The notes beneath the pieces are model-generated. The model ran no database searches, was not told the DNA's origin, and was given only the letters and a program-made list of their open reading frames with translations. Of a stretch of DNA of 64,000 nt, positions 1-64,000 are shown in pieces. Within the stretch, counting starts at the first letter, position 1, and each line of letters starts with the position of its first letter. Position numbers and translations under genes: made by a program. The stretch covers positions 62,001 to 126,000 of the forward strand of contig CAIMUF010000074.1 in assembly GCA_903844635.1 (NCBI GenBank), read 5' to 3'. The DNA is from an uncultured Sulfuricurvum sp. GTDB taxonomy: Bacteria > Campylobacterota > Campylobacteria > Campylobacterales > Sulfurimonadaceae.

Positions 1-1
1 T

Positions 2-784
2 ATCTTTATAGCAATGATAGTATCCGCGGATGGATGGTTTGGATTTAAACTGCTAATCTTAGGCGCTATTGCAGCAATCAGTGCTCGTAATACTGCGATG
101 GGATTCAATCGTTATGTAGATAGAGCCTTTGATGTTCATAACCCTCGCACAGCTAATCGTCCCAGTGTGGATGGACGGCTTGACAGTGCATCCATAGCTA
201 TTTTTACAGCAGTCAATGCACTGGTATTTGTAGCTACGGCTTATCTGGTGAATGATTTGGCATTTATGGTAAGTGTTCCGGTTCTTATTGTTTTGCTGAG
301 CTACTCCTATTTTAAGCGTTTTAGTTCTATGGCGCATATTGTGTTGGGAATCTCCTTGGGACTTGCCCCGATGGCGGGAGCTATTGCTGTGAGTGCATTT
401 GTGCCATTGTGGTCGATTTATCTCAGTATTGGAGTGATGTTTTGGGTGGCAGGCTTTGACTTGTTGTACTCCTTGCAAGACATGGACTTCGATAAAACAA
501 ACAACCTCCACTCGATACCTTCTCGGTACGGCAGTCGTGTGACGATGAACCTTTCTTTGATATTCCATTTTTTAACCATTATTTTTTGGGGATTGTTTGT
601 GGCAGCTGCCAACTTAGGAAGTGTTGCCCAATTCGGGATAGTTTTATCGATTCTTATGTTAGGATATGAACATTATTTAGTTCGTAAAGATTTTACTACC
701 ATTGACCGAGCCTTTTTTACGGTTAACGGCTATTTAGGATTTGTATTTTTTGGATGTATAATTTTAGATAAGGTGATACGATGA
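2..784 (+). CDS. mqnP: UbiA-family prenyltransferase MqnP, 5' end outside window
   Basis: Membrane prenyltransferase that attaches the polyprenyl tail to the futalosine-pathway naphthoate during menaquinone synthesis. The first aspartate motif is visible as NRYVDRAFD followed by NPRTANRP, and the second as YSLQDMDFD followed by SIPSRYG; both are UbiA active-site signatures that bind Mg-diphosphate. The remainder is a string of hydrophobic helices. The frame is open to base 2 upstream of the first ATG at 14, and the family is about 285-300 residues, so the true N-terminus lies before the window. The stop overlaps the next start (ATGA at 781). MqnP rather than a UbiA for ubiquinone is inferred from mqnC elsewhere in the window and from the phylum's use of menaquinone. 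Confidence 0.88.
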   Translation: MFIAMIVSADGWFGFKLLILGAIAAISARNTAMGFNRYVDRAFDVHNPRTANRPSVDGRLDSASIAIFTAVNALVFVATAYLVNDLAFMVSVPVLIVLLSYSYFKRFSSMAHIVLGISLGLAPMAGAIAVSAFVPLWSIYLSIGVMFWVAGFDLLYSLQDMDFDKTNNLHSIPSRYGSRVTMNLSLIFHFLTIIFWGLFVAAANLGSVAQFGIVLSILMLGYEHYLVRKDFTTIDRAFFTVNGYLGFVFFGCIILDKVIR

Positions 785-1302
785 GCAACATACGATTAGT
801 AGATACCTCGCTAGAGATTGTGTATGATCTTCGAGAAGTGAATACAGACGAGTTTGAAAAAGAGTTTAACGGTATAAGTGAGCATGATGATGATGCGATA
901 GGACAATGGCTCAGAAGCGCAAAAGTAAAAGGCGAAACCAGTGAGAGTGATCCTGCGGTATTGCATTTGATTGTTGAACTGTATCGTAAAATGGATCGTT
1001 TGGAAAATCTTATCCTAGGCAATGCCACTAAACGCCTTCCTCTTGAGATGAGGGCAACGATTGAAAAGATCGGATTAGAGCATTTTGAGCTCTCTCAGCC
1101 ACTTTTGGAGACGTCAAAGCTTTATTATGGACGAGTGGAGTTACCCGTTCTTCCACGCCATGAAACACCAATATATTTTGAAGCACTTTCACCGACGTTG
1201 GCAAAAATTACCCGAATACATGTCAAAGACAGTAATGAATGGGCGATTTACATGACAGCACGCGAGCGAAGTATGATTCGCCATTTAAAAGGACTTGAAT
1301 GA
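781..1302 (+). CDS. Conserved hypothetical protein, 173 aa
   Basis: Soluble protein without signal peptide or membrane segment. It overlaps mqnP by 4 bases (ATGA) and the next gene by 4 bases, so it is the middle gene of a translationally coupled trio. The N-terminal half is acidic and helical; the C-terminal half (about residues 100-173) looks beta-rich and ends in an arginine-rich ERSMIRHLKGLE. This layout faintly recalls PilZ-like proteins, but the RxxxR and D/NxSxxG signatures are not present in proper form, so I do not assign it. Function unknown. Confidence 0.75.
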   Translation: MSNIRLVDTSLEIVYDLREVNTDEFEKEFNGISEHDDDAIGQWLRSAKVKGETSESDPAVLHLIVELYRKMDRLENLILGNATKRLPLEMRATIEKIGLEHFELSQPLLETSKLYYGRVELPVLPRHETPIYFEALSPTLAKITRIHVKDSNEWAIYMTARERSMIRHLKGLE

Positions 1303-1814
1303 CTTTAGGGATTGAATTAGTTCTGATTGCTCTGGCTGCTTTGGTACTAGGCCTTATTTATTATTCAGTGACCAAAGAAAATGAGACCAATACTCGTCTT
1401 CGTGCTATTGCACACGCTGTCGAAGAATTACACCGTGAAGTATATAAAATAGATAAGCGTCTATCAGCAGAGATGGAGATACTCACATCATTGCAAGAGA
1501 GTGAGCCCGAAATATCTCAAAGAGTATACGAACAACGCGGCCATGATATGAATGAGCTGTCCGTACCGATTATGGAGTCATTGGGACACATCGAGGGGGC
1601 ATTTGGAGCCTACAAAGAAAAAACAGAAAACCGTCTGCGTTATTTAGAAGAACGAATCCGTAATTTATCACTGCCAACGTCGATAAGTGGTTTGGATGAT
1701 GAAAAAGTAATTAGCCGCTATAACCAAGGGCTTGAAGTGGATGTGATTGCAAAAGAGTTGCGATTATCAAAAGCTGAGGTTGAGTTTGTGTTAAAGATAA
1801 ATCAACTGAGATAA
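1299..1814 (+). CDS. Membrane-anchored coiled-coil protein with C-terminal HTH-like motif
   Basis: 171 residues. One N-terminal transmembrane helix (about 4-22, LVLIALAALVLGLIYYS) is followed by a long charged coiled coil (about 28-125). The C-terminal segment (about 132-170) has the pattern I-x-R-Y-N-Q-G-x-x-V-x-x-I-A-K-E-L-x-x-x-x-x-E-V-x-x-V-L, which resembles the short HTH-like tail of DUF2802/DUF6115 proteins often found near motility genes. It overlaps the previous gene by ATGA. It is probably an inner-membrane protein with a cytoplasmic coiled coil; its role is unknown. Confidence 0.75.
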   Translation: MTLGIELVLIALAALVLGLIYYSVTKENETNTRLRAIAHAVEELHREVYKIDKRLSAEMEILTSLQESEPEISQRVYEQRGHDMNELSVPIMESLGHIEGAFGAYKEKTENRLRYLEERIRNLSLPTSISGLDDEKVISRYNQGLEVDVIAKELRLSKAEVEFVLKINQLR

Positions 1815-1901
1815 TTGTTGAAGTTTGATTTGTGTGTTTAAAAGGAAAGTTGTATCATTCATTCTGATTAAAAATTCCTAAAAGCACTATTTTTTGCATA
1901 G

Positions 1902-3185
1902 TTATTCATGAGTTAATAACCATTTCCAAAGGGGAATAAAATGTACGAGTTTGTTTCCGATACTCATGGATCCTTCACGATCTTTTGTGATTAGAATACT
2001 ATTATCCACTCCTATAAACTCCATTCCTTCTGCAAGTGAGTTGATTTCACGTTCAAAGGTGTCAGGATTACTGATATCGACGCTGACATTGATAAGCTGC
2101 TTTTTACCCTCTACTACACAATAAAAATCAATCTCTTGACGCCCTTTGACATAATAAACTTCCCGGGTTTTCGATCGAAGCGCCAAAAAGACAAGGTTTT
2201 CGTAGAGCTTTGAATAATCGTGAGAAAACGATGCATCATACACGGCTCGCAGACCGTTGTCAATTGCATAGATTTTTTTTGGATTACGCTGCTCTTCACG
2301 AACTGAACTTCTAAAAATCGGTACGCTAAATATTGCATAGGCTTCTTCCAAATACCCAAAATAATCAAATAGCGTCTCTTTACCTACTTTAAAACCATTA
2401 AATTTAAAGTCATTATAGAGCTTAGTGATACTGACAGAGGTCGCCATATTAACAAATGCGTATTTAATCAAATGTTTCAAAAGAGCGATATTCGTAATAC
2501 CATAACGTTCAATGAGATCTTTATAAACAATCAAATTGATATAATCGCTAAGAATCCTTTTTTGCATTGATCCGTCTTGACCGATAGTTTCAGGGAATCC
2601 TCCACAGAGTAGGTATTCTTCAAAACTGTGTTTAATGAAACTGAGTGATTTGGAAGAATCGAGATTGACCGTAATATTTTTAAAACGCAAATACTCTTTG
2701 AATGAAAACGAAAATATTTCATACGTCAACGTTCGCCCACGCAGTGACGTTGCTATTTCACTGCTGAGGAGTTTGGAAGAGGAGCCTGTAATAATGATTT
2801 GAACGTTGAGGGTGTCGTAAATGCGACGGATAAACACTTCCCACTGGAGAATATTTTGAACTTCATCGACAAAGAGATAGATTTTTTCATCTCTTTTTTC
2901 AGGGTAAAGCTCGAAATATCCTTCAATAAGATCATCCAAATTACTAACAGCAGTGCCTAATAAGCGATCATCTTCAAAATTTATATACACAATGTTTTTA
3001 GAATCAATACTCTCTCTGAGCTCTTCGATCATTTTATAGAGTATAGAAGTTTTACCGCAACGACGTACTCCAATAAGCGCAATAATCTTGTCACTGAATA
3101 AGGGAACCTGAACATCACGTTTTATAGTAGATCGTAAAGTACGTTCTTGAAAGTCAACGATAATACGGCGAAACATCTCTCTCAT
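1902..3185 (-). CDS. AAA ATPase with DUF4143-type C-terminus
   Basis: 427 residues. Walker A is GVRRCGKTS (about 39-47) and Walker B is IYLFVDEVQ (about 102-110); an ITGSSSKLLSSE sensor stretch follows. The C-terminal part contains the REVYYVKGRQEIDFYC nuclease-like strand typical of DUF4143. The family (AAA_14 plus DUF4143) is widespread, mobile and poorly characterised, and often behaves as an accessory gene. It stands alone: 87 bases from the convergent upstream gene, with no partner on its own strand. It lies outside the displaced tRNA half at 3396, so it is not part of the tRNA-linked island. Confidence 0.85.
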   Translation of the reverse strand: MREMFRRIIVDFQERTLRSTIKRDVQVPLFSDKIIALIGVRRCGKTSILYKMIEELRESIDSKNIVYINFEDDRLLGTAVSNLDDLIEGYFELYPEKRDEKIYLFVDEVQNILQWEVFIRRIYDTLNVQIIITGSSSKLLSSEIATSLRGRTLTYEIFSFSFKEYLRFKNITVNLDSSKSLSFIKHSFEEYLLCGGFPETIGQDGSMQKRILSDYINLIVYKDLIERYGITNIALLKHLIKYAFVNMATSVSITKLYNDFKFNGFKVGKETLFDYFGYLEEAYAIFSVPIFRSSVREEQRNPKKIYAIDNGLRAVYDASFSHDYSKLYENLVFLALRSKTREVYYVKGRQEIDFYCVVEGKKQLINVSVDISNPDTFEREINSLAEGMEFIGVDNSILITKDREGSMSIGNKLVHFIPLWKWLLTHE

Positions 3186-3382
3186 ATTTTATCCTTTTAT
3201 ATAAAACCAATTTTATACATATTTGTACTTATTGTTAAGTACTAAATTTAATTGATTGATACTTTCAGCTTAATGAAATAGGATATGCTTGATTGGATAT
3301 AGAAAAATGCCAAAAAAAGTGGGAGGGGTTGAATTCTTAAAGTGATTTTAGTGTTTGATAAAAGTTGAGGAAAGTTCGTTGT
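3186..3382. other. Intergenic chromosomal flank left of the island
   Basis: No gene is supported here. The stretch is A+T-rich and ends at the first copy of the tRNA-derived repeat. It does not share the 42-bp element-end sequence seen upstream of the other two repeat copies, which fits it being chromosomal flank rather than element DNA. Confidence 0.5.
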
Positions 3383-3447
3383 GGTGGGAGTTACTAAATG
3401 GTGCGCCCGAAGGAATTCGAATCCCTGACCGCCGGTACCGCAAACCC
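3383..3447 (-). repeat. Displaced 3' half of tRNA-Arg, left island junction (att copy A)
   Basis: Bases 3396-3447 match 29306-29357, the 3' half of the intact tRNA-Arg including the encoded CCA, the T arm and part of the anticodon stem-loop. Bases 3383-3444 are also identical over 62 bp to 8366-8427, so the match to copy B extends past the tRNA end. The integrase gene starts 118 bases to the right. This arrangement is the usual mark of integration into a tRNA gene. Confidence 0.9.
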
Positions 3448-3507
3448 TTACTGGGTGGTTGTTAAAGTCCCAATAATAGGGAGCTACAGCAACTCTCTTC
3501 AACTACT

Positions 3508-3529
3508 GATACACACATGAAGTACACAT
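3508..3529 (+). promoter_or_regulatory. Candidate integrase arm-type sites, left end of element 1
   Basis: Two copies of a TACACA-centred motif (GATACACA at 3508, AGTACACAT at 3521) lie 13 bp apart, between att copy A and the integrase start. The same motif recurs near the right ends of both elements (8226-8267 and 29150-29181). Tyrosine integrases commonly bind such short direct repeats beside the core site; binding here is inferred. Confidence 0.5.
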
Positions 3530-3564
3530 AGCGCACTTCTAAAGGTAATACTTTAGGAAGACTC

Positions 3565-4785
3565 ATGCTACCACAACACACTACAGTAACAACAAGTGGT
3601 GTCTACAAATACCGTAGACGAACCCCTCAGGAACTAAAACAGTTCATAGGTTCTCACGAAATTATCCGCTCACTGGGTAAGAACCTTCATGAAGCCACAA
3701 CCAAAGCTTCCGAAATGACTCAAGCTATTTCTGAGGCAATACAGCTCACCCAACTCTCCGCTATCCCTTCTTATATTATAAGAGACTTGCTAAGCAGTCG
3801 TAACCTCATCACGATCAATGACGATAAGAGAACCCCAAAAGAGACCAAAGGAACCCTCAAGGAAATCGCTGAGATATATTTACAGTCCTTATCGGTATCC
3901 AAAGAGGAGGTAAGAGATAGAGGCTACATCCTCCTTGCGGTCTACCCTGCAATTTTTGAAGCTCTCCTCAATGACTCTAACCCACTCTTAGTGGACGTCA
4001 AGTACACGCACCTCATCAAAGCAAGAGATTTACTACAGCTATTCCCTAAGCGGAACATTCAGCAGTACCGACAGATACCCCTCAAAGATATAACCAAGGG
4101 AATCCATACAAATACAATGGAAATCCCTGCGGGGGAACGCATAAGCATCACTACCCTTAACAAATACATCAAATGGTTTAGTGTCCTTTTGACTTTCGCC
4201 GTCAAGCAAAGCATTATCCCATTCAATACGGTCACTTCAGGTCTTACTATAAAGAAAGGAGTTAGCTCAAGAGGGCAACGTAAGGAGTTCTCGCAGGATG
4301 AACTACAGACAATAGAGGAAGTATTCAAGGATGAGCCTATCTGCCCTGTGGTTAAAATTTTACGTTATACGGGGATGAGACCTAGCGAATTGCTCAAATG
4401 TTCTCTGACTGAGATTGAGGGGGTAATGTGCTTTGATTTACGGACTCCTAAGAAGGCTCTCAAGACCCTGTCAAGCCATAGACTCATACCGATTCATCCA
4501 AGCTTAAAAGGCAGTGTAGAGGGCTTTCAAGAGCTTCTGAAGGGCTATGCACAACAGTACATAACCAAGCGGTTTACTACGGTCATTCACAGATACTTAG
4601 AGGACTCTAAAAGTAAATCGATGTACTCCCTCAGACACACATTTGCTACTAACCTCATCGCTAAAGGGGTTCAGCCAGAGATCGTTAGTGAACTAATGGG
4701 TCATGCTCATAGTACGATGACAATGAATCGATACGTCAAGAGATATCCGATCAGATTGTTGAATGAGGCTATCAACTGCCTTTAA
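3565..4785 (+). CDS. Tyrosine-recombinase integrase of element 1
   Basis: 406 residues, a typical integrase length. Catalytic residues are visible: R272 in YTGMRPSEL, R357 in YSLRHTFAT, H380 in LMGHAHS and nucleophile Y390 in TMNRYVK. The usual first His of the HxxR box is Tyr354, a substitution tolerated in some family members. The N-terminal part should be the arm- and core-binding SAM-like domain. It is the first gene inside the left junction and points into the element, as expected for an enzyme that inserts and excises at tRNA-Arg. It is the only integrase found in either element. Confidence 0.93.
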   Translation: MLPQHTTVTTSGVYKYRRRTPQELKQFIGSHEIIRSLGKNLHEATTKASEMTQAISEAIQLTQLSAIPSYIIRDLLSSRNLITINDDKRTPKETKGTLKEIAEIYLQSLSVSKEEVRDRGYILLAVYPAIFEALLNDSNPLLVDVKYTHLIKARDLLQLFPKRNIQQYRQIPLKDITKGIHTNTMEIPAGERISITTLNKYIKWFSVLLTFAVKQSIIPFNTVTSGLTIKKGVSSRGQRKEFSQDELQTIEEVFKDEPICPVVKILRYTGMRPSELLKCSLTEIEGVMCFDLRTPKKALKTLSSHRLIPIHPSLKGSVEGFQELLKGYAQQYITKRFTTVIHRYLEDSKSKSMYSLRHTFATNLIAKGVQPEIVSELMGHAHSTMTMNRYVKRYPIRLLNEAINCL

Positions 4786-4802
4786 ATTGATTCAATAGGG
4801 GG

Positions 4803-4991
4803 TTAGTGTTGTTTGTTTGAGCTATCAGCAAGCTTCTTTAACCTCTCATACTGCTCTTTTGCTTCCTGAACTGCTTGTTCAAACTGGAAGCCCTGCATGA
4901 CCTTTTTGTAAAGCTCAGGCTTGTCTTTACGCCAGTTACGGAGAGTCTTAACATCAACCCCTAGAATACCCGCCATGTCACGTTGAGTCAT
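4803..4991 (-). CDS. Small HTH DNA-binding protein, probable element regulator
   Basis: 62 residues starting at ATG 4991. Residues 1-25 form a helix-turn-helix (MTQRDMAGILGVDVKTLRNW) and the rest is a charged helix that could dimerise. It faces the integrase end to end (gap 17 bases) and is divergent from the gene at 5155. The 163-bp divergent spacer holds three similar 15-bp palindromes, so a Cro/repressor-like role is likely. An excisionase-type accessory role is an alternative. Confidence 0.72.
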   Translation of the reverse strand: MTQRDMAGILGVDVKTLRNWRKDKPELYKKVMQGFQFEQAVQEAKEQYERLKKLADSSNKQH

Positions 4992-5048
4992 TTCTACCTC
5001 TTTCTTTAAGTGGTAGAAAGTTACATAACATCCTATAACGAAACAACA

Positions 5049-5126
5049 AGGTATAAATTACCTATATTAAGTTTAAAAGAGGCAATAATACCCTATCATA
5101 AGTATAGCTAAAGGCAATAATTGCCT
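5049..5126. promoter_or_regulatory. Three-site operator array between divergent genes
   Basis: Three 15-bp palindromes: AGGTATAAATTACCT (5049-5063), AGGCAATAATACCCT (5080-5094) and AGGCAATAATTGCCT (5112-5126). Start-to-start spacings are 31 and 32 bp, close to three helical turns, so all face the same side of DNA. The third is a perfect 7-1-7 palindrome. A weaker match lies at 5011-5025. They sit between the HTH gene (minus) and the cargo gene at 5155 (plus), the expected place for operators of the adjacent HTH protein. Confidence 0.65.
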
Positions 5127-5154
5127 ATAAACTTATAAAAAAAGGGAGTTTAGT

Positions 5155-5400
5155 ATGGAAGAAGAGGTTAAACAAAGTATTATAAAAATAATACATGACT
5201 ATGAAAAAATGAATCCATCCATTTGTGTTGAGCGGAAGATAATCGATTATCCTACTTTGAGTCAAAAAATTTCAACTTTTTTATTGTCTGAAGGATTAAA
5301 AATTAGAGTTGAAGATATTAACCTTGCTAGAGTAGGCATGCCTATTTTGAATGGCAGTCCTTGTTTCCCTCAGATTATTGTATCTATTGTTGGTGAGTAA
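5155..5400 (+). CDS. Hypothetical protein, 81 aa
   Basis: Small soluble protein with no recognised motif, preceded by an AAAAAAAGGGAG ribosome-binding stretch. It is the first gene downstream of the operator array, and its stop is followed after one base by the start of the exported protein gene, so the two are almost certainly co-expressed. Function unknown; context suggests element cargo. Confidence 0.6.
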   Translation: MEEEVKQSIIKIIHDYEKMNPSICVERKIIDYPTLSQKISTFLLSEGLKIRVEDINLARVGMPILNGSPCFPQIIVSIVGE

Positions 5401-5401
5401 T

Positions 5402-6139
5402 ATGGTAGCCCTCAGAAAGTTTTATATGCTAATTGCGACAGCAACACTGTTGAGCATACCTGTCTGTGCAGCCACCAAGGCCAAGAGTAGTCTAGCAGTT
5501 AAAGCGTCTATTGTACAGATACCAGTGGTTAAAACCACAACTATAGAAGGACAAGGTTTTTTAAAAACCCAAGCTGGAGAGATAAAAACGTGTGCAGGTG
5601 AACTTATCTCACTTTACTCAAAAGATGATTATATGAAGTTCCTAGGAAAGGAAATATATTTGAAAAAAATGCAGCAATTCGAAGAATACGTTAGAGTAGC
5701 AGAAAGTGAGAAAAAGAATGATGGAACAACATTACAAAGTTACTATCGTGATCAGGCATATGCTGCTGCTAAAGAACTTAGTAATGACTACAGTCAACTT
5801 GATATTGGAAAATTCTACCGATATGATGCTTTTAAAGAAGATATTAAAAAAGCAAAAGATTTTGAAATCAAAAAATTATCAGATCTTGGAGACACATATA
5901 AGGTTATAGTCCAGTCTCAGTGCGATGCAAGTGGCAATTTTAGCTTTAAGAATATACCTTTTGGAAGTTATGGCGTAGTGACAAGTGTTACGTGGAGCAG
6001 AGTTGTAGTACCAAAGTATATAGCTCCATACACTGTTTTAGAAGGTGGAAAAGTAGGAAAAGAGGTTGTTGTAGATGAAAATTTACAGAAAGTGTTTATT
6101 GTAGATTTATTACCACAAGCACGTTTATTAACACCATAA
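5402..6139 (+). CDS. Exported beta-sandwich protein (carboxypeptidase-regulatory-like)
   Basis: 245 residues from ATG 5402, chosen over the upstream in-frame ATG 5351 because GGTGAG lies just before it and it gives a clean signal peptide (MVALRKFYMLIATATLLSIPVCA, cleavage near 22-23). After the leader come strands with a GQGFLKTQAGEIKTCAGE stretch, a charged helical insertion (about 85-165) and a QCDASGNFSFKNIPFGSYGV stretch. The last is the N-F-x-F-x-x-I-P-x-G-x-Y pattern of carboxypeptidase-regulatory-like beta domains. It is probably periplasmic or surface-located. No enzymatic motif is visible. Co-transcribed with the 81-aa gene. Confidence 0.68.
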   Translation: MVALRKFYMLIATATLLSIPVCAATKAKSSLAVKASIVQIPVVKTTTIEGQGFLKTQAGEIKTCAGELISLYSKDDYMKFLGKEIYLKKMQQFEEYVRVAESEKKNDGTTLQSYYRDQAYAAAKELSNDYSQLDIGKFYRYDAFKEDIKKAKDFEIKKLSDLGDTYKVIVQSQCDASGNFSFKNIPFGSYGVVTSVTWSRVVVPKYIAPYTVLEGGKVGKEVVVDENLQKVFIVDLLPQARLLTP

Positions 6140-6281
6140 ATAAGTTTATAAGAAAACTAGCTTTTAGAATTCTTCCCAAGAATTTTTCGGCTACCCTTGA
6201 GTCGAAGGATAGCCTTGCAACTCAATAACCTCCCCCTCCTAAAAAAAGATACCAAGAAATATTTAATCTAACGCTACACGA

Positions 6282-6426
6282 TGGAATACATATTCTCATA
6301 AACCACCGTTTGCAAGAATGAAGTATTCCAACAAGATTTTAACGTAAAATAGGGCTTTTCGTATTCTCATAAACATATCTCAATATTAAGTTATCAATTG
6401 GTATAATATTGATGAGATTTGAGAAT
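6282..6426. promoter_or_regulatory. Candidate res site and resolvase promoter
   Basis: The gene-free stretch 6140-6440 ends in a cluster of related sequence: TATTCTCATAAAC as direct repeat at 6291-6303 and 6362-6374, the inverted pair TGGAATAC (6282-6289) / GTATTCCA (6323-6330), and an inverted pair ATCTCAATATTA / TAATATTGATGAGAT (6377-6419). A good -10 box TATAAT lies at 6402-6407, inside the last palindrome. This layout matches res sites of serine resolvases, which lie just upstream of and repress their own gene. Bases 6140-6280 show nothing else I can assign. Confidence 0.5.
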
Positions 6427-6440
6427 AAAAAGGAACTAAG

Positions 6441-6998
6441 ATGTTAATCGGTTACGCCCGTGTCTCTACGCAAGATCAAAACCTAATGTTGCAGACAGAA
6501 GCCCTCAATAATGCAGGGTGCTTAAAGATATTTGAAGATAAAATAAGTGGCACTCGAACAATCCGAGAGGGATTAAGTAAAGCCCTTGAGCAATTAAGAG
6601 AGGGTGATACGCTTGTAGTTTGGAAACTAGATCGTTTAGGTCGTAGCGTAAAAGACCTCATCACTCTTGTCAGTGAATTAAACAAGCAGGGGATTAACTT
6701 TAAGAGCCTCACGGACTCTATTGATACTTCAACGCCATCGGGACGCTTCTTCTTTCATGTCATGGCATCTTTAGCGGAAATGGAACGAGAGTTGATTATT
6801 GAGCGTACGAGAGCAGGGCTTGCCGTTGCTAAGAGCCTTGGGCGAACTGGTGGGCGTAAACGGTTGATGACTGATACTAAAATTGAATCAGCTAAAAAAC
6901 TATTAGAGGCAGGAACACCGCCCAAGGACGTTGCTAAAAGTCTAGGCATATCCGTGCCTACTCTGTACAGACACTTGCCGGCAACTGGTAATTCTTAA
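6441..6998 (+). CDS. Serine recombinase (resolvase/invertase family)
   Basis: 185 residues, the standard length of Tn3-type resolvases. Nucleophile Ser9 lies in GYARVSTQDQ, and the catalytic arginines are in the KLDRLGRSVKDL stretch. The C-terminal HTH is about 155-180 (PPKDVAKSLGISVPTLYRHL). An AAAAAGGAA ribosome-binding site precedes the ATG. No transposase is nearby, so it more likely resolves multimers of the excised element or inverts a segment than serves a transposon. Confidence 0.92.
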   Translation: MLIGYARVSTQDQNLMLQTEALNNAGCLKIFEDKISGTRTIREGLSKALEQLREGDTLVVWKLDRLGRSVKDLITLVSELNKQGINFKSLTDSIDTSTPSGRFFFHVMASLAEMERELIIERTRAGLAVAKSLGRTGGRKRLMTDTKIESAKKLLEAGTPPKDVAKSLGISVPTLYRHLPATGNS

Positions 6999-7155
6999 AT
7001 AAATATAAAGCACTATCCTTTAGGTATTGTGTAGAGTGTTTTAAGGCACTCAGGGGCACGAAGGCTCAAAAGTCGTATATAATATTAAACGATGCTAAAA
7101 TACTCGTAGAGAGCTTCTTCTGAGTAACTTAAGAAATCAAAAAAAGGATGATGAA

Positions 7156-8058
7156 TTGAAAGAATTAAGTCCTGCATTGGTGCGATTGGCTGATAAAATC
7201 ATGCCCCAAATACTACAAAAAACTCTTATTGGCGGTGATTTGGAAAAAACTGCTAATGGATACAAACTTACACATAATATTTTTAGTGTTGGCTTTGATA
7301 CGCTTCGTCTAGGGCTTCCAAAAATAAAAAAAGATTACCAATCTAATACTATTAATCTACAAGCATTATGTGATGCTATCGGTGCGACACTTCATCCTTT
7401 TTTATATTTTAAATCTATCGATAGTAAAACTCCTCTTTATACGGATAATAAAGAACTTCAAAGGCTTTTTCATAAAAACAGTAAGTTTCATGGTAGTTTT
7501 AGAAAGCAATTTAAATACACTGGGGGAGTATGGATAATCAAATATAAAGATATTTCTCACTGGATTATAGATTCATTGAACAGTAAAAGATTGTCATTTG
7601 AACTCTATGGACTATCGCAACTGGATCATGAATTAGGTGCTATACGCTTTGAACTTTTGAATAAAGTATTAGCATTTTATGCACCCAATAAAAAAGCTAT
7701 GCATAAAGTTGTTCTTGAAGGATATGATTTTCACATAGATTTAAATAAGCCGTTTGATGATGTTGTTTCAACTTTTATTGTCCCTAAAATCTATCTTCAA
7801 AACAAAAAGAAGAAAAGAGGTAAACAAGGACTGCATATAGCAAACGTAGGAAGCGTATATTTACAACCATTCAGTCGCTATCCTAAATCCAAAGAGTGTG
7901 TTTATAGCAAGACTTTGAAAAATACTTTAGGCTATCCTTTGACTAGGTTAGAGCGTTCTGTAAGGCTTGATACAGAAGATAAAAAGGTTTTATTAAATTG
8001 CTATGGCGATCTCAGCGCGCTACAAGAAGAGGAACTTAAAAACTTAGGACTTCTATAG
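7156..8058 (+). CDS. Unrecognised protein, possibly a replication initiator
   Basis: 300 residues with a TTG start at 7156, preceded by AAAAAAGG. Two upstream ATGs (7148, 7151) run into a stop at once. The protein is basic, with no signal peptide or membrane helix. Near residues 253-275 it has a Y-S-K-x-x-K ... P-L-T-R-L-E-R-S-V-R-L pattern that faintly recalls the YDK...xR-x-E-x-R-L segment of rolling-circle Rep proteins. A 156-bp inverted repeat follows directly. A replication role for the excised element is a hypothesis only; I do not recognise the family with confidence. Confidence 0.6.
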   Translation: MKELSPALVRLADKIMPQILQKTLIGGDLEKTANGYKLTHNIFSVGFDTLRLGLPKIKKDYQSNTINLQALCDAIGATLHPFLYFKSIDSKTPLYTDNKELQRLFHKNSKFHGSFRKQFKYTGGVWIIKYKDISHWIIDSLNSKRLSFELYGLSQLDHELGAIRFELLNKVLAFYAPNKKAMHKVVLEGYDFHIDLNKPFDDVVSTFIVPKIYLQNKKKKRGKQGLHIANVGSVYLQPFSRYPKSKECVYSKTLKNTLGYPLTRLERSVRLDTEDKKVLLNCYGDLSALQEEELKNLGLL

Positions 8059-8060
8059 AT

Positions 8061-8216
8061 TTTACTAAGTAGTTGCTCTTTTAATCTGCCAGTGGTAAAC
8101 CCTTGAGCCATACTATTAGGTTGTCAAAAGGTATATTTAAAGATTATTGCATCAAAAGTCTCTCATAGCAACCTCAAGGGATACTACTGGCATTTTAAAA
8201 GTAACTACTTAGTAAA
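8061..8216. repeat. 156-bp imperfect inverted repeat
   Basis: Arms of about 45 bp, 8061-8107 (TTTACTAAGTAGTTGC... to CCCTTGAG) and 8173-8216 (CTCAAGGG... to AACTACTTAGTAAA), are inverted copies with a few mismatches around a 65-bp centre. The outer 14 bp (TTTACTAAGTAGTT) are perfectly complementary. It begins 3 bases after the stop of the preceding gene. It could be a replication-origin cruciform, a strong terminator or a MITE-like insert. Confidence 0.75.
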
Positions 8217-8225
8217 TTATAAAAC

Positions 8226-8267
8226 AATACACATAACTGGTACACAGTTGCGAGTAAAAGGTACGCA
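8226..8267 (+). promoter_or_regulatory. Candidate integrase arm-type sites, right end of element 1
   Basis: AATACACAT (8226), GGTACACAG (8239) and GGTACGCAG (8260) lie about 100-150 bases inside att copy B. They match the TACACA motifs at the element 1 left end and at the right end of element 2. Confidence 0.5.
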
Positions 8268-8304
8268 GAAAGCTAGTGCAATTCAAGGCTTGTTGAGGTT
8301 TTAT

Positions 8305-8427
8305 ATGTTAGAGTTATAGTCTTGGAAGTTCGTATTTGAGGGCTTTGTGTGTGATTTATAAGTTATGGTGGGAGTTACTAAATGGTGCGCCCGAAGGAAT
8401 TCGAATCCCTGACCGCCGGTACCGCAA
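8305..8427 (-). repeat. Right end of element 1 with displaced tRNA-Arg half (att copy B)
   Basis: Bases 8379-8427 repeat the tRNA-Arg 3' half. Bases 8305-8346 match 29240-29281 at 36 of 42 positions, so the two elements share terminal sequence beyond the att core. The tRNA match stops at GCAA (8427); element 2 sequence (TGCGTACATA) follows. Confidence 0.88.
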
Positions 8428-9015
8428 TGCGTACATAAAAACTTCCAAATCAATAGAAAACCTCACAAAATAGAGGTTTACTAGAGTTGTTTCCTTTAAA
8501 TTTATTATTTTGTTTGTGTAACGTCTTTTAGTGCGATAAATGCGGTGTTTGTGGGCTTCGTATATTTTCGTTTATGCAACTTAGTAAGTGATTTTTGTCA
8601 CGTTCTGTCACGGGAAAGAGCTATGAAACAGTATAAAAATCAAGATTGGAATTTTCAATATAATCTAGCGTATGAACAATTAATGGTCTCTTCTATAAGT
8701 GGATGCATGACTTAATCCAACAATCACTCTGTCAAATATAGATCTAATTCTAGAGAAAATTACTATTGAAATTATGCAAATTTTAGCACCATGTCGGAAA
8801 ACTTTTATGTTATGTATTCGTACGATTTAGCAAAGCGATAGTGTAATCCGTATATTAAGATGACTATTTTTGCTATTGTTTATGAGAAGAATGTAGAGTA
8901 TGTGAAAAACATTTGTTTAAATAATTGAAAGGTGCTCACTGATAGATAAACTCTCTATTAAATGAGAACCATTCTTTTCTTATTATATAGGTAAAGTAAA
9001 TCAATTCAATTTTAA
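8428..9015. other. Gene-free left end of element 2
   Basis: 588 A+T-rich bases without a supportable gene. It begins with a CGTACATA motif close to att copy B, resembling a single arm-type site. No remnant of an integrase reading frame could be recognised in any frame. Confidence 0.5.
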
Positions 9016-11004
9016 TTACAACATAATTTCTAAACGTATTCCAACAACTCTTGGCGGGGCAAAATGGTAATAATCATGACTAGGGGTATGGATCATAAAA
9101 TCGACGTTTTCGGAACCAAAAAGATTGTTGGCATACACTTCCATAGTCCATTTCTTATCTTTGTACCCAAATCCTCCATTACAGGTCGTGTAGCCATCTT
9201 CATGTTTGGTGTTGTCAACATCGTAATAACGTTTTCCCATATAAGTGAAGGAAGTTTTAGCATACCAGTGCGGATCAAAACGATAATGGCCTCCCATCGA
9301 CAAGGTCATATCTGGAACATCGATAAGGTTTTTACCTGAGTAATCGATCCCATTGGAGATGAAGGTTTCGTATCGTGCTCGTATTAATCCAAAACTACCA
9401 TAAACATCAAGATTATCAACGCTGTAATTCAAGCTGGATTCAACTCCATAACTGTAGGCACTATTTGCATTTTTGGTTTGGGTTGCGAGGGTATTATCAA
9501 ATACAATGGTTCGAAGATTAGAGATATCGTTGTAAAATAGCGCGTGGCTCATATTCCAGCTACTGCCAAAAAACTGCTTATATCCCAGCTCATAACTTTG
9601 TGTCACCTCACTCATATAGGGGACAAGGGTTGTTCCGCTGCTGCGGTAATTATATCCGCTTGGACGGTATCCTTTGGTATAAGTGAGATAAGTGTTAAAA
9701 TCATCGGTACCATACGAGAGTGAAACCATCGGAAGCCAATCATGAGACGTTAGGGTAGCACTAATAGGTGCTGAAAAACCGCTGTAATCACGACAAAAAT
9801 CACGATTGGTTTGTTGATAGCGTATCCCGCCATTTAGTACCAAATAATCGCTAATCGTGTATTTCACCTGACTAAATAATGCAATATTTTGATCGATATT
9901 ATCTAAAATATTGCTATTATTGTAAGCTGGAAGCGCGGTAAATACTTGTTTTTCTTTATAGTTAAACTTGAGTTTATCGCTGTAAAATGCCCCGATAACG
10001 TAGTCAAAATCTTTTTTTGTTCCATTGAGACGAAGCTCTTGGGATATCTCTTTGATATTGATATCAACTCCCAAATCTAAACCGCCTAAAATCGCCACAT
10101 AATCTTGTTTTTGTATGCTTTGATTTGAGTAGGCTGTAGCTGATGTGATCGAATAATCATTTTGAATCGCTTTTACCACCAGAGAGAGCAAATCATTATT
10201 CATGATAACGCTGTCGTCTTTTGGTTCATTATCGATGTGATATGGGTCGTTTTTGGTATCGATCTTAAAGGGTGTCCCGCCATCGTTGACTTTTGATTTT
10301 GTGTAGTTCAATGCTATATTAAAATAATTAGAGGGAATATAGTTTAGCTTCATAGACAAACCTGCTAAGTCACGGTGGTCGAAAGGATTGTGTGTGATCG
10401 TATTGGTTGCATAGCCATCAGTTGTTTTTTTTGTGAGGGCGAGAGAACCCCACACCTTATCCACCACTGTTGGTCCGCTAATACGACCGTATAGCTCTCG
10501 TGAGTCATATTCAGCTATGCCAAGACGCGCTTCGCTTTCAAGATTCTTTGAAATCGGCTTAGTATAGATATTGATCACACCAGATTCAGCATTTTTACCA
10601 AACAAGGTTCCTTGCGGTCCTTTGAACATTTCGATAGTATCAACATTGTTCATATCTACTGTTCCAAATCCATAGCTCATTGGAAGAGGGACATCGTCAA
10701 TATACATCGCAACACTCGATTCTATTGCGACGTAGTTGCTGATACCACGTACCGTGAAAGTAGTCTCTGAACGAGTACCGAGTCCTGAAATATTAGTATT
10801 AGGAAAAACGGCGGAAAGCTTCTGAATAGTATCAATGTTTTGAGTCTCTATTTGAGCCGAAGAGATCACATTGACTGTATGCGGTATTTCGAGAGAGGAT
10901 TCATCCATTTTAGCCGACTGTATGACAATAGGTTCCAACTCTAGGGCATAGAGTACATTGACGATAAAAAGAGAATAAAGCCCAATAGTTTTATGCAAAA
11001 TCAT
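9016..11004 (-). CDS. TonB-dependent outer-membrane receptor
   Basis: 662 residues with a signal peptide (about 1-20). The plug domain shows VNVISSAQIE, FTVRGISNY and the MFKGPQGTLFG(K)NAESGVINI plug core; a TonB box-like PIVIQSA lies at about 25-31. The rest is a 22-strand barrel ending GIRLEIML. Overall it resembles FyuA-type siderophore receptors; substrate unknown. It is the last gene of element 2's minus-strand group, 122 bases after the histidine kinase. No clear Fur box lies upstream, and no TonB/ExbBD genes are in the window, so energising must come from elsewhere. The kinase next door may sense a related signal, but this is inference. Confidence 0.9.
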   Translation of the reverse strand: MILHKTIGLYSLFIVNVLYALELEPIVIQSAKMDESSLEIPHTVNVISSAQIETQNIDTIQKLSAVFPNTNISGLGTRSETTFTVRGISNYVAIESSVAMYIDDVPLPMSYGFGTVDMNNVDTIEMFKGPQGTLFGKNAESGVINIYTKPISKNLESEARLGIAEYDSRELYGRISGPTVVDKVWGSLALTKKTTDGYATNTITHNPFDHRDLAGLSMKLNYIPSNYFNIALNYTKSKVNDGGTPFKIDTKNDPYHIDNEPKDDSVIMNNDLLSLVVKAIQNDYSITSATAYSNQSIQKQDYVAILGGLDLGVDINIKEISQELRLNGTKKDFDYVIGAFYSDKLKFNYKEKQVFTALPAYNNSNILDNIDQNIALFSQVKYTISDYLVLNGGIRYQQTNRDFCRDYSGFSAPISATLTSHDWLPMVSLSYGTDDFNTYLTYTKGYRPSGYNYRSSGTTLVPYMSEVTQSYELGYKQFFGSSWNMSHALFYNDISNLRTIVFDNTLATQTKNANSAYSYGVESSLNYSVDNLDVYGSFGLIRARYETFISNGIDYSGKNLIDVPDMTLSMGGHYRFDPHWYAKTSFTYMGKRYYDVDNTKHEDGYTTCNGGFGYKDKKWTMEVYANNLFGSENVDFMIHTPSHDYYHFAPPRVVGIRLEIML

Positions 11005-11126
11005 ATAAATTATTATACCCAGTTATTTTGTCTGTATTTCTCGTGCTCATAGATGTATCAATAAGATTGGATTTTACCAATGTAGCAATTAAAGTCTAAA
11101 AGACAGCATTGAAAATATTGATGATA

Positions 11127-13031
11127 TTAAATTTTTGATAATTTTGGTAAAATAATAGTAAATTGAGCACCTTTTTTGGTGTTTTTTACGCTGATATCTC
11201 CTGAAAATCGTGTTACGATAAGATTTTTTGCGATGTAAAGACCCAGTCCTTTCCCGTTTTTATCTTCACTGGTAGAGATATAGGGCTCGAAAATTTTTTC
11301 TATAGGTGAAACTGTAATTCCTTCAGCATTGTCTTCAATATCTATAAAAATTATTTCTTTCTTTTTTTCGGCGTGGATAGTAATCATTGGGGCTATAACA
11401 TTTCGTCCTATTAATGCGTTTTGAGCATTCGACAAAAGATTTAAGATTACTTGAGAAAATTCTGATTTCGAACCAGGAATATTTACATCATTAAGATCAA
11501 AATTGCGCATGAGAATAATCCCATTATTTTTAAATGAATCACCAATGATAAACAACGCTTCTTCAATTGCTTGTGATAGATCGAATGTTTCATCGCTTTG
11601 ATGATTCGAAAAGAAATTTAAAAAAATATCAATTGTTTCAGACATATTTTTTATAATTAGCTCACTTTTTTTAGCTTCATCTAGCAAGGTTTTTTTGTCT
11701 ATATTAGGTTTAAAATAAAGGTCTGACTGCATTTTGACTAACGACATAGAAAGCCGATGAAGTGGCTGTCTCCATTGATGCGCGATATTACCTACCGTCT
11801 CTCCAGCTACAGCCAATCGAGCGTTGATCAGCATTAGTTTTTCGCTCTCTAAGGCTTTAATTTCAGATTCTGATGCTTTTAATTTTATGTATTTTAATTT
11901 ATCACCTAAGGCAAAAGAGAAAAAAATCATTTCGATGAGAGTGCCAGATCTTAGTAGCAGATCATTGATTATCTTACTTTCTAAAATGCCCGTCAATTCG
12001 AATATATAGACGATCATCAGGCCACCTGTCATCAACCAACCAATAATGATATAACGACTGCTAACATTACTTTTTTTGTATCCTACAAAGGCAAGTACTA
12101 AGATAAATGCGACCATTAACATACCAGCTAATGGAATAATGGGAAGAATCTTGCTGTATGTTTGAGGGATAATCATCAATATAATCAGCGGAAGATAAAT
12201 AGCTAAAATCAAACGGGTGTAAATACGATAAAGTTTAGGGCTATAGGTATCAAGTTCAAAAAATTTGCTTACAAAAAAGACACTAAAGAGGATGAATAAT
12301 GCCCCTGCTATGTTGAGTGCAACGGTAATATTCCACAATCCAAAAAATGGAGTATATTGATATGCAATACCGAAGAATGAAGCCTGCATCACAAACATAC
12401 TCGACATGGCTAAAAAATAGTAGATAAAACTTATCTCTTTGAGTGAAAAGAACAAGATGACATTATAAAAGGTAAAAAAGACAATAATAACCAGAAAAGC
12501 CATGATAAAAGATTCACGTTTTGGGTATATTGATTCCCAAAATGTAGAAGGATTATGAAGATGTAAATCGATTACCATTGCACCTGAATTTTTGAGTTTC
12601 AGTATAAGTATTTTGGTCTCATTAGCCTCAAAGTCGAGAGGAAAAAGATGGTATTTATTACGTAAAATACGCTGATCTATAGGACGAAGATCACCTGATA
12701 GATAGGTTTTTAGAAGTTTTCCCTTGGAATCAAATAGATAAAGATCTACAAAATCCATCGGGACAAAACCCAGTTCAAGCAATTGCTTTTGAGCTGAGTT
12801 TTGAGGATTGCTAATATTGATCTTGACCCAATATGGGCGGTTGTCATAACCAAAATTTTCTATCCCTTTGGTATTGGGAATAAATCTATTGGAGTGATAC
12901 ATTTCTTGTGCTGTGATGGAGGGATCATCTACTGCGGCAATATCACATAATGGGGTGATTTTTTGAGTGTTTTGAGTGATAGGAAAAGCATAAAGTGACA
13001 CTCCTAAGAGTAAAAATAAGAATAATTTCAT
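11127..13031 (-). CDS. 7TM-DISM sensor histidine kinase
   Basis: 634 residues. Order: signal peptide (1-16), periplasmic 7TMR-DISMED2 beta-sandwich (about 25-160, with WVKINISNP), seven transmembrane helices (about 180-390), a short coiled coil and a HisKA-like dimerisation helix with His418 in NIAHQWRQPLHRL. The ATPase domain has N box QVILNLLSNAQNAL, G1 IEDNAEGI and G2 GLGLYIAKNL. DISMED2 domains are proposed to bind carbohydrates or related ligands. The start overlaps the response-regulator stop (ATGA), so the two form one operon. It is the likely sensor for the TPS loci on the opposite strand. Confidence 0.93.
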   Translation of the reverse strand: MKLFLFLLLGVSLYAFPITQNTQKITPLCDIAAVDDPSITAQEMYHSNRFIPNTKGIENFGYDNRPYWVKINISNPQNSAQKQLLELGFVPMDFVDLYLFDSKGKLLKTYLSGDLRPIDQRILRNKYHLFPLDFEANETKILILKLKNSGAMVIDLHLHNPSTFWESIYPKRESFIMAFLVIIVFFTFYNVILFFSLKEISFIYYFLAMSSMFVMQASFFGIAYQYTPFFGLWNITVALNIAGALFILFSVFFVSKFFELDTYSPKLYRIYTRLILAIYLPLIILMIIPQTYSKILPIIPLAGMLMVAFILVLAFVGYKKSNVSSRYIIIGWLMTGGLMIVYIFELTGILESKIINDLLLRSGTLIEMIFFSFALGDKLKYIKLKASESEIKALESEKLMLINARLAVAGETVGNIAHQWRQPLHRLSMSLVKMQSDLYFKPNIDKKTLLDEAKKSELIIKNMSETIDIFLNFFSNHQSDETFDLSQAIEEALFIIGDSFKNNGIILMRNFDLNDVNIPGSKSEFSQVILNLLSNAQNALIGRNVIAPMITIHAEKKKEIIFIDIEDNAEGITVSPIEKIFEPYISTSEDKNGKGLGLYIAKNLIVTRFSGDISVKNTKKGAQFTIILPKLSKI

Positions 13032-13714
13032 GGGATAATCATTTTATAGCCAAACCCGCTGTGCGATTGTATGGCAGTTTTTCCTATTTTTTGTCGGAGT
13101 TTATTGATAAGACCTTTAAGTGCAGAATCGCTTTTAGGATCACCGAAATAGAGATGATTTTCGATCACATCTTTGGGGACTATTTGGTTTGTATGGGCGA
13201 TTAGGAGTTCTACGAGTTTACACTCTAATGCGGTCAGCGTAAACGAGATATTGTCATAGAGACCTTTTCGCTCATGAAGATTGAGCTCGGAACCGCTTTC
13301 TAAAAATATTTTTAGAGGATATTTGAGTGTATATGCATTGACAATTTTTTCCATGACACTTAAAAAATCGTTGAATCCTATTGGTTTAATGAGGTAATCT
13401 TCTAATTTTAACGCAACAGCTTTATGCAGATACTCAAGTGTGTTATGCGCTGTGATGATGATAATTTTTACTTGGTCGTTACTCTTGCGTATTTCTTGAA
13501 TCATCTCCAACCCATCGATCTTAGGCATCATGATATCGACGAACATAATATCTGGATTTTTCTCATAAAAAAGGTTGAGTCCTTTTTCCCCATCGTAAGC
13601 AATATAGACATCATTAAACAATGGATCGATTGTATTTTTTAAATATTGGGCTGTTTGTATGTCATCTTCGACGATGAGAACATTCATATTACGAAAAAGG
13701 GTAAATTTGTTCAA
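13028..13714 (-). CDS. Response regulator, OmpR-type winged-helix
   Basis: 228 residues. Receiver domain about 10-128 with E16/D17 acidic pocket, phosphoacceptor Asp60 (MFVDIMMPKIDG), Thr88 and Lys110 (DYLIKPIG). A winged-helix output domain (about 150-228) ends SHSGFGYKMIIP. It is coupled to the kinase gene by a 4-base overlap. Its upstream region carries a GAAACTTTTTT half-site on its own strand (13758-13748), and the divergent tpsB1 promoter carries two tandem copies of a near-identical motif, so autoregulation and control of the TPS genes are plausible. OmpR-family proteins usually bind such direct repeats about one helical turn apart. Confidence 0.93.
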   Translation of the reverse strand: MNKFTLFRNMNVLIVEDDIQTAQYLKNTIDPLFNDVYIAYDGEKGLNLFYEKNPDIMFVDIMMPKIDGLEMIQEIRKSNDQVKIIIITAHNTLEYLHKAVALKLEDYLIKPIGFNDFLSVMEKIVNAYTLKYPLKIFLESGSELNLHERKGLYDNISFTLTALECKLVELLIAHTNQIVPKDVIENHLYFGDPKSDSALKGLINKLRQKIGKTAIQSHSGFGYKMIIP

Positions 13715-13747
13715 TAGATTAGCCTGTTGTTTTTGTAATTATTGTCT

Positions 13748-13829
13748 AAAAAAGTTTCTTTTTTGTCACTAGCTAAATTATTGTACTCTGGAAAAACTTT
13801 TTAGGAACTTTTTTTTAGTATCTTATACT
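13748..13829. promoter_or_regulatory. Divergent regulatory region of response regulator and tpsB1
   Basis: On the plus strand, AAACTTTTT (13794-13802) and GGAACTTTTTT (13804-13814) form a direct repeat about 10-11 bp apart, ending 7-8 bases before a TATACT -10 box (13824-13829). That places the pair at the -35 position, as for class II activators. On the minus strand GAAACTTTTTT (13758-13748) points toward the response-regulator gene. The same tandem motif recurs at 22994-23014. Confidence 0.6.
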
Positions 13830-13854
13830 CGTTATTTAAACAAGAAGCGGTTGT

Positions 13855-15582
13855 ATGAGAGAAAAACTTTTATTGAGTCTGTTGTTAATCGGAAATATTC
13901 TTTCTGCACAAACATTGCCAGAGCCTGATGCGCTGCGACGCGATATAGAGAAAAATTTTGAAAAATTGCAGTCAGACAGTTTAAAAGATATATCACCCGA
14001 TGACAAAATAAAAATTCCGGTTGAAACACTACAAAAGAGTGATGAAAATATTTCCAATAAAGCATCATCTGATATAGAGGTAGTATTAAAATCTTTTTTA
14101 TTAAAGGGAAATACCATCGTCACGGATGAAGAAATTCATGAGCGATTGGAGCCATTGATCAATAAAAAAATATCGTTCAAAAAACTAAAAGAGGTCGTAT
14201 CGATCATACAAAGACTCTATGTTGACAAAGGGTATATAGCAAAGGTCTATTTTCCAGAACAAAAAATAAGCGATGGAAGGGTGCAGGTTGCCATAATCGA
14301 AGCAAAGCGAGGAAATGTCACTAAAAATTCATCGTCTACATCACAAATGTCTGAATTAAAGCTGCAAGAATATGTAGATGCCAAACTCAGAGATGGGGAT
14401 CTATTAAACACAATAGAGTTGTATCGGGCGATCACTATACTCAATGAACTGGATGGATTGAGGGCTTCGTCATCTCTGGTCAAAGGGATAGATGATAACA
14501 GTATTGATATTTCAATAAAAGCAGATCTGAAAGAAAAATATACTTTTTTTACAAGCGTTGACAACTACGGTACAAAATATCTGGGTGTGGTTCAAAATTT
14601 CATCTCATTTGGAATTAACGATTTGCTCAACTATGGATTACACGACAAATTGGCTTTATCAACGATGATTTCCAGTGGAAATAAAATGGGAAGTCTCTAT
14701 TATCGGTTTCCAGTCGGTACGAATGGTTTGAAAGCAGGATTTAATATCTCAAGGCTGACGTATTCATTGGGGAAAGATTTTGAACCTTTGGATATAGGGG
14801 GAAGTTCTTTTTCGAAAGGGATACATTTGAATTACCCTATTATCAATGCGAATGGATCTCGTTTAAATATAGAGGTTGAATATGATGAAATACGTTCACA
14901 ATCTAATACAAAAGAGGTTGAGACAAGCAATAAAACGGTAAGACACGCCAAAACGTCACTCAATTTTTCGAATAAAGATCCATTCTTATCAGGTGCAATA
15001 AATCAGCTGCATCTGATGTATGTGCGTGGCGACCTGAATATCAACAATAATGCTGAAAAACTTGCTGATTTTATATCAGCCAACACGGATGGGGCTTTTT
15101 CTAAGCTGGAATTAGGATACTTAAGAGAGCAAAAAATTGATGATCAGTTTGAGCTTTCTTTTTATTTGAATACTCAAAAAGCGTTTAATAATCTCAATAG
15201 CGGGGAAAAAATCGCTCTGGGCGGTCCACACAGTATCCGAGCTTATCCCAATGGTGAGATCAGCGGTGATGATGGGTATTTTTACAACGTTGATTTGAAG
15301 TATCGTATAACAAACAATTTTAAGGGCTCTATTTTTTATGATTATGGTCGAATTAAAAGAGATCATCAAGTTTGGTCAAATGAGGCGAGCGTTCAAGCGC
15401 AGAGAATTTCTTTGGATGCTGCAGGGGCAGGTTTACTTTATGATGACGCGTATGGATTTGGAGCAAAAATAGAATTTGCAACAAAAATCAATGCTAATGA
15501 AGCGCAAGATGCAAATGGCAATGACAGTGATGGAGAAAATAATAAATATCGGGTCTGGCTCTCTGCCAGATACAATTTTTAG
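13855..15582 (+). CDS. TPS outer-membrane transporter TpsB1 (FhaC/ShlB family)
   Basis: 575 residues. Signal peptide 1-19 (ends ILSAQ), helical linker 20-72, then a POTRA_2 domain (about 75-152: FLLKGNTIVTDEE ... YVDKGYIAKVYFPEQ) and a 16-strand barrel. A conserved barrel motif is seen at GGPHSIRAYPNGEISGDDGY (about 458-477), the lid-lock VRGY-type region, here IRAY. Terminal aromatic residue: RYNF. It exports the TpsA1 protein whose gene follows 8 bases later. Expression probably depends on the tandem motif and -10 box just upstream. Confidence 0.93.
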   Translation: MREKLLLSLLLIGNILSAQTLPEPDALRRDIEKNFEKLQSDSLKDISPDDKIKIPVETLQKSDENISNKASSDIEVVLKSFLLKGNTIVTDEEIHERLEPLINKKISFKKLKEVVSIIQRLYVDKGYIAKVYFPEQKISDGRVQVAIIEAKRGNVTKNSSSTSQMSELKLQEYVDAKLRDGDLLNTIELYRAITILNELDGLRASSSLVKGIDDNSIDISIKADLKEKYTFFTSVDNYGTKYLGVVQNFISFGINDLLNYGLHDKLALSTMISSGNKMGSLYYRFPVGTNGLKAGFNISRLTYSLGKDFEPLDIGGSSFSKGIHLNYPIINANGSRLNIEVEYDEIRSQSNTKEVETSNKTVRHAKTSLNFSNKDPFLSGAINQLHLMYVRGDLNINNNAEKLADFISANTDGAFSKLELGYLREQKIDDQFELSFYLNTQKAFNNLNSGEKIALGGPHSIRAYPNGEISGDDGYFYNVDLKYRITNNFKGSIFYDYGRIKRDHQVWSNEASVQAQRISLDAAGAGLLYDDAYGFGAKIEFATKINANEAQDANGNDSDGENNKYRVWLSARYNF

Positions 15583-15590
15583 GAACCGTA

Positions 15591-18500
15591 ATGTTTGATT
15601 GTAGCACGAGTAAGATGAACAGATTGACATCTCACGGATTTGTCTTCGTGCTGGTGTTGAGCGAGTTTGTGTATGGCAGTACGGCGGATAATGCACTCCC
15701 GATAAATGGGGTGATCAAGCAAGGTGCTATCACTATAAATAGCAATGGCACCACCATGAATATCAATCAAGCTACCCAAAAGGGGATCATTGAATGGGGA
15801 ACATTTAATATTGGTAAAAGTGCAACGGTCAATTTTAATCAACCCAATAGCGCCTCTTCAACTCTCAACAGAGTGATAAGTTCAAATCCATCAGAAATCT
15901 ACGGGAATCTAAATGCAAATGGACAAGTATTTTTAATCAATCCAAATGGAGTTTTTTTCTCAAAAACCTCAAAAGTGGATGTCGGCTCCCTAATCGTTTC
16001 AACCATGAATATTTCAGATGAGAATTATCTAAATTCAAATTATATCTTTCAACGTGAGGGTGCTTTAGGAAAAATTATCAATGAGGGTGAACTGAGTGCA
16101 AAAGAGAAAGGATATATTGCACTTATGGCTCCAGAAGTTATCAATGATGGAGTTATCCAAGCCAAATTAGGAAATATAGCCATTGGTTCCGGTGAGCAAA
16201 TAATCCTTAGTTTTACAGATAATGATCTTGTAAATATTGAAGTTTCAGAAACAAATATAGCAGCACTTATAGAAAATAAAAATCTTATCATCACCGAAGA
16301 GGGAAAAGTATTTATATCTGCAAAATCAAGAGATGAAGTACTTGGAAGTATGGTAAAGAACAGCGGTATTATTGAAGCGGATTCATTGATTTCTAAAAAT
16401 GGTGAAATCTATCTTGAATCAACCAATACCATTGAAATAAGCGGAATATTAAAAACTCACGATGGAAAAGTGTTTGTTGGAAATAAGACAACAGAAAATA
16501 CACTTATCAAAAGTACCGCTGTGTTAGAGGGCGAATTTATCGAAACATCAGCACAAAATCTTACAGTTGAAGAGGGTGTAACGATCCAAGGAAAAACGTG
16601 GCTCCTTGACCCGACTGATATTACGATAGTGTCAACTGGAATCGATGGACTAAGTGGTTCAAATATATCTGGTTCTACAATAGACACCACCTTAAATAAT
16701 GGAACCAGTATCATTTTAGAGGCTACTAATAATATCTCTATCAATGACAATATCTCAAAAACATCAGGGGCGGACTCAACGCTTACTTTTAAAGCAGGTA
16801 ACAATATTTCACTTAGCTCTGGAAAAAGTATAACATCCACATCGAATAAACTCAATTTGGTTTTGTGGGCAAACAGTGATGCCAATGGCGGGGGAGTCAC
16901 TCTAAATTCCGGAAGCTCTATCCTCACGAACGGTGGCGATATTTGGATGGGCGGGGGCAGTGGCAGTACAACGTGGAATGGCTTGAGTGTGGGTGACAGT
17001 TATGCAAAAGGGACGCTCGCAGCTGCCACAAGTGGCATCGATATGTTAGGAGTGAGTAACAGTCCTATTTCACTAAACTCGAATGGAGGGGATATTAGAG
17101 TGTGGGGAAGGGGACCAAATTCAGGGGGATTTGGTATTCGAGCGCAATATACGACCCTCGATAGCGGTGCTGGTGGATCGATATGGATGGAAGGGGATGG
17201 CTATTATAGCAGCGGTTCAAACGGGCACGGAATAATACTTGACCATTCTTCCCTTAGAGGCGGGAGTAAAGGTTTGAATATTATTGGCAAAGCCAGTATC
17301 AACAACACTGGACAATGGAGCTTTCCTATGTTTATGAATCAAAGCAATGTTTACACTACAGATAACGGAACATTGGCGATTGATTTAAATGCTCCGCAAG
17401 CTAATGGCAATAATTTTTATTTTTTCCATGATACGAGCGGAGGTGGGGATACTTCCTTGATAGGCTCATCCCAAACCGGAGATATTACGATAACAGCTAC
17501 GGGTACTTCTACGGCAAAACTTTATTTCCCAAATATTCAAACATCGGGAAATTTTTTGGTGAGCAGCAGCAGTTCGGGAGCACAATCTATTGAACAGATG
17601 TATTCGACTACCAAGGTGGTGGTTGGCGGTGAATCGAGTTTTAGCACAGGTGTAAATTCCACGATCAGCCTCACCAATACTGACAATGATTTTTTGGGAG
17701 CTATCTCGGTGAACGGAGGTGGAAATCTCTCTATTGCTGATGTGAATACTCTCGAGTTAGGTTCGATAAATGTATCAGGAAAAATAAATATCTCGACGCA
17801 AACGGGTGACGTCACTCTAAATAATACGATGATCACCAGTTCTACGGCTAATGACGCAATTGTGATCAATGCCGGCAAAAACAGTTCTGCTGGAACTTCA
17901 ACGGGTGGAAATATAATTATTAATGGCAGCCTAACGGTTTCAACGGGAGCAGGCGGAAGAGCCACTTTTTATACTGGAAGCATATTGGGCTCTACGGCTT
18001 TAGCCGATTTGATTGGTTTGGGAAGCGGAAATTTCAGATACAACAGTGATGAGTCTGCAAGTAATTATACTGCAGCACTCTCGGGCGGAATGTATGGAAT
18101 TTATAGAGAGCAGCCTATTTTACATATTGCACCATCAAATTCATCAAGTATTTATGGAGATAGTGTAAGTTTGACTGGCGGTAATTATTTAATATCTGGT
18201 TATGCAAATGGGGATTATTTGAACACCATTGGCTTGAGTGGTTTGGCTTCATTTTCAACAACTGCCTTGACTGGAAATAATGCTGGTGCTTATAATATAG
18301 CTTATACCTCTGGTTTAAGTAATGTTTTGGGATATGCAATCGTTGATGCTTCTAATTTGATTGGTGAATATACAATTAATCAGCGCCCCATTACCATCAC
18401 AGCGGACAGTGCAAGCAAGACGTACGGAAACAGTGATCCAATCTTGAGCTATGCGATAACCTCAGGGAATCTCATGGGAAGTGACAGTTTAAGCGGAGTA

Positions 18501-20258
18501 TTGAGCCGAACGGCGGGAGAAAATGTTGGAAGCTACACGATTGACCCATCCGCATTGGCAAACGGAAACTATATTATTACCACGAATAATGGAACACTCA
18601 CGATTGATAAAGCACCTTTGCTTATTAAAGCAGACGATAAGCTTAAAACATATGGTCAAGAAAATCCTCTGCTGACGTATGGAATGATTGGTTTTGTCAA
18701 TGGCGAGACACTTCAAACCTCTGGTATTACTGGTATCGCTCATGTGTATACTTCTGCCACAATGACATCACCTGTTGGATCTATGCCGATTGAATTGGCT
18801 TTAGGTACACTGGATGCTTCGAATTATCAAATAAGTATGATAAATGGTACACTTGATATTAAGTCAAATGGTGCTGTAGATAACACATTGAAAGTTACTG
18901 AAACGTTGTTGTCAGCGAAAAAAGATGATGTAAAAATTACAAATACCATCAGCACTATAATCGAAAATACTACAGAGATTATTTTTGATACAGCAGTAGA
19001 TGAAGCGATTAATAACTTGATCGCTCAGCTAGAAACAGAGACTCTTATTGCAGATAACACACAACAAAGCATTGAAATATTAAGCGATAAAAGTAAAGTT
19101 GTCGTGCAAAGCAGTAGCGGATTTATAGACAATACTACTCCAATCAACACGCCATCTGATGCATCGGTGCATGCAGAATCCAAGGTTAATCTGGCGAATA
19201 ATCCGGATGAACTGCCATTGATAAACCTACCATACGAAAAGCCTTCAAAAAATGTAGAAAATATTGGTAAAAATCTTTCAACGGATAATTTTCAAAACAC
19301 GATTTTACAGTTTGAACAAGGTTTTATAAATGGCGGTATGAGTGCTGAAGAGAGTCAAATGGTAACAAATATGGCAATAAAACTGGCTATTACCAATCCA
19401 AACGGCTCAACTATAGCGCTTAAAGAGCTTAGCAATGCAGTTAAAGTGGATAACGCCTCTGTGGCTTCAGCCCTCTCAAACGGAAACCCGCCAAATGGGG
19501 ACAGGGCGTTTGACCAAGTATTTCAAGCTCTGCTATCAAAAGGTGTCTCACCTCGAAATGCGCTTTCTCAAGCAACTACTCTCGCACGCTCTATCCCCAA
19601 AGAGATACCCTTATCAGAACATATACGCTCTATGTCGACGGATCAAGTTAAAATAGTTCTTAACTTGCTGGCAAAAGGATACACCCAAAATGAAGCGTTG
19701 AAAATCGCAACGAGTTATACCTTTCCAAAAGAGAGTGTACTGTCCAATATCACCAGCGGAGAGATGCTAACTAATTCCCCTATGCTGGATAAATATCTGA
19801 CGAAACATTCACTGGAAGAAGCACTAATACTCTCAAAGAAAAAAGAACAAGAGGGTCTGCGCTATCAAACCATTGATAAGTCCAATGGACTCATATCCTT
19901 TAGCGAATTATCCAAAGCGGGGAAGATCCCGAACAATAAGCTGTTCGATAAGATCCTTGCTAACAAGCTTAAATCTCATCCGTTTGAAGATGCATATCGC
20001 ATTGCTTTGGATGAATATCGATCGTTGTTCAAGAACAATACCTCGCCGCTAGAAAAGATGGCGCAGGGGACTATCGGAAATAGCAGCAGCAGTGCCGATA
20101 AAATTTGGTGGATGGAGTTTATCAAAAACATCATGAATGGTAAAAATCACGAGGAGGCAACGATGTCAGCAAACACAGCTAAGAATGTTTTTGAAAAGAA
20201 AAAATCGATAGCAATAAAAATCGATACAAAAATCTACAAAAGGGGAAAATATGAATAA
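15591..20258 (+). CDS. TPS exoprotein TpsA1 with MBG domains and C-terminal helical repeats
   Basis: 1555 residues, start ATG 15591 with AGGAA upstream. Signal region about 1-32; TPS secretion domain about 38-250 with the NxNG and NPNG-type motifs (GNLNANGQVFLINPNGVFF). A beta-helix stalk follows to about 830. Then MBG/YDG-type beta repeats (about 840-1095, with ITADSASKTYG and IKADDKLKTYG). The C-terminal 300 residues differ: they are helical with about six short repeats of the form G-x-(S/T)-x-x-E-A-x-x-x-A (for example KGVSPRNAL, KGYTQNEAL, HSLEEAL). It is secreted through TpsB1 and probably acts as an adhesin or surface fibre. Its stop overlaps the channel-fusion gene by 8 bases. Confidence 0.92.
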   Translation: MFDCSTSKMNRLTSHGFVFVLVLSEFVYGSTADNALPINGVIKQGAITINSNGTTMNINQATQKGIIEWGTFNIGKSATVNFNQPNSASSTLNRVISSNPSEIYGNLNANGQVFLINPNGVFFSKTSKVDVGSLIVSTMNISDENYLNSNYIFQREGALGKIINEGELSAKEKGYIALMAPEVINDGVIQAKLGNIAIGSGEQIILSFTDNDLVNIEVSETNIAALIENKNLIITEEGKVFISAKSRDEVLGSMVKNSGIIEADSLISKNGEIYLESTNTIEISGILKTHDGKVFVGNKTTENTLIKSTAVLEGEFIETSAQNLTVEEGVTIQGKTWLLDPTDITIVSTGIDGLSGSNISGSTIDTTLNNGTSIILEATNNISINDNISKTSGADSTLTFKAGNNISLSSGKSITSTSNKLNLVLWANSDANGGGVTLNSGSSILTNGGDIWMGGGSGSTTWNGLSVGDSYAKGTLAAATSGIDMLGVSNSPISLNSNGGDIRVWGRGPNSGGFGIRAQYTTLDSGAGGSIWMEGDGYYSSGSNGHGIILDHSSLRGGSKGLNIIGKASINNTGQWSFPMFMNQSNVYTTDNGTLAIDLNAPQANGNNFYFFHDTSGGGDTSLIGSSQTGDITITATGTSTAKLYFPNIQTSGNFLVSSSSSGAQSIEQMYSTTKVVVGGESSFSTGVNSTISLTNTDNDFLGAISVNGGGNLSIADVNTLELGSINVSGKINISTQTGDVTLNNTMITSSTANDAIVINAGKNSSAGTSTGGNIIINGSLTVSTGAGGRATFYTGSILGSTALADLIGLGSGNFRYNSDESASNYTAALSGGMYGIYREQPILHIAPSNSSSIYGDSVSLTGGNYLISGYANGDYLNTIGLSGLASFSTTALTGNNAGAYNIAYTSGLSNVLGYAIVDASNLIGEYTINQRPITITADSASKTYGNSDPILSYAITSGNLMGSDSLSGVLSRTAGENVGSYTIDPSALANGNYIITTNNGTLTIDKAPLLIKADDKLKTYGQENPLLTYGMIGFVNGETLQTSGITGIAHVYTSATMTSPVGSMPIELALGTLDASNYQISMINGTLDIKSNGAVDNTLKVTETLLSAKKDDVKITNTISTIIENTTEIIFDTAVDEAINNLIAQLETETLIADNTQQSIEILSDKSKVVVQSSSGFIDNTTPINTPSDASVHAESKVNLANNPDELPLINLPYEKPSKNVENIGKNLSTDNFQNTILQFEQGFINGGMSAEESQMVTNMAIKLAITNPNGSTIALKELSNAVKVDNASVASALSNGNPPNGDRAFDQVFQALLSKGVSPRNALSQATTLARSIPKEIPLSEHIRSMSTDQVKIVLNLLAKGYTQNEALKIATSYTFPKESVLSNITSGEMLTNSPMLDKYLTKHSLEEALILSKKKEQEGLRYQTIDKSNGLISFSELSKAGKIPNNKLFDKILANKLKSHPFEDAYRIALDEYRSLFKNNTSPLEKMAQGTIGNSSSSADKIWWMEFIKNIMNGKNHEEATMSANTAKNVFEKKKSIAIKIDTKIYKRGKYE

Positions 20259-22965
20259 GGTTAAACAGTTTATCGATCACAGTTCAAAAACCGAAAAGTT
20301 TTTGATGATCATTGTGGCGATTATCGTCATTTCGACAGTACTTTCGCTGATCGTCAAAGTAATTATGGATACCCAAAGCAAAGATACCTATAAAATCGCA
20401 GTTGTGATTCCAAGTAACGCCCAAGAAGCAACATCGATCCTTCAAGGGGCGCAGAGCTATGTAGAATCGATCAACAAAGATAAAACCTCACACTATCGAT
20501 ATGAAGTTGTCATTTTAAAAGATAACGATAGTGAGTTGGTTTCAAAAGTAAAATCCCTCTCAGAAGACAGCGATTACGTCGGCGTCATAGGATTTTACAA
20601 TAATGCTCAAGTGCTAAAATCGGTTCAAAATATTAATGTGCCTATTTATAGCCTCTCTTCAGAAAATGCATTACCTTCTAAAAATGTTCATCTATACACT
20701 TTCGATGAGACAAAAAAATCGCAATTTATTGCAAACTATATGCGAAACGTCAAAAAAGAGCATTTCACCTATTTTGCTCACGATAATTCTTTGAAATGTC
20801 AACAAGAACAAAAAGAGTTTGAGACGCTCTATAAGCGATTTGAGATACCGCTCAAAGGTTCTGTAAGTACACAACAGGGGATACAGGGATATTTTGATAA
20901 AGTCGATTTTGGCGCTGTTTACATCTGTGGAGATGAAAACAGCAGTGTGGAGATTTTAAAAAGCATCAAGTCAAGTAAAACAGAACTTACGACGTATTCA
21001 AGCGAAGTCTTAGCGCTCAACAGTGCTAAAAGCCGTTTGGCTGATCCTTCAAACAGCCTTGATGGAATATTTGTACCTACTCCGTTGTTGTTCGATACGT
21101 CCAGTAAAATGGCCCAAAACTTTTTAAACAACTACGTCAAACTCTACAATACGCAGCCAGATTGGTTAGGGGCAATTTCTTATGATATGGCACAAATGGC
21201 TTTTGAAAAAGCGTTAAAAAAAGCAACATCACAACATGGTGTGATTCGAGATTATGAATACAATAAAAATCTCTTTACGCTTCCTCTCAAAATGGGGCAG
21301 TACAACGGTGACCAGATCGTATCGGCACCCATACAGCTCCAAGAAATCGCCAATAAACATTCGATAAGCAATTATATTCAGGCGATGAGAGATGGGAGAG
21401 TGTTGTATGTCAATGATAGCTTTATGTACAAAACCAATGTCGTCTATACCGGTATCAAAATAAATTCTATTAGCAAAATCAAGCAAGACGAGGAAACTGC
21501 ACAAATCGATTTTTCGATTTGGTTCCGTTATCAGGGTAATTTTGAGCCAAGTGATATTATGTTTCTCAACTCGGATGTGGTTTTGCAAAAGCCTGAAGAG
21601 AAGATCGATATGGAAAATGATCATTATGTTCGCTTTAGAACCAAAGGGGTCTTTAAGCTCAATTTTTCGAAAAACCAAAAGTCTTACGGGGTAAATACGG
21701 TCAATATCATCTACAGACACAAAAAGCTAAACCACAATAACCTCTTGTTTGTAAGTGATTTGCTTGGTATGCCCAATAACAAAGAGATGATTACACAGAT
21801 AAACGATCGAAAAGTAATCGATACCGCTGCTGTATCCGAAGCAAGAGATTTTTCGATTTCACAATCATTGTTGAGGGATTACAGTGAGGGTAAACCACAA
21901 TATATAGGATTTCAAGGGGAAGACGCACTCTTCTCGGTCGTTAATATGGAACTTAGGCTCGAATCGTCCATGATCACTGCAAACGATTTTATCCCGAAAA
22001 AATATTTCATTTATTTGATGATTTTTGGTTTTGTTGGTCTCATAGGAGCGAGACTTATGGATTCAAAAAGACTTGGTAGATATTGGTACATCCAGTCTTA
22101 CGTATTGAGGCTCGTATTTTTGCCAATGTTGCTGATAGCGCTTGGAAATATGATTCTTGATTGGGCGTATGTGAGTCTTGATCATCTGATTACCTCTTAT
22201 TTGGTTGTAGTGTATGAGGCTCTTTGGTGGTTGTTGCCTGCATATTTGATCGATTCGGCAATTAGACGTTTCGTTTGGTATAAAATAGAAGAGAAGGCGG
22301 GTAAAAAGATACCTGCTATTATTGTCATCTTGGTTACTTTCGTCATCTATGCACTTTCAATTTCAGGGATTATTGCATTTGTATTTCATGAAGAGCTTAC
22401 GAGCATGCTTGCTGCATCCGGTGTTATTGCGATGGTGGTAGGTTTTGCGATACAAGCCAACATTGCCAATATTTTTTCGGGTTTAGTCTTGAACATGGAC
22501 AGACCGTTTAAAGTAGGTGAGATCGTAGAACTGGATGATATTTGCGGAGAAGTGCTGGATATCAGCTGGAGAACGACTAAGATTAAAAATTGGGATGGGA
22601 TTATCTACACGATACCCAACGATCAACTCTCCAATACGCAGATGAAAAATATCAGTCGTACAGAGGTTTTTTTATCTGAAAAATACATCAATCTAAATCC
22701 CGATATAGATCCAATATTAGCAACTGAATTAATCAATGAAGCGTTGATGCAATGCGAAACTATCGTCGAAAAAGATCACGAATATTATGGTGCAGAGGCA
22801 CTTTATAGTGGTCATGTGATCGAAGGGGAGCAATGGGTAGGGCGATATTTGGTTTGGATGAGTACCAAAGATTATTATGATTATGAGATAGCAGAAAACG
22901 AGCTGTGGTCAAAAATGTATGAAGTATTTAAGCGGGAAAATTTGGAGTTGTATAAACCCGAATAA
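20251..22965 (+). CDS. Periplasmic-binding-protein / MscS channel fusion
   Basis: 904 residues. One N-terminal membrane anchor (about 17-38). Then a type I periplasmic binding fold (about 47-370; YKIAVVIPSNAQ ... DYVGVIGFYNN ... LDGIFVPTPL), as in branched-chain amino-acid receptors. A beta-rich domain (about 395-580; FSIWFRYQGNFEPSDIMFLN) follows. The membrane part has about five helices (588-750), ending with the MscS pore helix (SGVIAMVVGFAIQANIANIFSGL) and the MscS beta domain (RPFKVGEIVELDDICGEV). The layout suggests a ligand-gated rather than purely tension-gated channel. It overlaps tpsA1 by 8 bases, so the two are co-translated. Substrate and role unknown. Confidence 0.9.
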   Translation: MNKVKQFIDHSSKTEKFLMIIVAIIVISTVLSLIVKVIMDTQSKDTYKIAVVIPSNAQEATSILQGAQSYVESINKDKTSHYRYEVVILKDNDSELVSKVKSLSEDSDYVGVIGFYNNAQVLKSVQNINVPIYSLSSENALPSKNVHLYTFDETKKSQFIANYMRNVKKEHFTYFAHDNSLKCQQEQKEFETLYKRFEIPLKGSVSTQQGIQGYFDKVDFGAVYICGDENSSVEILKSIKSSKTELTTYSSEVLALNSAKSRLADPSNSLDGIFVPTPLLFDTSSKMAQNFLNNYVKLYNTQPDWLGAISYDMAQMAFEKALKKATSQHGVIRDYEYNKNLFTLPLKMGQYNGDQIVSAPIQLQEIANKHSISNYIQAMRDGRVLYVNDSFMYKTNVVYTGIKINSISKIKQDEETAQIDFSIWFRYQGNFEPSDIMFLNSDVVLQKPEEKIDMENDHYVRFRTKGVFKLNFSKNQKSYGVNTVNIIYRHKKLNHNNLLFVSDLLGMPNNKEMITQINDRKVIDTAAVSEARDFSISQSLLRDYSEGKPQYIGFQGEDALFSVVNMELRLESSMITANDFIPKKYFIYLMIFGFVGLIGARLMDSKRLGRYWYIQSYVLRLVFLPMLLIALGNMILDWAYVSLDHLITSYLVVVYEALWWLLPAYLIDSAIRRFVWYKIEEKAGKKIPAIIVILVTFVIYALSISGIIAFVFHEELTSMLAASGVIAMVVGFAIQANIANIFSGLVLNMDRPFKVGEIVELDDICGEVLDISWRTTKIKNWDGIIYTIPNDQLSNTQMKNISRTEVFLSEKYINLNPDIDPILATELINEALMQCETIVEKDHEYYGAEALYSGHVIEGEQWVGRYLVWMSTKDYYDYEIAENELWSKMYEVFKRENLELYKPE

Positions 22966-22993
22966 AAAACCAAATGTACATTATTCATTAAAG

Positions 22994-23040
22994 AAACTTT
23001 TTTGGAACTTTTTTATTTTAGAGTTACATAACTATAACTC
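22994..23040 (+). promoter_or_regulatory. Promoter region of tpsA2 with the shared tandem motif
   Basis: AAACTTTTTT followed by GGAACTTTTTT (22994-23014) matches the motif before tpsB1 with one mismatch over about 20 bases. At the equivalent distance lies a weak TTACAT (23024), or TATAAC at 23033. GAGTTA/TAACTC (23021-23040) also form a small inverted repeat. Its presence shows that tpsA2-tpsB2 is a separate transcription unit from the upstream operon, probably under the same regulator. Confidence 0.58.
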
Positions 23041-23057
23041 TTATAAAAGGTTCCTGT

Positions 23058-26000
23058 ATGAAATACACTCCCGATTTTTGCTCACGCTTTCGGATTCTAA
23101 AAGGAGGGAAGATCTCCCTCGTTGTTTCAGCTCTTGTAGCCGGAAGTACAATGACCTTTGCATCCCCTACAGGCGGTCAAGTCACTAGCGGTAGCGCAGC
23201 TATCGCTCAAAACGGCTCCATAACGACCATAAACCAATCCTCCAATAAAGCCTCCATTAACTGGAACAGCTTCAGCATTGCTCCATCTGAGACAGTAAAC
23301 TTCGTTCAGCCCTCATCTTCTTCGGTTACTCTTAACCGTGTGATAGGAACAACCCAGTCTCTTATTCAAGGCGCTATGAACGCCAACGGTCAAGTATTCC
23401 TCCTCAATCCAAATGGTGTACTTTTCGCCAACGGTTCGCAGATCAATGTTGGTGGATTAGTCGCTTCCACACTCAACATCACCGATGAGAACTTCCAATC
23501 AGGTAACTACCTCTTTGAAGGTAACAGCCAAAACTCTATTATCAATATGGGAACCATTACCGCTAACAATGGCTACGTAGCTATGATGGGTAAAACGGTA
23601 CAAAATGAGGGAACCATCGTAGCAACGATGGGGAATGTCCAAATGGCATCGGGAGAGAAGATCAGTCTGAACCTAAACGGTAACTCTCTGGTAAAACTCA
23701 CAATTGACCAAGGGACCCTAAACGCTTTAGTAGAAAATAAAGGTCTCATCCAAGCCGACGGCGGTCAAGTCTATCTCACGACCCAAGCACTCAATACTAT
23801 TCTCGATGGTATGGTGAATAATACGGGAGTTATCGAAGCGCAAAGCCTCAACAACGTCGATGGTAAAGTTGTTCTTTACGCACACGGCGGAACCACGACT
23901 GTCAGCGGAACACTTGATGCGACAGGCGGGTTTATCGAAACATCTGGGAACAAACTTGGTGTTGCAGAGGGTACAGTTATCAAAGCTAAAAAATGGTTGA
24001 TTGACCCTGTGGATATTGTAATTGATCCAGCAGGTGGAGCTGATCTTGGCGGGTCATCTATTAGAGGAGCAACAATTAACACAGCACTAAATGCCGGCAC
24101 CAGTGTTACCCTTAGTGCTACAAATGACATTACACTCTATGATGTCATTGATAAATCATCTGGGGGTGATGCAACTTTGGAGTTGATTGCAGGTCATGAC
24201 ATCGTATTTGGATTTACTCCAGCAAATCCTGATGCGCAGACGCTAGCCACTTATGGAAAAATACTCCAAACGGGAAATCCTACTGGGAATCTTCTCGTAA
24301 ATTTATTTGCTAGAAATCGCTTTACGATGTCGGATGTGAGTAATGAGATTAATGTTAAGGGTGATGTTGCAATCAGCGCTGCTCAAGGATTTTACCTTAG
24401 AAATATTACTTCAAGTGAGGGATCAATTAACACAGAAATGTCACATACTCCAATAGTATCCTCGAATGGAAGTACAGTAGACGGAATACTATTTGGAAAA
24501 AATGGTGTATCTCTTGTTGCGAGTGCAGACACTGACAATGCTTTGACCATTGCGGCAGGGTCATCTATCGATGCAACCGATGCAATTGTATGGCTTCAGG
24601 GTATTGCTACGACTGGCCACAAGGCTTTAACCATCGAGGGTAACAGTGAAGTGCCTACGAATATAGGATTACATTCTTCTGAGGTTTTTCTCAGCGGGTA
24701 TACACCTGGTATTGCTGCGGGTATCGAATTGGGTACAGTGAATGTAGGTAATTCTAATTCAGCTATTTATGTAGAAGCAGGCGGACATGCTGCGAATGGT
24801 GATAGTATCGTTTTCCAACCAAATAGCACTCAACATTTTCAAGCATCATCGATGTCTATCAGCTCAAATAAGGACATGTACATCAATAGTTCATTGTTGA
24901 CTAGTGGTGAAGAACTGGTTCTTAGTGATATTACCAAGTTCACAACACTTGTCCCCAATTCAACGCTTGATATTGGAAATGAGAATGGTGGACAAAATAC
25001 TTTACATATTGGAAACACCATCGATTTAAGCACGGGAAGCCATTCCAAGTTAACCTTTTATGGATCTAATACTACGGATGTAGTGGTGGGTGATAGTGCC
25101 GGCGGAGCTATTTTACTCCAAGGTACTATGGATAAGCCTATCAGTATTTTTAAACTGCAAGGAGGTAATATTGTTTTTGGAGAGACTTCAACTCCTTCTG
25201 CGACCACCACTCTTACCCTAAATAATGTGGATGCGGAGATACGGGGTGACTATACTGGAATGATGATGATTGGTGCCAGTAACGATATTAAGATTTTAAA
25301 CTCCATTTTATATAGCGGTGCTGCCTTAATGGCTGCTACTAATGACTCCATCACAGTTGATGGATCAATTCTAAGTGTAAATAATAGCGACTTTGGTCTT
25401 ATCGCCCTTGCATCAAACATGGATGACAATGGTGGAGCGATTGTGGTTAACAACTCTACCATTAAATCGACTTCAGATGTTGGCTTCATTGCTATGAGTG
25501 GTGGCTCTGCATTTAATTTTGCGGATTTCTCGACTGGTTTTGCAAAAGGGATTGATGCAGCTGGCTACACCAACGGTGTTACGATTAACAACTCGACCAT
25601 CGGAGACAGCACAAAAAATACATTTATCAACATCCAAGGTGAAAGTGCAAGAGTGGGTCATGATGTAGCAGGGAATTCTGAATACTATTTGGCAACGGAC
25701 CTAGACTTGACATCCAACGTTGCTAATGGTGTTTTAATCAGCGGGGCTTCAGCTTTGTATTCAGGGACAGCTGATTTGTCTATCTCAGGGAAAATGGCAG
25801 CTCAAACGGATGCAGGATCACGGGTCTATGGCGCAGGTGTTTTTATCATGGGAAATACCAATAAAACAACGCTTAACTCAACAACAGGAAACATCACCAT
25901 CACAGGAGATGCCACATCGGTTACGGGACATACGAACGCAAGCGCGTGGTTTAAAGGAGTTGATTTACAAAACGCTTCTCTCCTCTCAACATCCGGAAAT

Positions 26001-27266
26001 ATATTCCTTGATGGTAAAACTTCCGCTCAAGGACAGATCTATGTAGGAACAGAGGGTGTTGACCTCGATGGAGTAACTATTACCACAGGGGGAAATCTAA
26101 GTATCAATGCCATATCAGGAGGTGGAAGCAGTGCCTTTAGAACACTCACGCAGTGGGGAAATAATTTTATTACCGCCAATAGTTTAGACCTCACTACATC
26201 TAATTCATGGGCAAATAATGATAAGTCTTCTGTGGATACAATGAATGTATTTGGACATAACGGATGGTTCGATAATACGAACGACGTATGGAGACTCGGG
26301 GATTATTTGTATGTCGAAAGTAGCGCAAATGGAGCTGGAGTCAATATTGAATCAAAACTTGTTGTGGGTGGACGTACGATACTCAATGTATCCTCTGTCT
26401 ATGGTGATACATATCTTGAGAATGCAGCAAATGAAATTCATGATCTTCGCGTAATGGATACAAGATTTTTAAGCTTGGTTACAACCCAAGCATTGGATGT
26501 TTTGAGTCTTTCAAGCAGAGGTGATGTGTATTTACAATCAGGAAGTGACATTAATATCAATGGTGCTGTTTCTATCGGTGCTAACTCGGCCGCCTTCTTT
26601 ATAGCAGACTCTGCACATGGCGGAAAGTTTACCGTAGCAGATGGTGTATCGAACATACAGTTGGGTGAGGGTTCAAAATACTACATTTATTCAAGCAGCC
26701 CAAGTGTTACACAATTAGGAAGCTATGCACCTGACTTTAGCGTGTATGAAAAAAGTTATGCTAACTACAGTAATCCAATGCTAAGTAACGATGGAAGTGG
26801 AGTAGTTTATTTTGGAGCAGCAGAAGTGACACCTGAGCCACAACCAGAGCCGACACCTGAACCACAACCAGAGCCAGAGCCAACACCCCATCACCATACA
26901 CCTATCGAGGATATCGTGACCACCATTGTCAATCAAAGTGTTATTGTGCCTCAAAACATCACGCCACCGTTGTCACCACGTGTAGAGCAACAGTCACTTC
27001 AAATGCAAACAGCATTGAATTCTTTACTTCCGACACAAAATAGTGATGATTTCTCTCTCGTCAGCACAACGGATGGAAATGGGTATCTACAATTATTAAG
27101 CATGAATGACATCAAAAAATCACTTCCGAGTGGTAGCGAGATTCGTGTACCACTGGGACATGATAGCGTCGTAGAACTCATAAATGGAGGGGTTAATCTC
27201 CCAGATGGTGTGAGCCAAGAATTCTATGTCGTAGATAACAACAATAAAAAATCCAAAAAGAACTAA
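23058..27266 (+). CDS. TPS exoprotein TpsA2 with Pro-Glu-rich linker
   Basis: 1402 residues. A long basic signal peptide (about 1-35, MKYTPDFCSRFRILKGGKIS..., ending MTFAS) resembles the extended signal peptides of large autotransported proteins. TPS domain about 36-250 with MNANGQVFLLNPNGVLFANG. A repetitive beta-helix runs to about 1255, followed by a proline/glutamate linker (EPQPEPTPEPQPEPEP, about 1258-1276), three histidines, and a compact terminal domain of about 120 residues. No MBG domain and no cysteine anchor are visible. tpsB2 follows after 10 bases. Likely a secreted fibre or adhesin distinct from TpsA1. Confidence 0.92.
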   Translation: MKYTPDFCSRFRILKGGKISLVVSALVAGSTMTFASPTGGQVTSGSAAIAQNGSITTINQSSNKASINWNSFSIAPSETVNFVQPSSSSVTLNRVIGTTQSLIQGAMNANGQVFLLNPNGVLFANGSQINVGGLVASTLNITDENFQSGNYLFEGNSQNSIINMGTITANNGYVAMMGKTVQNEGTIVATMGNVQMASGEKISLNLNGNSLVKLTIDQGTLNALVENKGLIQADGGQVYLTTQALNTILDGMVNNTGVIEAQSLNNVDGKVVLYAHGGTTTVSGTLDATGGFIETSGNKLGVAEGTVIKAKKWLIDPVDIVIDPAGGADLGGSSIRGATINTALNAGTSVTLSATNDITLYDVIDKSSGGDATLELIAGHDIVFGFTPANPDAQTLATYGKILQTGNPTGNLLVNLFARNRFTMSDVSNEINVKGDVAISAAQGFYLRNITSSEGSINTEMSHTPIVSSNGSTVDGILFGKNGVSLVASADTDNALTIAAGSSIDATDAIVWLQGIATTGHKALTIEGNSEVPTNIGLHSSEVFLSGYTPGIAAGIELGTVNVGNSNSAIYVEAGGHAANGDSIVFQPNSTQHFQASSMSISSNKDMYINSSLLTSGEELVLSDITKFTTLVPNSTLDIGNENGGQNTLHIGNTIDLSTGSHSKLTFYGSNTTDVVVGDSAGGAILLQGTMDKPISIFKLQGGNIVFGETSTPSATTTLTLNNVDAEIRGDYTGMMMIGASNDIKILNSILYSGAALMAATNDSITVDGSILSVNNSDFGLIALASNMDDNGGAIVVNNSTIKSTSDVGFIAMSGGSAFNFADFSTGFAKGIDAAGYTNGVTINNSTIGDSTKNTFINIQGESARVGHDVAGNSEYYLATDLDLTSNVANGVLISGASALYSGTADLSISGKMAAQTDAGSRVYGAGVFIMGNTNKTTLNSTTGNITITGDATSVTGHTNASAWFKGVDLQNASLLSTSGNIFLDGKTSAQGQIYVGTEGVDLDGVTITTGGNLSINAISGGGSSAFRTLTQWGNNFITANSLDLTTSNSWANNDKSSVDTMNVFGHNGWFDNTNDVWRLGDYLYVESSANGAGVNIESKLVVGGRTILNVSSVYGDTYLENAANEIHDLRVMDTRFLSLVTTQALDVLSLSSRGDVYLQSGSDININGAVSIGANSAAFFIADSAHGGKFTVADGVSNIQLGEGSKYYIYSSSPSVTQLGSYAPDFSVYEKSYANYSNPMLSNDGSGVVYFGAAEVTPEPQPEPTPEPQPEPEPTPHHHTPIEDIVTTIVNQSVIVPQNITPPLSPRVEQQSLQMQTALNSLLPTQNSDDFSLVSTTDGNGYLQLLSMNDIKKSLPSGSEIRVPLGHDSVVELINGGVNLPDGVSQEFYVVDNNNKKSKKN

Positions 27267-27276
27267 GGGATAACCT

Positions 27277-28953
27277 ATGAAAAAACTATTAACCCTATCC
27301 CTCCTTACTTCAGTTGCCTTGATGGCAGCTGCACCAACGACCGGAGACATCCTCCGTCAAGTAGAACCAGTACAAATGCCAGCGCTTGAAAAAGCTCTCC
27401 CTTCAGTAGGAACAGGGGAGTACAAAGCACCAATTTCTGCCAAAGACGATGTAGTGACATTTGTTAAATCATTTCGATTTAGCGGTAATACAGCATTTAG
27501 TTCCGAGGTGCTCTCGGCATTGCTAAAACCCTACGAGAACAAAGAAGTGGGAATCAATGGTCTAAAAGAGATTGCTTCCGTCATCACTAAATTCTACCGT
27601 GACCACGGCTACTTCGTAGCCCGTGCGTATATCCCTGCTCAAAGTATGGAGAACGGTATCATCGAGATTGCTATTATCGAAGGAACTTACGGCGCGTTTG
27701 ATGTGAAAAATAGCTCGTATGTTGATACTATAGAAGTCCAAGGATTTATGGATCACCTCAAAGGAGGAGCTCTGGTCTCTACGATGAGCTTAGAGCGCCA
27801 AATGCTCCTCATCAATGACCTCTCAGGTGCACAAGTCACCAATGCCGAAGTGTATCCAGGACAAGCAGTAGGAACCAGTGACTTTCGTATCACCGTGTCA
27901 CCAACTCAAAAATATACAGGCTACGCAATAGCAGATAATTATGGTTCACGCTATACCGGTGAAAACCGTCTAAACGTTATGGGAACAATCAACAGCGTAA
28001 GCGGCATCGGCGATACCCTAAGCCTTAGTGGTATGATCTCTAATACTCGTGATCTTAAAAATGTTCGTTTAGCTTACGATCGTCCACTTGGATACAACGG
28101 TCTTAAAGGAGGAGTAAGTGCAAGTATTACTGACTATACTATCTCAGAGATCAAAAACTATGAAGGGTCTGGACGAACAGACAGCTATAACGCCTATGTC
28201 TCTTACCCATACCTTAAAACACGCAGTCAAACCATCAGTACCGATTTAAGCTACGATCATAAAAGTATGAAAGATTCAAACGGACTTCCAGGATTGGTCG
28301 ATGAAAGCCGTAAAAAACTGGATGCGATTACCCTTCGTCTCAATGATAAACAAAACACCTCACTCCTAAACCTTCCAGGAAGTCTTTATGCCTCAGTAGG
28401 GTTCACAGGCGGACATCTTGGACTGGATAACCAAGTAGCCTATACGAATGATGCAGCGATCAATGCACAAGGTAACTACGCAAAAGCAAACGTGAGTCTT
28501 AATCATACTCAGGTCATTGCTGATTCACTAAACCTGCAATCCATGATTAAAGGACAAAAAAGTTTCGGTAAAAACCTTGATTCGGCCGAAGACCTCTCAG
28601 TCGGAGGATCTAATGGCGTTCGAGCCTATGAAGACTCAGAACTTAGCGGTGACCAAGGTTATGCACTTTCACTAGATATGGTATATGCCCTTCCAAAAAT
28701 CAATAGTATCAATCATAATACAAGTATATTCTTTGATCATGCAAAAATATGGAAAAACACCAGCATCTTTAACACTGAAGACAATGACCGTGTACTTAAC
28801 GCTGTTGGTGTCGGCTATGCAATGAACTACAAAAGCTTCGATCTCAAAGCAACCTTCGCACATGGCTTCGGAGGTGAATCAACCCCAACCACAGAGGCTG
28901 AAATCTCTACAAGTACGAATAAGTTCCTTGTTCAGGGGATGTATCGATTCTAA
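27277..28953 (+). CDS. TPS outer-membrane transporter TpsB2 (FhaC/ShlB family)
   Basis: 558 residues. Signal peptide about 1-18 (ending LMAAA), POTRA_2 domain about 60-138 (FRFSGNTAFSSEVL ... YRDHGYFVARAYIPAQ), then the 16-strand barrel with GGSNGVRAYEDSELSGDQGY, the VRAY/VRGY lid-lock region, and terminal MYRF. It is partner of TpsA2. Gene order here is A-B, opposite to the B-A order of the first pair, which argues for two independent acquisitions rather than a tandem duplication. Confidence 0.93.
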   Translation: MKKLLTLSLLTSVALMAAAPTTGDILRQVEPVQMPALEKALPSVGTGEYKAPISAKDDVVTFVKSFRFSGNTAFSSEVLSALLKPYENKEVGINGLKEIASVITKFYRDHGYFVARAYIPAQSMENGIIEIAIIEGTYGAFDVKNSSYVDTIEVQGFMDHLKGGALVSTMSLERQMLLINDLSGAQVTNAEVYPGQAVGTSDFRITVSPTQKYTGYAIADNYGSRYTGENRLNVMGTINSVSGIGDTLSLSGMISNTRDLKNVRLAYDRPLGYNGLKGGVSASITDYTISEIKNYEGSGRTDSYNAYVSYPYLKTRSQTISTDLSYDHKSMKDSNGLPGLVDESRKKLDAITLRLNDKQNTSLLNLPGSLYASVGFTGGHLGLDNQVAYTNDAAINAQGNYAKANVSLNHTQVIADSLNLQSMIKGQKSFGKNLDSAEDLSVGGSNGVRAYEDSELSGDQGYALSLDMVYALPKINSINHNTSIFFDHAKIWKNTSIFNTEDNDRVLNAVGVGYAMNYKSFDLKATFAHGFGGESTPTTEAEISTSTNKFLVQGMYRF

Positions 28954-28967
28954 ACCTGCTTAGTCAT

Positions 28968-28986
28968 ACAGAGCTTATGGCTCTGT
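28968..28986 (+). terminator. Hairpin after tpsB2
   Basis: ACAGAGC-TTATG-GCTCTGT, a perfect 7-bp stem with a 5-base loop, lies 15 bases after the tpsB2 stop. There is no downstream T-run, so it may act as an RNA 3' stabiliser or a weak terminator. Confidence 0.4.
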
Positions 28987-29010
28987 GTCCTCGTCAATCA
29001 CGTTAAAATA

Positions 29011-29109
29011 ATGCAATCAATCCATACTAACACACATAAAGACACTGCAGTCAAAGCATTTGAAACCTTTGATTATGCCAAAGAATTAATTAATGCCGTT
29101 GACACCTGA
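29011..29109 (+). pseudogene. Possible truncated small gene at right end of element 2
   Basis: A 32-codon reading frame (ATG 29011 to TGA 29109) encodes a peptide ending TAVKAFETFDYAKELINAVDT. The TFDYAKEL part resembles the conserved N-terminal end of short DUF1640-like coiled-coil proteins, cut off by a stop. It may be a decayed gene at the element boundary. Bases 28954-29309 otherwise hold only the hairpin, arm-type sites and the element-end repeat. Confidence 0.25.
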
Positions 29110-29149
29110 GGTTGTTCTCGTCGGGGTAAGTGTCCGACGGATGACTTTA

Positions 29150-29181
29150 GGTACACACAAGTGATACACATTTCGTACACA
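29150..29181 (+). promoter_or_regulatory. Candidate integrase arm-type sites, right end of element 2
   Basis: GGTACACAC (29150), GATACACAT (29163) and CGTACACAA (29174) are spaced 13 and 11 bp. They correspond in position and sequence to those before att copy B, supporting use of one integrase by both elements. Confidence 0.52.
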
Positions 29182-29239
29182 AAAGGAGGGGATAAGTACA
29201 TGAGAGTAATGACTGCTTTAAGTTAAATGAAAGATATGT

Positions 29240-29357
29240 ATGTTAGAGTTTCAGTCTTAGAAAGTCGTATTTAAGGGCTTTGAGAGTGTTTTTTGATTAG
29301 TGAGGTAAATGGTGCGCCCGAAGGAATTCGAATCCCTGACCGCCGGTACCGCAAACC
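29240..29357 (-). repeat. Right end of element 2 and att copy C
   Basis: Bases 29240-29281 match the element 1 right end (8305-8346, 36 of 42). Bases 29306-29357 are the tRNA-Arg 3' half shared with copies A and B. The tRNA gene is kept intact because the element supplies an identical 3' half. Confidence 0.85.
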
Positions 29358-29386
29358 GGTGCTCTATCCAGCTGAGCTACGGACGC
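29310..29386 (-). tRNA. tRNA-Arg (anticodon GCG)
   Basis: 77 nt on the minus strand with encoded CCA. Acceptor stem GCGTCCG/CGGGCGC (one G-U pair), D arm GCTC/GAGC, anticodon stem CCGGT/ACCGG with loop TTGCGGT, and T arm AGGGA-TTCGAAT-TCCTT. Anticodon GCG reads CGC (and possibly CGU) arginine codons. The 3' half is the integration target of the two elements to its left. Confidence 0.95.
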
Positions 29387-29442
29387 ACATTAAAGAGAAC
29401 GAAATTATAGCCCATAAAGCTTAAAGGCTATTGAAACGCTCT

Positions 29443-29772
29443 TTAGTCTTTATTCTTTCGTGCGGCAACATCTTTTAAGAAGCTTTCTAGGTCATATTTA
29501 AGACGGTATTGTGGTGTTAAAATATGGATAAGAATATCACCCAAATCAATAGCAACCCAATCTCCGCTTTCGTCAACGTATAAAAACTGTTCTTCAGGTT
29601 TAAGTCCTCTTTTGAGGTGATCGAGTAAGGCGATGGTGTGGCGCTCACCTAATGATGATGCGAGGACAACGTAGTCAGCGAAATAATCACTGCCGATGAG
29701 TTCAAATACTTCGATGTTCTCTGCTTTATTCATATCAAGAATAGAGCTAATTTTTTCAATTCGTGGGTTCAT
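29443..29772 (-). CDS. rsfS: Ribosomal silencing factor RsfS
   Basis: 109 residues, start chosen at ATG 29772 (MNPRIEKISSILD). Longer in-frame starts up to 29835 would lie wholly inside nadD and give a non-family N-terminus. Family motifs are present: GSDYFADYVVLASSLGERH and GDWVAIDLGDILIHI. RsfS binds ribosomal protein L14 and blocks subunit joining in starvation. It overlaps nadD by 17 bases, and nadD-rsfS is a common conserved pair. Confidence 0.92.
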   Translation of the reverse strand: MNPRIEKISSILDMNKAENIEVFELIGSDYFADYVVLASSLGERHTIALLDHLKRGLKPEEQFLYVDESGDWVAIDLGDILIHILTPQYRLKYDLESFLKDVAARKNKD

Positions 29773-30301
29773 AATGTTCCTTATAGTATGTTGTAATGTC
29801 ATTTTCGATTTCCTCATCCAGTCCAAGTGAACCAAAGGAGTGCCGAAAATCGGTTGAACTAGCCTCCTCTTTTACAGGGAGAGTAATCATTTCATTGGGA
29901 ATGGGTATTCCGTCTCGAGAGGCTACGACAAACGTCACCATAGTGCGCAGTGTTTCAATATCACGCCATTGATCAAGGGTTGCTAAATTATCGGCTCCGA
30001 TGATCAGATAGAGCTTGTCACAAATTTTTGCGTAATGACGTACGGTTTCAATCGTATAGACACTTCTATGTTGGTCAATCTCGAAAGAGCTTATCTCAAT
30101 TTTTGGAGTGGACGCAAATATCTTTTTTAACCATTGGAACCGCTGCATACCATCGGCACTCACGGAGGGTTTAAATGGGTTCTTGAATGCCGGAACGATA
30201 ATAAGCTTATCAATTTCCAGCATTTCAAGCGCTTTAAGTGCTACACGTACATGCCCGATATGAGGAGGATCGAAACTACCGCCATACAGAGCAATGTTCA
30301 T
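29756..30301 (-). CDS. nadD: Nicotinate-nucleotide adenylyltransferase NadD
   Basis: 181 residues. Converts nicotinate mononucleotide and ATP to deamido-NAD. Nucleotidyltransferase signature GGSFDPPHIGH at 8-18; KNPFK and LIIGADNL match the family; the ISSTxIR-type motif near the C-terminus is present as SSTDFR. It is transcribed divergently from gap and shares the 77-base spacer. Confidence 0.93.
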   Translation of the reverse strand: MNIALYGGSFDPPHIGHVRVALKALEMLEIDKLIIVPAFKNPFKPSVSADGMQRFQWLKKIFASTPKIEISSFEIDQHRSVYTIETVRHYAKICDKLYLIIGADNLATLDQWRDIETLRTMVTFVVASRDGIPIPNEMITLPVKEEASSTDFRHSFGSLGLDEEIENDITTYYKEHYEPTN

Positions 30302-30333
30302 CTATAACTTCTTTTAAACGAAATTATAACCGA

Positions 30334-30346
30334 TTTTTGGTAAAAT
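30334..30346 (+). promoter_or_regulatory. Extended -10 promoter of gap
   Basis: TTTTTGGTAAAAT, with -10 box TAAAAT at 30341-30346, lies 33 bases before the gap start. The identical 13 bases occur before bamD (45225-45237). The T-rich upstream and weak -35 fit the sigma-70 promoters of this phylum. Confidence 0.5.
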
Positions 30347-30378
30347 CCCCTTATTATGGTAACAAGGGAAATAGTTTT

Positions 30379-31392
30379 ATGGCGTTAAAAATCGCTATCA
30401 ATGGATTCGGTCGAATAGGACGCTGTGTAACTCGTCTTATTGCCGGACGTGATGATGTGGAATTGGTTGCAATTAACGATATGGCATCCATAGAAATGAT
30501 GTGCTATCTTTTGCAAAATGATTCTGTGCATGGGCAGTTTGATGCAGTCTGCGTAACGGATGGAGAGTATCTCAACATTGGGTCGAGTAGGGTGAAAGTA
30601 TTTTGTGAAAAAAATCCGGAAGATCTTGATTTTGGAGCGTACGGTGCCGATGTCGTTTTAGAGTGCAGCGGACTCTTTTTGACTGGAAATACAACTTCTC
30701 ATCATCTGAGTAAAGGGGTTAAAAAAGTGATCCTTTCAGCGCCTGCTCAAGATGCGCAAATTCCCACATTTGTATTGGGTGTCAATGAGCATTTGTACCA
30801 AGGTGAGGATATAATTTCCAATGCTTCGTGCACGACGAACTGTTTGGGACCGATTGCTCGGATTTTAGATGAAGAGTTAGGGATTGAAAAAGGGTTGATG
30901 ACCACGATTCATGCGTATACAAACGGACAAGCGATCATCGATACGGCACACGCTCAAGACAAGCGCCGTTCTCGTGCAGCAGGTCTCAATATGGTTCCCA
31001 CAACGACAGGGGCTGCAAAAGCGATTAGTTTGGTTCTTCCCAATTTAGAGGGGAAACTGCACGGGCAAAGTGTTCGTGTCCCCACGCCGGATGTGTCGAT
31101 GGTGGATTTGAATGTGCTTGTCTCTAAAAAAACAACGATAGAGGAAGTCCGCGCTCTGTTCAAATCTTATGCCAATGGACAAATGCACGGAATTTTAGAA
31201 GTAGACGAACGGTATCGTGTCTCTCAAGATTTTGTCGGATCGCCTTTTAGTGCTACGGTTGCGGATGACTTAATCCAGGTAATTGACGGAGATTTGGTCA
31301 AAATCATGGCATGGTACGATAACGAATGGGGCTATTCGAACCGATTGATTGAAATGGCATTGTATATTACTAACACCAAAGGAGTAAAATGA
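30379..31392 (+). CDS. gap: Glyceraldehyde-3-phosphate dehydrogenase
   Basis: 337 residues; start ATG 30379 ([15 protein letters not shown]), since upstream in-frame codons are not family-like. Rossmann motif NGFGRIGR; catalytic Cys151 in SNASCTTNC; downstream NEWGYSNR. The adenine-ribose position reads AINDMA, typical of NAD-preferring enzymes. First gene of a gap-pgk-tpiA operon; its stop overlaps pgk by 4 bases. It can serve glycolysis or gluconeogenesis, the latter likely in an autotroph using the reductive TCA cycle (inference from the phylum). Confidence 0.96.
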
Positions 31393-32582
31393 AACTGTTA
31401 AGCATAAAAGAGTGTGACGTATTTCAGAAAAAAGTATTTATTCGCTGTGATTTTAACGTTCCTATGGACGATTTTGGCAATATTACGGATGATCGCCGTA
31501 TCCGTTCAGCGGTCTCAACGATCAAATATTGTCTCGATCAAGAGTGCGCGATTATTTTAGCTTCCCATTTTGGCCGTCCAAAAGCCGGTGTGTTTAGTCC
31601 CGAAGATTCTCTCTCCCCAGTAGCACGAAGACTTCATCAGTTGCTGAAAGTGGATGTTGCATTAGCATCCGACGTCATTGGTGAAGATGCCAAAGCACGT
31701 GCATCCAAACTTGCTTGCGGAGAAGTTTTACTGCTGGAAAACCTTCGATTTGAAGCGGGAGAAACTAAAAATGATCCTGAATTGAGTGCTTCATTGGCTG
31801 CATTAGCTGAGGTGTATATCAATGATGCATTTGGTGTCAGTCATCGTTCTCACGCCTCTGTTGCAGGAATAACCGAGCATTTTGACAATGCACACAAAGC
31901 AGCGGGCTTTTTGCTTCTCAAAGAGATTGAATTTTTTGATACGTTGCTGGAGCGTCCGGTTCGACCATTTGCCGCTATAGTAGGAGGATCTAAAGTTTCC
32001 GGAAAACTCGAAGCGTTAGTTAACCTTCTGCCGCGTGTGGATAAAATCTTAATCGGCGGCGGTATGGCGTTTACCTTTTTAAAAGCATTAGGGTACAACA
32101 TCGGGAATTCTCTAGTAGAAGACGATCTGATCGATGAAGCAGGGAAGATTATGCTTGAAGCAAAACGTTTGGGAGTCAAATTTTATTTGCCCGTTGATGT
32201 TTTAGCAGCAGAAAAATTTAGTGCAGATTCTCATGTACGAATGGTAAGTGCACAAGAAATTCCAGACGGTTGGATGGGTCTCGATATTGGGCATGCTACA
32301 GTTGAATTGTATCGTGTCGTGCTCGAAGATGTTCAAACTGTCTTGTGGAATGGTCCTATGGGCGTATTTGAGATTGAAAAATTCGCCAAGGGCTCGAATC
32401 GCATAGCACATATCGTAGCGGAAATGAATGCAACAACGGTTGTAGGCGGTGGAGATACAGCGGATTTGGTGCAGCGTGTGGGCGTCGATGAAGAGATGAG
32501 CTTTATCTCTACGGGCGGCGGTGCATCGTTGGAGTTGCTAGAGGGTAAAGTGCTTCCGGGCGTAAAACCTTTGATGAAATAA
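31389..32582 (+). CDS. pgk: Phosphoglycerate kinase
   Basis: 397 residues. RCDFNVPMD near the N-terminus, ASHFGRPK, and the nucleotide-binding [10 protein letters not shown] with [13 protein letters not shown] at the C-terminus are hallmark motifs. Interconverts 1,3-bisphosphoglycerate and 3-phosphoglycerate. Coupled to gap by an ATGA overlap and followed by tpiA after 12 bases. Confidence 0.97.
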
Positions 32583-32594
32583 AAGGATATTGTC

Positions 32595-33302
32595 ATGATA
32601 CTTTGTGCCAATTTTAAAGCCAACAAAACGCGTCAAGAGACGAGAGCATACATGGCGGTTGTTGAATCGTTTGTCTCTATCAATGAAATTGAGGATACGA
32701 TTATCGTTTTTCCTCCTTTTACTGCATTGGAACATCCTCCTCGAAATGTTCTGATCGGAGTTCAAAACGCGTATCCCGTTTCTAATGGGGCGTTTACGGG
32801 TGAGATTGCCCTTGAACAACTCGAAGAATTTGATATTAAAACCATTCTTATCGGCCACAGCGAACGTCGTCATGTTTTGGGTGAGACACAAGAACAAATT
32901 GCAGAAAAATTTCGTTTTTTCTCAGAGCAAGAATTTGCGATCGTCTATTGTGTTGGTGAGCCACTGACCATTCGAGAGCAAGGCAACGAAGCATTAATGC
33001 GTTATATCGACGATCAATTCGTTGGAATTGATCTGAATTATCCCGATCTCATCGTTGCGTACGAGCCTGTATGGGCAATCGGAACAGGTTTGACACCTAG
33101 CAATGAAGAGATTGAAGCCGTTCATACCGCTTTGCGCCTAAACACAACCGCTCCATTGCTCTACGGTGGAAGTGTCAAAGTAGACAATGCCGGAGAGATA
33201 ATGGCACTGAGTAATGTTGACGGTGTTTTAGTGGGTTCTGCATCTCTAAGTGCTAATGATTTTTGCGAAATGATTGCACAAGCGGCGGAGTTGGCAAAAT
33301 AA
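32595..33302 (+). CDS. tpiA: Triosephosphate isomerase
   Basis: 235 residues, slightly shorter than the usual 250. Start MILCANFKAN has the active-site Asn-Lys (NFK); catalytic His in IIGHSERR; catalytic Glu in VAYEPVWAIGTG; phosphate-binding LYGGSVK. Interconverts dihydroxyacetone phosphate and glyceraldehyde 3-phosphate. Last gene of the glycolytic operon, followed by a long palindromic repeat. Confidence 0.97.
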   Translation: MILCANFKANKTRQETRAYMAVVESFVSINEIEDTIIVFPPFTALEHPPRNVLIGVQNAYPVSNGAFTGEIALEQLEEFDIKTILIGHSERRHVLGETQEQIAEKFRFFSEQEFAIVYCVGEPLTIREQGNEALMRYIDDQFVGIDLNYPDLIVAYEPVWAIGTGLTPSNEEIEAVHTALRLNTTAPLLYGGSVKVDNAGEIMALSNVDGVLVGSASLSANDFCEMIAQAAELAK

Positions 33303-33320
33303 CTCTGTTCATACACGATA

Positions 33321-33378
33321 TTCCGTTCGCCCTGAGCTTGTCGAAGGGTTATGGTTCGACAAGCTCACCACGAACGGA
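33321..33378. repeat. Palindromic intergenic repeat after tpiA
   Basis: Arms of 25 bp (33321-33345 and 33354-33378, core CTTGTCGAA / TTCGACAAG) pair with three mismatches around an 8-base loop. The sequence resembles the dispersed repeats with GAGCTTGTCGAA cores that occur in many proteobacterial intergenic regions. It may also terminate the tpiA transcript. Confidence 0.75.
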
Positions 33379-33384
33379 AAATGA

Positions 33385-34245
<861 letters not shown>

Positions 34246-34250
<5 letters not shown>

Positions 34251-34725
34251 TTCCGATCGCGGGCATACGCTCCAATTTTTCTACATTTGAGGCCTCTTTG
34301 GGCTTCCCTTCATTCAATTTTTCTTGTTTTTCATGATATTTTTTCCATTTATCCGCAAATGATTGCAATGTAAACGGTGCTTCATCCGCAGGTTCAGGTG
34401 CAACGGCTTTCGTTGTTGTTACGACCTTGCCATCGGGAGCGGTGGTCGTTGAGACCACTTGAGTGGCTTCAGTTTTAGTTTGGATTACGGTTCCATCAGG
34501 GGCGGTTGACGTTTTGAGTGTTGTTTCCGTCATCGGTGCCCACTCTTCTTTTAACCAACTGTCCAGTGAACGCTGCATCGCACCACCCTCAGATACGGCA
34601 GTGCCGCTAGGGGAAACAATTTGTAAGTTAGTGTTTTGAGAGGGAGTAACACCCGTAGTATTGGCAACACATCCGCTCAGCAGAAGAGCAGAGAGTACAG
34701 TATAGAGGTAAGTTTTGGCGTGCAT
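34246..34725 (-). CDS. Putative lipoprotein, 159 aa
   Basis: Signal peptide with lipobox LLSGC (Cys about 19), so likely lipid-anchored. The mature protein is Thr/Val/Ala-rich and contains two similar segments with a T-A-P-D-G-(T/K)-V core (TSTAPDGTVIQTKT and TTTAPDGKVVTTT), i.e. a short internal beta-type repeat. The C-terminus is lysine- and glutamate-rich. Family not recognised. It converges on fabI with 12 bases between stops. Confidence 0.7.
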
Positions 34726-34820
34726 AAGAGAATTTCCTTTACATAATGGTCATTTCAAACTATACCACAAAGTGACTCATAACGACTGGATTAACAGAAA
34801 AAACAAAATGTGACAATTAT

Positions 34821-34846
34821 GTAACACCCTAAAATAGGGGTGTTAC
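34821..34846 (+). promoter_or_regulatory. Hairpin in the porin upstream region
   Basis: GTAACACCC...GGGGTGTTAC forms a stem of about 11 bp with a one-base bulge and an AAA-type loop, 129 bases before the porin start. It could be an operator or an element of a long porin leader RNA; no T-run follows. Confidence 0.4.
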
Positions 34847-34974
34847 TCTGGTAAACGAACAGTAAATGTATTTGGTCAATTACAGCGTAGTTTAAGATTT
34901 CGAGAGTTACAATTAACGTCGACGAAACAAAACAGGGGTAATTCCCAAAGTCAAGTTTTATTTAAGGAGAATCA

Positions 34975-36363
34975 ATGAAATTAGTTAAAATGAGTCTAGT
35001 AGCCGCAATGGTAATGGGTGCAAGCGCATTCGCAATCGACAATGTAAAAGTTAGCGGTGATGCTAAACTTTACTATGGTACAAGTAATGCTTCAACTACG
35101 GGTAGTGGTGGTACGATTCAACCAGCAACAGCGGGTGGTAGTCAATCAGGTCTTTTTAGTAAAAATAATAGTGCTGGTGATACAGCTGTTCGTATTGGTG
35201 CTACTGGTGATTTGATGAAAGGTGTATCTTTCGGTGTAACTGGTTATGCTGTAAGTTCACTTGGTCTTGAAAATAATCTCGTTAGTAATACATGGACTGG
35301 TGCGCATGGTGTAACTGGGAATGGTTCAAGCGCTACAGCTCAAGTTGATACAACAGCATGGATTGGTGAGATGTGGATGGCTGCAACTCTTGGAAAAACA
35401 ACTGTTAAAATTGGTCGTATGGAGCTCGATACTCCATTCGCATACTCTGAAAAATGGTCAGTTGTTCCTAATACTTTTGAAGCAGCAGTAGTTATCAATC
35501 AAGATCTTCCAGACACAACTTTGGTTGGCGCATGGGTAGGAAAAGGCAATGGCCAAAATACATTACTAAATGGAACAACTGGTCTTGGAATTGATAATAC
35601 TACAGGTGTAATCGGTATCGATGGTATTATTGGAAAAGGTGCTAACCAAAATACATTTGGAAATGACGGTGCTTATGCTGTAGCTGCTGTTAATAATTCG
35701 TTCAAGCCTCTTACAGCTCAAGCATGGTACTATAATGTTGTAAACGTAGCAGATGCTTACTGGTTACAAGCTGATATCGCTTGTTCATTGGTTAAAGATC
35801 TTAAAATTGGTGCACAATATGCAAATATGTCACCAAAAGGTGAACTAAAGCGTATAGTTAATACTTTGCCTCAAAGTGACATTAAAGATTCAAGTGCATA
35901 CGCAGCTAAAATTGGATACGAGGGTGTTAAAAACCTAAAAGTATCTGCTGCATATTCAAAAGTAGATAAAGATGGCACGCTTAAAATTGCGAACGTTGCA
36001 ACAAATAATCTTAGTGCAGCTCAATCTAAATTGTATACTGAAGCATATTGGAACTATGGGTATGTAGGTGCTCCAGATGCACGTACATATACTTTTGCTG
36101 GTGAATACAATGCTGGATTTGCAACATTAGGTGCACAATATACAGATGTATCAATTGGTACAACTAGTACACTGACTCAACTAGTCGGTAAAAGCGATAC
36201 TAAAATGAAAGAAGCAGCATTATATGCTTCTAAATCATTTGGTGCATTGGATGCTACATTGGTATACTTCAGCACAAAAGCTGATGACCAAAATATTAAA
36301 GCTGGTGCAACAAATGGTTCACGTTACGACAGCGTTCTTGCAATGCTTCAATTGAACTTCTAA
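34975..36363 (+). CDS. Outer-membrane porin (campylobacterotan type)
   Basis: 462 residues with signal peptide MKLVKMSLVAAMVMGASAFA (1-20), an AAGGAG ribosome-binding site, a first strand VKVSGDAKLYYG and C-terminal LAMLQLNF ending in Phe, all typical of trimeric porins of this group. The codon pattern is uniform and A/T-ending, as in highly expressed genes. Long Thr/Gly/Asn-rich loops suggest variable exposed regions. Monocistronic, with a 249-bp upstream region containing a strong hairpin. Confidence 0.88.
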   Translation: MKLVKMSLVAAMVMGASAFAIDNVKVSGDAKLYYGTSNASTTGSGGTIQPATAGGSQSGLFSKNNSAGDTAVRIGATGDLMKGVSFGVTGYAVSSLGLENNLVSNTWTGAHGVTGNGSSATAQVDTTAWIGEMWMAATLGKTTVKIGRMELDTPFAYSEKWSVVPNTFEAAVVINQDLPDTTLVGAWVGKGNGQNTLLNGTTGLGIDNTTGVIGIDGIIGKGANQNTFGNDGAYAVAAVNNSFKPLTAQAWYYNVVNVADAYWLQADIACSLVKDLKIGAQYANMSPKGELKRIVNTLPQSDIKDSSAYAAKIGYEGVKNLKVSAAYSKVDKDGTLKIANVATNNLSAAQSKLYTEAYWNYGYVGAPDARTYTFAGEYNAGFATLGAQYTDVSIGTTSTLTQLVGKSDTKMKEAALYASKSFGALDATLVYFSTKADDQNIKAGATNGSRYDSVLAMLQLNF

Positions 36364-36385
36364 GTTCTATTTTCTTAATTTATCA

Positions 36386-36406
36386 TACCCGCTTAGGCGG
36401 GAATGA
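36386..36406. repeat. Small palindrome after porin
   Basis: CCCGC-TTAG-GCGGG with flanking AATGAC resembles the core of dispersed TCATTCCCGC repeats also seen at 55583-55608 and 58953-59013. It may act as the porin terminator. Confidence 0.45.
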
Positions 36407-36449
36407 CTCTCTCCTTGACTCCCTTTCTTTCATCCGTTATAATCAATTT

Positions 36450-37403
36450 ATGAAATATTTACTACGCTCCTTCTCGTATACCTTCTTAATGCTCTTTCTT
36501 ATTTCCCTTATATCCTTTGGCGCAATGCACGCAGCACCCAACAGTTTTATGGGCGGTGAGCTCAATCCTAACATGACTCCCGAAAACATTGCACTGCTTA
36601 AAGCCATCTATGGTCTCGATAAACCATTGTTTCAACAATATGTCGATTGGGTGGCTAATCTAGCACAGTTAAATTTCGGCATTTCATTTGTTAGTGGTGG
36701 GCAAGTGAGTGAAGTGGTGATCCAACGGCTTCCTGTGACTTTGTGGATGAATATGATTGCTTTAGTTGTAACATTTATAGTGTCATTATGGTTGGGCATA
36801 CGTGCGGCGTTGCGTTATGAACGTCTCAGCGATCACGTTATTAGCCAGTTTTCACTTCTCAGCTTTGCGATGCCTTCGTATTATTTGGCATTGGTGTTGA
36901 TGATGGTGTTTAGCGTGACGTTGGGGTGGTTTCCTATCGCGGGATTGCATTCGCTTGAACCTCCTGTCGGATTTGGATATTACATCGATATGGCATGGCA
37001 TTTAACACTGCCTATATCGGTGATGGTATTTGTGGGGGTAGGAAGTTTGGCATTGTATATCCGATCTCTTACGCTTGAAATCCTCAAAAGCGATTATGTT
37101 TATTTTGCACGAGTACGAGGTATTAGTGAAAAGACAATCATCCGTCACTACATCCTCCCCAATCTTTTACCTCCGATTGTGACTATGTTGGGGCTTTCTT
37201 TACCAGGGCTTATCGGCGGATCGGTGATATTGGAGTCGATTTTCGGGATAGAGGGGATGGGACAGCTTTTTTATGCCAGTGCTATGAGTCGGGATTATCC
37301 GGTGATTATGGGGATTTTGATGATGAGTGCGTTTTTGACGTTGATTGGTAATCAGGTTGCGGATGCGGTGTTGTTGAAGTTGAATCCGTTTGCGAAACGG
37401 TAA
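36450..37403 (+). CDS. ABC transporter permease, DppB/OppB family (orphan)
   Basis: 317 residues with six membrane helices. The N-terminal OppB-type segment (LYGLDKP-like IYGLDKPLFQQYVDW) and the EAA-loop region (YVYFARVRGISEKTIIRHYILPN) are clear. Normally it pairs with a DppC permease, two ATPases and a binding protein, none of which lie here; partners must be elsewhere. A TATAAT box (36438-36443) sits only 6 bases before the annotated ATG, so the mRNA may be leaderless, or the true start may be Met14 (36489). Confidence 0.86.
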   Translation: MKYLLRSFSYTFLMLFLISLISFGAMHAAPNSFMGGELNPNMTPENIALLKAIYGLDKPLFQQYVDWVANLAQLNFGISFVSGGQVSEVVIQRLPVTLWMNMIALVVTFIVSLWLGIRAALRYERLSDHVISQFSLLSFAMPSYYLALVLMMVFSVTLGWFPIAGLHSLEPPVGFGYYIDMAWHLTLPISVMVFVGVGSLALYIRSLTLEILKSDYVYFARVRGISEKTIIRHYILPNLLPPIVTMLGLSLPGLIGGSVILESIFGIEGMGQLFYASAMSRDYPVIMGILMMSAFLTLIGNQVADAVLLKLNPFAKR

Positions 37404-37444
37404 TTCTTAATATTATTATCCCTCGAATCTCGTAGAGCCAGCTT

Positions 37445-37530
37445 TTTTGGCATACTTGCCAAAATAAGTTGAGCGTCTATGAGAGGGATGATTTTCTTTT
37501 GTTTCTTTTCTTATGAAAAAGAAAAGAAAG
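37445..37530. terminator. Terminator region between permease and nusA
   Basis: Two hairpins: TTTTGGCA-TACT-TGCCAAAA (37445-37464) and the A/T-only stem TTTCTTTTCTT-ATGAAA-AAGAAAAGAAA inside a 41-bp sequence (37490-37530) that recurs exactly at 60884-60924. Both lie between convergent genes, so they probably work in both directions. Confidence 0.65.
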
Positions 37531-37537
37531 TTAACTA

Positions 37538-38659
37538 TTAATTCCCGAACAACGCCTCAAGAGAACCAATACCCTCTTTTTTCTCCTCGGTAGAACCAGC
37601 ACTTTCCCCTTGCTCTTTGAGCTCGATAATATAGCCCGTTAGCATGGATGCAAGACGGATATTGATTCCGCTTTTACCGATGGCTTTGGATTTTTGGTCA
37701 CTTGGGAGAGTGACGATGGCTTTTCGCTCGCCATTTTCATCTTCTGTAACACTGACCGCGCTGATAATAGCAGGGCTCATGGCACGAGAAATGAACAGTT
37801 CAGGAGATGCACTGTACTCGATACAGTCGATATTCTCACCGCAAAGCTCTTCGCTAACTGCGTTGATACGAACTCCTCGAACACCTACGGTTGCACCGAT
37901 TGGATCGATTTGAGGTCGGTTGGTGTAAAGGGCGATTTTGGCACGCTCACCTGGGATACGGGCACATTTCTCGATGACAACGATACCGTCTTTGATCTCA
38001 GGGACTTCCAGTGCTAAAAGCTCTTCTAAAAATTTAGGTGCAGTACGAGAAAGTTCCATGGAGATTCCCACAACTTTATCCACATTGACACGACGAACGA
38101 TGGCGCTGACTACGTCACCGACTTTGAATTTTTCACCTTTGATACGGCTTTTCATTGGTAATACAGCACGAATCTCATCGATTTCGATGGTGGTGTTTTG
38201 ATCGTTATCGACTCGGGTTACACGACCGGAAACGATTTGGTTGATTTTATTTTTATATTTATCGTACAGTTCATTTTCAACAAGGCGCTGAATATGAAAC
38301 TCGATTTCACGGTGCAATGTTGCGAATGCACTTCGACCGTATGTCTCAAGCTCATGCTCCATTTGCAGTTGGTCACCGATTTCGGCCTCATCATCGATCT
38401 CTTTCGCAGCAGTAATGCTCATGTAAGCACCGGCTGAATCACCCTCTAGCTGAGGGGCATCATCCGCAATAACGGTGATGACTTGACGAAGTTTTACTTG
38501 TTTGGTTCGATCATCAATATCGGCTTCAAAGGCAAAAGTCGGGTTGATAAGACGTTTTGCAGTTTGGATAAATGCGGTTTTGATGGCTTCCGTTACATTT
38601 TCACGGTTAAGACCTTTTTCACTGGCAATTGAATCAATAATATCTAACATATTTTCCAT
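37538..38659 (-). CDS. nusA: Transcription termination/antitermination factor NusA
   Basis: 373 residues, of the shorter NusA form that lacks the C-terminal acidic repeats of enterobacteria. Order: N-terminal RNA-polymerase-binding domain (1-130), S1 domain (about 135-200, GRVTRVDN...), KH1 (about 205-290, with GVRGVRINAVSEEL) and KH2 (GKSGINIRLASMLTGY, about 325-345). Binds RNA polymerase and nascent RNA at pauses. Divergent from the HP0268-like gene; no rimP or infB neighbour is present here. Confidence 0.95.
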   Translation of the reverse strand: MENMLDIIDSIASEKGLNRENVTEAIKTAFIQTAKRLINPTFAFEADIDDRTKQVKLRQVITVIADDAPQLEGDSAGAYMSITAAKEIDDEAEIGDQLQMEHELETYGRSAFATLHREIEFHIQRLVENELYDKYKNKINQIVSGRVTRVDNDQNTTIEIDEIRAVLPMKSRIKGEKFKVGDVVSAIVRRVNVDKVVGISMELSRTAPKFLEELLALEVPEIKDGIVVIEKCARIPGERAKIALYTNRPQIDPIGATVGVRGVRINAVSEELCGENIDCIEYSASPELFISRAMSPAIISAVSVTEDENGERKAIVTLPSDQKSKAIGKSGINIRLASMLTGYIIELKEQGESAGSTEEKKEGIGSLEALFGN

Positions 38660-38779
38660 AGGAATATCCTCTTATTTGGGTGGATCATAAAAAAATAAAG
38701 TGTTATAAAGGGGGCTTTTTTATGAAGAACAGACAGTATACAAAAAAAACACTTAATGGGATATTTATTGAAACCCCGA

Positions 38780-38785
38780 TATAAT
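38780..38785 (+). promoter_or_regulatory. -10 box of the HP0268-miaB operon
   Basis: TATAAT, 41 bases before the start at 38827, in an A+T-rich context. It is the only clear promoter before a run of seven closely packed genes. Confidence 0.5.
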
Positions 38786-38826
38786 CCAAAATCATATACA
38801 CGAACTCTATTTAAAGGGATAAACCT

Positions 38827-39069
38827 ATGGAACTAAAATTTGCACGCACTGAGCTTGACTCAAAACCAAAAAAAGTCGATCTGAAAAAAATCACTGAAAT
38901 GGTCGAAAAGAGTAATTCGCTTATTCTCTATTTTGACCGTGAAAACTCACATAAAGACCTTCTTGCCTTGCAAGATCACTTCGAGGGTGAAGGCAAAAGT
39001 TTTTACATGCGCGAAGTGAAATTCGGACTTTCTGCAAGTGAATACATGTACGAAGTACATATTTTATAA
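38827..39069 (+). CDS. HP0268-like small nuclease-fold protein
   Basis: 80 residues. Matches the campylobacterotan HP0268 family in length, the central SxxLxYF-type strand (SLILYFDRENSHKDLL) and the YEVHIL end. In Helicobacter the family member was reported to nick DNA and cut RNA. The assignment also rests on position: directly upstream of miaB (3 bases between genes), as in Helicobacter. Start has AAAGGGAT upstream. Confidence 0.75.
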   Translation: MELKFARTELDSKPKKVDLKKITEMVEKSNSLILYFDRENSHKDLLALQDHFEGEGKSFYMREVKFGLSASEYMYEVHIL

Positions 39070-39072
39070 CCT

Positions 39073-40374
39073 ATGTCTAAAAAATTATTTATCGAGACGC
39101 TTGGGTGTGCGATGAATGTGCGCGATTCTGAGCACATGATCGCGGAGCTTAATGCCAGCGAAGGTTATGAACTTACCACCGATGCACGTGAGGCAGATTT
39201 GATTCTCATTAATACCTGTTCGGTTCGTGAAAAGCCGGTTCATAAGCTTTTTTCGGAGCTTGGTGTATTTAAACGATTGAAAAAAGCGGACGCTAAAATT
39301 GGTGTTTGCGGTTGTACGGCATCTCATTTAGGTAAAGAGATCATCAAAAGAGCTCCTTATGTAAATTTCGTCCTTGGTGCTCGAAATGTCTCAAAAATCG
39401 CTGACATCATTCACAAAGACAAAGCCGTTGAAGTTGAGATCGACTATGACGAATCTCAGTTTGCGTTTAAAGATTTTCGTGCTACTGCATACAAAGCCTA
39501 CATCAACATCTCTATCGGATGCGATAAGCAATGTACGTTTTGTATTGTTCCCAAAACGCGGGGGGATGAAATCTCTATTCCTGCGGATTTGATTGTCGGC
39601 GAAGCACGTCGTGCGGTTGAAAAAGGGGCGAAAGAGGTCTTTTTACTGGGTCAAAACGTCAACAATTACGGTCGTCGTTTTTCAGGAGAGCATGACAAGG
39701 TAAATTTTAGCGAGCTTCTCCGTCGTGTCAGTGCGATCGAGGGATTGGAGCGTATTCGTTTTACGTCTCCTCATCCGCTTCATATGGATGATGAGTTTAT
39801 CGAAGAGTTTGCCCGTAATCCTAAAATCTGTAAATCAATGCACATGCCTTTGCAAAGCGGTTCAACGGAAATACTCAAAGCGATGAAGCGTGGATACTCC
39901 AAGGAGTGGTTTTTGAACCGTGCTGCAAAGCTTCGTGAGATGGTTCCTAATGTGAGCATCAGTACAGATATCATTGTAGCATTTCCCGGTGAAAGTGATG
40001 AAGACTTTGCCCAAACAATGGATGTTTTGTCTCAAGTTCGTTTCGAGCAAGTATTTAGTTTTAAATACTCTCCACGTCCTCATACAGAAGCTGAAGCATT
40101 TACAAACATAGTAGATTCGGAAGTGGCATCGGCACGGCTGCATACGTTGCAAGCCCATCATGATAGTATTCTCGATGAGATTTCCCTTACTAACAAAGGT
40201 AACATCGTTGAAGTCTACTTCGAAGAACTTCGCAATGATGGATACATCGCAGGACGTACTGATAATAATATCGGGGTCAAAGTGAAGGGGAGTGAAGAGT
40301 GGCTGGGTAAAATAGCCCGTGTGAAAATAACGGAGGTTTCCAGAACAGTTCAATACGGGGAAATTATTGCTTAA
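39073..40374 (+). CDS. miaB: tRNA-2-methylthio-N6-dimethylallyladenosine synthase MiaB
   Basis: 433 residues. N-terminal UPF0004 domain ([15 protein letters not shown], with Cys residues for the auxiliary cluster), radical-SAM CxxxCxxC in [16 protein letters not shown], and C-terminal TRAM domain (about 370-433). Methylthiolates i6A37 of tRNAs. Distinguished from RimO by the MNVRDSEHM start and the VRGDE/TRGDE pattern. The stop overlaps the acyltransferase start. Confidence 0.95.
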
Positions 40375-40990
40375 AAAGATTTTCCGTAGATTCTCTCTTT
40401 CAGTCCTCCCTTTTGTTGGGGCACTTCTCATTCGCTTTATTTATCTAACTTCCCGTAAACGTTTTCATCTTCCCCAAATTATCCCTGACGAATCTGTTAT
40501 TTTTGCGTGTTGGCACGGTGATTTGCTGATGCAACCGTATCTTTATTATCAATTTCGCGTTACTCCAAAAGCAAAAGTCCTCATCAGTGAACATTTTGAC
40601 GGTCAGATTATTGCCGGTATTATCCGCTTTTTTAAACTTGGATCGATTCATGGCTCAACCACGCGTGGCGGCGCTAAAGTGCTGATACAAGGATTGCGTG
40701 CATTGGAAGAGGGTTATGATGTCGGTATCACTCCGGATGGTCCTAAAGGTCCACGCTACAGTATCGGTGACGGGGTCATTATAATGGCTCAAAAGCGCCA
40801 TGCTAAAGTGGTCGTATTTCATTGTCGTCCTACACGTTATTGGCAGCTTTCAAGCTGGGATCGTTTTGTGGTTCCTAAACCATTTTGCACTCTGGATTTT
40901 TATGCCTCTGAACCCATTGATTTGGAGGGACTTGAGATGGAAGACGCTCGAAGTGTCATCAAAGAAAATTTAATGAAATACGCTTTATGA
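40367..40990 (+). CDS. Lysophospholipid acyltransferase-like (DUF374) protein
   Basis: 207 residues, TTG start at 40367 overlapping the miaB stop by 8 bases. N-terminal hydrophobic helix, then [10 protein letters not shown] (the H-x-x-x-x-D-like motif as WHGD), [11 protein letters not shown] and [11 protein letters not shown], which are DUF374 signatures. Probably acylates a lysophospholipid or lipid A precursor at the inner membrane. In Helicobacter the equivalent gene also follows miaB. Confidence 0.85.
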
Positions 40991-41832
40991 TCACCTCGAA
41001 ATTACATCAAGATAAAGAGGCTTTTTTGAAATACCTTGATGGGATGAGGGGGTATTCTCCTCTGACGATACTCAGTTATCATGATTCTATCAATCAGATG
41101 TTGGAAAAGGCTGCGATTAATGAAGAGGATGGAATACTCAAGATTAATCTAACTCCGCTACGACTTCATATCGCTCCTCTAAAAGCCAAAACAATTTCGT
41201 CCAAACTCAGTGCGATACGCAGTTTTGTTAAATATTTAGAGTCCATGGGCAAGCCTATCGCGCTGCAAGGTGATGAGAGTGTGAAGGTGCCAAAAACTTT
41301 GCCGAAGCCCATTTCACATGAGCATATTATGAGTGCTTTAGTACATGCGAGCTCTTTTGAAAAATTGATTATTCTATTGTTGTACTCGATGGGACTGCGT
41401 ATTTCTGAGCTATCCAATCTAAAAATTGCTAATATTGGGGAAGAGTGGTGCCGCGTTTTGGGTAAGGGAAGAAAAGAGCGCGATATTCCTATGTTACCCG
41501 AAGTATACGATTTGTTTAGAGAAGCACAAGCTTCTGCCCCTAGCAAAGAGTACGTTTTTGAGGAAAGAGGAGAAAAATTAAGCGAAAATAGTCTAAGATA
41601 TACCCTTACCAAGGCATTTGCTGGGGTGGGGTTAAGAGCAACTCCCCATCAGCTCAGACATGCCTATGCAACAGAGTTGTTAAACAATGGCGCTCGAATC
41701 GCCGATGTTAGTGAATTACTCGGTCATGAAAGCATGGCAACGACACAGATTTATACTAAATTAGGGAGCGCATTAAAAATGGAAAACTATTTACATGCGC
41801 ATCCCTTGTGCACTAAAACAGAGGATTCTTGA
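40987..41832 (+). CDS. Xer-like tyrosine recombinase
   Basis: 281 residues, the size of XerC/XerD. Catalytic residues are intact: R138 (SMGLRISEL), H221 and R224 (HQLRHAYAT), H247 (LLGHESM) and Y256 (TQIYTK). The N-terminal SAM-like domain (YLDGMRGYSPLTILSYHDS) fits core-type Xer. It is embedded in a housekeeping operon with 4-base overlap upstream, so it is more likely a chromosomal recombinase than a mobile-element integrase. XerH of the phylum is usually longer, so the role in dimer resolution is not certain. Confidence 0.85.
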   Translation: MITSKLHQDKEAFLKYLDGMRGYSPLTILSYHDSINQMLEKAAINEEDGILKINLTPLRLHIAPLKAKTISSKLSAIRSFVKYLESMGKPIALQGDESVKVPKTLPKPISHEHIMSALVHASSFEKLIILLLYSMGLRISELSNLKIANIGEEWCRVLGKGRKERDIPMLPEVYDLFREAQASAPSKEYVFEERGEKLSENSLRYTLTKAFAGVGLRATPHQLRHAYATELLNNGARIADVSELLGHESMATTQIYTKLGSALKMENYLHAHPLCTKTEDS

Positions 41833-42870
41833 GTGCTGGCAGGACTGTTTCAAAAAATATTTGTAGCTATTATTTCTGATAAAGATGGATATGATATCCA
41901 AACTATTGTGGTCAAAAAGAAAAAGACTCTTCATAAAGAATTTCGTCATTTTGAAGGCGATGTTCCTTCTCCCGTAATGATCCGTTACATTAATGATGTT
42001 ATTGATCCTTCTCCATTTTTTTATATAAGTACATTAAACCTTCATGCCAACCAAGGGGCATACGATGGATGTTCCAAACCATCTGAATCGCTTCAAAATC
42101 AAGATGCTGTTGGAATTCAAACTCTCTGCCGTGATGAGAAATGGACGCAATACGCCTCTCAAGATGCTCTTTATCAGTTACGCTCTCAGTACAATACGAT
42201 TGGACTGGATTTTATTTTTTCTCCCTTTTCAATGATTGAATTTTATTTTGCTGATAAGATTAAAAACTCTTTTGCATTGTATGCTTTTGGGATGCCGGAG
42301 CTTTTTAGTGTTGCTATTTTTGATGGCGGTAAGCTTGAATATGCTCACCATTATGCACGTGGAAGTTCTAAAAGTGCCACTATTGATGAAGAAGTGTCTG
42401 AAATGGAATTTACGTCTTCTTCGTTGGGGCATGAGATGCCGGAGGGAACTATTTTATTGGATGACATAGAGGATCTTGAAGATCTTGATTTGTTGGATGA
42501 TTTGGACAGTTTCGGAGATATCGCGGATCTTGATGATTTGGATGAAGTGAGTGAGTTTAGCGAAGACACTCTGACACCCGAAGAAATACGACAAGAGCGT
42601 GATCATAATACCAATGCGGTTAAAAATGAAATTGATGATTCGAGTGAAGAGTATGCACGTTTTGAATTTATTCAAAAAACATTGCAGCGATTTTATGCCA
42701 GCTCTCATTGCCATAATCGTTTTATAGAAACGGTTTGCATCGCGGATTCGAGCAGCGGTGGTGATGAGTTGAAACGTTATTTAGAAGAAGAACTGTTTTT
42801 GAATGTATTGATTCGTAAAGTGGATGTGTGCGAAGGTATTAATGCTCTTGCGCAAGCGGAGGGCCTATGA
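41833..42870 (+). CDS. PilM-like hypothetical protein with acidic linker
   Basis: 345 residues, GTG start directly after the recombinase stop. No signal peptide; two folded parts (about 1-190 and 270-345) are joined by a very acidic low-complexity stretch (about 215-260: DDIEDLEDLDLLDDLDSFGD). Strand-rich segments such as LYAFGMPELFSVAIFDGGKLEYA look actin-like. It is followed by two membrane-anchored coiled-coil proteins in overlapping frames, the size and order expected of PilM-PilN-PilO of type IV pilus or type II secretion systems. That assignment is by layout, not by sequence motif. Confidence 0.6.
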   Translation: MLAGLFQKIFVAIISDKDGYDIQTIVVKKKKTLHKEFRHFEGDVPSPVMIRYINDVIDPSPFFYISTLNLHANQGAYDGCSKPSESLQNQDAVGIQTLCRDEKWTQYASQDALYQLRSQYNTIGLDFIFSPFSMIEFYFADKIKNSFALYAFGMPELFSVAIFDGGKLEYAHHYARGSSKSATIDEEVSEMEFTSSSLGHEMPEGTILLDDIEDLEDLDLLDDLDSFGDIADLDDLDEVSEFSEDTLTPEEIRQERDHNTNAVKNEIDDSSEEYARFEFIQKTLQRFYASSHCHNRFIETVCIADSSSGGDELKRYLEEELFLNVLIRKVDVCEGINALAQAEGL

Positions 42871-43397
42871 TGAAGTACAGCTTTATTACTCCGCGCCCTA
42901 AACGAATTATTAGCGGCGAAATGCGATTAGCACTTTTTTTCTTTGGGGTTAATATCGCAATGATGACTCTTGCCTATCTTTTTTTGGCGTATAAAACGGT
43001 TATATTTAAAGAAAAGCATACCTCGTTCGCGACCAATATGAAGCAGCTTGAGCACTCTATACATGTATTGGAAGAACAAACAGCAACCATTGAAACTGAA
43101 ATTAAAAAGCATGAGCAAATTTCAACCGATAATACGGTTATGGCGGAGAGCATTCGTAATATTTTCGATTTGACACCAGATAATATTACGTTAATGCGTG
43201 CTGAATTAGAAGAAAAATCGCTTATACTGTATGGAATTACGCCTAACAAAGATACCTATAATTTTATGCTCGAAGCCCCTTTAAAATCCATTTTTCATCG
43301 AACGTATACGAGCTTTTATCCGATTGAAAATGGCTGGTATCGTTTTGTCTCAACGAATTATTTGGATGATGAGAGTTCTGCGGAGGTGAGTGAATGA
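42867..43397 (+). CDS. PilN-like membrane protein
   Basis: 176 residues: short cytoplasmic N-terminus with basic residues (ITPRPKRIISGEMR), one membrane helix (about 23-43), a coiled coil (about 50-95) and a small alpha/beta domain (about 105-176: LMRAELEEKSLILYGITP). This is the bitopic plan of PilN/GspL-C proteins. Overlaps both neighbours by 4 bases. Function inferred from architecture only. Confidence 0.6.
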   Translation: MMKYSFITPRPKRIISGEMRLALFFFGVNIAMMTLAYLFLAYKTVIFKEKHTSFATNMKQLEHSIHVLEEQTATIETEIKKHEQISTDNTVMAESIRNIFDLTPDNITLMRAELEEKSLILYGITPNKDTYNFMLEAPLKSIFHRTYTSFYPIENGWYRFVSTNYLDDESSAEVSE

Positions 43398-44002
43398 GTG
43401 TACGCATTTATTATCGGACGTTTTATCTAATCCTTCTGTCTCTATTGCTGTTAGTAAGTATTATTGCATTTTCTACGTTTGTTTTAATCCCAAAGGGGAA
43501 AGAATATCGTTCATTACGACTTGAGAATAAAAAAGAACAAACCATTATGGATACAACACGCGAGCACTATGACGTAACGGAGAAAAAATTAAAAAAACTT
43601 GAAGAGAAGAACAAGGAAACAATTAAAGCGTATCGAACGGATTTTGATCCTGAAAAGTTTACGCGGCTTAATCGGACTCAATTACAAGACCTGTTTTTGA
43701 CGGAGCTTCATGTTACGGATCAAAATAAGTCATTTAAAGTCTATGAAGTCAATGCCACGACAAAAATTACTTCTCCGGAAGCGTTCTATCACTTTTTAGA
43801 AAAAGTAAATCACAGCGGATGGATTATCGGAGTTCATTTCCCCGTTCATTTTGAACGTGATCAAGACCTGATTAAACTCTCTTTTACGATGAAAGTACAT
43901 CATTTTTCAGAAGTAAAAGAAGAGGATAAAGCTCATGAAGTGAAAGCAGATCCAAAGCCAGTCGATGCACACCACGAAGATGTGCATAATAAAGGGCATT
44001 AA
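43394..44002 (+). CDS. PilO-like membrane protein
   Basis: 202 residues: N-terminal helix (about 11-32, LILLSLLLLVSIIAFSTFVLI), a long coiled coil (about 38-75), a ferredoxin-like periplasmic domain (about 90-175) and a His/Asp/Lys-rich tail (DAHHEDVHNKGH). Same plan as PilO/GspM. Last gene of the run, 4 bases before the convergent proC stop. Confidence 0.6.
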   Translation: MSVRIYYRTFYLILLSLLLLVSIIAFSTFVLIPKGKEYRSLRLENKKEQTIMDTTREHYDVTEKKLKKLEEKNKETIKAYRTDFDPEKFTRLNRTQLQDLFLTELHVTDQNKSFKVYEVNATTKITSPEAFYHFLEKVNHSGWIIGVHFPVHFERDQDLIKLSFTMKVHHFSEVKEEDKAHEVKADPKPVDAHHEDVHNKGH

Positions 44003-44006
44003 ATCC

Positions 44007-44771
44007 CTATTTCATCTCTTTAGCGCGAGCGTGAGCTGCTTGTATCGCCTGCATACATCCCTCACGAACCCCCGATTTTTCTAAGGCGCCATACCCTGCA
44101 GCAGTCGTTCCTCCTGGACTCATCACGTTGTCTTTAAGCAGTGCTGGATGAATGGTTTGGATAAGTTCGCCAAAGCCTTTGAAAAGACCGCGCATAAGAG
44201 TGAGGGCATCATCCCGCTTGAGCCCTTCACGTACCGCTCCATCACACAGTGCTTCAGCGATCAGTGCTAAGTAAGCAGGACCGCTTCCGCTGAGAGCAGT
44301 TGCAATATCCAGCTCTTTTTCACTTCCTAGCCAGATGCTCATTCCGATGGATTCAAATAGTGCAAGCGCTTCATCGCGCAAAGCAATGTCACCCACCAAG
44401 GCGGTCATCGAGACCCCTTTTTCAGCAGCCAGATTGGGCATAGCACGAACATATTGATGGGCGTCAATACTGCGAAGGGATTCTAAGGATGTTCCAGCAA
44501 GTACTGAATAGAGATTAGTAGCTTTTCCTTTTAACGATGGGGCTATCTCTGTAAGATTAGACGGCTTGACACAAAGAATGATAGTCTTGCCATCAATAGC
44601 TGCATTTGCATAAAGAGTTTTTTCGATCTTGATCCCTAGCTGTACTTCAAAATCGTCTAATTTTTTGGTATTTCGTCCGATGATTTCGAGAGAATAATTC
44701 TTTTTTAATCCTTGTGCAAGGGCAAGTGCCATTTTTCCATTTCCGATGATGGTGATGGAGTGTTTAGTCAT
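44007..44771 (-). CDS. proC: Pyrroline-5-carboxylate reductase ProC
   Basis: 254 residues; start ATG 44771 (MTKHSITIIGNGKMA). Longer in-frame starts would run through fliW and lack homology. Rossmann loop IIGNGKMALALAQ; the C-terminal signature MSPGGTTAAGYGALEKSGVREG is diagnostic. Final step of proline synthesis. Overlaps the upstream fliW by 8 bases. Confidence 0.94.
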   Translation of the reverse strand: MTKHSITIIGNGKMALALAQGLKKNYSLEIIGRNTKKLDDFEVQLGIKIEKTLYANAAIDGKTIILCVKPSNLTEIAPSLKGKATNLYSVLAGTSLESLRSIDAHQYVRAMPNLAAEKGVSMTALVGDIALRDEALALFESIGMSIWLGSEKELDIATALSGSGPAYLALIAEALCDGAVREGLKRDDALTLMRGLFKGFGELIQTIHPALLKDNVMSPGGTTAAGYGALEKSGVREGCMQAIQAAHARAKEMK

Positions 44772-45156
44772 CGGTTCGATCTTTGAGGTAATTTTTGATC
44801 GGCTCTGCAATGCTGAATTCAGAACGGTTATCAATGATGATTTGAGCCATTTGTCCATTGTCGGTATTAAAAATCACGGGTGCTACAAAGTTGATGTTAG
44901 AATTTTCAATGGGTGTTGTGAGAATAACAATTGCATAAATAAGAAGATTACTATTTTCGTCAATTTCCATAAGTGCTTGCAATGAAGCTGGAATATCAAA
45001 AGCATACTCACGTAAAACATAAGGATTGATGAGAGTAAACGATGGACCCTCTCCGACGCTTTCGAGACGCATGAAAATATCATCGATTTTCTTGAGTTCC
45101 ATTTGTTTGATAGACTCAAATCCAAGGAGTGGGAGCTTTAATTCAAATTGCATCAT
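44764..45156 (-). CDS. fliW: Flagellar assembly factor FliW
   Basis: 130 residues. Family features: LLGFESIKQMELKKID, FTLINPYVLREYAFDIP and the NFVAPVIFN(T)D stretch. FliW binds flagellin and the regulator CsrA, coupling flagellin level to its translation. Promoter region faces bamD. csrA is not adjacent here. Confidence 0.93.
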   Translation of the reverse strand: MMQFELKLPLLGFESIKQMELKKIDDIFMRLESVGEGPSFTLINPYVLREYAFDIPASLQALMEIDENSNLLIYAIVILTTPIENSNINFVAPVIFNTDNGQMAQIIIDNRSEFSIAEPIKNYLKDRTDD

Positions 45157-45224
45157 TACCTCTGTAGTTTAGAAATTAGTTTGATTTTAACACAAAAAAG
45201 GTTCAACAATGTAGTATTAATCTC

Positions 45225-45237
45225 TTTTTGGTAAAAT
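45225..45237 (+). promoter_or_regulatory. Extended -10 promoter of bamD
   Basis: TTTTTGGTAAAAT with -10 box TAAAAT at 45232-45237, 32 bases before the bamD start; identical to the gap promoter core at 30334-30346. Confidence 0.5.
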
Positions 45238-45268
45238 TGTCACTACTTTAATAAAAAATGGATAAGCG

Positions 45269-45994
45269 ATGAAGATGATTCGAGGCGTGATAGCGGTAGT
45301 TGCAGTGATTTTTTTTATGAGTGGATGCAGCAGTAAAGAGTTGGATGAATACAATAAGCCTGCTGACTACTGGTATGAAAAAATGATTTCGGCAGTATCA
45401 AACGGTAATCTTGAAAAAGCAGACAGCTATTTCAGCTCCTTGCAAAGTGAACATATCGGTTCGCCATTGCTGGTTGAAGCAACATTGATTATGGCTCAAG
45501 CGCATATGGCATACGAAGAGTATTTGCTAAGCGAACACTTTTTAGATGAGTACAATCGTCGATACGCTACACGTGAGGGTCGTGAGTACTCGGAATTTTT
45601 GAAGATAAAATCAAAATTCTTAGCATTGCCTAATCCGGGACGGGATCAAGGTCTTATTGATGAGACATTAAAAGGGGTTAATGTGTTTCGAGCAAGTTAC
45701 CCTCATTCGACCTATATGCCTCTTGTTAATACGATGGAAACACAATTACAGCTTGCACGCGGGACGCTGAATGATCAAATCGCTCAACTCTATACTCGCT
45801 TGGGAAAACCAAAGGGAGCAGATTATTATTCGAATATTTCACCCGTAACATGGATCGATCACTCTACTGTTATTCCTGCAGATATTCCGTGGTATCGAAA
45901 GATGTTTGAGGGTGATGGATCAAGCAGCTGGTATGCGTTTATGATTCCACAAACTCGAAGCGTTGTTTCGATGGACGATAACGAAAGCAAATAA
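45269..45994 (+). CDS. bamD: Outer-membrane assembly lipoprotein BamD
   Basis: 241 residues. Signal peptide with lipobox FMSGC (Cys about 21), then TPR-like helices with the YNKPADYWYEKMISAVSNGN first repeat typical of BamD. Part of the BAM complex that folds outer-membrane proteins, relevant to the porin, TonB receptor and TpsB barrels of this window. Followed by lon after 24 bases. Confidence 0.9.
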   Translation: MKMIRGVIAVVAVIFFMSGCSSKELDEYNKPADYWYEKMISAVSNGNLEKADSYFSSLQSEHIGSPLLVEATLIMAQAHMAYEEYLLSEHFLDEYNRRYATREGREYSEFLKIKSKFLALPNPGRDQGLIDETLKGVNVFRASYPHSTYMPLVNTMETQLQLARGTLNDQIAQLYTRLGKPKGADYYSNISPVTWIDHSTVIPADIPWYRKMFEGDGSSSWYAFMIPQTRSVVSMDDNESK

Positions 45995-46018
45995 ACTACA
46001 ATTTAATTAGGATTTTTG

Positions 46019-48442
46019 ATGCAATTAAGTAACTATGCCGCTTTTCCAACGACACTTCCTGTCATTGCCGAGGATGAGCTTTTTTTATATCCTTTTATGA
46101 TTTCTCCTCTCTTTTTGAGTGATGAAAAAAACATTGCTGCTGCCGCTGAAGCGATTGAAAATAATTCATTGATCATCGTGTGTCCCGTAAAGCCTGAACA
46201 TGAAGGATCGCGTGAAACAGATGCCATCTATGATGCAGGAGTAATCGGCTCAATTATGCGTAAGGTTGTTCTCCCTGATGGACGGATCAAGGTTTTATTT
46301 CAGGGATTAGCCCGTGGGCACATTACTGAAATGATTCACGATAATCCATTACGTGCACAGGTCGATCTCATCGAATCATCGAGTGTTAATGCACTTAAGA
46401 TGGATGCCATATTGGAGATTTTACGTGAAAAAGTTCGCGCACTTTCACAAGTAAGTAACTATTTTCCTCCTGATTTACTCCGTACTATAGAGGAAAATCA
46501 TGAGTACAATCGTATCGTAGACCTGATTTCCAGCTCCATTAAAATGAAAAAAGAGAATGCGTACAAACTTTTTATCGAACGTGATCCTGAAAAACGCTTT
46601 TTGATGCTTATCGATGAGCTTATTGAAGAGACAGAAGCCAATAAACTTCAAAAAGAGATTCGTTCCAAAGTGCACACCCGAATTGAGAAAGTAAACAAAG
46701 AATATTTTCTCAAAGAACAGCTCAAACAGATACAAAAAGAGTTGGGTACGGATACACATCGTGAAGAAGAGATCGAAGAGTTCCGAAAAAAGCTTGAAGC
46801 CAAAAAAGACAAAATGCACGCCGATGCGTACAAAGAGACCTCTAAACAGCTCGAGCGATTTGCCCGTATGCACCCGGACAGTGGTGATGCGGGAATGTTG
46901 CAGACGTATTTGGAATACGTTCTTGAGATCCCTTTTGGAGAAGAGTCAAAAAAAACGCTTAATGTTCATGATGTCGAAGCACAACTCAATAAAGACCATT
47001 TTTCACTTAGAAAGCCTAAGCAGCGAATTTTAGAGTATTTTTCAGTACGTGAACTGCTGGAGTTGCGTGGTCAAGCGGATAAAGAGGGGCGTGGGGCTAT
47101 TTTGTGTTTTGCGGGCCCTCCGGGTGTGGGTAAAACTTCACTTGCCAACTCTATTGCCACGGCGCTTAAGCGTCCTCTTGTACGAATCGCTTTGGGTGGC
47201 TTGGAAGATGTTAATGAGCTTCGAGGTCATCGGCGTACTTATGTGGGAGCGATGCCAGGGCGTATCGTTCAAGGGGTGATTGAAGCTAAAAAAATGAACC
47301 CAATTATTGTGCTGGATGAAATTGATAAGATTGCAAAATCGCATCGAGGAGATCCAACCGCAGTATTGTTGGAGATTTTAGATCCTGAGCAAAATACTCA
47401 TTTTAGAGATTATTATCTTAACTTTAATCTCGATTTGAGCAAGGCTATCTTCATTGCTACGGCGAATGATGTAGGACAAATTCCTGGACCGTTGCGTGAT
47501 CGCATGGAGTTTATTCCCGTCAGCTCATACACACCGCAGGAAAAATACGAGATTGCGAAACAGTATCTCATTCCGCAAGAGCTGAAAAAACACGGACTTA
47601 AAACCTCGGAACTTTCGATTTCTAAAACAGCTTTGTTTGATGTTATCGAAAAACATACACGAGAAGCGGGCGTACGTAATTTGCGTCGTCGCATAGCGGA
47701 CATCGTTCGTAAAACAGCGAAAAGGATTCTCGAAGATCCAAGTACTTTAAAGGTGAGTGTAACGCTTAAAAACCTCAAAGACTTTTTGGAAAAAACAGTT
47801 TTTGAGATTGAAAAAACCGATCATATTAACCATATTGGTGTGGTGAACGGTTTGGCGTGGACTGCGGTCGGAGGAGACGTACTTAAGATCGAAGCCATTC
47901 GCATCAATGGAAAAGGGACACTTCAGCTTACCGGAAGTCTGGGTGACGTGATGAAAGAATCCGCACGCATTGCACTCTCAGTCGTGAAAACACTTATCGA
48001 CACGGGCAAAATTACTGTTGATCACTCTATCATCCCTCTCAGCGTTGCAGAGCGTGAGAGCGCGATTGCTGTGGATGCCAGTGAAGTCTATAAACGTTTT
48101 GATCTGCACATTCACGTTCCCGATGGTGCAACACCTAAAGATGGCCCGAGTGCCGGAATCGCTATGTGTACGGTTATCGCTTCGATTTTAACGGAGAAAA
48201 AAGTTCGTGCGGACATCGCAATGACGGGTGAGGTATCTTTGACCGGAAATGTTCTTCCTATCGGCGGACTTAAAGAGAAGCTAATTGCGGCCCACCGCGC
48301 AGGGATGAAGTTAGCGCTTATTCCGCAAAAAAATTATGAGCGTGATCTCGACGATATTCCGGATGAAGTTAAAAATGTTCTTGAAATCCGTGGAGTTAGT
48401 CGCATAGAAGAGGTTTTAGCTGCTCTTTTAATCGACGTATAG
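46019..48442 (+). CDS. lon: ATP-dependent protease Lon
   Basis: 807 residues, start ATG 46019 with TTAGGA upstream (the in-frame TTG just before is less likely). LAN substrate domain (about 1-195), coiled region, AAA domain with Walker A GPPGVGKTS and Walker B PIIVLDEIDKI, and protease domain with catalytic Ser in DGPSAGIAM and Lys in GGLKEKLIAA. Degrades misfolded and regulatory proteins. Its 3' end overlaps the convergent tilS by 47 bases. Confidence 0.97.
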   Translation: MQLSNYAAFPTTLPVIAEDELFLYPFMISPLFLSDEKNIAAAAEAIENNSLIIVCPVKPEHEGSRETDAIYDAGVIGSIMRKVVLPDGRIKVLFQGLARGHITEMIHDNPLRAQVDLIESSSVNALKMDAILEILREKVRALSQVSNYFPPDLLRTIEENHEYNRIVDLISSSIKMKKENAYKLFIERDPEKRFLMLIDELIEETEANKLQKEIRSKVHTRIEKVNKEYFLKEQLKQIQKELGTDTHREEEIEEFRKKLEAKKDKMHADAYKETSKQLERFARMHPDSGDAGMLQTYLEYVLEIPFGEESKKTLNVHDVEAQLNKDHFSLRKPKQRILEYFSVRELLELRGQADKEGRGAILCFAGPPGVGKTSLANSIATALKRPLVRIALGGLEDVNELRGHRRTYVGAMPGRIVQGVIEAKKMNPIIVLDEIDKIAKSHRGDPTAVLLEILDPEQNTHFRDYYLNFNLDLSKAIFIATANDVGQIPGPLRDRMEFIPVSSYTPQEKYEIAKQYLIPQELKKHGLKTSELSISKTALFDVIEKHTREAGVRNLRRRIADIVRKTAKRILEDPSTLKVSVTLKNLKDFLEKTVFEIEKTDHINHIGVVNGLAWTAVGGDVLKIEAIRINGKGTLQLTGSLGDVMKESARIALSVVKTLIDTGKITVDHSIIPLSVAERESAIAVDASEVYKRFDLHIHVPDGATPKDGPSAGIAMCTVIASILTEKKVRADIAMTGEVSLTGNVLPIGGLKEKLIAAHRAGMKLALIPQKNYERDLDDIPDEVKNVLEIRGVSRIEEVLAALLIDV

Positions 48443-49412
48443 TCGTATAGGCTTTAGGAGAGCCATAGAGAAATCCACGTAGTTTTGGGTTGATCTTGAG
48501 TTTTCTGCACTCTTCACGAAACCCCTTATCCATAATCACATTGGCGTGATAAGGGGCAATGAACGTGTATTCTTCCTCGATTGAAACTACAATAGTTCTT
48601 GAAATAACGCAATTTTTTTCTTTTTTTAAATCTTCTTTTTCACTGCCGCTCATGAGTGTCCCCAGCGATTTTAAATGCTGATCGATTCCATATAGGAGAG
48701 AGCGCAGATTGATGGGATTTTTACTCCAATACAATCCATCACACTCTTCAAAATTGATGGTTTCGATGAGACTCTCGTTGTCTTCTTCGAGATAACGAAA
48801 ACTTCGTCGCAGGGCATCAGTATGCTCACGCATCATAGGAGTGCTGAATTGATGCCGAAAACGGTTGCGAGTGTATTTCTCATCGTAATTGCTTTCATCG
48901 ATAAAATGGGAGAAATTACGTTCATTTAAATACGCTTCGATCTCTTGACGATCGTGTTGGAGGAGAGGACGAATAAGAGTAATTTCCCCTCGTTTATCCA
49001 TCGATTTTACACCGAGCAACTCAGGTAATCCGCAGCCGCGACACAACTGCATCATCAGCCACTCAAGACGGTCATTTAGCTGATGGGCGGTAAGGAGATA
49101 AGTGTAGTGGTGCTTTTTTATCAGATAGTCAAAAAATTGGTACCGTTCAATACGTGCATGGTGCTCAAAATTACTGCCGTTGAGATGACAAGAGTGGACA
49201 TAGCAGTGTAAGCCGTGCGATTGTGCGAGCAGTTCGGCACTGGCGGCTTCATGGTCGCTGGTAGGTCTAGCATGGTAGTTGACGTGGGCAATATCAAAAT
49301 CAATCTTGCTATCGAGGAGAAGATGGAAGAGGGCGGTAGAATCGACTCCACCGGAGAAGGCTAAGAGAACTTTCCCCTCCCGAAGCTGTTCAAGGTGTAA
49401 AAGGTTACGCAT
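48396..49412 (-). CDS. tilS: tRNA(Ile)-lysidine synthetase TilS
   Basis: 338 residues. PP-loop ATP-binding motif LAFSGGVDSTALFHLL at 17-32, then HVNYHARP and the TAHQLNDRLEW motif. Modifies C34 of tRNA-Ile(CAU) to lysidine, essential for reading AUA codons. Overlaps the upstream rimO by 8 bases (same operon) and the convergent lon by 47 bases. Like other members in this phylum it has only a short C-terminal region. Confidence 0.94.
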   Translation of the reverse strand: MRNLLHLEQLREGKVLLAFSGGVDSTALFHLLLDSKIDFDIAHVNYHARPTSDHEAASAELLAQSHGLHCYVHSCHLNGSNFEHHARIERYQFFDYLIKKHHYTYLLTAHQLNDRLEWLMMQLCRGCGLPELLGVKSMDKRGEITLIRPLLQHDRQEIEAYLNERNFSHFIDESNYDEKYTRNRFRHQFSTPMMREHTDALRRSFRYLEEDNESLIETINFEECDGLYWSKNPINLRSLLYGIDQHLKSLGTLMSGSEKEDLKKEKNCVISRTIVVSIEEEYTFIAPYHANVIMDKGFREECRKLKINPKLRGFLYGSPKAYTTIRRLKEQLKPLLCD

Positions 49413-50721
49413 CGCCTGTGATGGTCGCTAGGAGATGAGTTCCTGAGAGTTCGCTAATGCGGGCACGGTACATTTTTCCGTACGTCAGCTCATTGTCGAT
49501 CTCACGGTCATTGACATAGATTTCTCCATCCACATCAGGTGTCCAGTTGAGAGCACGTGCACTAAGAAGGAATTCATGTTCGTCACTTTCCCCGTCGATA
49601 ACGAGAGAAATTTCAGTGCCAACCAGTTTTTGGAGGCTTTCGATTTCGATTTTAGAGGCGATTTTCCCCAGTTTTTTGGCGCGGGCGTTGATGACTTTTG
49701 TCGGGATTTTATCTCCTAAGGTATAAGCACTTGTCCCCTCTTCATCCGAATAGCTAAAGACATTGAGACGATCAAAACCAAATGAGGCGGCAAATTCTGC
49801 CATCTCATCGAACATTGCCTCGGTTTCGAGAGGATGTCCGACGATGAAGCTGGTGCGGATAAATGCATTTGGTAATGCTTTCATGGCATTGAGAAGTTCG
49901 AGTGTTTTTTCTTTTCCAAAACCACGCTTCATAATGCGCAGCATATCGTCGTTGATGTGTTGGATAGGCATATCAAAATAGTTGTGAAATAGCTTGGAAT
50001 CGCCGATAGTTTTGATAAGTTTTAAGGTTGTAGTCGAAGGATAGAGATATAAAATACGGGCACTTTTGACTCCGTCGATGAGTTCGATCCGCTTGATAAG
50101 ATGGATAAGTCCATCAGGAATATTTTGATCCCGCAAATAGGAGCTTGAGTCCTGAGAAACGAAACTAAAATCATAGTATCCCTTCGCAACCAGTCCTTCG
50201 ACTTCACGTACGACACTCTCTAAATCACGCGAGTTTAGTTTCCCTTTGAACGACGGAATGGCGCAAAAACTGCATTGCTGATTGCACCCTTCAGAGAGTT
50301 TGATATACGCATGGTAGGTAGAACCCGTAACCACACGTTCTGCTCCGTCGATCAGGTATACTTCAGGGGAAAAACGGCTTTGTTTGAGGGCTAAAAGCTC
50401 ATCAATTTTGTCGTAATCACCAACGCCTGTAAAAATATCTACTTCTGTGAGTTCTTTAGCGAGATCATCTTTATAGCGCTCGCTCAAGCATCCTGCCATG
50501 ACCAGTACAGACTCTTTTTTACGTCCTGCATTGAGGTTGAACACCGTATTGAGTGACTCTTGTTTTGCCGCATCAATGAATCCGCAGGTGTTGACGATGA
50601 TAACATCGGCATCTGTCCCATCATCGGTCATTGTATAATTTTGAAGCCGTCCTAACATTACCTCGGTATCGACGAGATTTTTAGTACAACCGAGTGAAAC
50701 TATGTGCAGTTTTTTAGACAT
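49405..50721 (-). CDS. rimO: Ribosomal protein S12 methylthiotransferase RimO
   Basis: 438 residues. HIVSLGCTKNLVDTE start (RimO-type), radical-SAM CxxxCxxC in SEGCNQQCSFCAIPSFKG, and a C-terminal TRAM domain. Methylthiolates Asp of ribosomal protein S12. The LVDTEVM and SFKGKLNSR segments separate it from the MiaB paralogue at 39073. First gene of rimO-tilS, divergent from msrP. Confidence 0.95.
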   Translation of the reverse strand: MSKKLHIVSLGCTKNLVDTEVMLGRLQNYTMTDDGTDADVIIVNTCGFIDAAKQESLNTVFNLNAGRKKESVLVMAGCLSERYKDDLAKELTEVDIFTGVGDYDKIDELLALKQSRFSPEVYLIDGAERVVTGSTYHAYIKLSEGCNQQCSFCAIPSFKGKLNSRDLESVVREVEGLVAKGYYDFSFVSQDSSSYLRDQNIPDGLIHLIKRIELIDGVKSARILYLYPSTTTLKLIKTIGDSKLFHNYFDMPIQHINDDMLRIMKRGFGKEKTLELLNAMKALPNAFIRTSFIVGHPLETEAMFDEMAEFAASFGFDRLNVFSYSDEEGTSAYTLGDKIPTKVINARAKKLGKIASKIEIESLQKLVGTEISLVIDGESDEHEFLLSARALNWTPDVDGEIYVNDREIDNELTYGKMYRARISELSGTHLLATITGDA

Positions 50722-50773
50722 TTACCAACCCTTGGATATTATTAGTGCAATTATAGCCAACTGGAGATTTGCC

Positions 50774-51703
50774 ATGCTTACGCGTCAAAATTACCCCAAC
50801 TTGATCCCCTCAAATCAAATCACTCCTGAGGGTGTATACAAAGAGCGCCGAGAGCTTATGAAACTTGCGGCTTCTGCTGTAGTATTAGCGGGGACACCTT
50901 TGTTCTCGGCATTGAGTTATGAGAGGGAGAAAGAGTCTCGAAGTCTAGAGCTTACCTCTTATGATCAGATTACGACATATAATAATTTTTACGAGTTTTC
51001 AACCGATAAAGAGGCTCCATCAAAGCTTGCCAAACATTTTAAACCGCGAGCATGGACATTGCGAATTGAGGGAGAAGTGCAAAAAAAAGTGACTTTTGAT
51101 ATTGATCAGTTACTAAAATTGATTCCGTCAGAGGAACGTATATATCGTTTTCGGTGTGTTGAGGGATGGTCGATGGTGGTTCCGTGGGTTGGGATTCCTC
51201 TTGCATCGGTACTAAAATATGTAGGATTAACGTCAAAATCTAAATATGTTGAATTTGAAACGTTATTTGATCCGAAACAATTTCCGGCACAGGGGCAAAG
51301 TTTTGGTAGTATTGCATTTCCATATCGAGAAGGACTGCGTATCGATGAAGCGATGAATCCTTTGACGCTGTTAGCTGTTGGGCTATACGGAAAAGAGCTC
51401 TTGCCACAAAATGGTGCTCCAATCCGTTTAGTTGTGCCCTGGAAATACGGATTTAAAAGTATTAAAAGCATTGTCAGTATCACTCTCAAAGAGAAACAAA
51501 CCCGCTCAACATGGAATGAAATGGCACCCAAAGAATATGGTTTTTTTGCCAATGTGAATCCAACTGTCGATCACCCGCGTTGGTCACAGGCGCGTGAACG
51601 TCCGTTGGGCCATTTTTTCAAGCAAGATACGCTGATGTTCAACGGGTACGGTAAAGAAGTTGCTTCACTGTACAAGGGCGTGGATTTAAAAAAGTTTTAC
51701 TAA
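50774..51703 (+). CDS. msrP: Methionine-sulfoxide reductase catalytic subunit MsrP
   Basis: 309 residues, start ATG 50774 (upstream in-frame start lies inside the rimO leader). Tat-type signal with twin arginine in KERRELMKLAAS. Molybdopterin-binding sulfite-oxidase fold with cofactor Cys in YRFRCVEGWSMVVPW. Periplasmic molybdoenzyme that repairs oxidised methionines in envelope proteins, with electrons from MsrQ, whose gene follows after 9 bases. Confidence 0.93.
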   Translation: MLTRQNYPNLIPSNQITPEGVYKERRELMKLAASAVVLAGTPLFSALSYEREKESRSLELTSYDQITTYNNFYEFSTDKEAPSKLAKHFKPRAWTLRIEGEVQKKVTFDIDQLLKLIPSEERIYRFRCVEGWSMVVPWVGIPLASVLKYVGLTSKSKYVEFETLFDPKQFPAQGQSFGSIAFPYREGLRIDEAMNPLTLLAVGLYGKELLPQNGAPIRLVVPWKYGFKSIKSIVSITLKEKQTRSTWNEMAPKEYGFFANVNPTVDHPRWSQARERPLGHFFKQDTLMFNGYGKEVASLYKGVDLKKFY

Positions 51704-51712
51704 AGAGGATTA

Positions 51713-52315
51713 ATGAGAATTTTGATTTGGATCGGGGCACTGTTACCGATAGTCTATGCGGCATTGCGTTTTAGTGTTGAATTTCATCCGCAAACAGTGC
51801 ATGATATTTTGGTATTTATGGAGCAGTATTGCCAGGTAATATTGACAAAAACTCCTTCAGATCCATTGAAATTTTTGAGTGATTTGGCGGGGAACAGTGC
51901 TTTGTGGATGTTGGCTATTACGTTGATGGTGACACCATTACGAAGCTATATCGGGATTAATTTTCTAAAATACCGTCGTCTTTTAGGACTATTTGCCTTT
52001 TTTTACGCATTGATTCATGCTCTTTTGTTTATCGGTGTCGATCAGCAATTTGATTTTATAGGTGTGAATCATGAAGTGTTGACTAAACCTTTTATCGCGT
52101 TTGGGATGGGTGCATTTTTGATTTTATTGCTGATGGCATTGACGTCGAGTAAGAAACTGTTTGCTAAATTTCGATCATGGCATAAGCTGGTCTATATTGC
52201 GATTGTTTTGATTGCAATCCACTATTTAATGAGTCATAAAACGATTACGATTACCCATGTGGCAGTCGTAGGAACACTTTTTTCATTGCTGGCATTACGG
52301 TTGTTAAAGCGATGA
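51713..52315 (+). CDS. msrQ: Heme membrane subunit MsrQ
   Basis: 200 residues with about six membrane helices. Ferric-reductase-like heme ligation histidines occur in ALIHALLFI and RSWHKLVYIAIVLIAIHYLMSHK. Passes electrons from the quinone pool or flavin donors to MsrP. Overlaps the next flavoprotein gene by 4 bases. Confidence 0.92.
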   Translation: MRILIWIGALLPIVYAALRFSVEFHPQTVHDILVFMEQYCQVILTKTPSDPLKFLSDLAGNSALWMLAITLMVTPLRSYIGINFLKYRRLLGLFAFFYALIHALLFIGVDQQFDFIGVNHEVLTKPFIAFGMGAFLILLLMALTSSKKLFAKFRSWHKLVYIAIVLIAIHYLMSHKTITITHVAVVGTLFSLLALRLLKR

Positions 52316-53472
52316 ATCATTTCGATGTCATTATTTTAGGAGCTGGGGCTGGCGGATTGATGTGTGCGGCACAGCTCGTAGAGAAAAGCTCTCTAAAAAT
52401 CGCCATCATTGAGGGAAATGCTAAGCCCGCATTAAAATTAAAAGCCTCGGGCGGAGGCAAATGCAATCTCACCAACGTGGAAGTGGATGCGAGCCATTTT
52501 TTAGGAAATGAGTCCTTGGTGTCAAATGCGCTGAATGCTTTTTCCAAGGAAGCCTTATTGGAGTATTTTCATAATGGCGGGCTTCGTCCTGTGATTCGTA
52601 AAGAGCGCTATTATTTTTGTCCGAAAAGTTCCGATGAAGTGATCTCTATATTATTGGGACGTGCACGCGGATGTGAAATGCTTTTGGGGCATAAAATTTT
52701 AAGTGTTGAAGGAAGTAATCCTTTTGTTGTGACGACTGATAAGGGAAAATATAGTGCCTCTAATATCGTCGTTGCAACGGGCGGTGCAAGCTACAAAGAG
52801 CTCGGGGCAAGTGATATAGGCCTGATAATTGCGCAAGAGTACGGGCATAAAATTATCCCTTTTTCTCCGGCACTAGTGGGTTTAACTCTTCAGCCCAAAG
52901 AGTTTTGGATGAAAGAGCTTAGCGGGATCAGTTTTCCGGCTCGTATTCGTGTGGGTGAAAAAATACTGGATGAGGATTTACTTTTTGCGCACAAGGGGAT
53001 CAGCGGTCCTGTAGTTCTTTCCGCATCGTTGTATTGGCATCGTGGGGAGATTAAGCTCGATTTTTGCCCTGATTTAGAGTTGGAAAAACTTTTTAAAGAG
53101 AAAAAACTACTCAGTACCGCGCTTCCATTACCCAAGCGATTTATCAAAGCATTTTTAGAAGCAATCGCTTTGGACGATAAGCCATGCAACCGTCTAAGCC
53201 CGGATGAGCGTGAGAAATTATCAAAACTGCAAAACTATACCATGGCACCCTCGGGGACATTTGGAATGAGTAAAGCGGAAGTATGTCGTGGCGGTGTAGC
53301 ACACGACGAGATAGACGGTGAAACCATGCAAAGTAAGAGAGTAAAAGGTCTCTATTTTATCGGTGAAACGGTAGATGTCACAGGAGAGCTTGGAGGATAT
53401 AATTTTCAATGGGCGTTTAGTTCAGCCGTAGTATGTTCATCAGGAATTGTTAATAACTCTTTGAAGTATTGA
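52312..53472 (+). CDS. HI0933/BaiN-family flavoprotein
   Basis: 386 residues. FAD-binding ILGAGAGGLMCA at the N-terminus, then KLKASGGGKCNLTN, and C-terminal GLYFIGETVDVTGELGGYNFQWAFSSG-like region, all diagnostic of the HI0933 family of FAD oxidoreductases. Biochemical role is not settled for most members. Its ATGA overlap with msrQ suggests co-expression with the methionine-sulfoxide repair system, but a functional link is inference. Confidence 0.88.
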   Translation: MNHFDVIILGAGAGGLMCAAQLVEKSSLKIAIIEGNAKPALKLKASGGGKCNLTNVEVDASHFLGNESLVSNALNAFSKEALLEYFHNGGLRPVIRKERYYFCPKSSDEVISILLGRARGCEMLLGHKILSVEGSNPFVVTTDKGKYSASNIVVATGGASYKELGASDIGLIIAQEYGHKIIPFSPALVGLTLQPKEFWMKELSGISFPARIRVGEKILDEDLLFAHKGISGPVVLSASLYWHRGEIKLDFCPDLELEKLFKEKKLLSTALPLPKRFIKAFLEAIALDDKPCNRLSPDEREKLSKLQNYTMAPSGTFGMSKAEVCRGGVAHDEIDGETMQSKRVKGLYFIGETVDVTGELGGYNFQWAFSSAVVCSSGIVNNSLKY

Positions 53473-53478
53473 TATAAT
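53473..53478 (+). promoter_or_regulatory. -10 box before the NDH-2-like gene
   Basis: TATAAT immediately after the preceding stop codon and 31 bases before the next start, indicating a separate transcript. Confidence 0.5.
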
Positions 53479-53509
53479 CAATCCAAAAGCTTTTTGCAAG
53501 GGATATTTT

Positions 53510-54733
53510 ATGCAGCGCAAACGTGTCATTATCGTGGGTGGAGGCTATGCGGGAGTCCAGGCGCTAAAAGTTTTGGCTCATTCAGATCTTTGCGATGTAG
53601 TCCTCATTGATCAGCATCCCTATCATTATCTTCAAACTGAAGCGTATGAGCTCATAGCCAATGAGTGCTCAATGACCCGCGTTACGATTGATTTATTGGC
53701 ATTATGTCTTAGTTTCGGAGATCATGTTAGCTATATAAAAGACACCATTCGTACGATTGATTTTGAGTCCAACCATATCATCGGTCAAACATCAGGTCAT
53801 TCGTATGATTATTTGCTCATCTGTACTGGGAGCAGAACGGCGTACAGTAATGCTACGGAAGGGTTGCGAGAATATTCACACGGGGTCAAAACACTGCCAA
53901 GTGCATTGGCATTCAAGCAGCAATTCGAACAAAGGCTCTATCAGCGGATGGAGAGTGAGGGAGGATGCTGCAGTGAGCCTTTTAATGTTGTTATCGGCGG
54001 AGGTGGGCTCAGCGGTGTTGAGATTGCGGCTGAAATGGCCCATTATATTCGTGTATTTCACCAAGACAACACTCTGACGTGTGACAATATTCATATCTTT
54101 TTAATCATTCCTCATGAAAATGTTTTAGAGGGAATGGAGTCCTATTTAATCACGCAAGCAACTAAGCGGCTTTTGAAGCTAGGGGTAAAAATTATCAACC
54201 ATTCACGTATTACTTCTGTCGAAGAACACGGCTTGATCTTGAATGGAACCGAATCGATTTGTTTTGATTTTATGATTTTTACGGGAGGGATCGTAGCCTC
54301 TACACTCACCGGCGAATTAAAGGTTGAAAAAAATAAAAAATCGCAGCTCATTGTGGATAAATTTTTACGCATACCTTCTCATGATTGTGTTTTTGCAGCT
54401 GGAGATATTGCTGAGCTTTTGGAAACAACCGGTACATTACTTCCCTCTACGGCGCAAAGTGCTGAACAAAGCGGTGTGCATGCAGCCCATAATATACTAG
54501 CCTTGATACAAGGAAAAGAGATGAAGGCTTCGGATATTCAGATGCGAGGGATGATGATCGCACTTGGTGGAAATTATGCGAGTGTCTCATTGTTGGGATG
54601 GATCCGAGTCAGTGGAATTCTTGGGCATCTGATTAAAACGGTCATTATGCGAAGCTATCGTTACATGCTTCATCTTCAATGCAAAAAAGGGATTAATAAA
54701 ATGTCTAATCCAAAAAGCCATTGTGGATTTTAA
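53510..54733 (+). CDS. NDH-2-like NAD(P)H:quinone oxidoreductase
   Basis: 407 residues. Two Rossmann motifs: FAD site VIIVGGGYAGVQAL (about 5-18) and NAD site VVIGGGGLSGVEIAAE (about 160-175), and VFAAGDIAEL near 285-300. The C-terminal region is amphipathic with a basic helix (IKTVIMRSYRYMLHLQCKK) that could bind the membrane surface. Consistent with a type II NADH dehydrogenase; a sulfide:quinone reductase is less likely because the paired redox cysteines are not in the usual positions. Confidence 0.85.
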   Translation: MQRKRVIIVGGGYAGVQALKVLAHSDLCDVVLIDQHPYHYLQTEAYELIANECSMTRVTIDLLALCLSFGDHVSYIKDTIRTIDFESNHIIGQTSGHSYDYLLICTGSRTAYSNATEGLREYSHGVKTLPSALAFKQQFEQRLYQRMESEGGCCSEPFNVVIGGGGLSGVEIAAEMAHYIRVFHQDNTLTCDNIHIFLIIPHENVLEGMESYLITQATKRLLKLGVKIINHSRITSVEEHGLILNGTESICFDFMIFTGGIVASTLTGELKVEKNKKSQLIVDKFLRIPSHDCVFAAGDIAELLETTGTLLPSTAQSAEQSGVHAAHNILALIQGKEMKASDIQMRGMMIALGGNYASVSLLGWIRVSGILGHLIKTVIMRSYRYMLHLQCKKGINKMSNPKSHCGF

Positions 54734-54784
54734 TCTTACCTTGAGTAAAATGTCCCATTAAACCTAAAGATATGGAGCTTGCGT

Positions 54785-55579
54785 ATGATACTTCTAGCGG
54801 GACCTTGTGTCATTGAGAGCGAAGAATCGATATTTAAAATTGCCAAAAGTTTAGAGCGTTATCATAATGATCCGCGATTTGATTTTTATTTTAAATCGAG
54901 TTTTGACAAAGCTAATCGAACGTCATTGGACAGCTACCGTGGACCAGGACTCGAAGAGGGCTTGCGAATTTTGCAAAAGGTCAAAGACGATTTCGGCTAC
55001 AAGATTGTCACGGATGTCCATGAGAGCTATCAGGTTCCCATCGCAGCAGAAGTGATCGACATGATCCAAATCCCTGCTTTTTTATGCCGTCAAACCGATT
55101 TACTGGTTGCTGCTGCAAAGACCGATAAAATTGTTAATATCAAAAAAGGGCAGTTTATGACCCCAAGCGATATGCAGTTTTCGGTCGCTAAAGTCCTTAA
55201 AACACGCGGATGTGATGAGGTGACATACGAAGCATCGCAAAAAAATGGAGTCCTTTTATGTGAGCGCGGTTCGACATTCGGATACGGTAATCTCGTGGTC
55301 GATATGCGCTCGCTCGTCATTATGCGACAGTTTGCTCCGGTTATCTTCGATGCGACTCATTCGGTACAAATGCCGGGAACGGGAACGGGGAAAACAGGCG
55401 GCGACAGCTCTATGGTTCCTCATCTCGCACGTGCTGCGGCAGCAGTAGGCGTGGATGGATTTTTCTTCGAAACTCATTTTGATCCTATTTGTGCGTTGAG
55501 TGATGGTCCAAATATGCTAAAATTAGAACAATTAGAAGAACTAAGTGAGAAGTTGTTGCAGTTGGATGCAATAAAATAA
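54785..55579 (+). CDS. kdsA: 3-deoxy-8-phosphooctulonate synthase KdsA
   Basis: 264 residues from ATG 54785, with GGAG about 8 bases upstream (the in-frame TTG two codons earlier is less likely). [24 protein letters not shown] and [11 protein letters not shown] are KdsA hallmarks. Makes Kdo-8-phosphate for lipopolysaccharide. The motif Asn in KANRTS together with the Cys in GPCVIES suggests the metal-type may need checking. Followed by ribH after 61 bases. Confidence 0.95.
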
Positions 55580-55582
55580 CCC

Positions 55583-55608
55583 GTCATTCCCGCGTAGACG
55601 TGGATGAC
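55583..55608. repeat. Small palindromic repeat between kdsA and ribH
   Basis: GTCATTCCCGCG...CGTGGATGAC forms an imperfect hairpin directly after kdsA. It shares the GTCATTCCCGC core with the palindromes at 58953-59013 and 36386-36406. Confidence 0.5.
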
Positions 55609-55640
55609 AAAAATAAAAACAAAACCCACAAAGGAAAAAG

Positions 55641-56111
55641 ATGAAACTTATTGAAGGTAAATTAAGCGTTAAAAACGGCAAAAAAGTCGCAATCGTAAGT
55701 ACACGATGGAATCATTTTATCGTAGACAGACTCGTTGAAGGGGCAAAAGATGCTTTTTCACGACATGGCGGAAATGATGACGATTTGACCCATGTTTTAG
55801 CTCCTGGAGCGTATGAGCTTCCGATGGTTATTGATCAGCTTTTATCGACGGGGAAATACGATGCAGTTTGTGCATTAGGTGCTGTTATTCGCGGTTCTAC
55901 CCCTCATTTTGATTATGTTTCAGCTGAGGCTACCAAAGGAATTGCAACGATGAGTTTAAAACATCAAAAACCGGTTGCATTTGGACTATTGACCACCGAT
56001 ACCATTGAGCAAGCCATTGAGCGTGCAGGGACAAAAGCAGGAAATAAAGGATTTGAAGCCATGACAGTAGTTATTGAAATGTTAGATTTATACGAAGCGA
56101 TTGGCGCATAA
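55641..56111 (+). CDS. ribH: 6,7-dimethyl-8-ribityllumazine synthase RibH
   Basis: 156 residues. [25 protein letters not shown] and [14 protein letters not shown] (with catalytic His) are family signatures. Penultimate step of riboflavin synthesis. Stop and nusB start overlap by one base (TAATG), a pairing common across bacteria. Confidence 0.96.
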
Positions 56112-56509
56112 TGGCAACACGTCATCAAGCCCGTATGGCAGTTGTCAGTCTTCTTTATGCTTATGATTTAGGCAATAAAAGTATCGCAGATTTTAGCGAT
56201 GAGATTATGGAAGAGAAGAAAATTCGTAATAAACAACGCGATTTTGCGATGGATTTATTTCGTGGTGTAACGGAGCATTTGGTTGCCGTGGACGAAGCGA
56301 TTGAAAAACATCTTAAAGATTGGGATTTTGACCGCTTGGGTTCTATTGAGCGTGCAACACTTCGTTTGGGCGCGTATGAGATTATGTACGGCGAGCTTGA
56401 TTCTGCCGTTATTATCAATGAAGCGATTGAAGTGACCAAGGCATTTGGAAGCGAGCAATCCCCAAAATTTATCAATGGTGTCCTAGACGCGATTTCAAAA
56501 GACAAGTAG
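56111..56509 (+). CDS. nusB: Transcription antitermination factor NusB
   Basis: 132 residues, all helical. RHQARMAVVSLLYAYD start and the FINGVLDAI end are typical. With NusE, NusA and NusG it promotes rRNA antitermination. Overlaps ribH by one base; followed by mqnC after 8 bases. Confidence 0.95.
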   Translation: MATRHQARMAVVSLLYAYDLGNKSIADFSDEIMEEKKIRNKQRDFAMDLFRGVTEHLVAVDEAIEKHLKDWDFDRLGSIERATLRLGAYEIMYGELDSAVIINEAIEVTKAFGSEQSPKFINGVLDAISKDK

Positions 56510-56517
56510 ACCTGTAG

Positions 56518-57564
56518 ATGCGACTCACTAAAGAACAAGCTCTAGATTACATTCGAAACAGGGATTTAAAAGAACTCGGTCGCATGGCAACAGCGCGTAA
56601 AAAAGAGCTTCATCCTGCGGGGATTACCACATTCGTCGTTGATCGAAATATCAACTATACCAATGTTTGTTGGGTTGATTGCAAATTTTGCGCTTTTTAT
56701 CGCAGCCCTAAAGACAAAGAAGCGTATGTTCTTACTTTTGAAGAAATTGATCAAAAAATTGATGAGCTTTTAGAGATTGGCGGAACGCAAATTTTGTTCC
56801 AAGGCGGTGTTCATCCGAAGCTCAAAATAGAGTGGTATGAAGATTTGGTTGAGCATATACACATCAAATATCCAACGATTACGATTCACGGCTTTTCTTC
56901 GATTGAGTTGGATTACATCGCCAAAGTTTCCCATATCACCATCCAAGAGTGTTTGGCACGTTTACACGCCAAAGGGCTTGCGTCTATTCCGGGTGCGGGT
57001 GCAGAAATCCTCAGCGACCGTGTACGTGACATCATTGCTCCGAAAAAAATTGACAGTGAAGTATGGCTCCATGTTCATCGTGAAGCGCACAAGCTGGGGA
57101 TTAAATCCACCGCAACGATGATGTACGGAACAGTAGAAACAGATGAAGAGATTATCGAACACTGGAATCTAATCCGCGATCTCCAAGATGAGACGGGCGG
57201 TTTTAGAGCTTTTATCATGTGGTCATTTCAGGGGATGAATACTCAACTTATGGAAGAACATCCGGAAATTGAGAAGCAATCTTCTAATCGTTATTTGAGA
57301 CTGCTTGCAGTATCACGATTATTTTTGGACAATTTCGAGAACATTCAAAGTTCATGGGTAACCCAAGGACCGTATATCGGTCAGATGGCACTTTTGTACG
57401 GAGCTAATGATTTGGGCTCCACGATGATGGAAGAGAACGTCGTGCGAAGTGCTGGGGCAGGATTCCGAATGGCAAAAGAAGAAATGATTCGTCTTATCCA
57501 TGACATAGGTGAAACTCCAGCGATTCGTAATACGGCATACGAGATTTTAGAAAAATTTGCATGA
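56518..57564 (+). CDS. mqnC: Cyclic dehypoxanthinyl futalosine synthase MqnC
   Basis: 348 residues. Radical-SAM cluster motif CWVDCKFCAFYR (CxxxCxxC) and TQILFQGGVHP, then IPGAGAEILSDRVRDIIAPKK, diagnostic for MqnC. Cyclises dehypoxanthine futalosine in the menaquinone pathway, the same pathway as mqnP at the window start. The stop overlaps the longest frame of the next gene by 4 bases. Confidence 0.95.
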   Translation: MRLTKEQALDYIRNRDLKELGRMATARKKELHPAGITTFVVDRNINYTNVCWVDCKFCAFYRSPKDKEAYVLTFEEIDQKIDELLEIGGTQILFQGGVHPKLKIEWYEDLVEHIHIKYPTITIHGFSSIELDYIAKVSHITIQECLARLHAKGLASIPGAGAEILSDRVRDIIAPKKIDSEVWLHVHREAHKLGIKSTATMMYGTVETDEEIIEHWNLIRDLQDETGGFRAFIMWSFQGMNTQLMEEHPEIEKQSSNRYLRLLAVSRLFLDNFENIQSSWVTQGPYIGQMALLYGANDLGSTMMEENVVRSAGAGFRMAKEEMIRLIHDIGETPAIRNTAYEILEKFA

Positions 57565-58940
57565 AATGCATATCTTTGATACGCCAAAGGAGCAAAGCCC
57601 CTCTTGGCTACGCTAACGCTATGTTCTCTTCAGCAGAGAGCTCACGCGCGATATATCGCGTTTTTTTGGTAACAATTTTATTTTTAGGGCATACACTTAT
57701 GGCAAGCACATTGGAATTTATAGAGATAAAAGGGGTAAAAGTTCCCTTTATTTACGAAGAGGATAAGCGTCTGCCGATCGTCTCTATGCAGGTCGTGTTT
57801 ACCGGCAGTGGAAGCATTGATGAGGGTAATAATCCTGGATTGGCACGCGTGAGTGCGAAGATGATGAATGAAGGGACGTTAAAACGTGGTGCAGTCGGAT
57901 TTGCTGATGCGCTCGATGCACGTGCCATTCAGCTCAGTACGAATGCGGGTTCTGAGACATTTGTAATGGAATTGGGAACGCTCAAAGATGAATTTGATAC
58001 AGGGCTGTCTCTTATGAGCGAGCTGTTGCGTTCTCCCAATCTGACCAAAGAGACATTAGACAAAGTAAAAACCCTTACTCAAAGCGATATTGCTCGCAAA
58101 GAAGCTGATTTTGATACAGTAGCCTCTGATGAACTCAAAGCGATTTTGTTTGAGGGAACTCCGATTGCTACGCCAAATATCGGAACAAAAGAGTCCATTG
58201 AGAAAATAAAGCTAAAAAATGTTGAAGCTTTTTTAGTGGATAAAATGGTTCTTTCCAATCTTCTTGTAGTCATTGGGGGCGATTTAAATCTCTCCGAAGC
58301 TCAGAAGAAAGTTACGAAACTTCTCTCCCCTTTAGCGGTAGGAAAAGTGGCATCGGCACGTCATTATGAACCTCGAAAATCTCCAAAAGAATCCGTTTTA
58401 AAGCGCCCTCAAACGGAACAAGCATATCTGTATTTTGGTGCACCTTTTGCTATGAATGAAGGAGATCCTGAGTTTTATAAAGCGCGCGTAGCAATGTTTA
58501 TTTTGGGCTCCAGCGGTTTTGGCAGTCGTCTGATGGAAGAAATTCGGGTAAAACGCGGATTGGCATACTCTGCTTACTCACGTTTGGGTGTTGCGAAAAG
58601 CAATACGTATTTTAGCGGTTACCTCCAAACCAAACTAGAATCACAAGACGAAGCAAAAAAAAGTGTCATCGAAGTCATTGATACATTTGTAAAAACCGGA
58701 GTAACTCAAAGCGAACTTGATCAAGCACGTAAATTTCTTCTGGGTTCTGAGCCGTTAAGGGTTGAAACCCTCTCTCAGCGATTGGGAAGAACATTTACCG
58801 AATATTATCAAGGACAAGAACTGGGTCATTCACTCAAAGAGTTAGAGATGATTCGACACTTAAGCCTCGACGATGTGAACGAATTTATCAAACGTCATAA
58901 TGAGATAACGCAACTAAGTTATGCGATAGTGACGAAGTAA
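57561..58940 (+). CDS. M16-family zinc-peptidase-like protein, start uncertain
   Basis: Up to 459 residues. The M16 fold begins at ASTLEFIEIKGVKVPF; the body has two halves with the RGLAYSAYSRLG motif. The HxxEH zinc motif is missing (the equivalent stretch reads LARVSAKMMNEGT), so it is probably the non-catalytic partner type or a chaperone-like half. A hydrophobic signal (VFLVTILFLGHTLMA) precedes. Start candidates: ATG 57561 (4-base overlap with mqnC) or ATG 57621. The segment between contains three palindromes in frame, one followed by seven Ts. Confidence 0.82.
   Translation: MKCISLIRQRSKAPLGYANAMFSSAESSRAIYRVFLVTILFLGHTLMASTLEFIEIKGVKVPFIYEEDKRLPIVSMQVVFTGSGSIDEGNNPGLARVSAKMMNEGTLKRGAVGFADALDARAIQLSTNAGSETFVMELGTLKDEFDTGLSLMSELLRSPNLTKETLDKVKTLTQSDIARKEADFDTVASDELKAILFEGTPIATPNIGTKESIEKIKLKNVEAFLVDKMVLSNLLVVIGGDLNLSEAQKKVTKLLSPLAVGKVASARHYEPRKSPKESVLKRPQTEQAYLYFGAPFAMNEGDPEFYKARVAMFILGSSGFGSRLMEEIRVKRGLAYSAYSRLGVAKSNTYFSGYLQTKLESQDEAKKSVIEVIDTFVKTGVTQSELDQARKFLLGSEPLRVETLSQRLGRTFTEYYQGQELGHSLKELEMIRHLSLDDVNEFIKRHNEITQLSYAIVTK
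57584..57667 (+). repeat. Palindrome cluster at the M16 gene start
   Basis: Three hairpins: CCAAAGG...CTTGG (57584-57607), TCTCT-TCAGC-AGAGA (57625-57639) and CGCGATATATCGCG followed by TTTTTTT (57647-57667). The last resembles an intrinsic terminator for the mqnC transcript, yet the whole block is an open frame with the peptidase. It may be a palindromic element inserted in frame. Confidence 0.55.
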
Positions 58941-58952
58941 AATGTTGTACTC

Positions 58953-59013
58953 TCCGTCATCCTCGGGCTTGACCCGTGGATCCAGCTGGATTCCCGCATT
59001 CGCGGGAATGACG
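58953..59013. repeat. Composite palindromic repeat before recG
   Basis: Outer arms CGTCAT/ATGACG enclose GGATCC-AGCT-GGAT and the hairpin TTCCCGC-ATTC-GCGGGAA. Such TCATTCCCGC/CTTGACCC repeats are dispersed intergenic repeats in many proteobacteria. It separates the peptidase stop from recG by 83 bases. Confidence 0.65.
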
Positions 59014-59023
59014 AAAGAAAACC

Positions 59024-60832
59024 ATGAAAGTGTCTGAAGACACCGAAAAATTCCATCGTCTAGGAGTAGGAAGCGTCACAGCTCTTTCGCTCATCGCCCC
59101 CACCTTTTTTGAAGATCGCCGTCTAAGCACCCAACTCACTACAAATGCCTCATGCGTAATCGATGCTACGGTTGAGAGTGTTGTTCGTACCCCTAAAACT
59201 CTCAAAATCATCTTTTTTGCTCATAACGTAGAGGAGCGAATAGAGGGGGTCATTTTTCATCCGCAATCGTACATGATCCATCAATTTCCAACCCACCAAA
59301 GAGCTTTTTTCACAGGGAAAGCAGTCTTGGAAAATAGTCGCTGGCAGATAATACAGCCGGTAAAAATCTCTGCTGTTGGCGCATTGGTTCCCATCTATAA
59401 AACTCCTTTGCGTGTGGACGTGATGCGCCGTCTTATCGAAAAATACATCACGCTAGAAGCTCTCATCGCCGATGGCTTGCCAGAGAATATTGCACAAACA
59501 CTCTACGATATTCATTTTCCTAATATTCCTATGCCACTTAGTGACCATCAGCTGATTGCCCTTAAATTTACCGAGCTTTATGATTATATGCGCCGTCTTA
59601 AACTCAAACGCCGTTTTCATCCTACTCATTATAAAGCCAAGGGAGAGATTGAAAAGTGGAGCAAAACTCTCCCTTTTACTCTCACAGACGATCAAAAAAA
59701 AGCGATTAAAGAAATCAAAGCCGATTTATCGGGTGAAGTCGCGGCACGTCGTATGATCGTTGGGGATGTTGGATCGGGTAAAACGATGGTGATTTTAGCT
59801 TCTGTAATGCTGATGCGTCCCTATCGCTCCATTCTTATGGCACCTACGACGATACTTGCAGCACAATTGTATGAGGAAGCGCAAAAGTTTCTTCCCGATT
59901 TACGCATTGCCTTGGTGACCAACGCGACGAAAAAAGGATCATTAGAGGAGTACGATTTCATCATCGGTACTCACGCACTGCTTCACCGTGAACTTCCAGA
60001 AGCAGGGCTAGTGATGGTGGATGAACAGCACCGCTTTGGCACTGCACAACGCCATGCCCTCTCAAAACTTACCGAAAATGATTCCGCTCCCCATTTTCTC
60101 CAATTCTCAGCAACCCCGATTCCCCGAACGTTAGCGATGATCGAATCGGCTCACATCGATGTAAGTCTGATCGTTCAAACACCTTTTACGAAAAACATTG
60201 AAACAAAAATCATTCATAAAAACGATTTCTCGCTATTGTTAGAGCATATACGAGCTGAAATAGCGCAAGACCATCAAGTATTACTCGTCTATCCGCTAGT
60301 AGAACAAAGTGAAAGTATTAACTATCAAAGCATTGACGAAGCCAGAGGCTTTTGGGAAAAGAAGTTTGAAAATGTCTACGTCACCCACGGTAAAGACAAG
60401 GAAAAAGAGGCAGTATTACGCGAGTTTCGTGAGAAAGGCTCTCTGCTCATCGCTACAACAGTCGTAGAGGTAGGCATCTCCCTCCCACGCCTCACCACGG
60501 TCATTATCGTAGGTGCTGAACGATTAGGACTCTCGACTCTCCATCAACTACGAGGGCGAGTAAGCCGAACAGGGCTTCAAGGCTATTGTTATCTCTATAC
60601 CAATACATCAGGTAAAAATGAACGTCTAGAGTCGTTTGGAAGCTGCGTCAGCGGTTTTGAGATTGCGGCACTAGACCTAAAATTTCGCTCATCAGGTGAT
60701 TTACTGGAAGGAAGCATCCAAAGCGGTAAAAAGTTTCGATGGGCGGATATTGGTGAAGATGAAAAGACAGTAAAAGAAGTAAAAAAATGGTTAGATAAAG
60801 ATTATTTTGCCCTCACACCACACCAAGAGTAA
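59024..60832 (+). CDS. recG: ATP-dependent DNA helicase RecG
   Basis: 602 residues, shorter than the about 690 of E. coli, because the N-terminal wedge part is reduced, as in other campylobacterotan RecG. Walker A VGDVGSGKTMV, DEQHRFG (DEAH-type box), FSATPIPRTLAM and the C-terminal ARGLGSTLHQLRGRVSR-like segment (RLGLSTLHQLRGRVSR) are clear. Remodels stalled replication forks and Holliday junctions. It converges on hpf. Confidence 0.93.
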   Translation: MKVSEDTEKFHRLGVGSVTALSLIAPTFFEDRRLSTQLTTNASCVIDATVESVVRTPKTLKIIFFAHNVEERIEGVIFHPQSYMIHQFPTHQRAFFTGKAVLENSRWQIIQPVKISAVGALVPIYKTPLRVDVMRRLIEKYITLEALIADGLPENIAQTLYDIHFPNIPMPLSDHQLIALKFTELYDYMRRLKLKRRFHPTHYKAKGEIEKWSKTLPFTLTDDQKKAIKEIKADLSGEVAARRMIVGDVGSGKTMVILASVMLMRPYRSILMAPTTILAAQLYEEAQKFLPDLRIALVTNATKKGSLEEYDFIIGTHALLHRELPEAGLVMVDEQHRFGTAQRHALSKLTENDSAPHFLQFSATPIPRTLAMIESAHIDVSLIVQTPFTKNIETKIIHKNDFSLLLEHIRAEIAQDHQVLLVYPLVEQSESINYQSIDEARGFWEKKFENVYVTHGKDKEKEAVLREFREKGSLLIATTVVEVGISLPRLTTVIIVGAERLGLSTLHQLRGRVSRTGLQGYCYLYTNTSGKNERLESFGSCVSGFEIAALDLKFRSSGDLLEGSIQSGKKFRWADIGEDEKTVKEVKKWLDKDYFALTPHQE

Positions 60833-60838
60833 GGTCGC

Positions 60839-60924
60839 GTGCAGTAGTGCACAAGCGTACCGCCAGCGATTTGGGGTGAGGGCGATTTTCTTTTGTTTCT
60901 TTTCTTATGAAAAAGAAAAGAAAG
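60839..60924. terminator. Terminator region between recG and hpf with 41-bp repeat
   Basis: GTGCA-GTAG-TGCAC (60839-60852) and the A/T-only hairpin TTTCTTTTCTT-ATGAAA-AAGAAAAGAAA. The 41 bases 60884-60924 are identical to 37490-37530. As there, the repeat lies between convergent genes, so it probably ends both transcripts. Confidence 0.65.
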
Positions 60925-60932
60925 AGAAAGGT

Positions 60933-61469
60933 TTAATACAACCCAAACTTCCCATCATTACGCTTAAAGAGCACCCGCATTTTCCCCTCGATGTCGTAAA
61001 ACACCTCAAACTGCTTCCCTCCGTCTTTGAGGTTTTCGAGCACGTCAGCTACCTCTTGAGGTTTATAAAGCTCCAGTTCCATCGGGACAATCTCATCTTC
61101 CATTGCTTCACCAATGGCATGCAAGTCAACCGTATGGGCAGCAGCATTTTTCGCTTCATTCAGCCCTTCATTTTTATGATCACTCAAACGATCATGCAAA
61201 CGGCGAAGTGCTTTTTGAGCACGCTCAATGGCTATGTCAATCGCGGCATAGAGATCATTGTCTCGTTGGGTGATAACTACGGTATTTTTTCCCGCTACAT
61301 TGATAGTAAACTCGATGGTGACACCTTTTTTACGTTCATTCATACTGGCAATAGCATTAACACTGATAAGGTCGAGATGAAATTTAGTGAGAGTATCGAT
61401 GGAGTGCATTAGATGATCTTTGATCGCATCGCTAAGTTCGATGTGGCGTCCGACGAGAGAAATATTCAT
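60933..61469 (-). CDS. hpf: Long-form ribosome hibernation promoting factor
   Basis: 178 residues. N-terminal RaiA/HPF domain (1-100, SLVGRHIELSDAIKDHL ... DNDLYAAIDIAIERAQKALRR) and the C-terminal dimerisation domain (about 125-178, EVADVLENLKDGGKQFEVFYD). Long HPF dimerises 70S ribosomes into inactive 100S particles in stationary phase. Monocistronic. Confidence 0.92.
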   Translation of the reverse strand: MNISLVGRHIELSDAIKDHLMHSIDTLTKFHLDLISVNAIASMNERKKGVTIEFTINVAGKNTVVITQRDNDLYAAIDIAIERAQKALRRLHDRLSDHKNEGLNEAKNAAAHTVDLHAIGEAMEDEIVPMELELYKPQEVADVLENLKDGGKQFEVFYDIEGKMRVLFKRNDGKFGLY

Positions 61470-61770
61470 GGGGTACTGCCTTAATGTAAATTTTGAAGTG
61501 AAGTCGATTATAACACAGAAAAATCAACGGTTCAATAGCTATTATGGGTAAATACGGAGAAATATAATATCTAATAACACAATTTAATCACACTTTAATA
61601 TTAGCTGGAATACACTTAGGAAGATGGCGTTTTCTCTTTATTTTTAAGAGTATTGAAGTATTTTAGAGCTTGGCTTGATTTGTCGATAATATGGTATTAA
61701 AATTGGGTTTATACAGCGTTTGCTACCGAGCCCTGATAGTGTGTACCTGAAAAATTCGTAGGAGGATAAA
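61470..61770. other. Gene-free spacer upstream of the MNT gene
   Basis: 301 A+T-rich bases. I see no gene or structured RNA; GGAGGAT directly before 61771 is the MNT ribosome-binding site. The drop to A+T-rich sequence marks the start of an accessory region. Confidence 0.4.
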
Positions 61771-62085
61771 ATGATAAATGAAAATTTAAAAAATATGATT
61801 ATCGATAATCTTGTGCATTCCATCCATCCACGGAAAATATTTTTGTTTGGTTCGTATGCGTATGGTGAACCAACGGGTGAAAGTGATTTAGATATATTGG
61901 TGATCAAAGATGACTTTGATAAAAAAATTGATGTCAAGCGTGCTATGAGAAAGGCATTGTCAAGTATTGATATATCTAAAGATTTACTAGTAGCTAGTAG
62001 TGATGAGTTTGAATTTTATTCCCATGAAGCTGGCTCGGTTTATCAAACGATAGCTCAAAAAGGAAAGTTGTTATGGAGCGCTTGA
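61771..62085 (+). CDS. MntA-like minimal nucleotidyltransferase (antitoxin)
   Basis: 104 residues. GSYAYGEPTGESDLDILV carries the intact GSx10DxD catalytic motif of MNT-type nucleotidyltransferases (GS at about 27-28). Family members neutralise a HEPN partner by transferring AMP to it. Overlaps the HEPN gene by 13 bases, the usual MNT-HEPN order. Confidence 0.88.
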   Translation: MINENLKNMIIDNLVHSIHPRKIFLFGSYAYGEPTGESDLDILVIKDDFDKKIDVKRAMRKALSSIDISKDLLVASSDEFEFYSHEAGSVYQTIAQKGKLLWSA

Positions 62086-62474
62086 AGCAGTTTGTGATTT
62101 TTTATCGCAAAGCAAGAACAGATTTGGCCATGGCACGGTTGGCGCAAGCAAACCCGTCAGATGAAATAGATAATGAAGCTATTTTATTTCATTTGCAACA
62201 AGCAGTCGAAAAGTTCTTAAAATCACTTTTATCTTTTCATGGAGTCGCTACTGAAAAAACGCATGACATCGAAGCGATTGCTAAAAAGGGAAAAGCGAGT
62301 CAAATAGAACTTCCTTTGTATATAGAAGAGTTGTATGATTTGTCTGAGTATGCCGTTGAAGGTCGATATGGGCAGATTCACGATGATATTGAAAATATCG
62401 ATATTTATTTTGAGAGAATAGAGTCTCTTAAATGTTTTGTCGAAGAAATACACAATCAATCCCAAGGAGGATGA
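62073..62474 (+). CDS. HEPN-domain protein (toxin partner)
   Basis: 133 residues, helical. LFHLQQAVEKFLKSLL and KTHDIEAI are pfam HEPN signatures. An R-x4-H motif (RYGQIH, about 96-101) could be the RNase site of HepT-type toxins, but the tyrosine of the canonical RX4HXY target is replaced (HDD), so AMPylation by the usual route is not assured. The frame ends inside the ribosome-binding/start region of the next gene. Confidence 0.85.
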   Translation: MERLKQFVIFYRKARTDLAMARLAQANPSDEIDNEAILFHLQQAVEKFLKSLLSFHGVATEKTHDIEAIAKKGKASQIELPLYIEELYDLSEYAVEGRYGQIHDDIENIDIYFERIESLKCFVEEIHNQSQGG

Positions 62475-62475
62475 A

Positions 62476-64000
62476 ATGAAATCTTTTAAATTATTACTAC
62501 GGCTATTTGCCGTTTTTGGGTTGTTGATGGTGTTTGCCGTGTCGGGATGGGGGGCAAGGCCGAGCATAAGCGATCAGTCTTTTGACGTGTCATTGAACTC
62601 TTCAGGGGGTACCATTATTGGGACAGTTATCGCTACGAATTCACCAACATCTTTCAGTATTACTGGTGGTAACACGGGTAGTTTGTTTGTGATTAGTAAT
62701 TCTGGACAGCTAAGTGTGGCGTCAGGTAAGACATTAAGTACAGCTACTTCCTATGATTTGACTGTGCAAGCTACAAATAGTGATGGATCGAGGAATGCAA
62801 CAGTGACTGTTATAGTTATAGCTCCTATTGAAACATGCCCCGGAAATGTTATTCCGAATTTAAATGGAGCTACTACAACAGCTACTGATTCGGAAAACGG
62901 AACTATTGTATCGGATAGAACATACTACTATTATTTTACTCCGGCGGTAGCAGGAACTTTGGACGTAAATTCAAGTATGACAGGAAATGATAAAAATGAT
63001 CTTTATGTCCTGGCTGGATGTACTGGAAGTACTTTGGGTAGTAGTACTAGTAACTCTTATAATAAATCTTTAACTGGTATCAACGTTAGTGCAAATCAAA
63101 CTATTATTATTAAGTACGTAAGTAGCAGTGGTTCAGATCGTGATTATACGCTTAATTTTAAATTTACGGTCGCAGCTCAAACACCGCCTACGATTAGTGT
63201 CCCAAATTTAACAGCTACTAGCGGGACAGCTTTTAATGCAACGCTTGTTACCTATGTGACACTTACTAATGGAGATCCTCTTATTGCTCCTTATTATACG
63301 CTGACAGGAACGCTGCCTGCCGGTTTGACTTTTAACAGCACTACGGGCGTTATTAGTGGGACACCAACGATACAGGGTATATCGAATCTTAGTGTGGCGG
63401 TAACTGATAATGATGGTATCTCAACTGCTGCTCCATTTTCGATTACGGTTGCAGATGCTCCATTAGCGAGCGGTAATATTAGAGAATTTACAAAGCGTCC
63501 TATTAATGGACAAATAGATACCAATATTCGTGGAAATTTATTGATGATTGGTAACCAATTACTGTGTCAAAATAGTGCTAATGGTGGAACGTGTACAGAA
63601 CCAGTGGCTACGGCTACAAATAATAGTATCGATCAATACTTTGCCAATGTTGATACCACAACAACGACTTCTGGAATTGTTAATTCGTCTATGATGAGAC
63701 TTGATTTGCTTCCAGGTGATAATATTATATGGGCACGGCTCTATTGGTCAGCTCGTTTGAATAATCCGACTACGGCAACAAAAATAGCTGCGGAAAAAAT
63801 TAAATTTCGAACTCCAGCGGCAAATACATATACAGAAATTCCAGCACAAGTATTTGATAATTATCCATCAAATGATCCATTTGATTATGGTGCATCTGCA
63901 GATGTTCTTGATTTGGTTAAGGCAGGTGGAGCAGGACAATATTACGGTGCGAATATACAAGCATCAACAGGAAGTAACCAATTTGCATCTTGGATGTTGT
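62476..64000 (+). CDS. Large secreted surface protein, 3' end outside window
   Basis: Frame open from ATG 62476 to the window end (508 codons). AAGGAGG lies just upstream, inside the HEPN gene, whose stop is one base before this ATG. Signal peptide about 1-30 (LLMVFAVSGWG), then a cadherin-like segment (about 35-115), a PPC-like beta domain (about 120-235), and a putative-Ig He_PIG domain (about 238-330: LPAGLTFNSTTGVISGTPT). After about 345 a further domain begins with the IIWARLYWSARLNN stretch seen in bacterial DUF11-rich surface proteins. Likely a long extracellular fibre or adhesin; the C-terminus and anchoring signal are not visible. Confidence 0.82.
   Translation, partial: MKSFKLLLRLFAVFGLLMVFAVSGWGARPSISDQSFDVSLNSSGGTIIGTVIATNSPTSFSITGGNTGSLFVISNSGQLSVASGKTLSTATSYDLTVQATNSDGSRNATVTVIVIAPIETCPGNVIPNLNGATTTATDSENGTIVSDRTYYYYFTPAVAGTLDVNSSMTGNDKNDLYVLAGCTGSTLGSSTSNSYNKSLTGINVSANQTIIIKYVSSSGSDRDYTLNFKFTVAAQTPPTISVPNLTATSGTAFNATLVTYVTLTNGDPLIAPYYTLTGTLPAGLTFNSTTGVISGTPTIQGISNLSVAVTDNDGISTAAPFSITVADAPLASGNIREFTKRPINGQIDTNIRGNLLMIGNQLLCQNSANGGTCTEPVATATNNSIDQYFANVDTTTTTSGIVNSSMMRLDLLPGDNIIWARLYWSARLNNPTTATKIAAEKIKFRTPAANTYTEIPAQVFDNYPSNDPFDYGASADVLDLVKAGGAGQYYGANIQASTGSNQFASWML

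Follow-up and report, generated by a model that had tools for sequence, protein, structure and literature searches.

Tandem elements at a tRNA-Arg(GCG) gene, one with and one without an integrase

The tRNA-Arg gene and the two units beside it

The window, that is, the whole stretch of 64,000 nucleotides analyzed here, comes from the draft genome of an uncultured Sulfuricurvum sp. (86 contigs). According to ARAGORN, its sole tRNA gene is an intact tRNA-Arg(GCG), and no Rfam family other than this tRNA was found in positions 1 to 30000. The preliminary description of the locus had reported three copies of the 3' part of this gene in one shared orientation. An exact-identity comparison bore out both points, the coordinates holding to within 1 base. 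Copy C, which belongs to the intact gene, is identical to copy A over 52 bp (29306-29357 to 3395-3446) and to copy B over 49 bp (29306-29354 to 8379-8427). Copies A and B share 62 bp (3382-3443 and 8366-8427), an identity that runs 13 to 17 bases beyond the tRNA end, as had been described. With up to 3 mismatches allowed, an 18-mer of the tRNA occurred 3 times, against 0.08 expected. In the whole genome, the repeat has 100% matches only at A, B, and C, all on one 285-kb contig; the remaining matches (73 to 77%) are paralogous tRNAs. The three copies delimit two units, element 1 (A to B) and element 2 (B to C), whose features are listed in Table 1.

Table 1. Features of the tRNA-Arg locus, in window coordinates
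Feature	Position	Strand	Evidence
Flank outside copy A, resembling the tRNA 3' flank of relatives	3280-3394	.	93% to G002 over 117 bp including tRNA; block adjoins tRNA in empty G063
att copy A at distal end of element 1; tRNA 3' part from anticodon loop to CCA	3395-3446	-	52 bp identical to C
Element 1 tyrosine integrase (DUF6538 + Phage_integrase)	3565-4785	+	Pfam PF00589 5e-13, PF20172 1e-9
62-aa helix-turn-helix ORF adjoining integrase	4803-4991	-	HTH_Tnp_1 2.6e-4, below Pfam cut-off
Element 1 cargo ORF	5351-6139	+	phrog_14789 (family of unknown function)
Serine resolvase/invertase, element 1	6441-6998	+	PF00239 2.8e-47
300-aa protein, element 1	7156-8058	+	no family match
Right end (arm) of element 1	8300-8378	.	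homologous to right ends of element 2, G036, G011, G321
att copy B, element 1/element 2 junction	8379-8427	-	49 bp identical to C
Element 2 left end, with upstream region and truncated start of dnaB-like gene	8428-8829	+	shared with G002 right inside its att copy
TonB-dependent receptor, element 2 cargo	9016-11004	-	PF00593 1e-34
7TMR-DISM histidine kinase, element 2 cargo	11127-13031	-	PF07695 3e-27, PF02518
Response regulator, element 2 cargo	13028-13714	-	PF00072 1.7e-25
TpsB/ShlB-type outer-membrane transporter, element 2 cargo	13855-15582	+	PF03865 4.5e-22
TpsA-type exoprotein with MBG repeats, element 2 cargo	15591-20258	+	PF05860 2.6e-35, PF18676
MscS-like channel with periplasmic-binding-like domain, element 2 cargo	20251-22965	+	PF00924 1.4e-19
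Second TpsA-type exoprotein, element 2 cargo	23058-27266	+	PF05860 1.4e-34
Second TpsB/ShlB-type transporter, element 2 cargo	27277-28953	+	PF03865 2.6e-24
Element 2 right end (arm), of the element 1 type	29239-29305	.	82% over 124 bp including tRNA
Intact tRNA-Arg(GCG), target gene	29310-29386	-	ARAGORN; Rfam RF00005 61 bits; att copy C formed by its 3' part, identity to A/B starting at 29306

Element 1 spans approximately 3444-8427, with an A-to-B period of 4984 bp (~5.0 kb). An integrase had been placed just inside the leftmost copy; it lies about 120 bp from A and is the only tyrosine integrase of the region. Its sequence carries the conserved GMR...YSLRHT...GH...Y motifs and looks intact, and the helix-turn-helix ORF beside it is a candidate regulator or excision factor. 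Weak relatives of the serine resolvase lie near integrases of the same family in three other genomes (G415, G135, and G394). At 8061-8216, a long imperfect inverted repeat (arms of ~47 bp, 83%) gives a strong predicted hairpin (z, -6.9); because it is single copy in the genus, its interpretation as a small transposon was dropped.

The annotated ORFs of element 1 include no relaxase or mobilization gene, the 300-aa protein being without a family, and because no relaxase was found, the element is not called an IME. Nor is it classed as a prophage, since phage structural, packaging, and replication genes are absent and the PHROGs matches comprise recombinases and one family of unknown function. 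Viral contigs contained no relatives of the integrase, and its search against genome_contigs gave no close match. Element 1 combines a tRNA 3' direct repeat at both ends, an intact-looking integrase near an att copy, and an empty site in relatives, which are the marks of a tRNA-targeting tyrosine-integrase element.

Element 2 extends from approximately 8428 to 29354, with a B-to-C period of 20927 bp (~20.9 kb), and its cargo is composed of two-partner secretion, TonB uptake, and sensing genes, surface functions of a kind that varies between strains. Pfam annotation of all large ORFs revealed neither an integrase nor transfer genes, and relaxed tblastn with three integrases found no integrase remnant. 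The suggestion that the 21 kb is a defence island was rejected, as PADLOC gave no meaningful match. With att copies at both ends (B and C) and neither an integrase nor transfer genes of its own, element 2 shares these features with CIMEs. The truncated dnaB-like gene at its left end may reflect decay from an ICE or IME; a conjugation or mobilization relic was not found. Element 2 is best read as an integrase-less, partly decayed CIME-like (cis-mobilizable-type) island. Since only the 5-kb unit has an integrase, the expression "two elements" should not be taken to mean two autonomous elements.

Element ends and the integrase family

The right ends of the two elements are of one type. Over the 75 bp beyond the tRNA 3' end, B and C align with a score of 63 (tRNA excluded); none of 2000 shuffles exceeded 30, and no background segment exceeded 24. 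The same right-end type was also found in G036 at tRNA-Met, in G321 at tRNA-Leu (integrase 44% identical), and in G011 beside tRNA-Arg; across these five right ends, 0 to 1 of 1000 shuffles scored as well, and for the match between elements 1 and 2 themselves the number was 0. The left end of element 1 likewise matches that of G036 (0/1000 shuffles). Because it recurs at tRNA-Met, tRNA-Leu, and tRNA-Arg, the right-end type tracks the integrase family and not the tRNA, and therefore element 2, judging from its end sequence, was probably placed by an integrase of the element 1 family although it encodes none.

At its left end, element 2 is unlike the other members on their integrase side, and it may therefore have an incomplete att site. 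This end is 80% identical to sequence that precedes a dnaB-like gene in G035; the gene is full length in that genome and cut after ~30 codons in element 2, where the start is a relic. That G002 has the same left end suggests that this relic is old. Besides the copy that precedes the G035 gene, an upstream region related to 8428-8720 lies close to a ParA-like gene in G027.

When 399 genomes of the order were searched, the integrase proved to have relatives in 11 others, giving 12 loci together with G036. Nine of the 12 have a tRNA segment in two direct copies, 4.4 to 12 kb apart, with the integrase immediately inside one copy, and the targets are tRNA-Ser, -Leu, -Pro, -Met, -Val, and -Arg. In a genome of another taxonomic family (G055), the target of an 11-kb element is again the 3' part of tRNA-Arg(GCG). 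Two of the nine loci depart from the common form: the repeat in G415 is the 5' and not the 3' part of the tRNA, and that in G367 is only 18 bp long. No tRNA repeat was found at the integrase loci of G313, G394, and G387. In G036 (L057, 3751-11020), the integrase, 67% identical to that of element 1, is located between two tRNA-Met genes that both look complete and share 70 bp of identity. The G367 locus (L121) holds two unrelated tRNA repeat pairs (Ser and Leu) close together, which suggests two elements at facing tRNA clusters.

The locus in related genomes

The sample contained 40 other genomes of the same genus. The tRNA is flanked by UbiA-orf2-orf3 on one side and, on the other, by an rsfS-like gene, nadD, gap, pgk, and tim. 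The preliminary description had proposed that two units of about 5 and 21 kb accreted side by side, and had called for relatives with an empty or single-element site. Two genomes turned out to be empty, with 189 bp (G063) and 271 bp (G062) between orf3 and a tRNA oriented as in the window. G002, which the tree places nearest, holds 6.1 kb between its two copies (catalase-peroxidase, TPP enzyme, and MarC) and no integrase, and in G008 the equivalent copies enclose 31.6 kb that includes a different tyrosine integrase; in both, the cargo is unrelated to that of the window. A single gene occupies the locus in G005 and G015, and G025 has a 6.3-kb integrase-less block between copies. The tRNA-Arg locus is an insertion hotspot in these relatives; the empty sites, the other cargo in G002 and G008, and the element-specific ends support the accretion of two units. 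Another array at the same tRNA was seen in G025 (L053/L054), in which a tRNA-Arg copy separates two large surface-type genes and no integrase is present.

The outermost junction, left of copy A, has been rearranged relative to G002 and G008. The flank outside A resembles the sequence next to the intact tRNA in G002 and not the flank outside the equivalent copy of that genome, and an AAA_14/DUF4143 ATPase gene (1902-3185) lies between orf3 and A that is absent there in G002, G008, and G063. Because the same block adjoins the tRNA in the empty site of G063, this flank is at least as likely to be native as to be the end of a third element. A simple scenario in which element 1 was inserted later, at the distal copy, does not agree with this flank.

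The tRNA-Arg gene itself, together with its promoter-like upstream sequence, faces one way in some genomes and the opposite way in others, although the convergent genes on its two sides are the same (window 29310-29500; G063, G062, G024, G029, and others, L080-L095). In 8 examined genomes, including that of the window, it points from rsfS/nadD to orf3, and in the others it points the opposite way. Placed on a tree built from five flanking proteins of 24 genomes, these orientations require at least 3 changes in the genus. Direct-repeat integration does not explain these flips.

Origin of the array and comparison with known systems

We consider it highly probable that an integrase element has accreted with a cargo island at the same site, the latter placed by an integrase of the same family, lacking an integrase itself, and keeping its att copies and an integrase-type end. 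The tyrosine integrase would have the 3' part of tRNA-Arg(GCG) as its attB site, element 1 would be a small integrative element encoding that enzyme, and element 2 would be a cargo island inserted at the same site, whose integrase and replication genes may have been lost since or never carried. Standard attP × attB recombination in the tRNA 3' part would account for the array, and as the incoming DNA would restore the tRNA each time, the gene would stay intact. Side by side, the two elements would form a composite from which element 1 could excise alone (A × B); in principle, its integrase might also excise element 2 (B × C) or the whole 26 kb (A × C). The polarity of recombination, the action of the integrase on B and C, and any present mobility are here read from the arrangement of the DNA.

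Alternatively, the 21 kb may never have been a site-specific element, its cargo having been brought in between the tRNA-flanking repeats by natural transformation or homologous recombination, for which the tRNA copies would have supplied the homology arms. Several sites of the genus with tRNA copies around integrase-less cargo (G002 and G025), and the different cargo that G002 and the window hold behind the same left end, speak for such exchange; however, exchange alone gives no reason for the integrase-family end of element 2 beside the tRNA, and we regard it as unlikely. Slightly less credible still is that two autonomous elements, each with its own integrase, came together and that element 2, otherwise normal, lost its integrase recently. 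The family-type right end and the replication-gene relic agree with such an origin, whereas the failure of sensitive tblastn to detect an integrase remnant argues against it, as does the truncated left end, which recurs in G002 with different cargo and, again, without an integrase. Because that end is shared, the decay either predates the split from G002 or arrived with an already decayed element, and this alternative differs from accretion with an integrase-less island mainly in timing.

A misassembly in which unrelated contigs were joined at the 49- to 62-bp repeat is very improbable: the genome is a draft and the repeats are shorter than many assembly k-mers, but the order of both flanks agrees with that in relatives, and G002 has the element 2 left end next to an att copy at this same locus. 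That the 21 kb belongs to the ancestral core, with mobility confined to the 5 kb, for which the missing integrase might speak, can be practically dismissed, being contradicted by the relatives examined: the 21 kb is absent at the locus in G063, G062, G002, and G008, no close relative has the 26 kb there, and these empty or otherwise filled sites, together with the absence of the MscS-like gene from the 40 other genus genomes and of the 300-aa gene from 298 other genomes of the order, argue strongly against the whole 26 kb as core DNA.

This tRNA-Arg gene is a well-resolved insertion hotspot, with empty, single, large, and composite states across related species; both its gene content and its relatives make Campylobacterales the probable order of the host. 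The family of small integrase elements, having moved among several tRNA genes, could be used for testing the movement of integrase-less neighbors. As a speculation that we ourselves think unlikely, the tRNA-Arg gene may be a general docking site in the genus, where integrase-less cargo is exchanged in trans by integrases of neighboring or transient elements and most of the variable cargo moves without a recombinase of its own.

Reviews (PMC5704250, PMC7563491) cover tandem IMEs at tRNA genes and the accretion of IMEs or ICEs with CIMEs, for instance in the ICESt1-related elements of Streptococcus thermophilus. The streptococcal composites also have tandem att copies at one tRNA 3' end and an integrase unit next to a decayed integrase-less neighbor that keeps its att sites; unlike them, neither unit described here has an identified relaxase or conjugation gene and the host is of another phylum. 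For the genomic islands at ssrA of Dehalococcoides, accretion has been proposed (PMC3146451). They, too, form an array marked by 3' repeats of one RNA gene, with the integration module in only some islands, whereas the enzyme there is the serine recombinase DsiB acting at ssrA and here it is a tyrosine integrase at tRNA-Arg. Within what is probably the same broad lineage, the Campylobacterota islands CJIE2/CJIE3 and ABGI1 are described as single islands, each with an integrase (PMC2147049). They share with our case a position in a tRNA 3' end and a terminal integrase, a likeness of arrangement, but the window holds a tandem with one integrase. Small tRNA-bounded elements with a tyrosine recombinase and exchangeable cargo are known as tycheposons. 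Named in PMC10872708 and elsewhere, they represent a similar element type in another lineage, the resemblance being one of organization. Taken with these systems, the tandem elements at tRNA-Arg are a clear new case of a known mode of island stacking.

Follow-up and report, generated by a model that had tools for sequence, protein, structure and literature searches.

Why does a gene that joins a periplasmic-binding domain to an MscS-type channel overlap the end of a gene for a TPS exoprotein? The window, a stretch of 64,000 nucleotides from an uncultured Sulfuricurvum sp. (contig CAIMUF010000074.1), holds this arrangement at 20251-22965 (+), where a 904-residue open reading frame, here called FUS, begins with an ATG preceded by an AAGGGG-type ribosome-binding site and shares 8 bases (20251-20258) with tpsA1, the overlap that the original prediction had reported (Table 1). 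That prediction had also described one chain composed of an anchor helix, a type I periplasmic-binding (PBP-I) fold, a beta-rich domain, about five membrane helices and an MscS pore, and the open reading frame, Pfam and AF2 agree with it: the whole-chain model, built on a 47-row alignment, runs from the anchor helix through the PBP-I fold, a beta domain and five helices (residues 585-605, 610-642, 645-683, 689-711 and 716-750) to the MscS cytosolic domains. The established topology of MscS channels would place the PBP and beta domains in the periplasm and the MscS beta-domain in the cytoplasm. Because colinear full-length homologues are found in many genomes, this architecture is not an assembly artefact.

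Table 1 Features of the FUS cassette in the window
Feature	Position in window	Strand	Evidence
tpsB1, outer-membrane TPS transporter of the cassette	13855-15582	+	ShlB 4.5e-22; POTRA_2 2.2e-14 (Pfam)
tpsA1, partner TPS exoprotein, 1555 aa	15591-20258	+	TPS domain 42-283, E 2.6e-35; MBG_2 repeats
tpsA1 helical-repeat tail, aa 1241-1555	19311-20255	+	repeat HMM match aa 1306-1329, 14.8 bits
Best copy of the ~30-aa helical repeat in tpsA1, AFDQVFQALLSKGVSPRNALSQAT	19506-19577	+	hmmsearch
FUS, PBP-I/Cys-loop extracellular domain/MscS chimera, 904 aa	20251-22965	+	ORF; Pfam; AF2 pLDDT 82.1, pTM 0.67; full-length homologues
FUS N-terminal membrane anchor helix, residues 13-41	20287-20373	+	AF2 secondary structure; hydrophobic sequence
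FUS type I periplasmic-binding domain, residues 44-365	20380-21345	+	Peripla_BP_6 in 46/47; 4gnr profile; LivJ Foldseek
FUS Cys-loop receptor (pLGIC) extracellular domain, residues 366-586	21346-22008	+	AF2, Foldseek, VIA, hhalign
FUS five membrane helices including MscS TM1-TM3, pore helix 716-750	22003-22500	+	AF2; phmmer
FUS MscS beta-domain, residues 738-803	22462-22659	+	Pfam PF00924, E 1.4e-19
FUS C-terminal cytosolic alpha/beta domain, residues 807-904	22669-22962	+	AF2; MS_channel_3rd in 10/47 members

Peripla_BP_6 matched FUS alone at residues 58-327 below the Pfam cut-off (E 2.6e-6, 27.8 bits against 31.7) and was detected in 46 of 47 homologues, with a best E of 1.6e-42; a profile comparison of the domain with the LivJ-type chain 4gnr gave E 6.6e-36. 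In the C-terminal part, MS_channel_2nd scored 70.4 bits against a cut-off of 20.2, phmmer matched E. coli MscS (2vv5) at 9.4e-17, and the MscS beta-domain was found by Pfam in 47/47 homologues. Since the full model additionally matches LivJ (1.1e-13) and MscS/YnaI (6.8e-14) in Foldseek, the PBP-I and MscS domains of FUS are real. The pore is intact: the hydrophobic seal is kept in all 47 members at positions 728 (M/L/F) and 732 (L/M/F), G731 of the pore helix is invariant, and the pore helix, seal positions and beta-domain rank among the most conserved parts of FUS. FUS scores 59.7 bits against the curated cut-off of 321 for the E. coli-type MscS subfamily NF007662, and cNMP_binding, the domain by which a bCNG channel would be recognized, had no match listed for FUS or 46 homologues.

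The beta-rich domain, which the original prediction had located by its FSIWFRYQG motif and left unnamed, was identified by structure comparison. Residues 366-586, which contain that motif and YVNDxFMYKTN, were folded alone (AF2, pLDDT 82.8) and resembled acetylcholine-binding protein (AChBP; Foldseek E 5.9e-10), GABA-A receptors (VIA Z 15.6) and the bacterial channel ELIC5 (VIA Z 15.1, 2.6 Å over 157 residues). A Foldseek search with the full FUS model had among the matches listed MscS and PBP-I chains only, these occupying the list. One relative supplied a sequence link: at locus L057, the gene two downstream of the channel is a pLGIC homologue (Neur_chan_LBD 1.4e-4; GABA-A pi 1e-9, also ELIC, by sequence), the ligand-binding domain of which aligned with the FUS middle-domain profile at E 2.9e-8, prob 95 (hhalign). 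Residues 366-586 are thus a Cys-loop-receptor (pLGIC) extracellular domain, and because of this identity FUS is a natural receptor/MscS chimera. Sequence signatures of the receptor family are missing: Neur_chan_LBD had no Pfam match in 47 FUS members, and in the loop, as placed by eye, the Cys/Pro-loop signature is not kept (Y479 in 46/47, G480 in 42/47, no conserved Pro). The four-helix pLGIC pore is not present in FUS, the C-terminal part being MscS. When the domain profile was compared with PDB sequences, the sole match, to Mce1F at E 0.93, was discarded as chance. The Cys-loop domain is the best conserved periplasmic part of FUS (mean 2.84 over residues 366-510, against 2.24 for the PBP domain), with a nearly invariant YVNDRFM stretch. 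Receptor domains of this type are five-fold and MscS channels normally seven-fold, a combination at odds in FUS.

A scan of 84,980 species genomes with two peptide patterns found at least 107 FUS relatives, a lower bound, in Alpha-, Beta- and Gammaproteobacteria, Magnetococcales and Desulfamplus. The fusion occurs in 1 of 151 genomes of the window's own family (E<=1e-30), and in a phylum sample the other genomes' matches to FUS, among those listed, span essentially the MscS part. Azospirillum chromids carry full-length homologues (29.7% identity over 95%), and nine of the 72,556 plasmid records searched hold full-length FUS; the closest plasmid match that is not a fusion is a cNMP-domain MscS. 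Viral contigs yielded no FUS relatives with either the single sequence or the alignment as query, and PADLOC assigned no defence family. A Rhizobium match (H10), considered as a shortened FUS relative, was rejected as a cNMP-domain MscS without the Cys-loop domain (hhalign prob 0.2); a Rhizobium cNMP-domain MscS gene (L036:4298-5815) adjoins HlyD and ABC permease genes, another MscS beside export genes. One Magnetococcales locus with a full copy has a second, weaker channel-like match (94 bits; L109:553-1164, -). Many FUS hosts (L037-L116) come from lineages in which magnetotaxis is known (Magnetospirillum, Magnetococcales, Desulfamplus, Magnetospira), with possible sampling bias.

We surveyed 84 channel loci (80 fetched, 3 from plasmids and the window), and at 77 of them the channel gene is accompanied by a giant adhesin-like exoprotein or by genes for its secretion. 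A T1SS set, defined as at least two of ABC, HlyD and TolC, is present at 47; TPS genes occur at 7, an exoprotein bearing the helical repeat described below adjoins the channel at 16, a giant adhesin-like open reading frame does so at 2, and at 5 a partial T1SS is cut off by the contig end. The other 7 are uninformative, being cut by the contig (L037, L054, L089, L106 and L060, the last of which stops 1.2 kb downstream, at the place where the T1SS of the closely related L058 lies) or masked (L069 and L093, whose apparent giant open reading frames were masked N stretches and were removed from the counts). Exoprotein or secretion genes were found at 0 of 20 control MscS loci of the window's phylum (~20 kb each); the corresponding Fisher p of 7e-16 is optimistic, as the loci are related. 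Often the gene directly upstream of the channel is the exoprotein gene itself, the two being separated by roughly -32 to 80 bases. Cadherin, LamG, FG-GAP, nidogen or MBG/YDG domains are present in these exoproteins, which makes adhesin-like a fair name. Among the 72,556 plasmid records, the T1SS ABC subfamily (query from L053, E<=1e-40) marks nine, identical to the nine with full-length FUS. The channel tree requires a minimum of two switches between TPS and T1SS, one of them at an Acetobacteraceae set nested in a T1SS clade, and the window's FUS groups on a long branch with the beta/gamma TPS set.

The predicted link to surface-protein secretion is therefore borne out by the 77/84 loci against 0/20 controls, whereas its restriction to TPS is not, 47/84 being in T1SS operons. 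Taken literally, the fusion does occur mostly away from TPS genes, an outcome that the original prediction had named as contrary to it, yet the association follows the exoprotein. We regard it as very probable, with strong support from genomics, that channel and exoprotein are functionally coupled; inheritance in one operon is no proof that the two touch. Other genes recur at some loci: four TPS-type loci (L057, at 13416-14432, L038, L040 and L047) have a separate pLGIC homologue close to the channel, accompanied in L057 by a DUF4337 gene, and Azospirillum loci continue after the channel (L034:14379-22754) with genes for IcmF-related, DUF697, ABC and membrane-scaffold-like proteins.

A second feature unites the exoproteins. 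A motif of the kind AFDKSLSAALAKGVSxxxAV, seen by eye, is shared by TPS exoproteins at their C-ends and by T1SS adhesins at their N-ends. An HMM of the ~30-aa helical repeat, seeded from TPS tails only and then iterated, detected two or more copies in 35 of 843 open reading frames and in 0 of 1245 block-shuffled proteins. Its sensitivity is inflated because the iteration used the test set; before iteration it already matched T1SS adhesin N-ends. In complete proteins, the repeat lies at fraction 0.80-0.96 of six TPS exoproteins (the window's included, with 1 copy) and at 0.03-0.24 of nine T1SS-type adhesins, a set that includes L049, L052, L062 and L064, without a complete T1SS in the DNA fetched, and leaves out L070 (0.08-0.49) and L044 (a 545-aa open reading frame, 0.32-0.56). 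TPS secretes from N- to C-terminus and T1SS exports the C-end first; the repeat is therefore at the last-leaving end in both. All seven TPS loci with the channel have the repeat, the window's tpsA1 tail with a single clear copy, as do 18 of 47 T1SS loci, a count lowered in part because the adhesin lies outside the fetched DNA. Fifteen comparison TPS loci that lack the channel, nine of them from the window's genus, have neither the repeat nor a channel relative.

These 15 ordinary loci indicate that giant-protein export does not require the channel, and so weigh against reading FUS as a safety valve of the envelope, in which a tension- or crowding-gated MscS would relieve osmotic, ionic or crowding stress during giant-protein export with the head serving solely to hold it in place where secretion occurs. 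The intact pore and seal would suit such a valve, and association with both secretion pathways fits general export stress, whereas a Cys-loop domain as the most conserved periplasmic part is unexpected in a passive anchor; altogether we think this reading improbable. The C-terminal prodomain of FhaB is kept in the periplasm (PMC8263021), and LapA-type adhesins have an N-terminal retention module that keeps the N-end there (PMC6890996); by analogy, the repeat end of FUS-linked exoproteins may be retained in the periplasm. Pfam detected no LapA-type retention module in two T1SS-type adhesin N-ends, which together with the repeat common to last-exported ends would agree with a head that serves mainly as the periplasmic dock of the exoprotein, ion flux being minor or vestigial. 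The conservation of pore helix, seal and beta-domain would be surprising in a dead pore, and we hold this possibility to be very slight.

In the window itself, tpsB1, tpsA1 and the channel stand beside tpsA2-tpsB2 (23058-28953), the resident TPS of the genus, which is found at 70-85% identity in several relatives. As tpsB1 matches the resident-TPS loci of the genus at only ~30% identity, the three genes are an extra cassette, separate from the resident TPS (a distinction that the original prediction had missed) and probably acquired. The tpsA1 tail and the channel co-occur in the same single genome, that of the window, among the 151 of the family; a TPS transporter is present in 11 of 41 genus genomes, the window's included. 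On the other side of the cassette, at 11127-13714 (-) and 6441-6998 (+), are a 7TMR-DISM histidine kinase and a response regulator, divergent from tpsB1, and close by a resolvase; a similar kinase and regulator pair adjoins TPS in L146. Another recurrent TPS neighbour was seen on Rhodobacterales plasmids (L157, L159 and L161), where caspase-family genes come immediately after TPS exoprotein genes, and Ser/Thr kinase genes, in many cases also OmpA genes, are close by.

What, then, could the head of FUS recognize? The original prediction had called the channel ligand-gated. We mapped onto the family, through an HMM alignment, the LIVBP residues that we take to hold an amino acid (S79, T102, Y150, Y202 and E226), and among the 47 members these anchors lack conservation (S 6/47, T 6/47, Y 5/47, E 6/47). 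A conserved amino-acid ligand is therefore disfavoured and other ligands are not: no conserved amino-acid pocket was found to back the term, FUS may have a different pocket, and the PBP domain could bind a small molecule. FUS might be a small-molecule receptor channel. Binding of a solute present near surfaces to its PBP-I and Cys-loop domains would then open the pore, and the operon would merely co-express a chemosensor with an adhesin that it never touches. The closest non-fusion plasmid match of FUS is indeed a ligand-type relative, pLGIC homologues distinct from FUS occur close to the channel at the four loci noted above, and PBP-I/Cys-loop ligand-binding-domain fusions are known in bacteria, with small-solute sensing proposed for them (PMC549065). 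The unconserved LIVBP anchors speak against it, and it leaves unexplained why unrelated exoproteins have a common repeat at the last-exported end that is missing without the channel; we find this reading doubtful.

The reading that we put forward, at about even odds, is that FUS serves a single giant exoprotein as its dedicated inner-membrane receptor-channel, reading in the periplasm the end that is exported last. Its periplasmic head, a PBP-I domain upon a Cys-loop-type extracellular domain, would read the exoprotein end, probably by direct contact; that end, the C-terminal tail of a TPS exoprotein or the N-terminal segment of a T1SS-type one, is the last to leave the cell and may stay periplasmic. 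The state of that end (waiting, pulled, released or cleaved) would be relayed by the Cys-loop domain to the MscS pore; by opening or closing, the pore would report to the cytoplasm on the deployment or engagement of the surface protein. Our analysis establishes the domains and folds of FUS, its colocation with exoproteins of both types, the repeat that these share together with its position, and the joint occurrence of tail and channel. Counting against the proposed reading are the five-fold receptor domain on a normally seven-fold channel, the detection of the repeat in only 18 of 47 T1SS loci, the single clear copy in the window's own tail and the chance that the PBP domain binds a small molecule. 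For FUS, we infer retention of the repeat end in the periplasm, physical contact, binding and gating, the direction of gating, the ion or solute that flows and the ensuing response. A mechanical form of this reading, in which the exoprotein is a tether with its repeat end bound to the FUS head and outside pulling or engagement gates the pore, seems unlikely to us; if true, bacteria would have a tether-gated channel that includes a Cys-loop-type receptor domain and can work with either secretion pathway.

How bacteria sense the binding of a surface adhesin is a long-standing question, and if FUS reads the adhesin's periplasmic end, laboratory Azospirillum or Magnetospirillum would offer a genetically tractable one-operon test of adhesin-to-ion-channel signalling. 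The chimera also shows that the head of a Cys-loop receptor can be combined with the pore of a different superfamily, which bears on the evolution of receptor and pore modules and on whether a seven-fold channel tolerates five-fold receptor domains. An MscS channel coupled to a Cys-loop domain, a PBP or an adhesin was not reported in the open-access literature searched; within that literature, what is new is the PBP-I/Cys-loop head joined to an MscS pore and its dedication to giant exoproteins of two secretion systems, and the coupled channel-exoprotein system may be categorically new. The parts are already known: PBP-I on a Cys-loop domain with a pLGIC pore since 2004, and a receptor-fused MscS pore in bCNG.

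With the MscS superfamily (E. coli MscS, YnaI), FUS shares the pore helix, beta-domain and C-terminal domain, and to these it adds a 580-residue N-terminal part with the periplasmic receptor head and extra membrane helices. The bCNG channels, known to fuse a cyclic-nucleotide receptor domain to an MscS pore, resemble it in having such a fusion, whereas their sensor is C-terminal and cytosolic, without a Cys-loop domain (hhalign prob 0.2), and the FUS head is N-terminal and periplasmic. Prokaryotic Cys-loop receptors (ART-LGIC/pLGIC) with a fused PBP-I domain are reported from Alphaproteobacteria, including Magnetospirillum (Tasneem et al. 2004, PMC549065); these ion channels have the same periplasmic domain order as FUS, PBP-I then Cys-loop, with a four-TM pLGIC pore where FUS has an MscS pore. 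Mechanosensitive channels have 0 occurrences in that paper, and its passages on these receptors do not mention exoproteins. The Lap system (LapA, LapD, LapG; PMC6890996) is similar to our reading of FUS in that a giant T1SS adhesin retains its N-end in the periplasm, into which a domain of an inner-membrane partner also extends; LapD acts through c-di-GMP and protease sequestration, whereas the partner here is a channel and TPS exoproteins are used as well. In the FhaB/FhaC TPS system (PMC8263021), the C-terminal end of the exoprotein likewise stays periplasmic, and no dedicated inner-membrane channel is described for it, whereas the tail linked to FUS is a helical repeat shared with T1SS-type adhesins.
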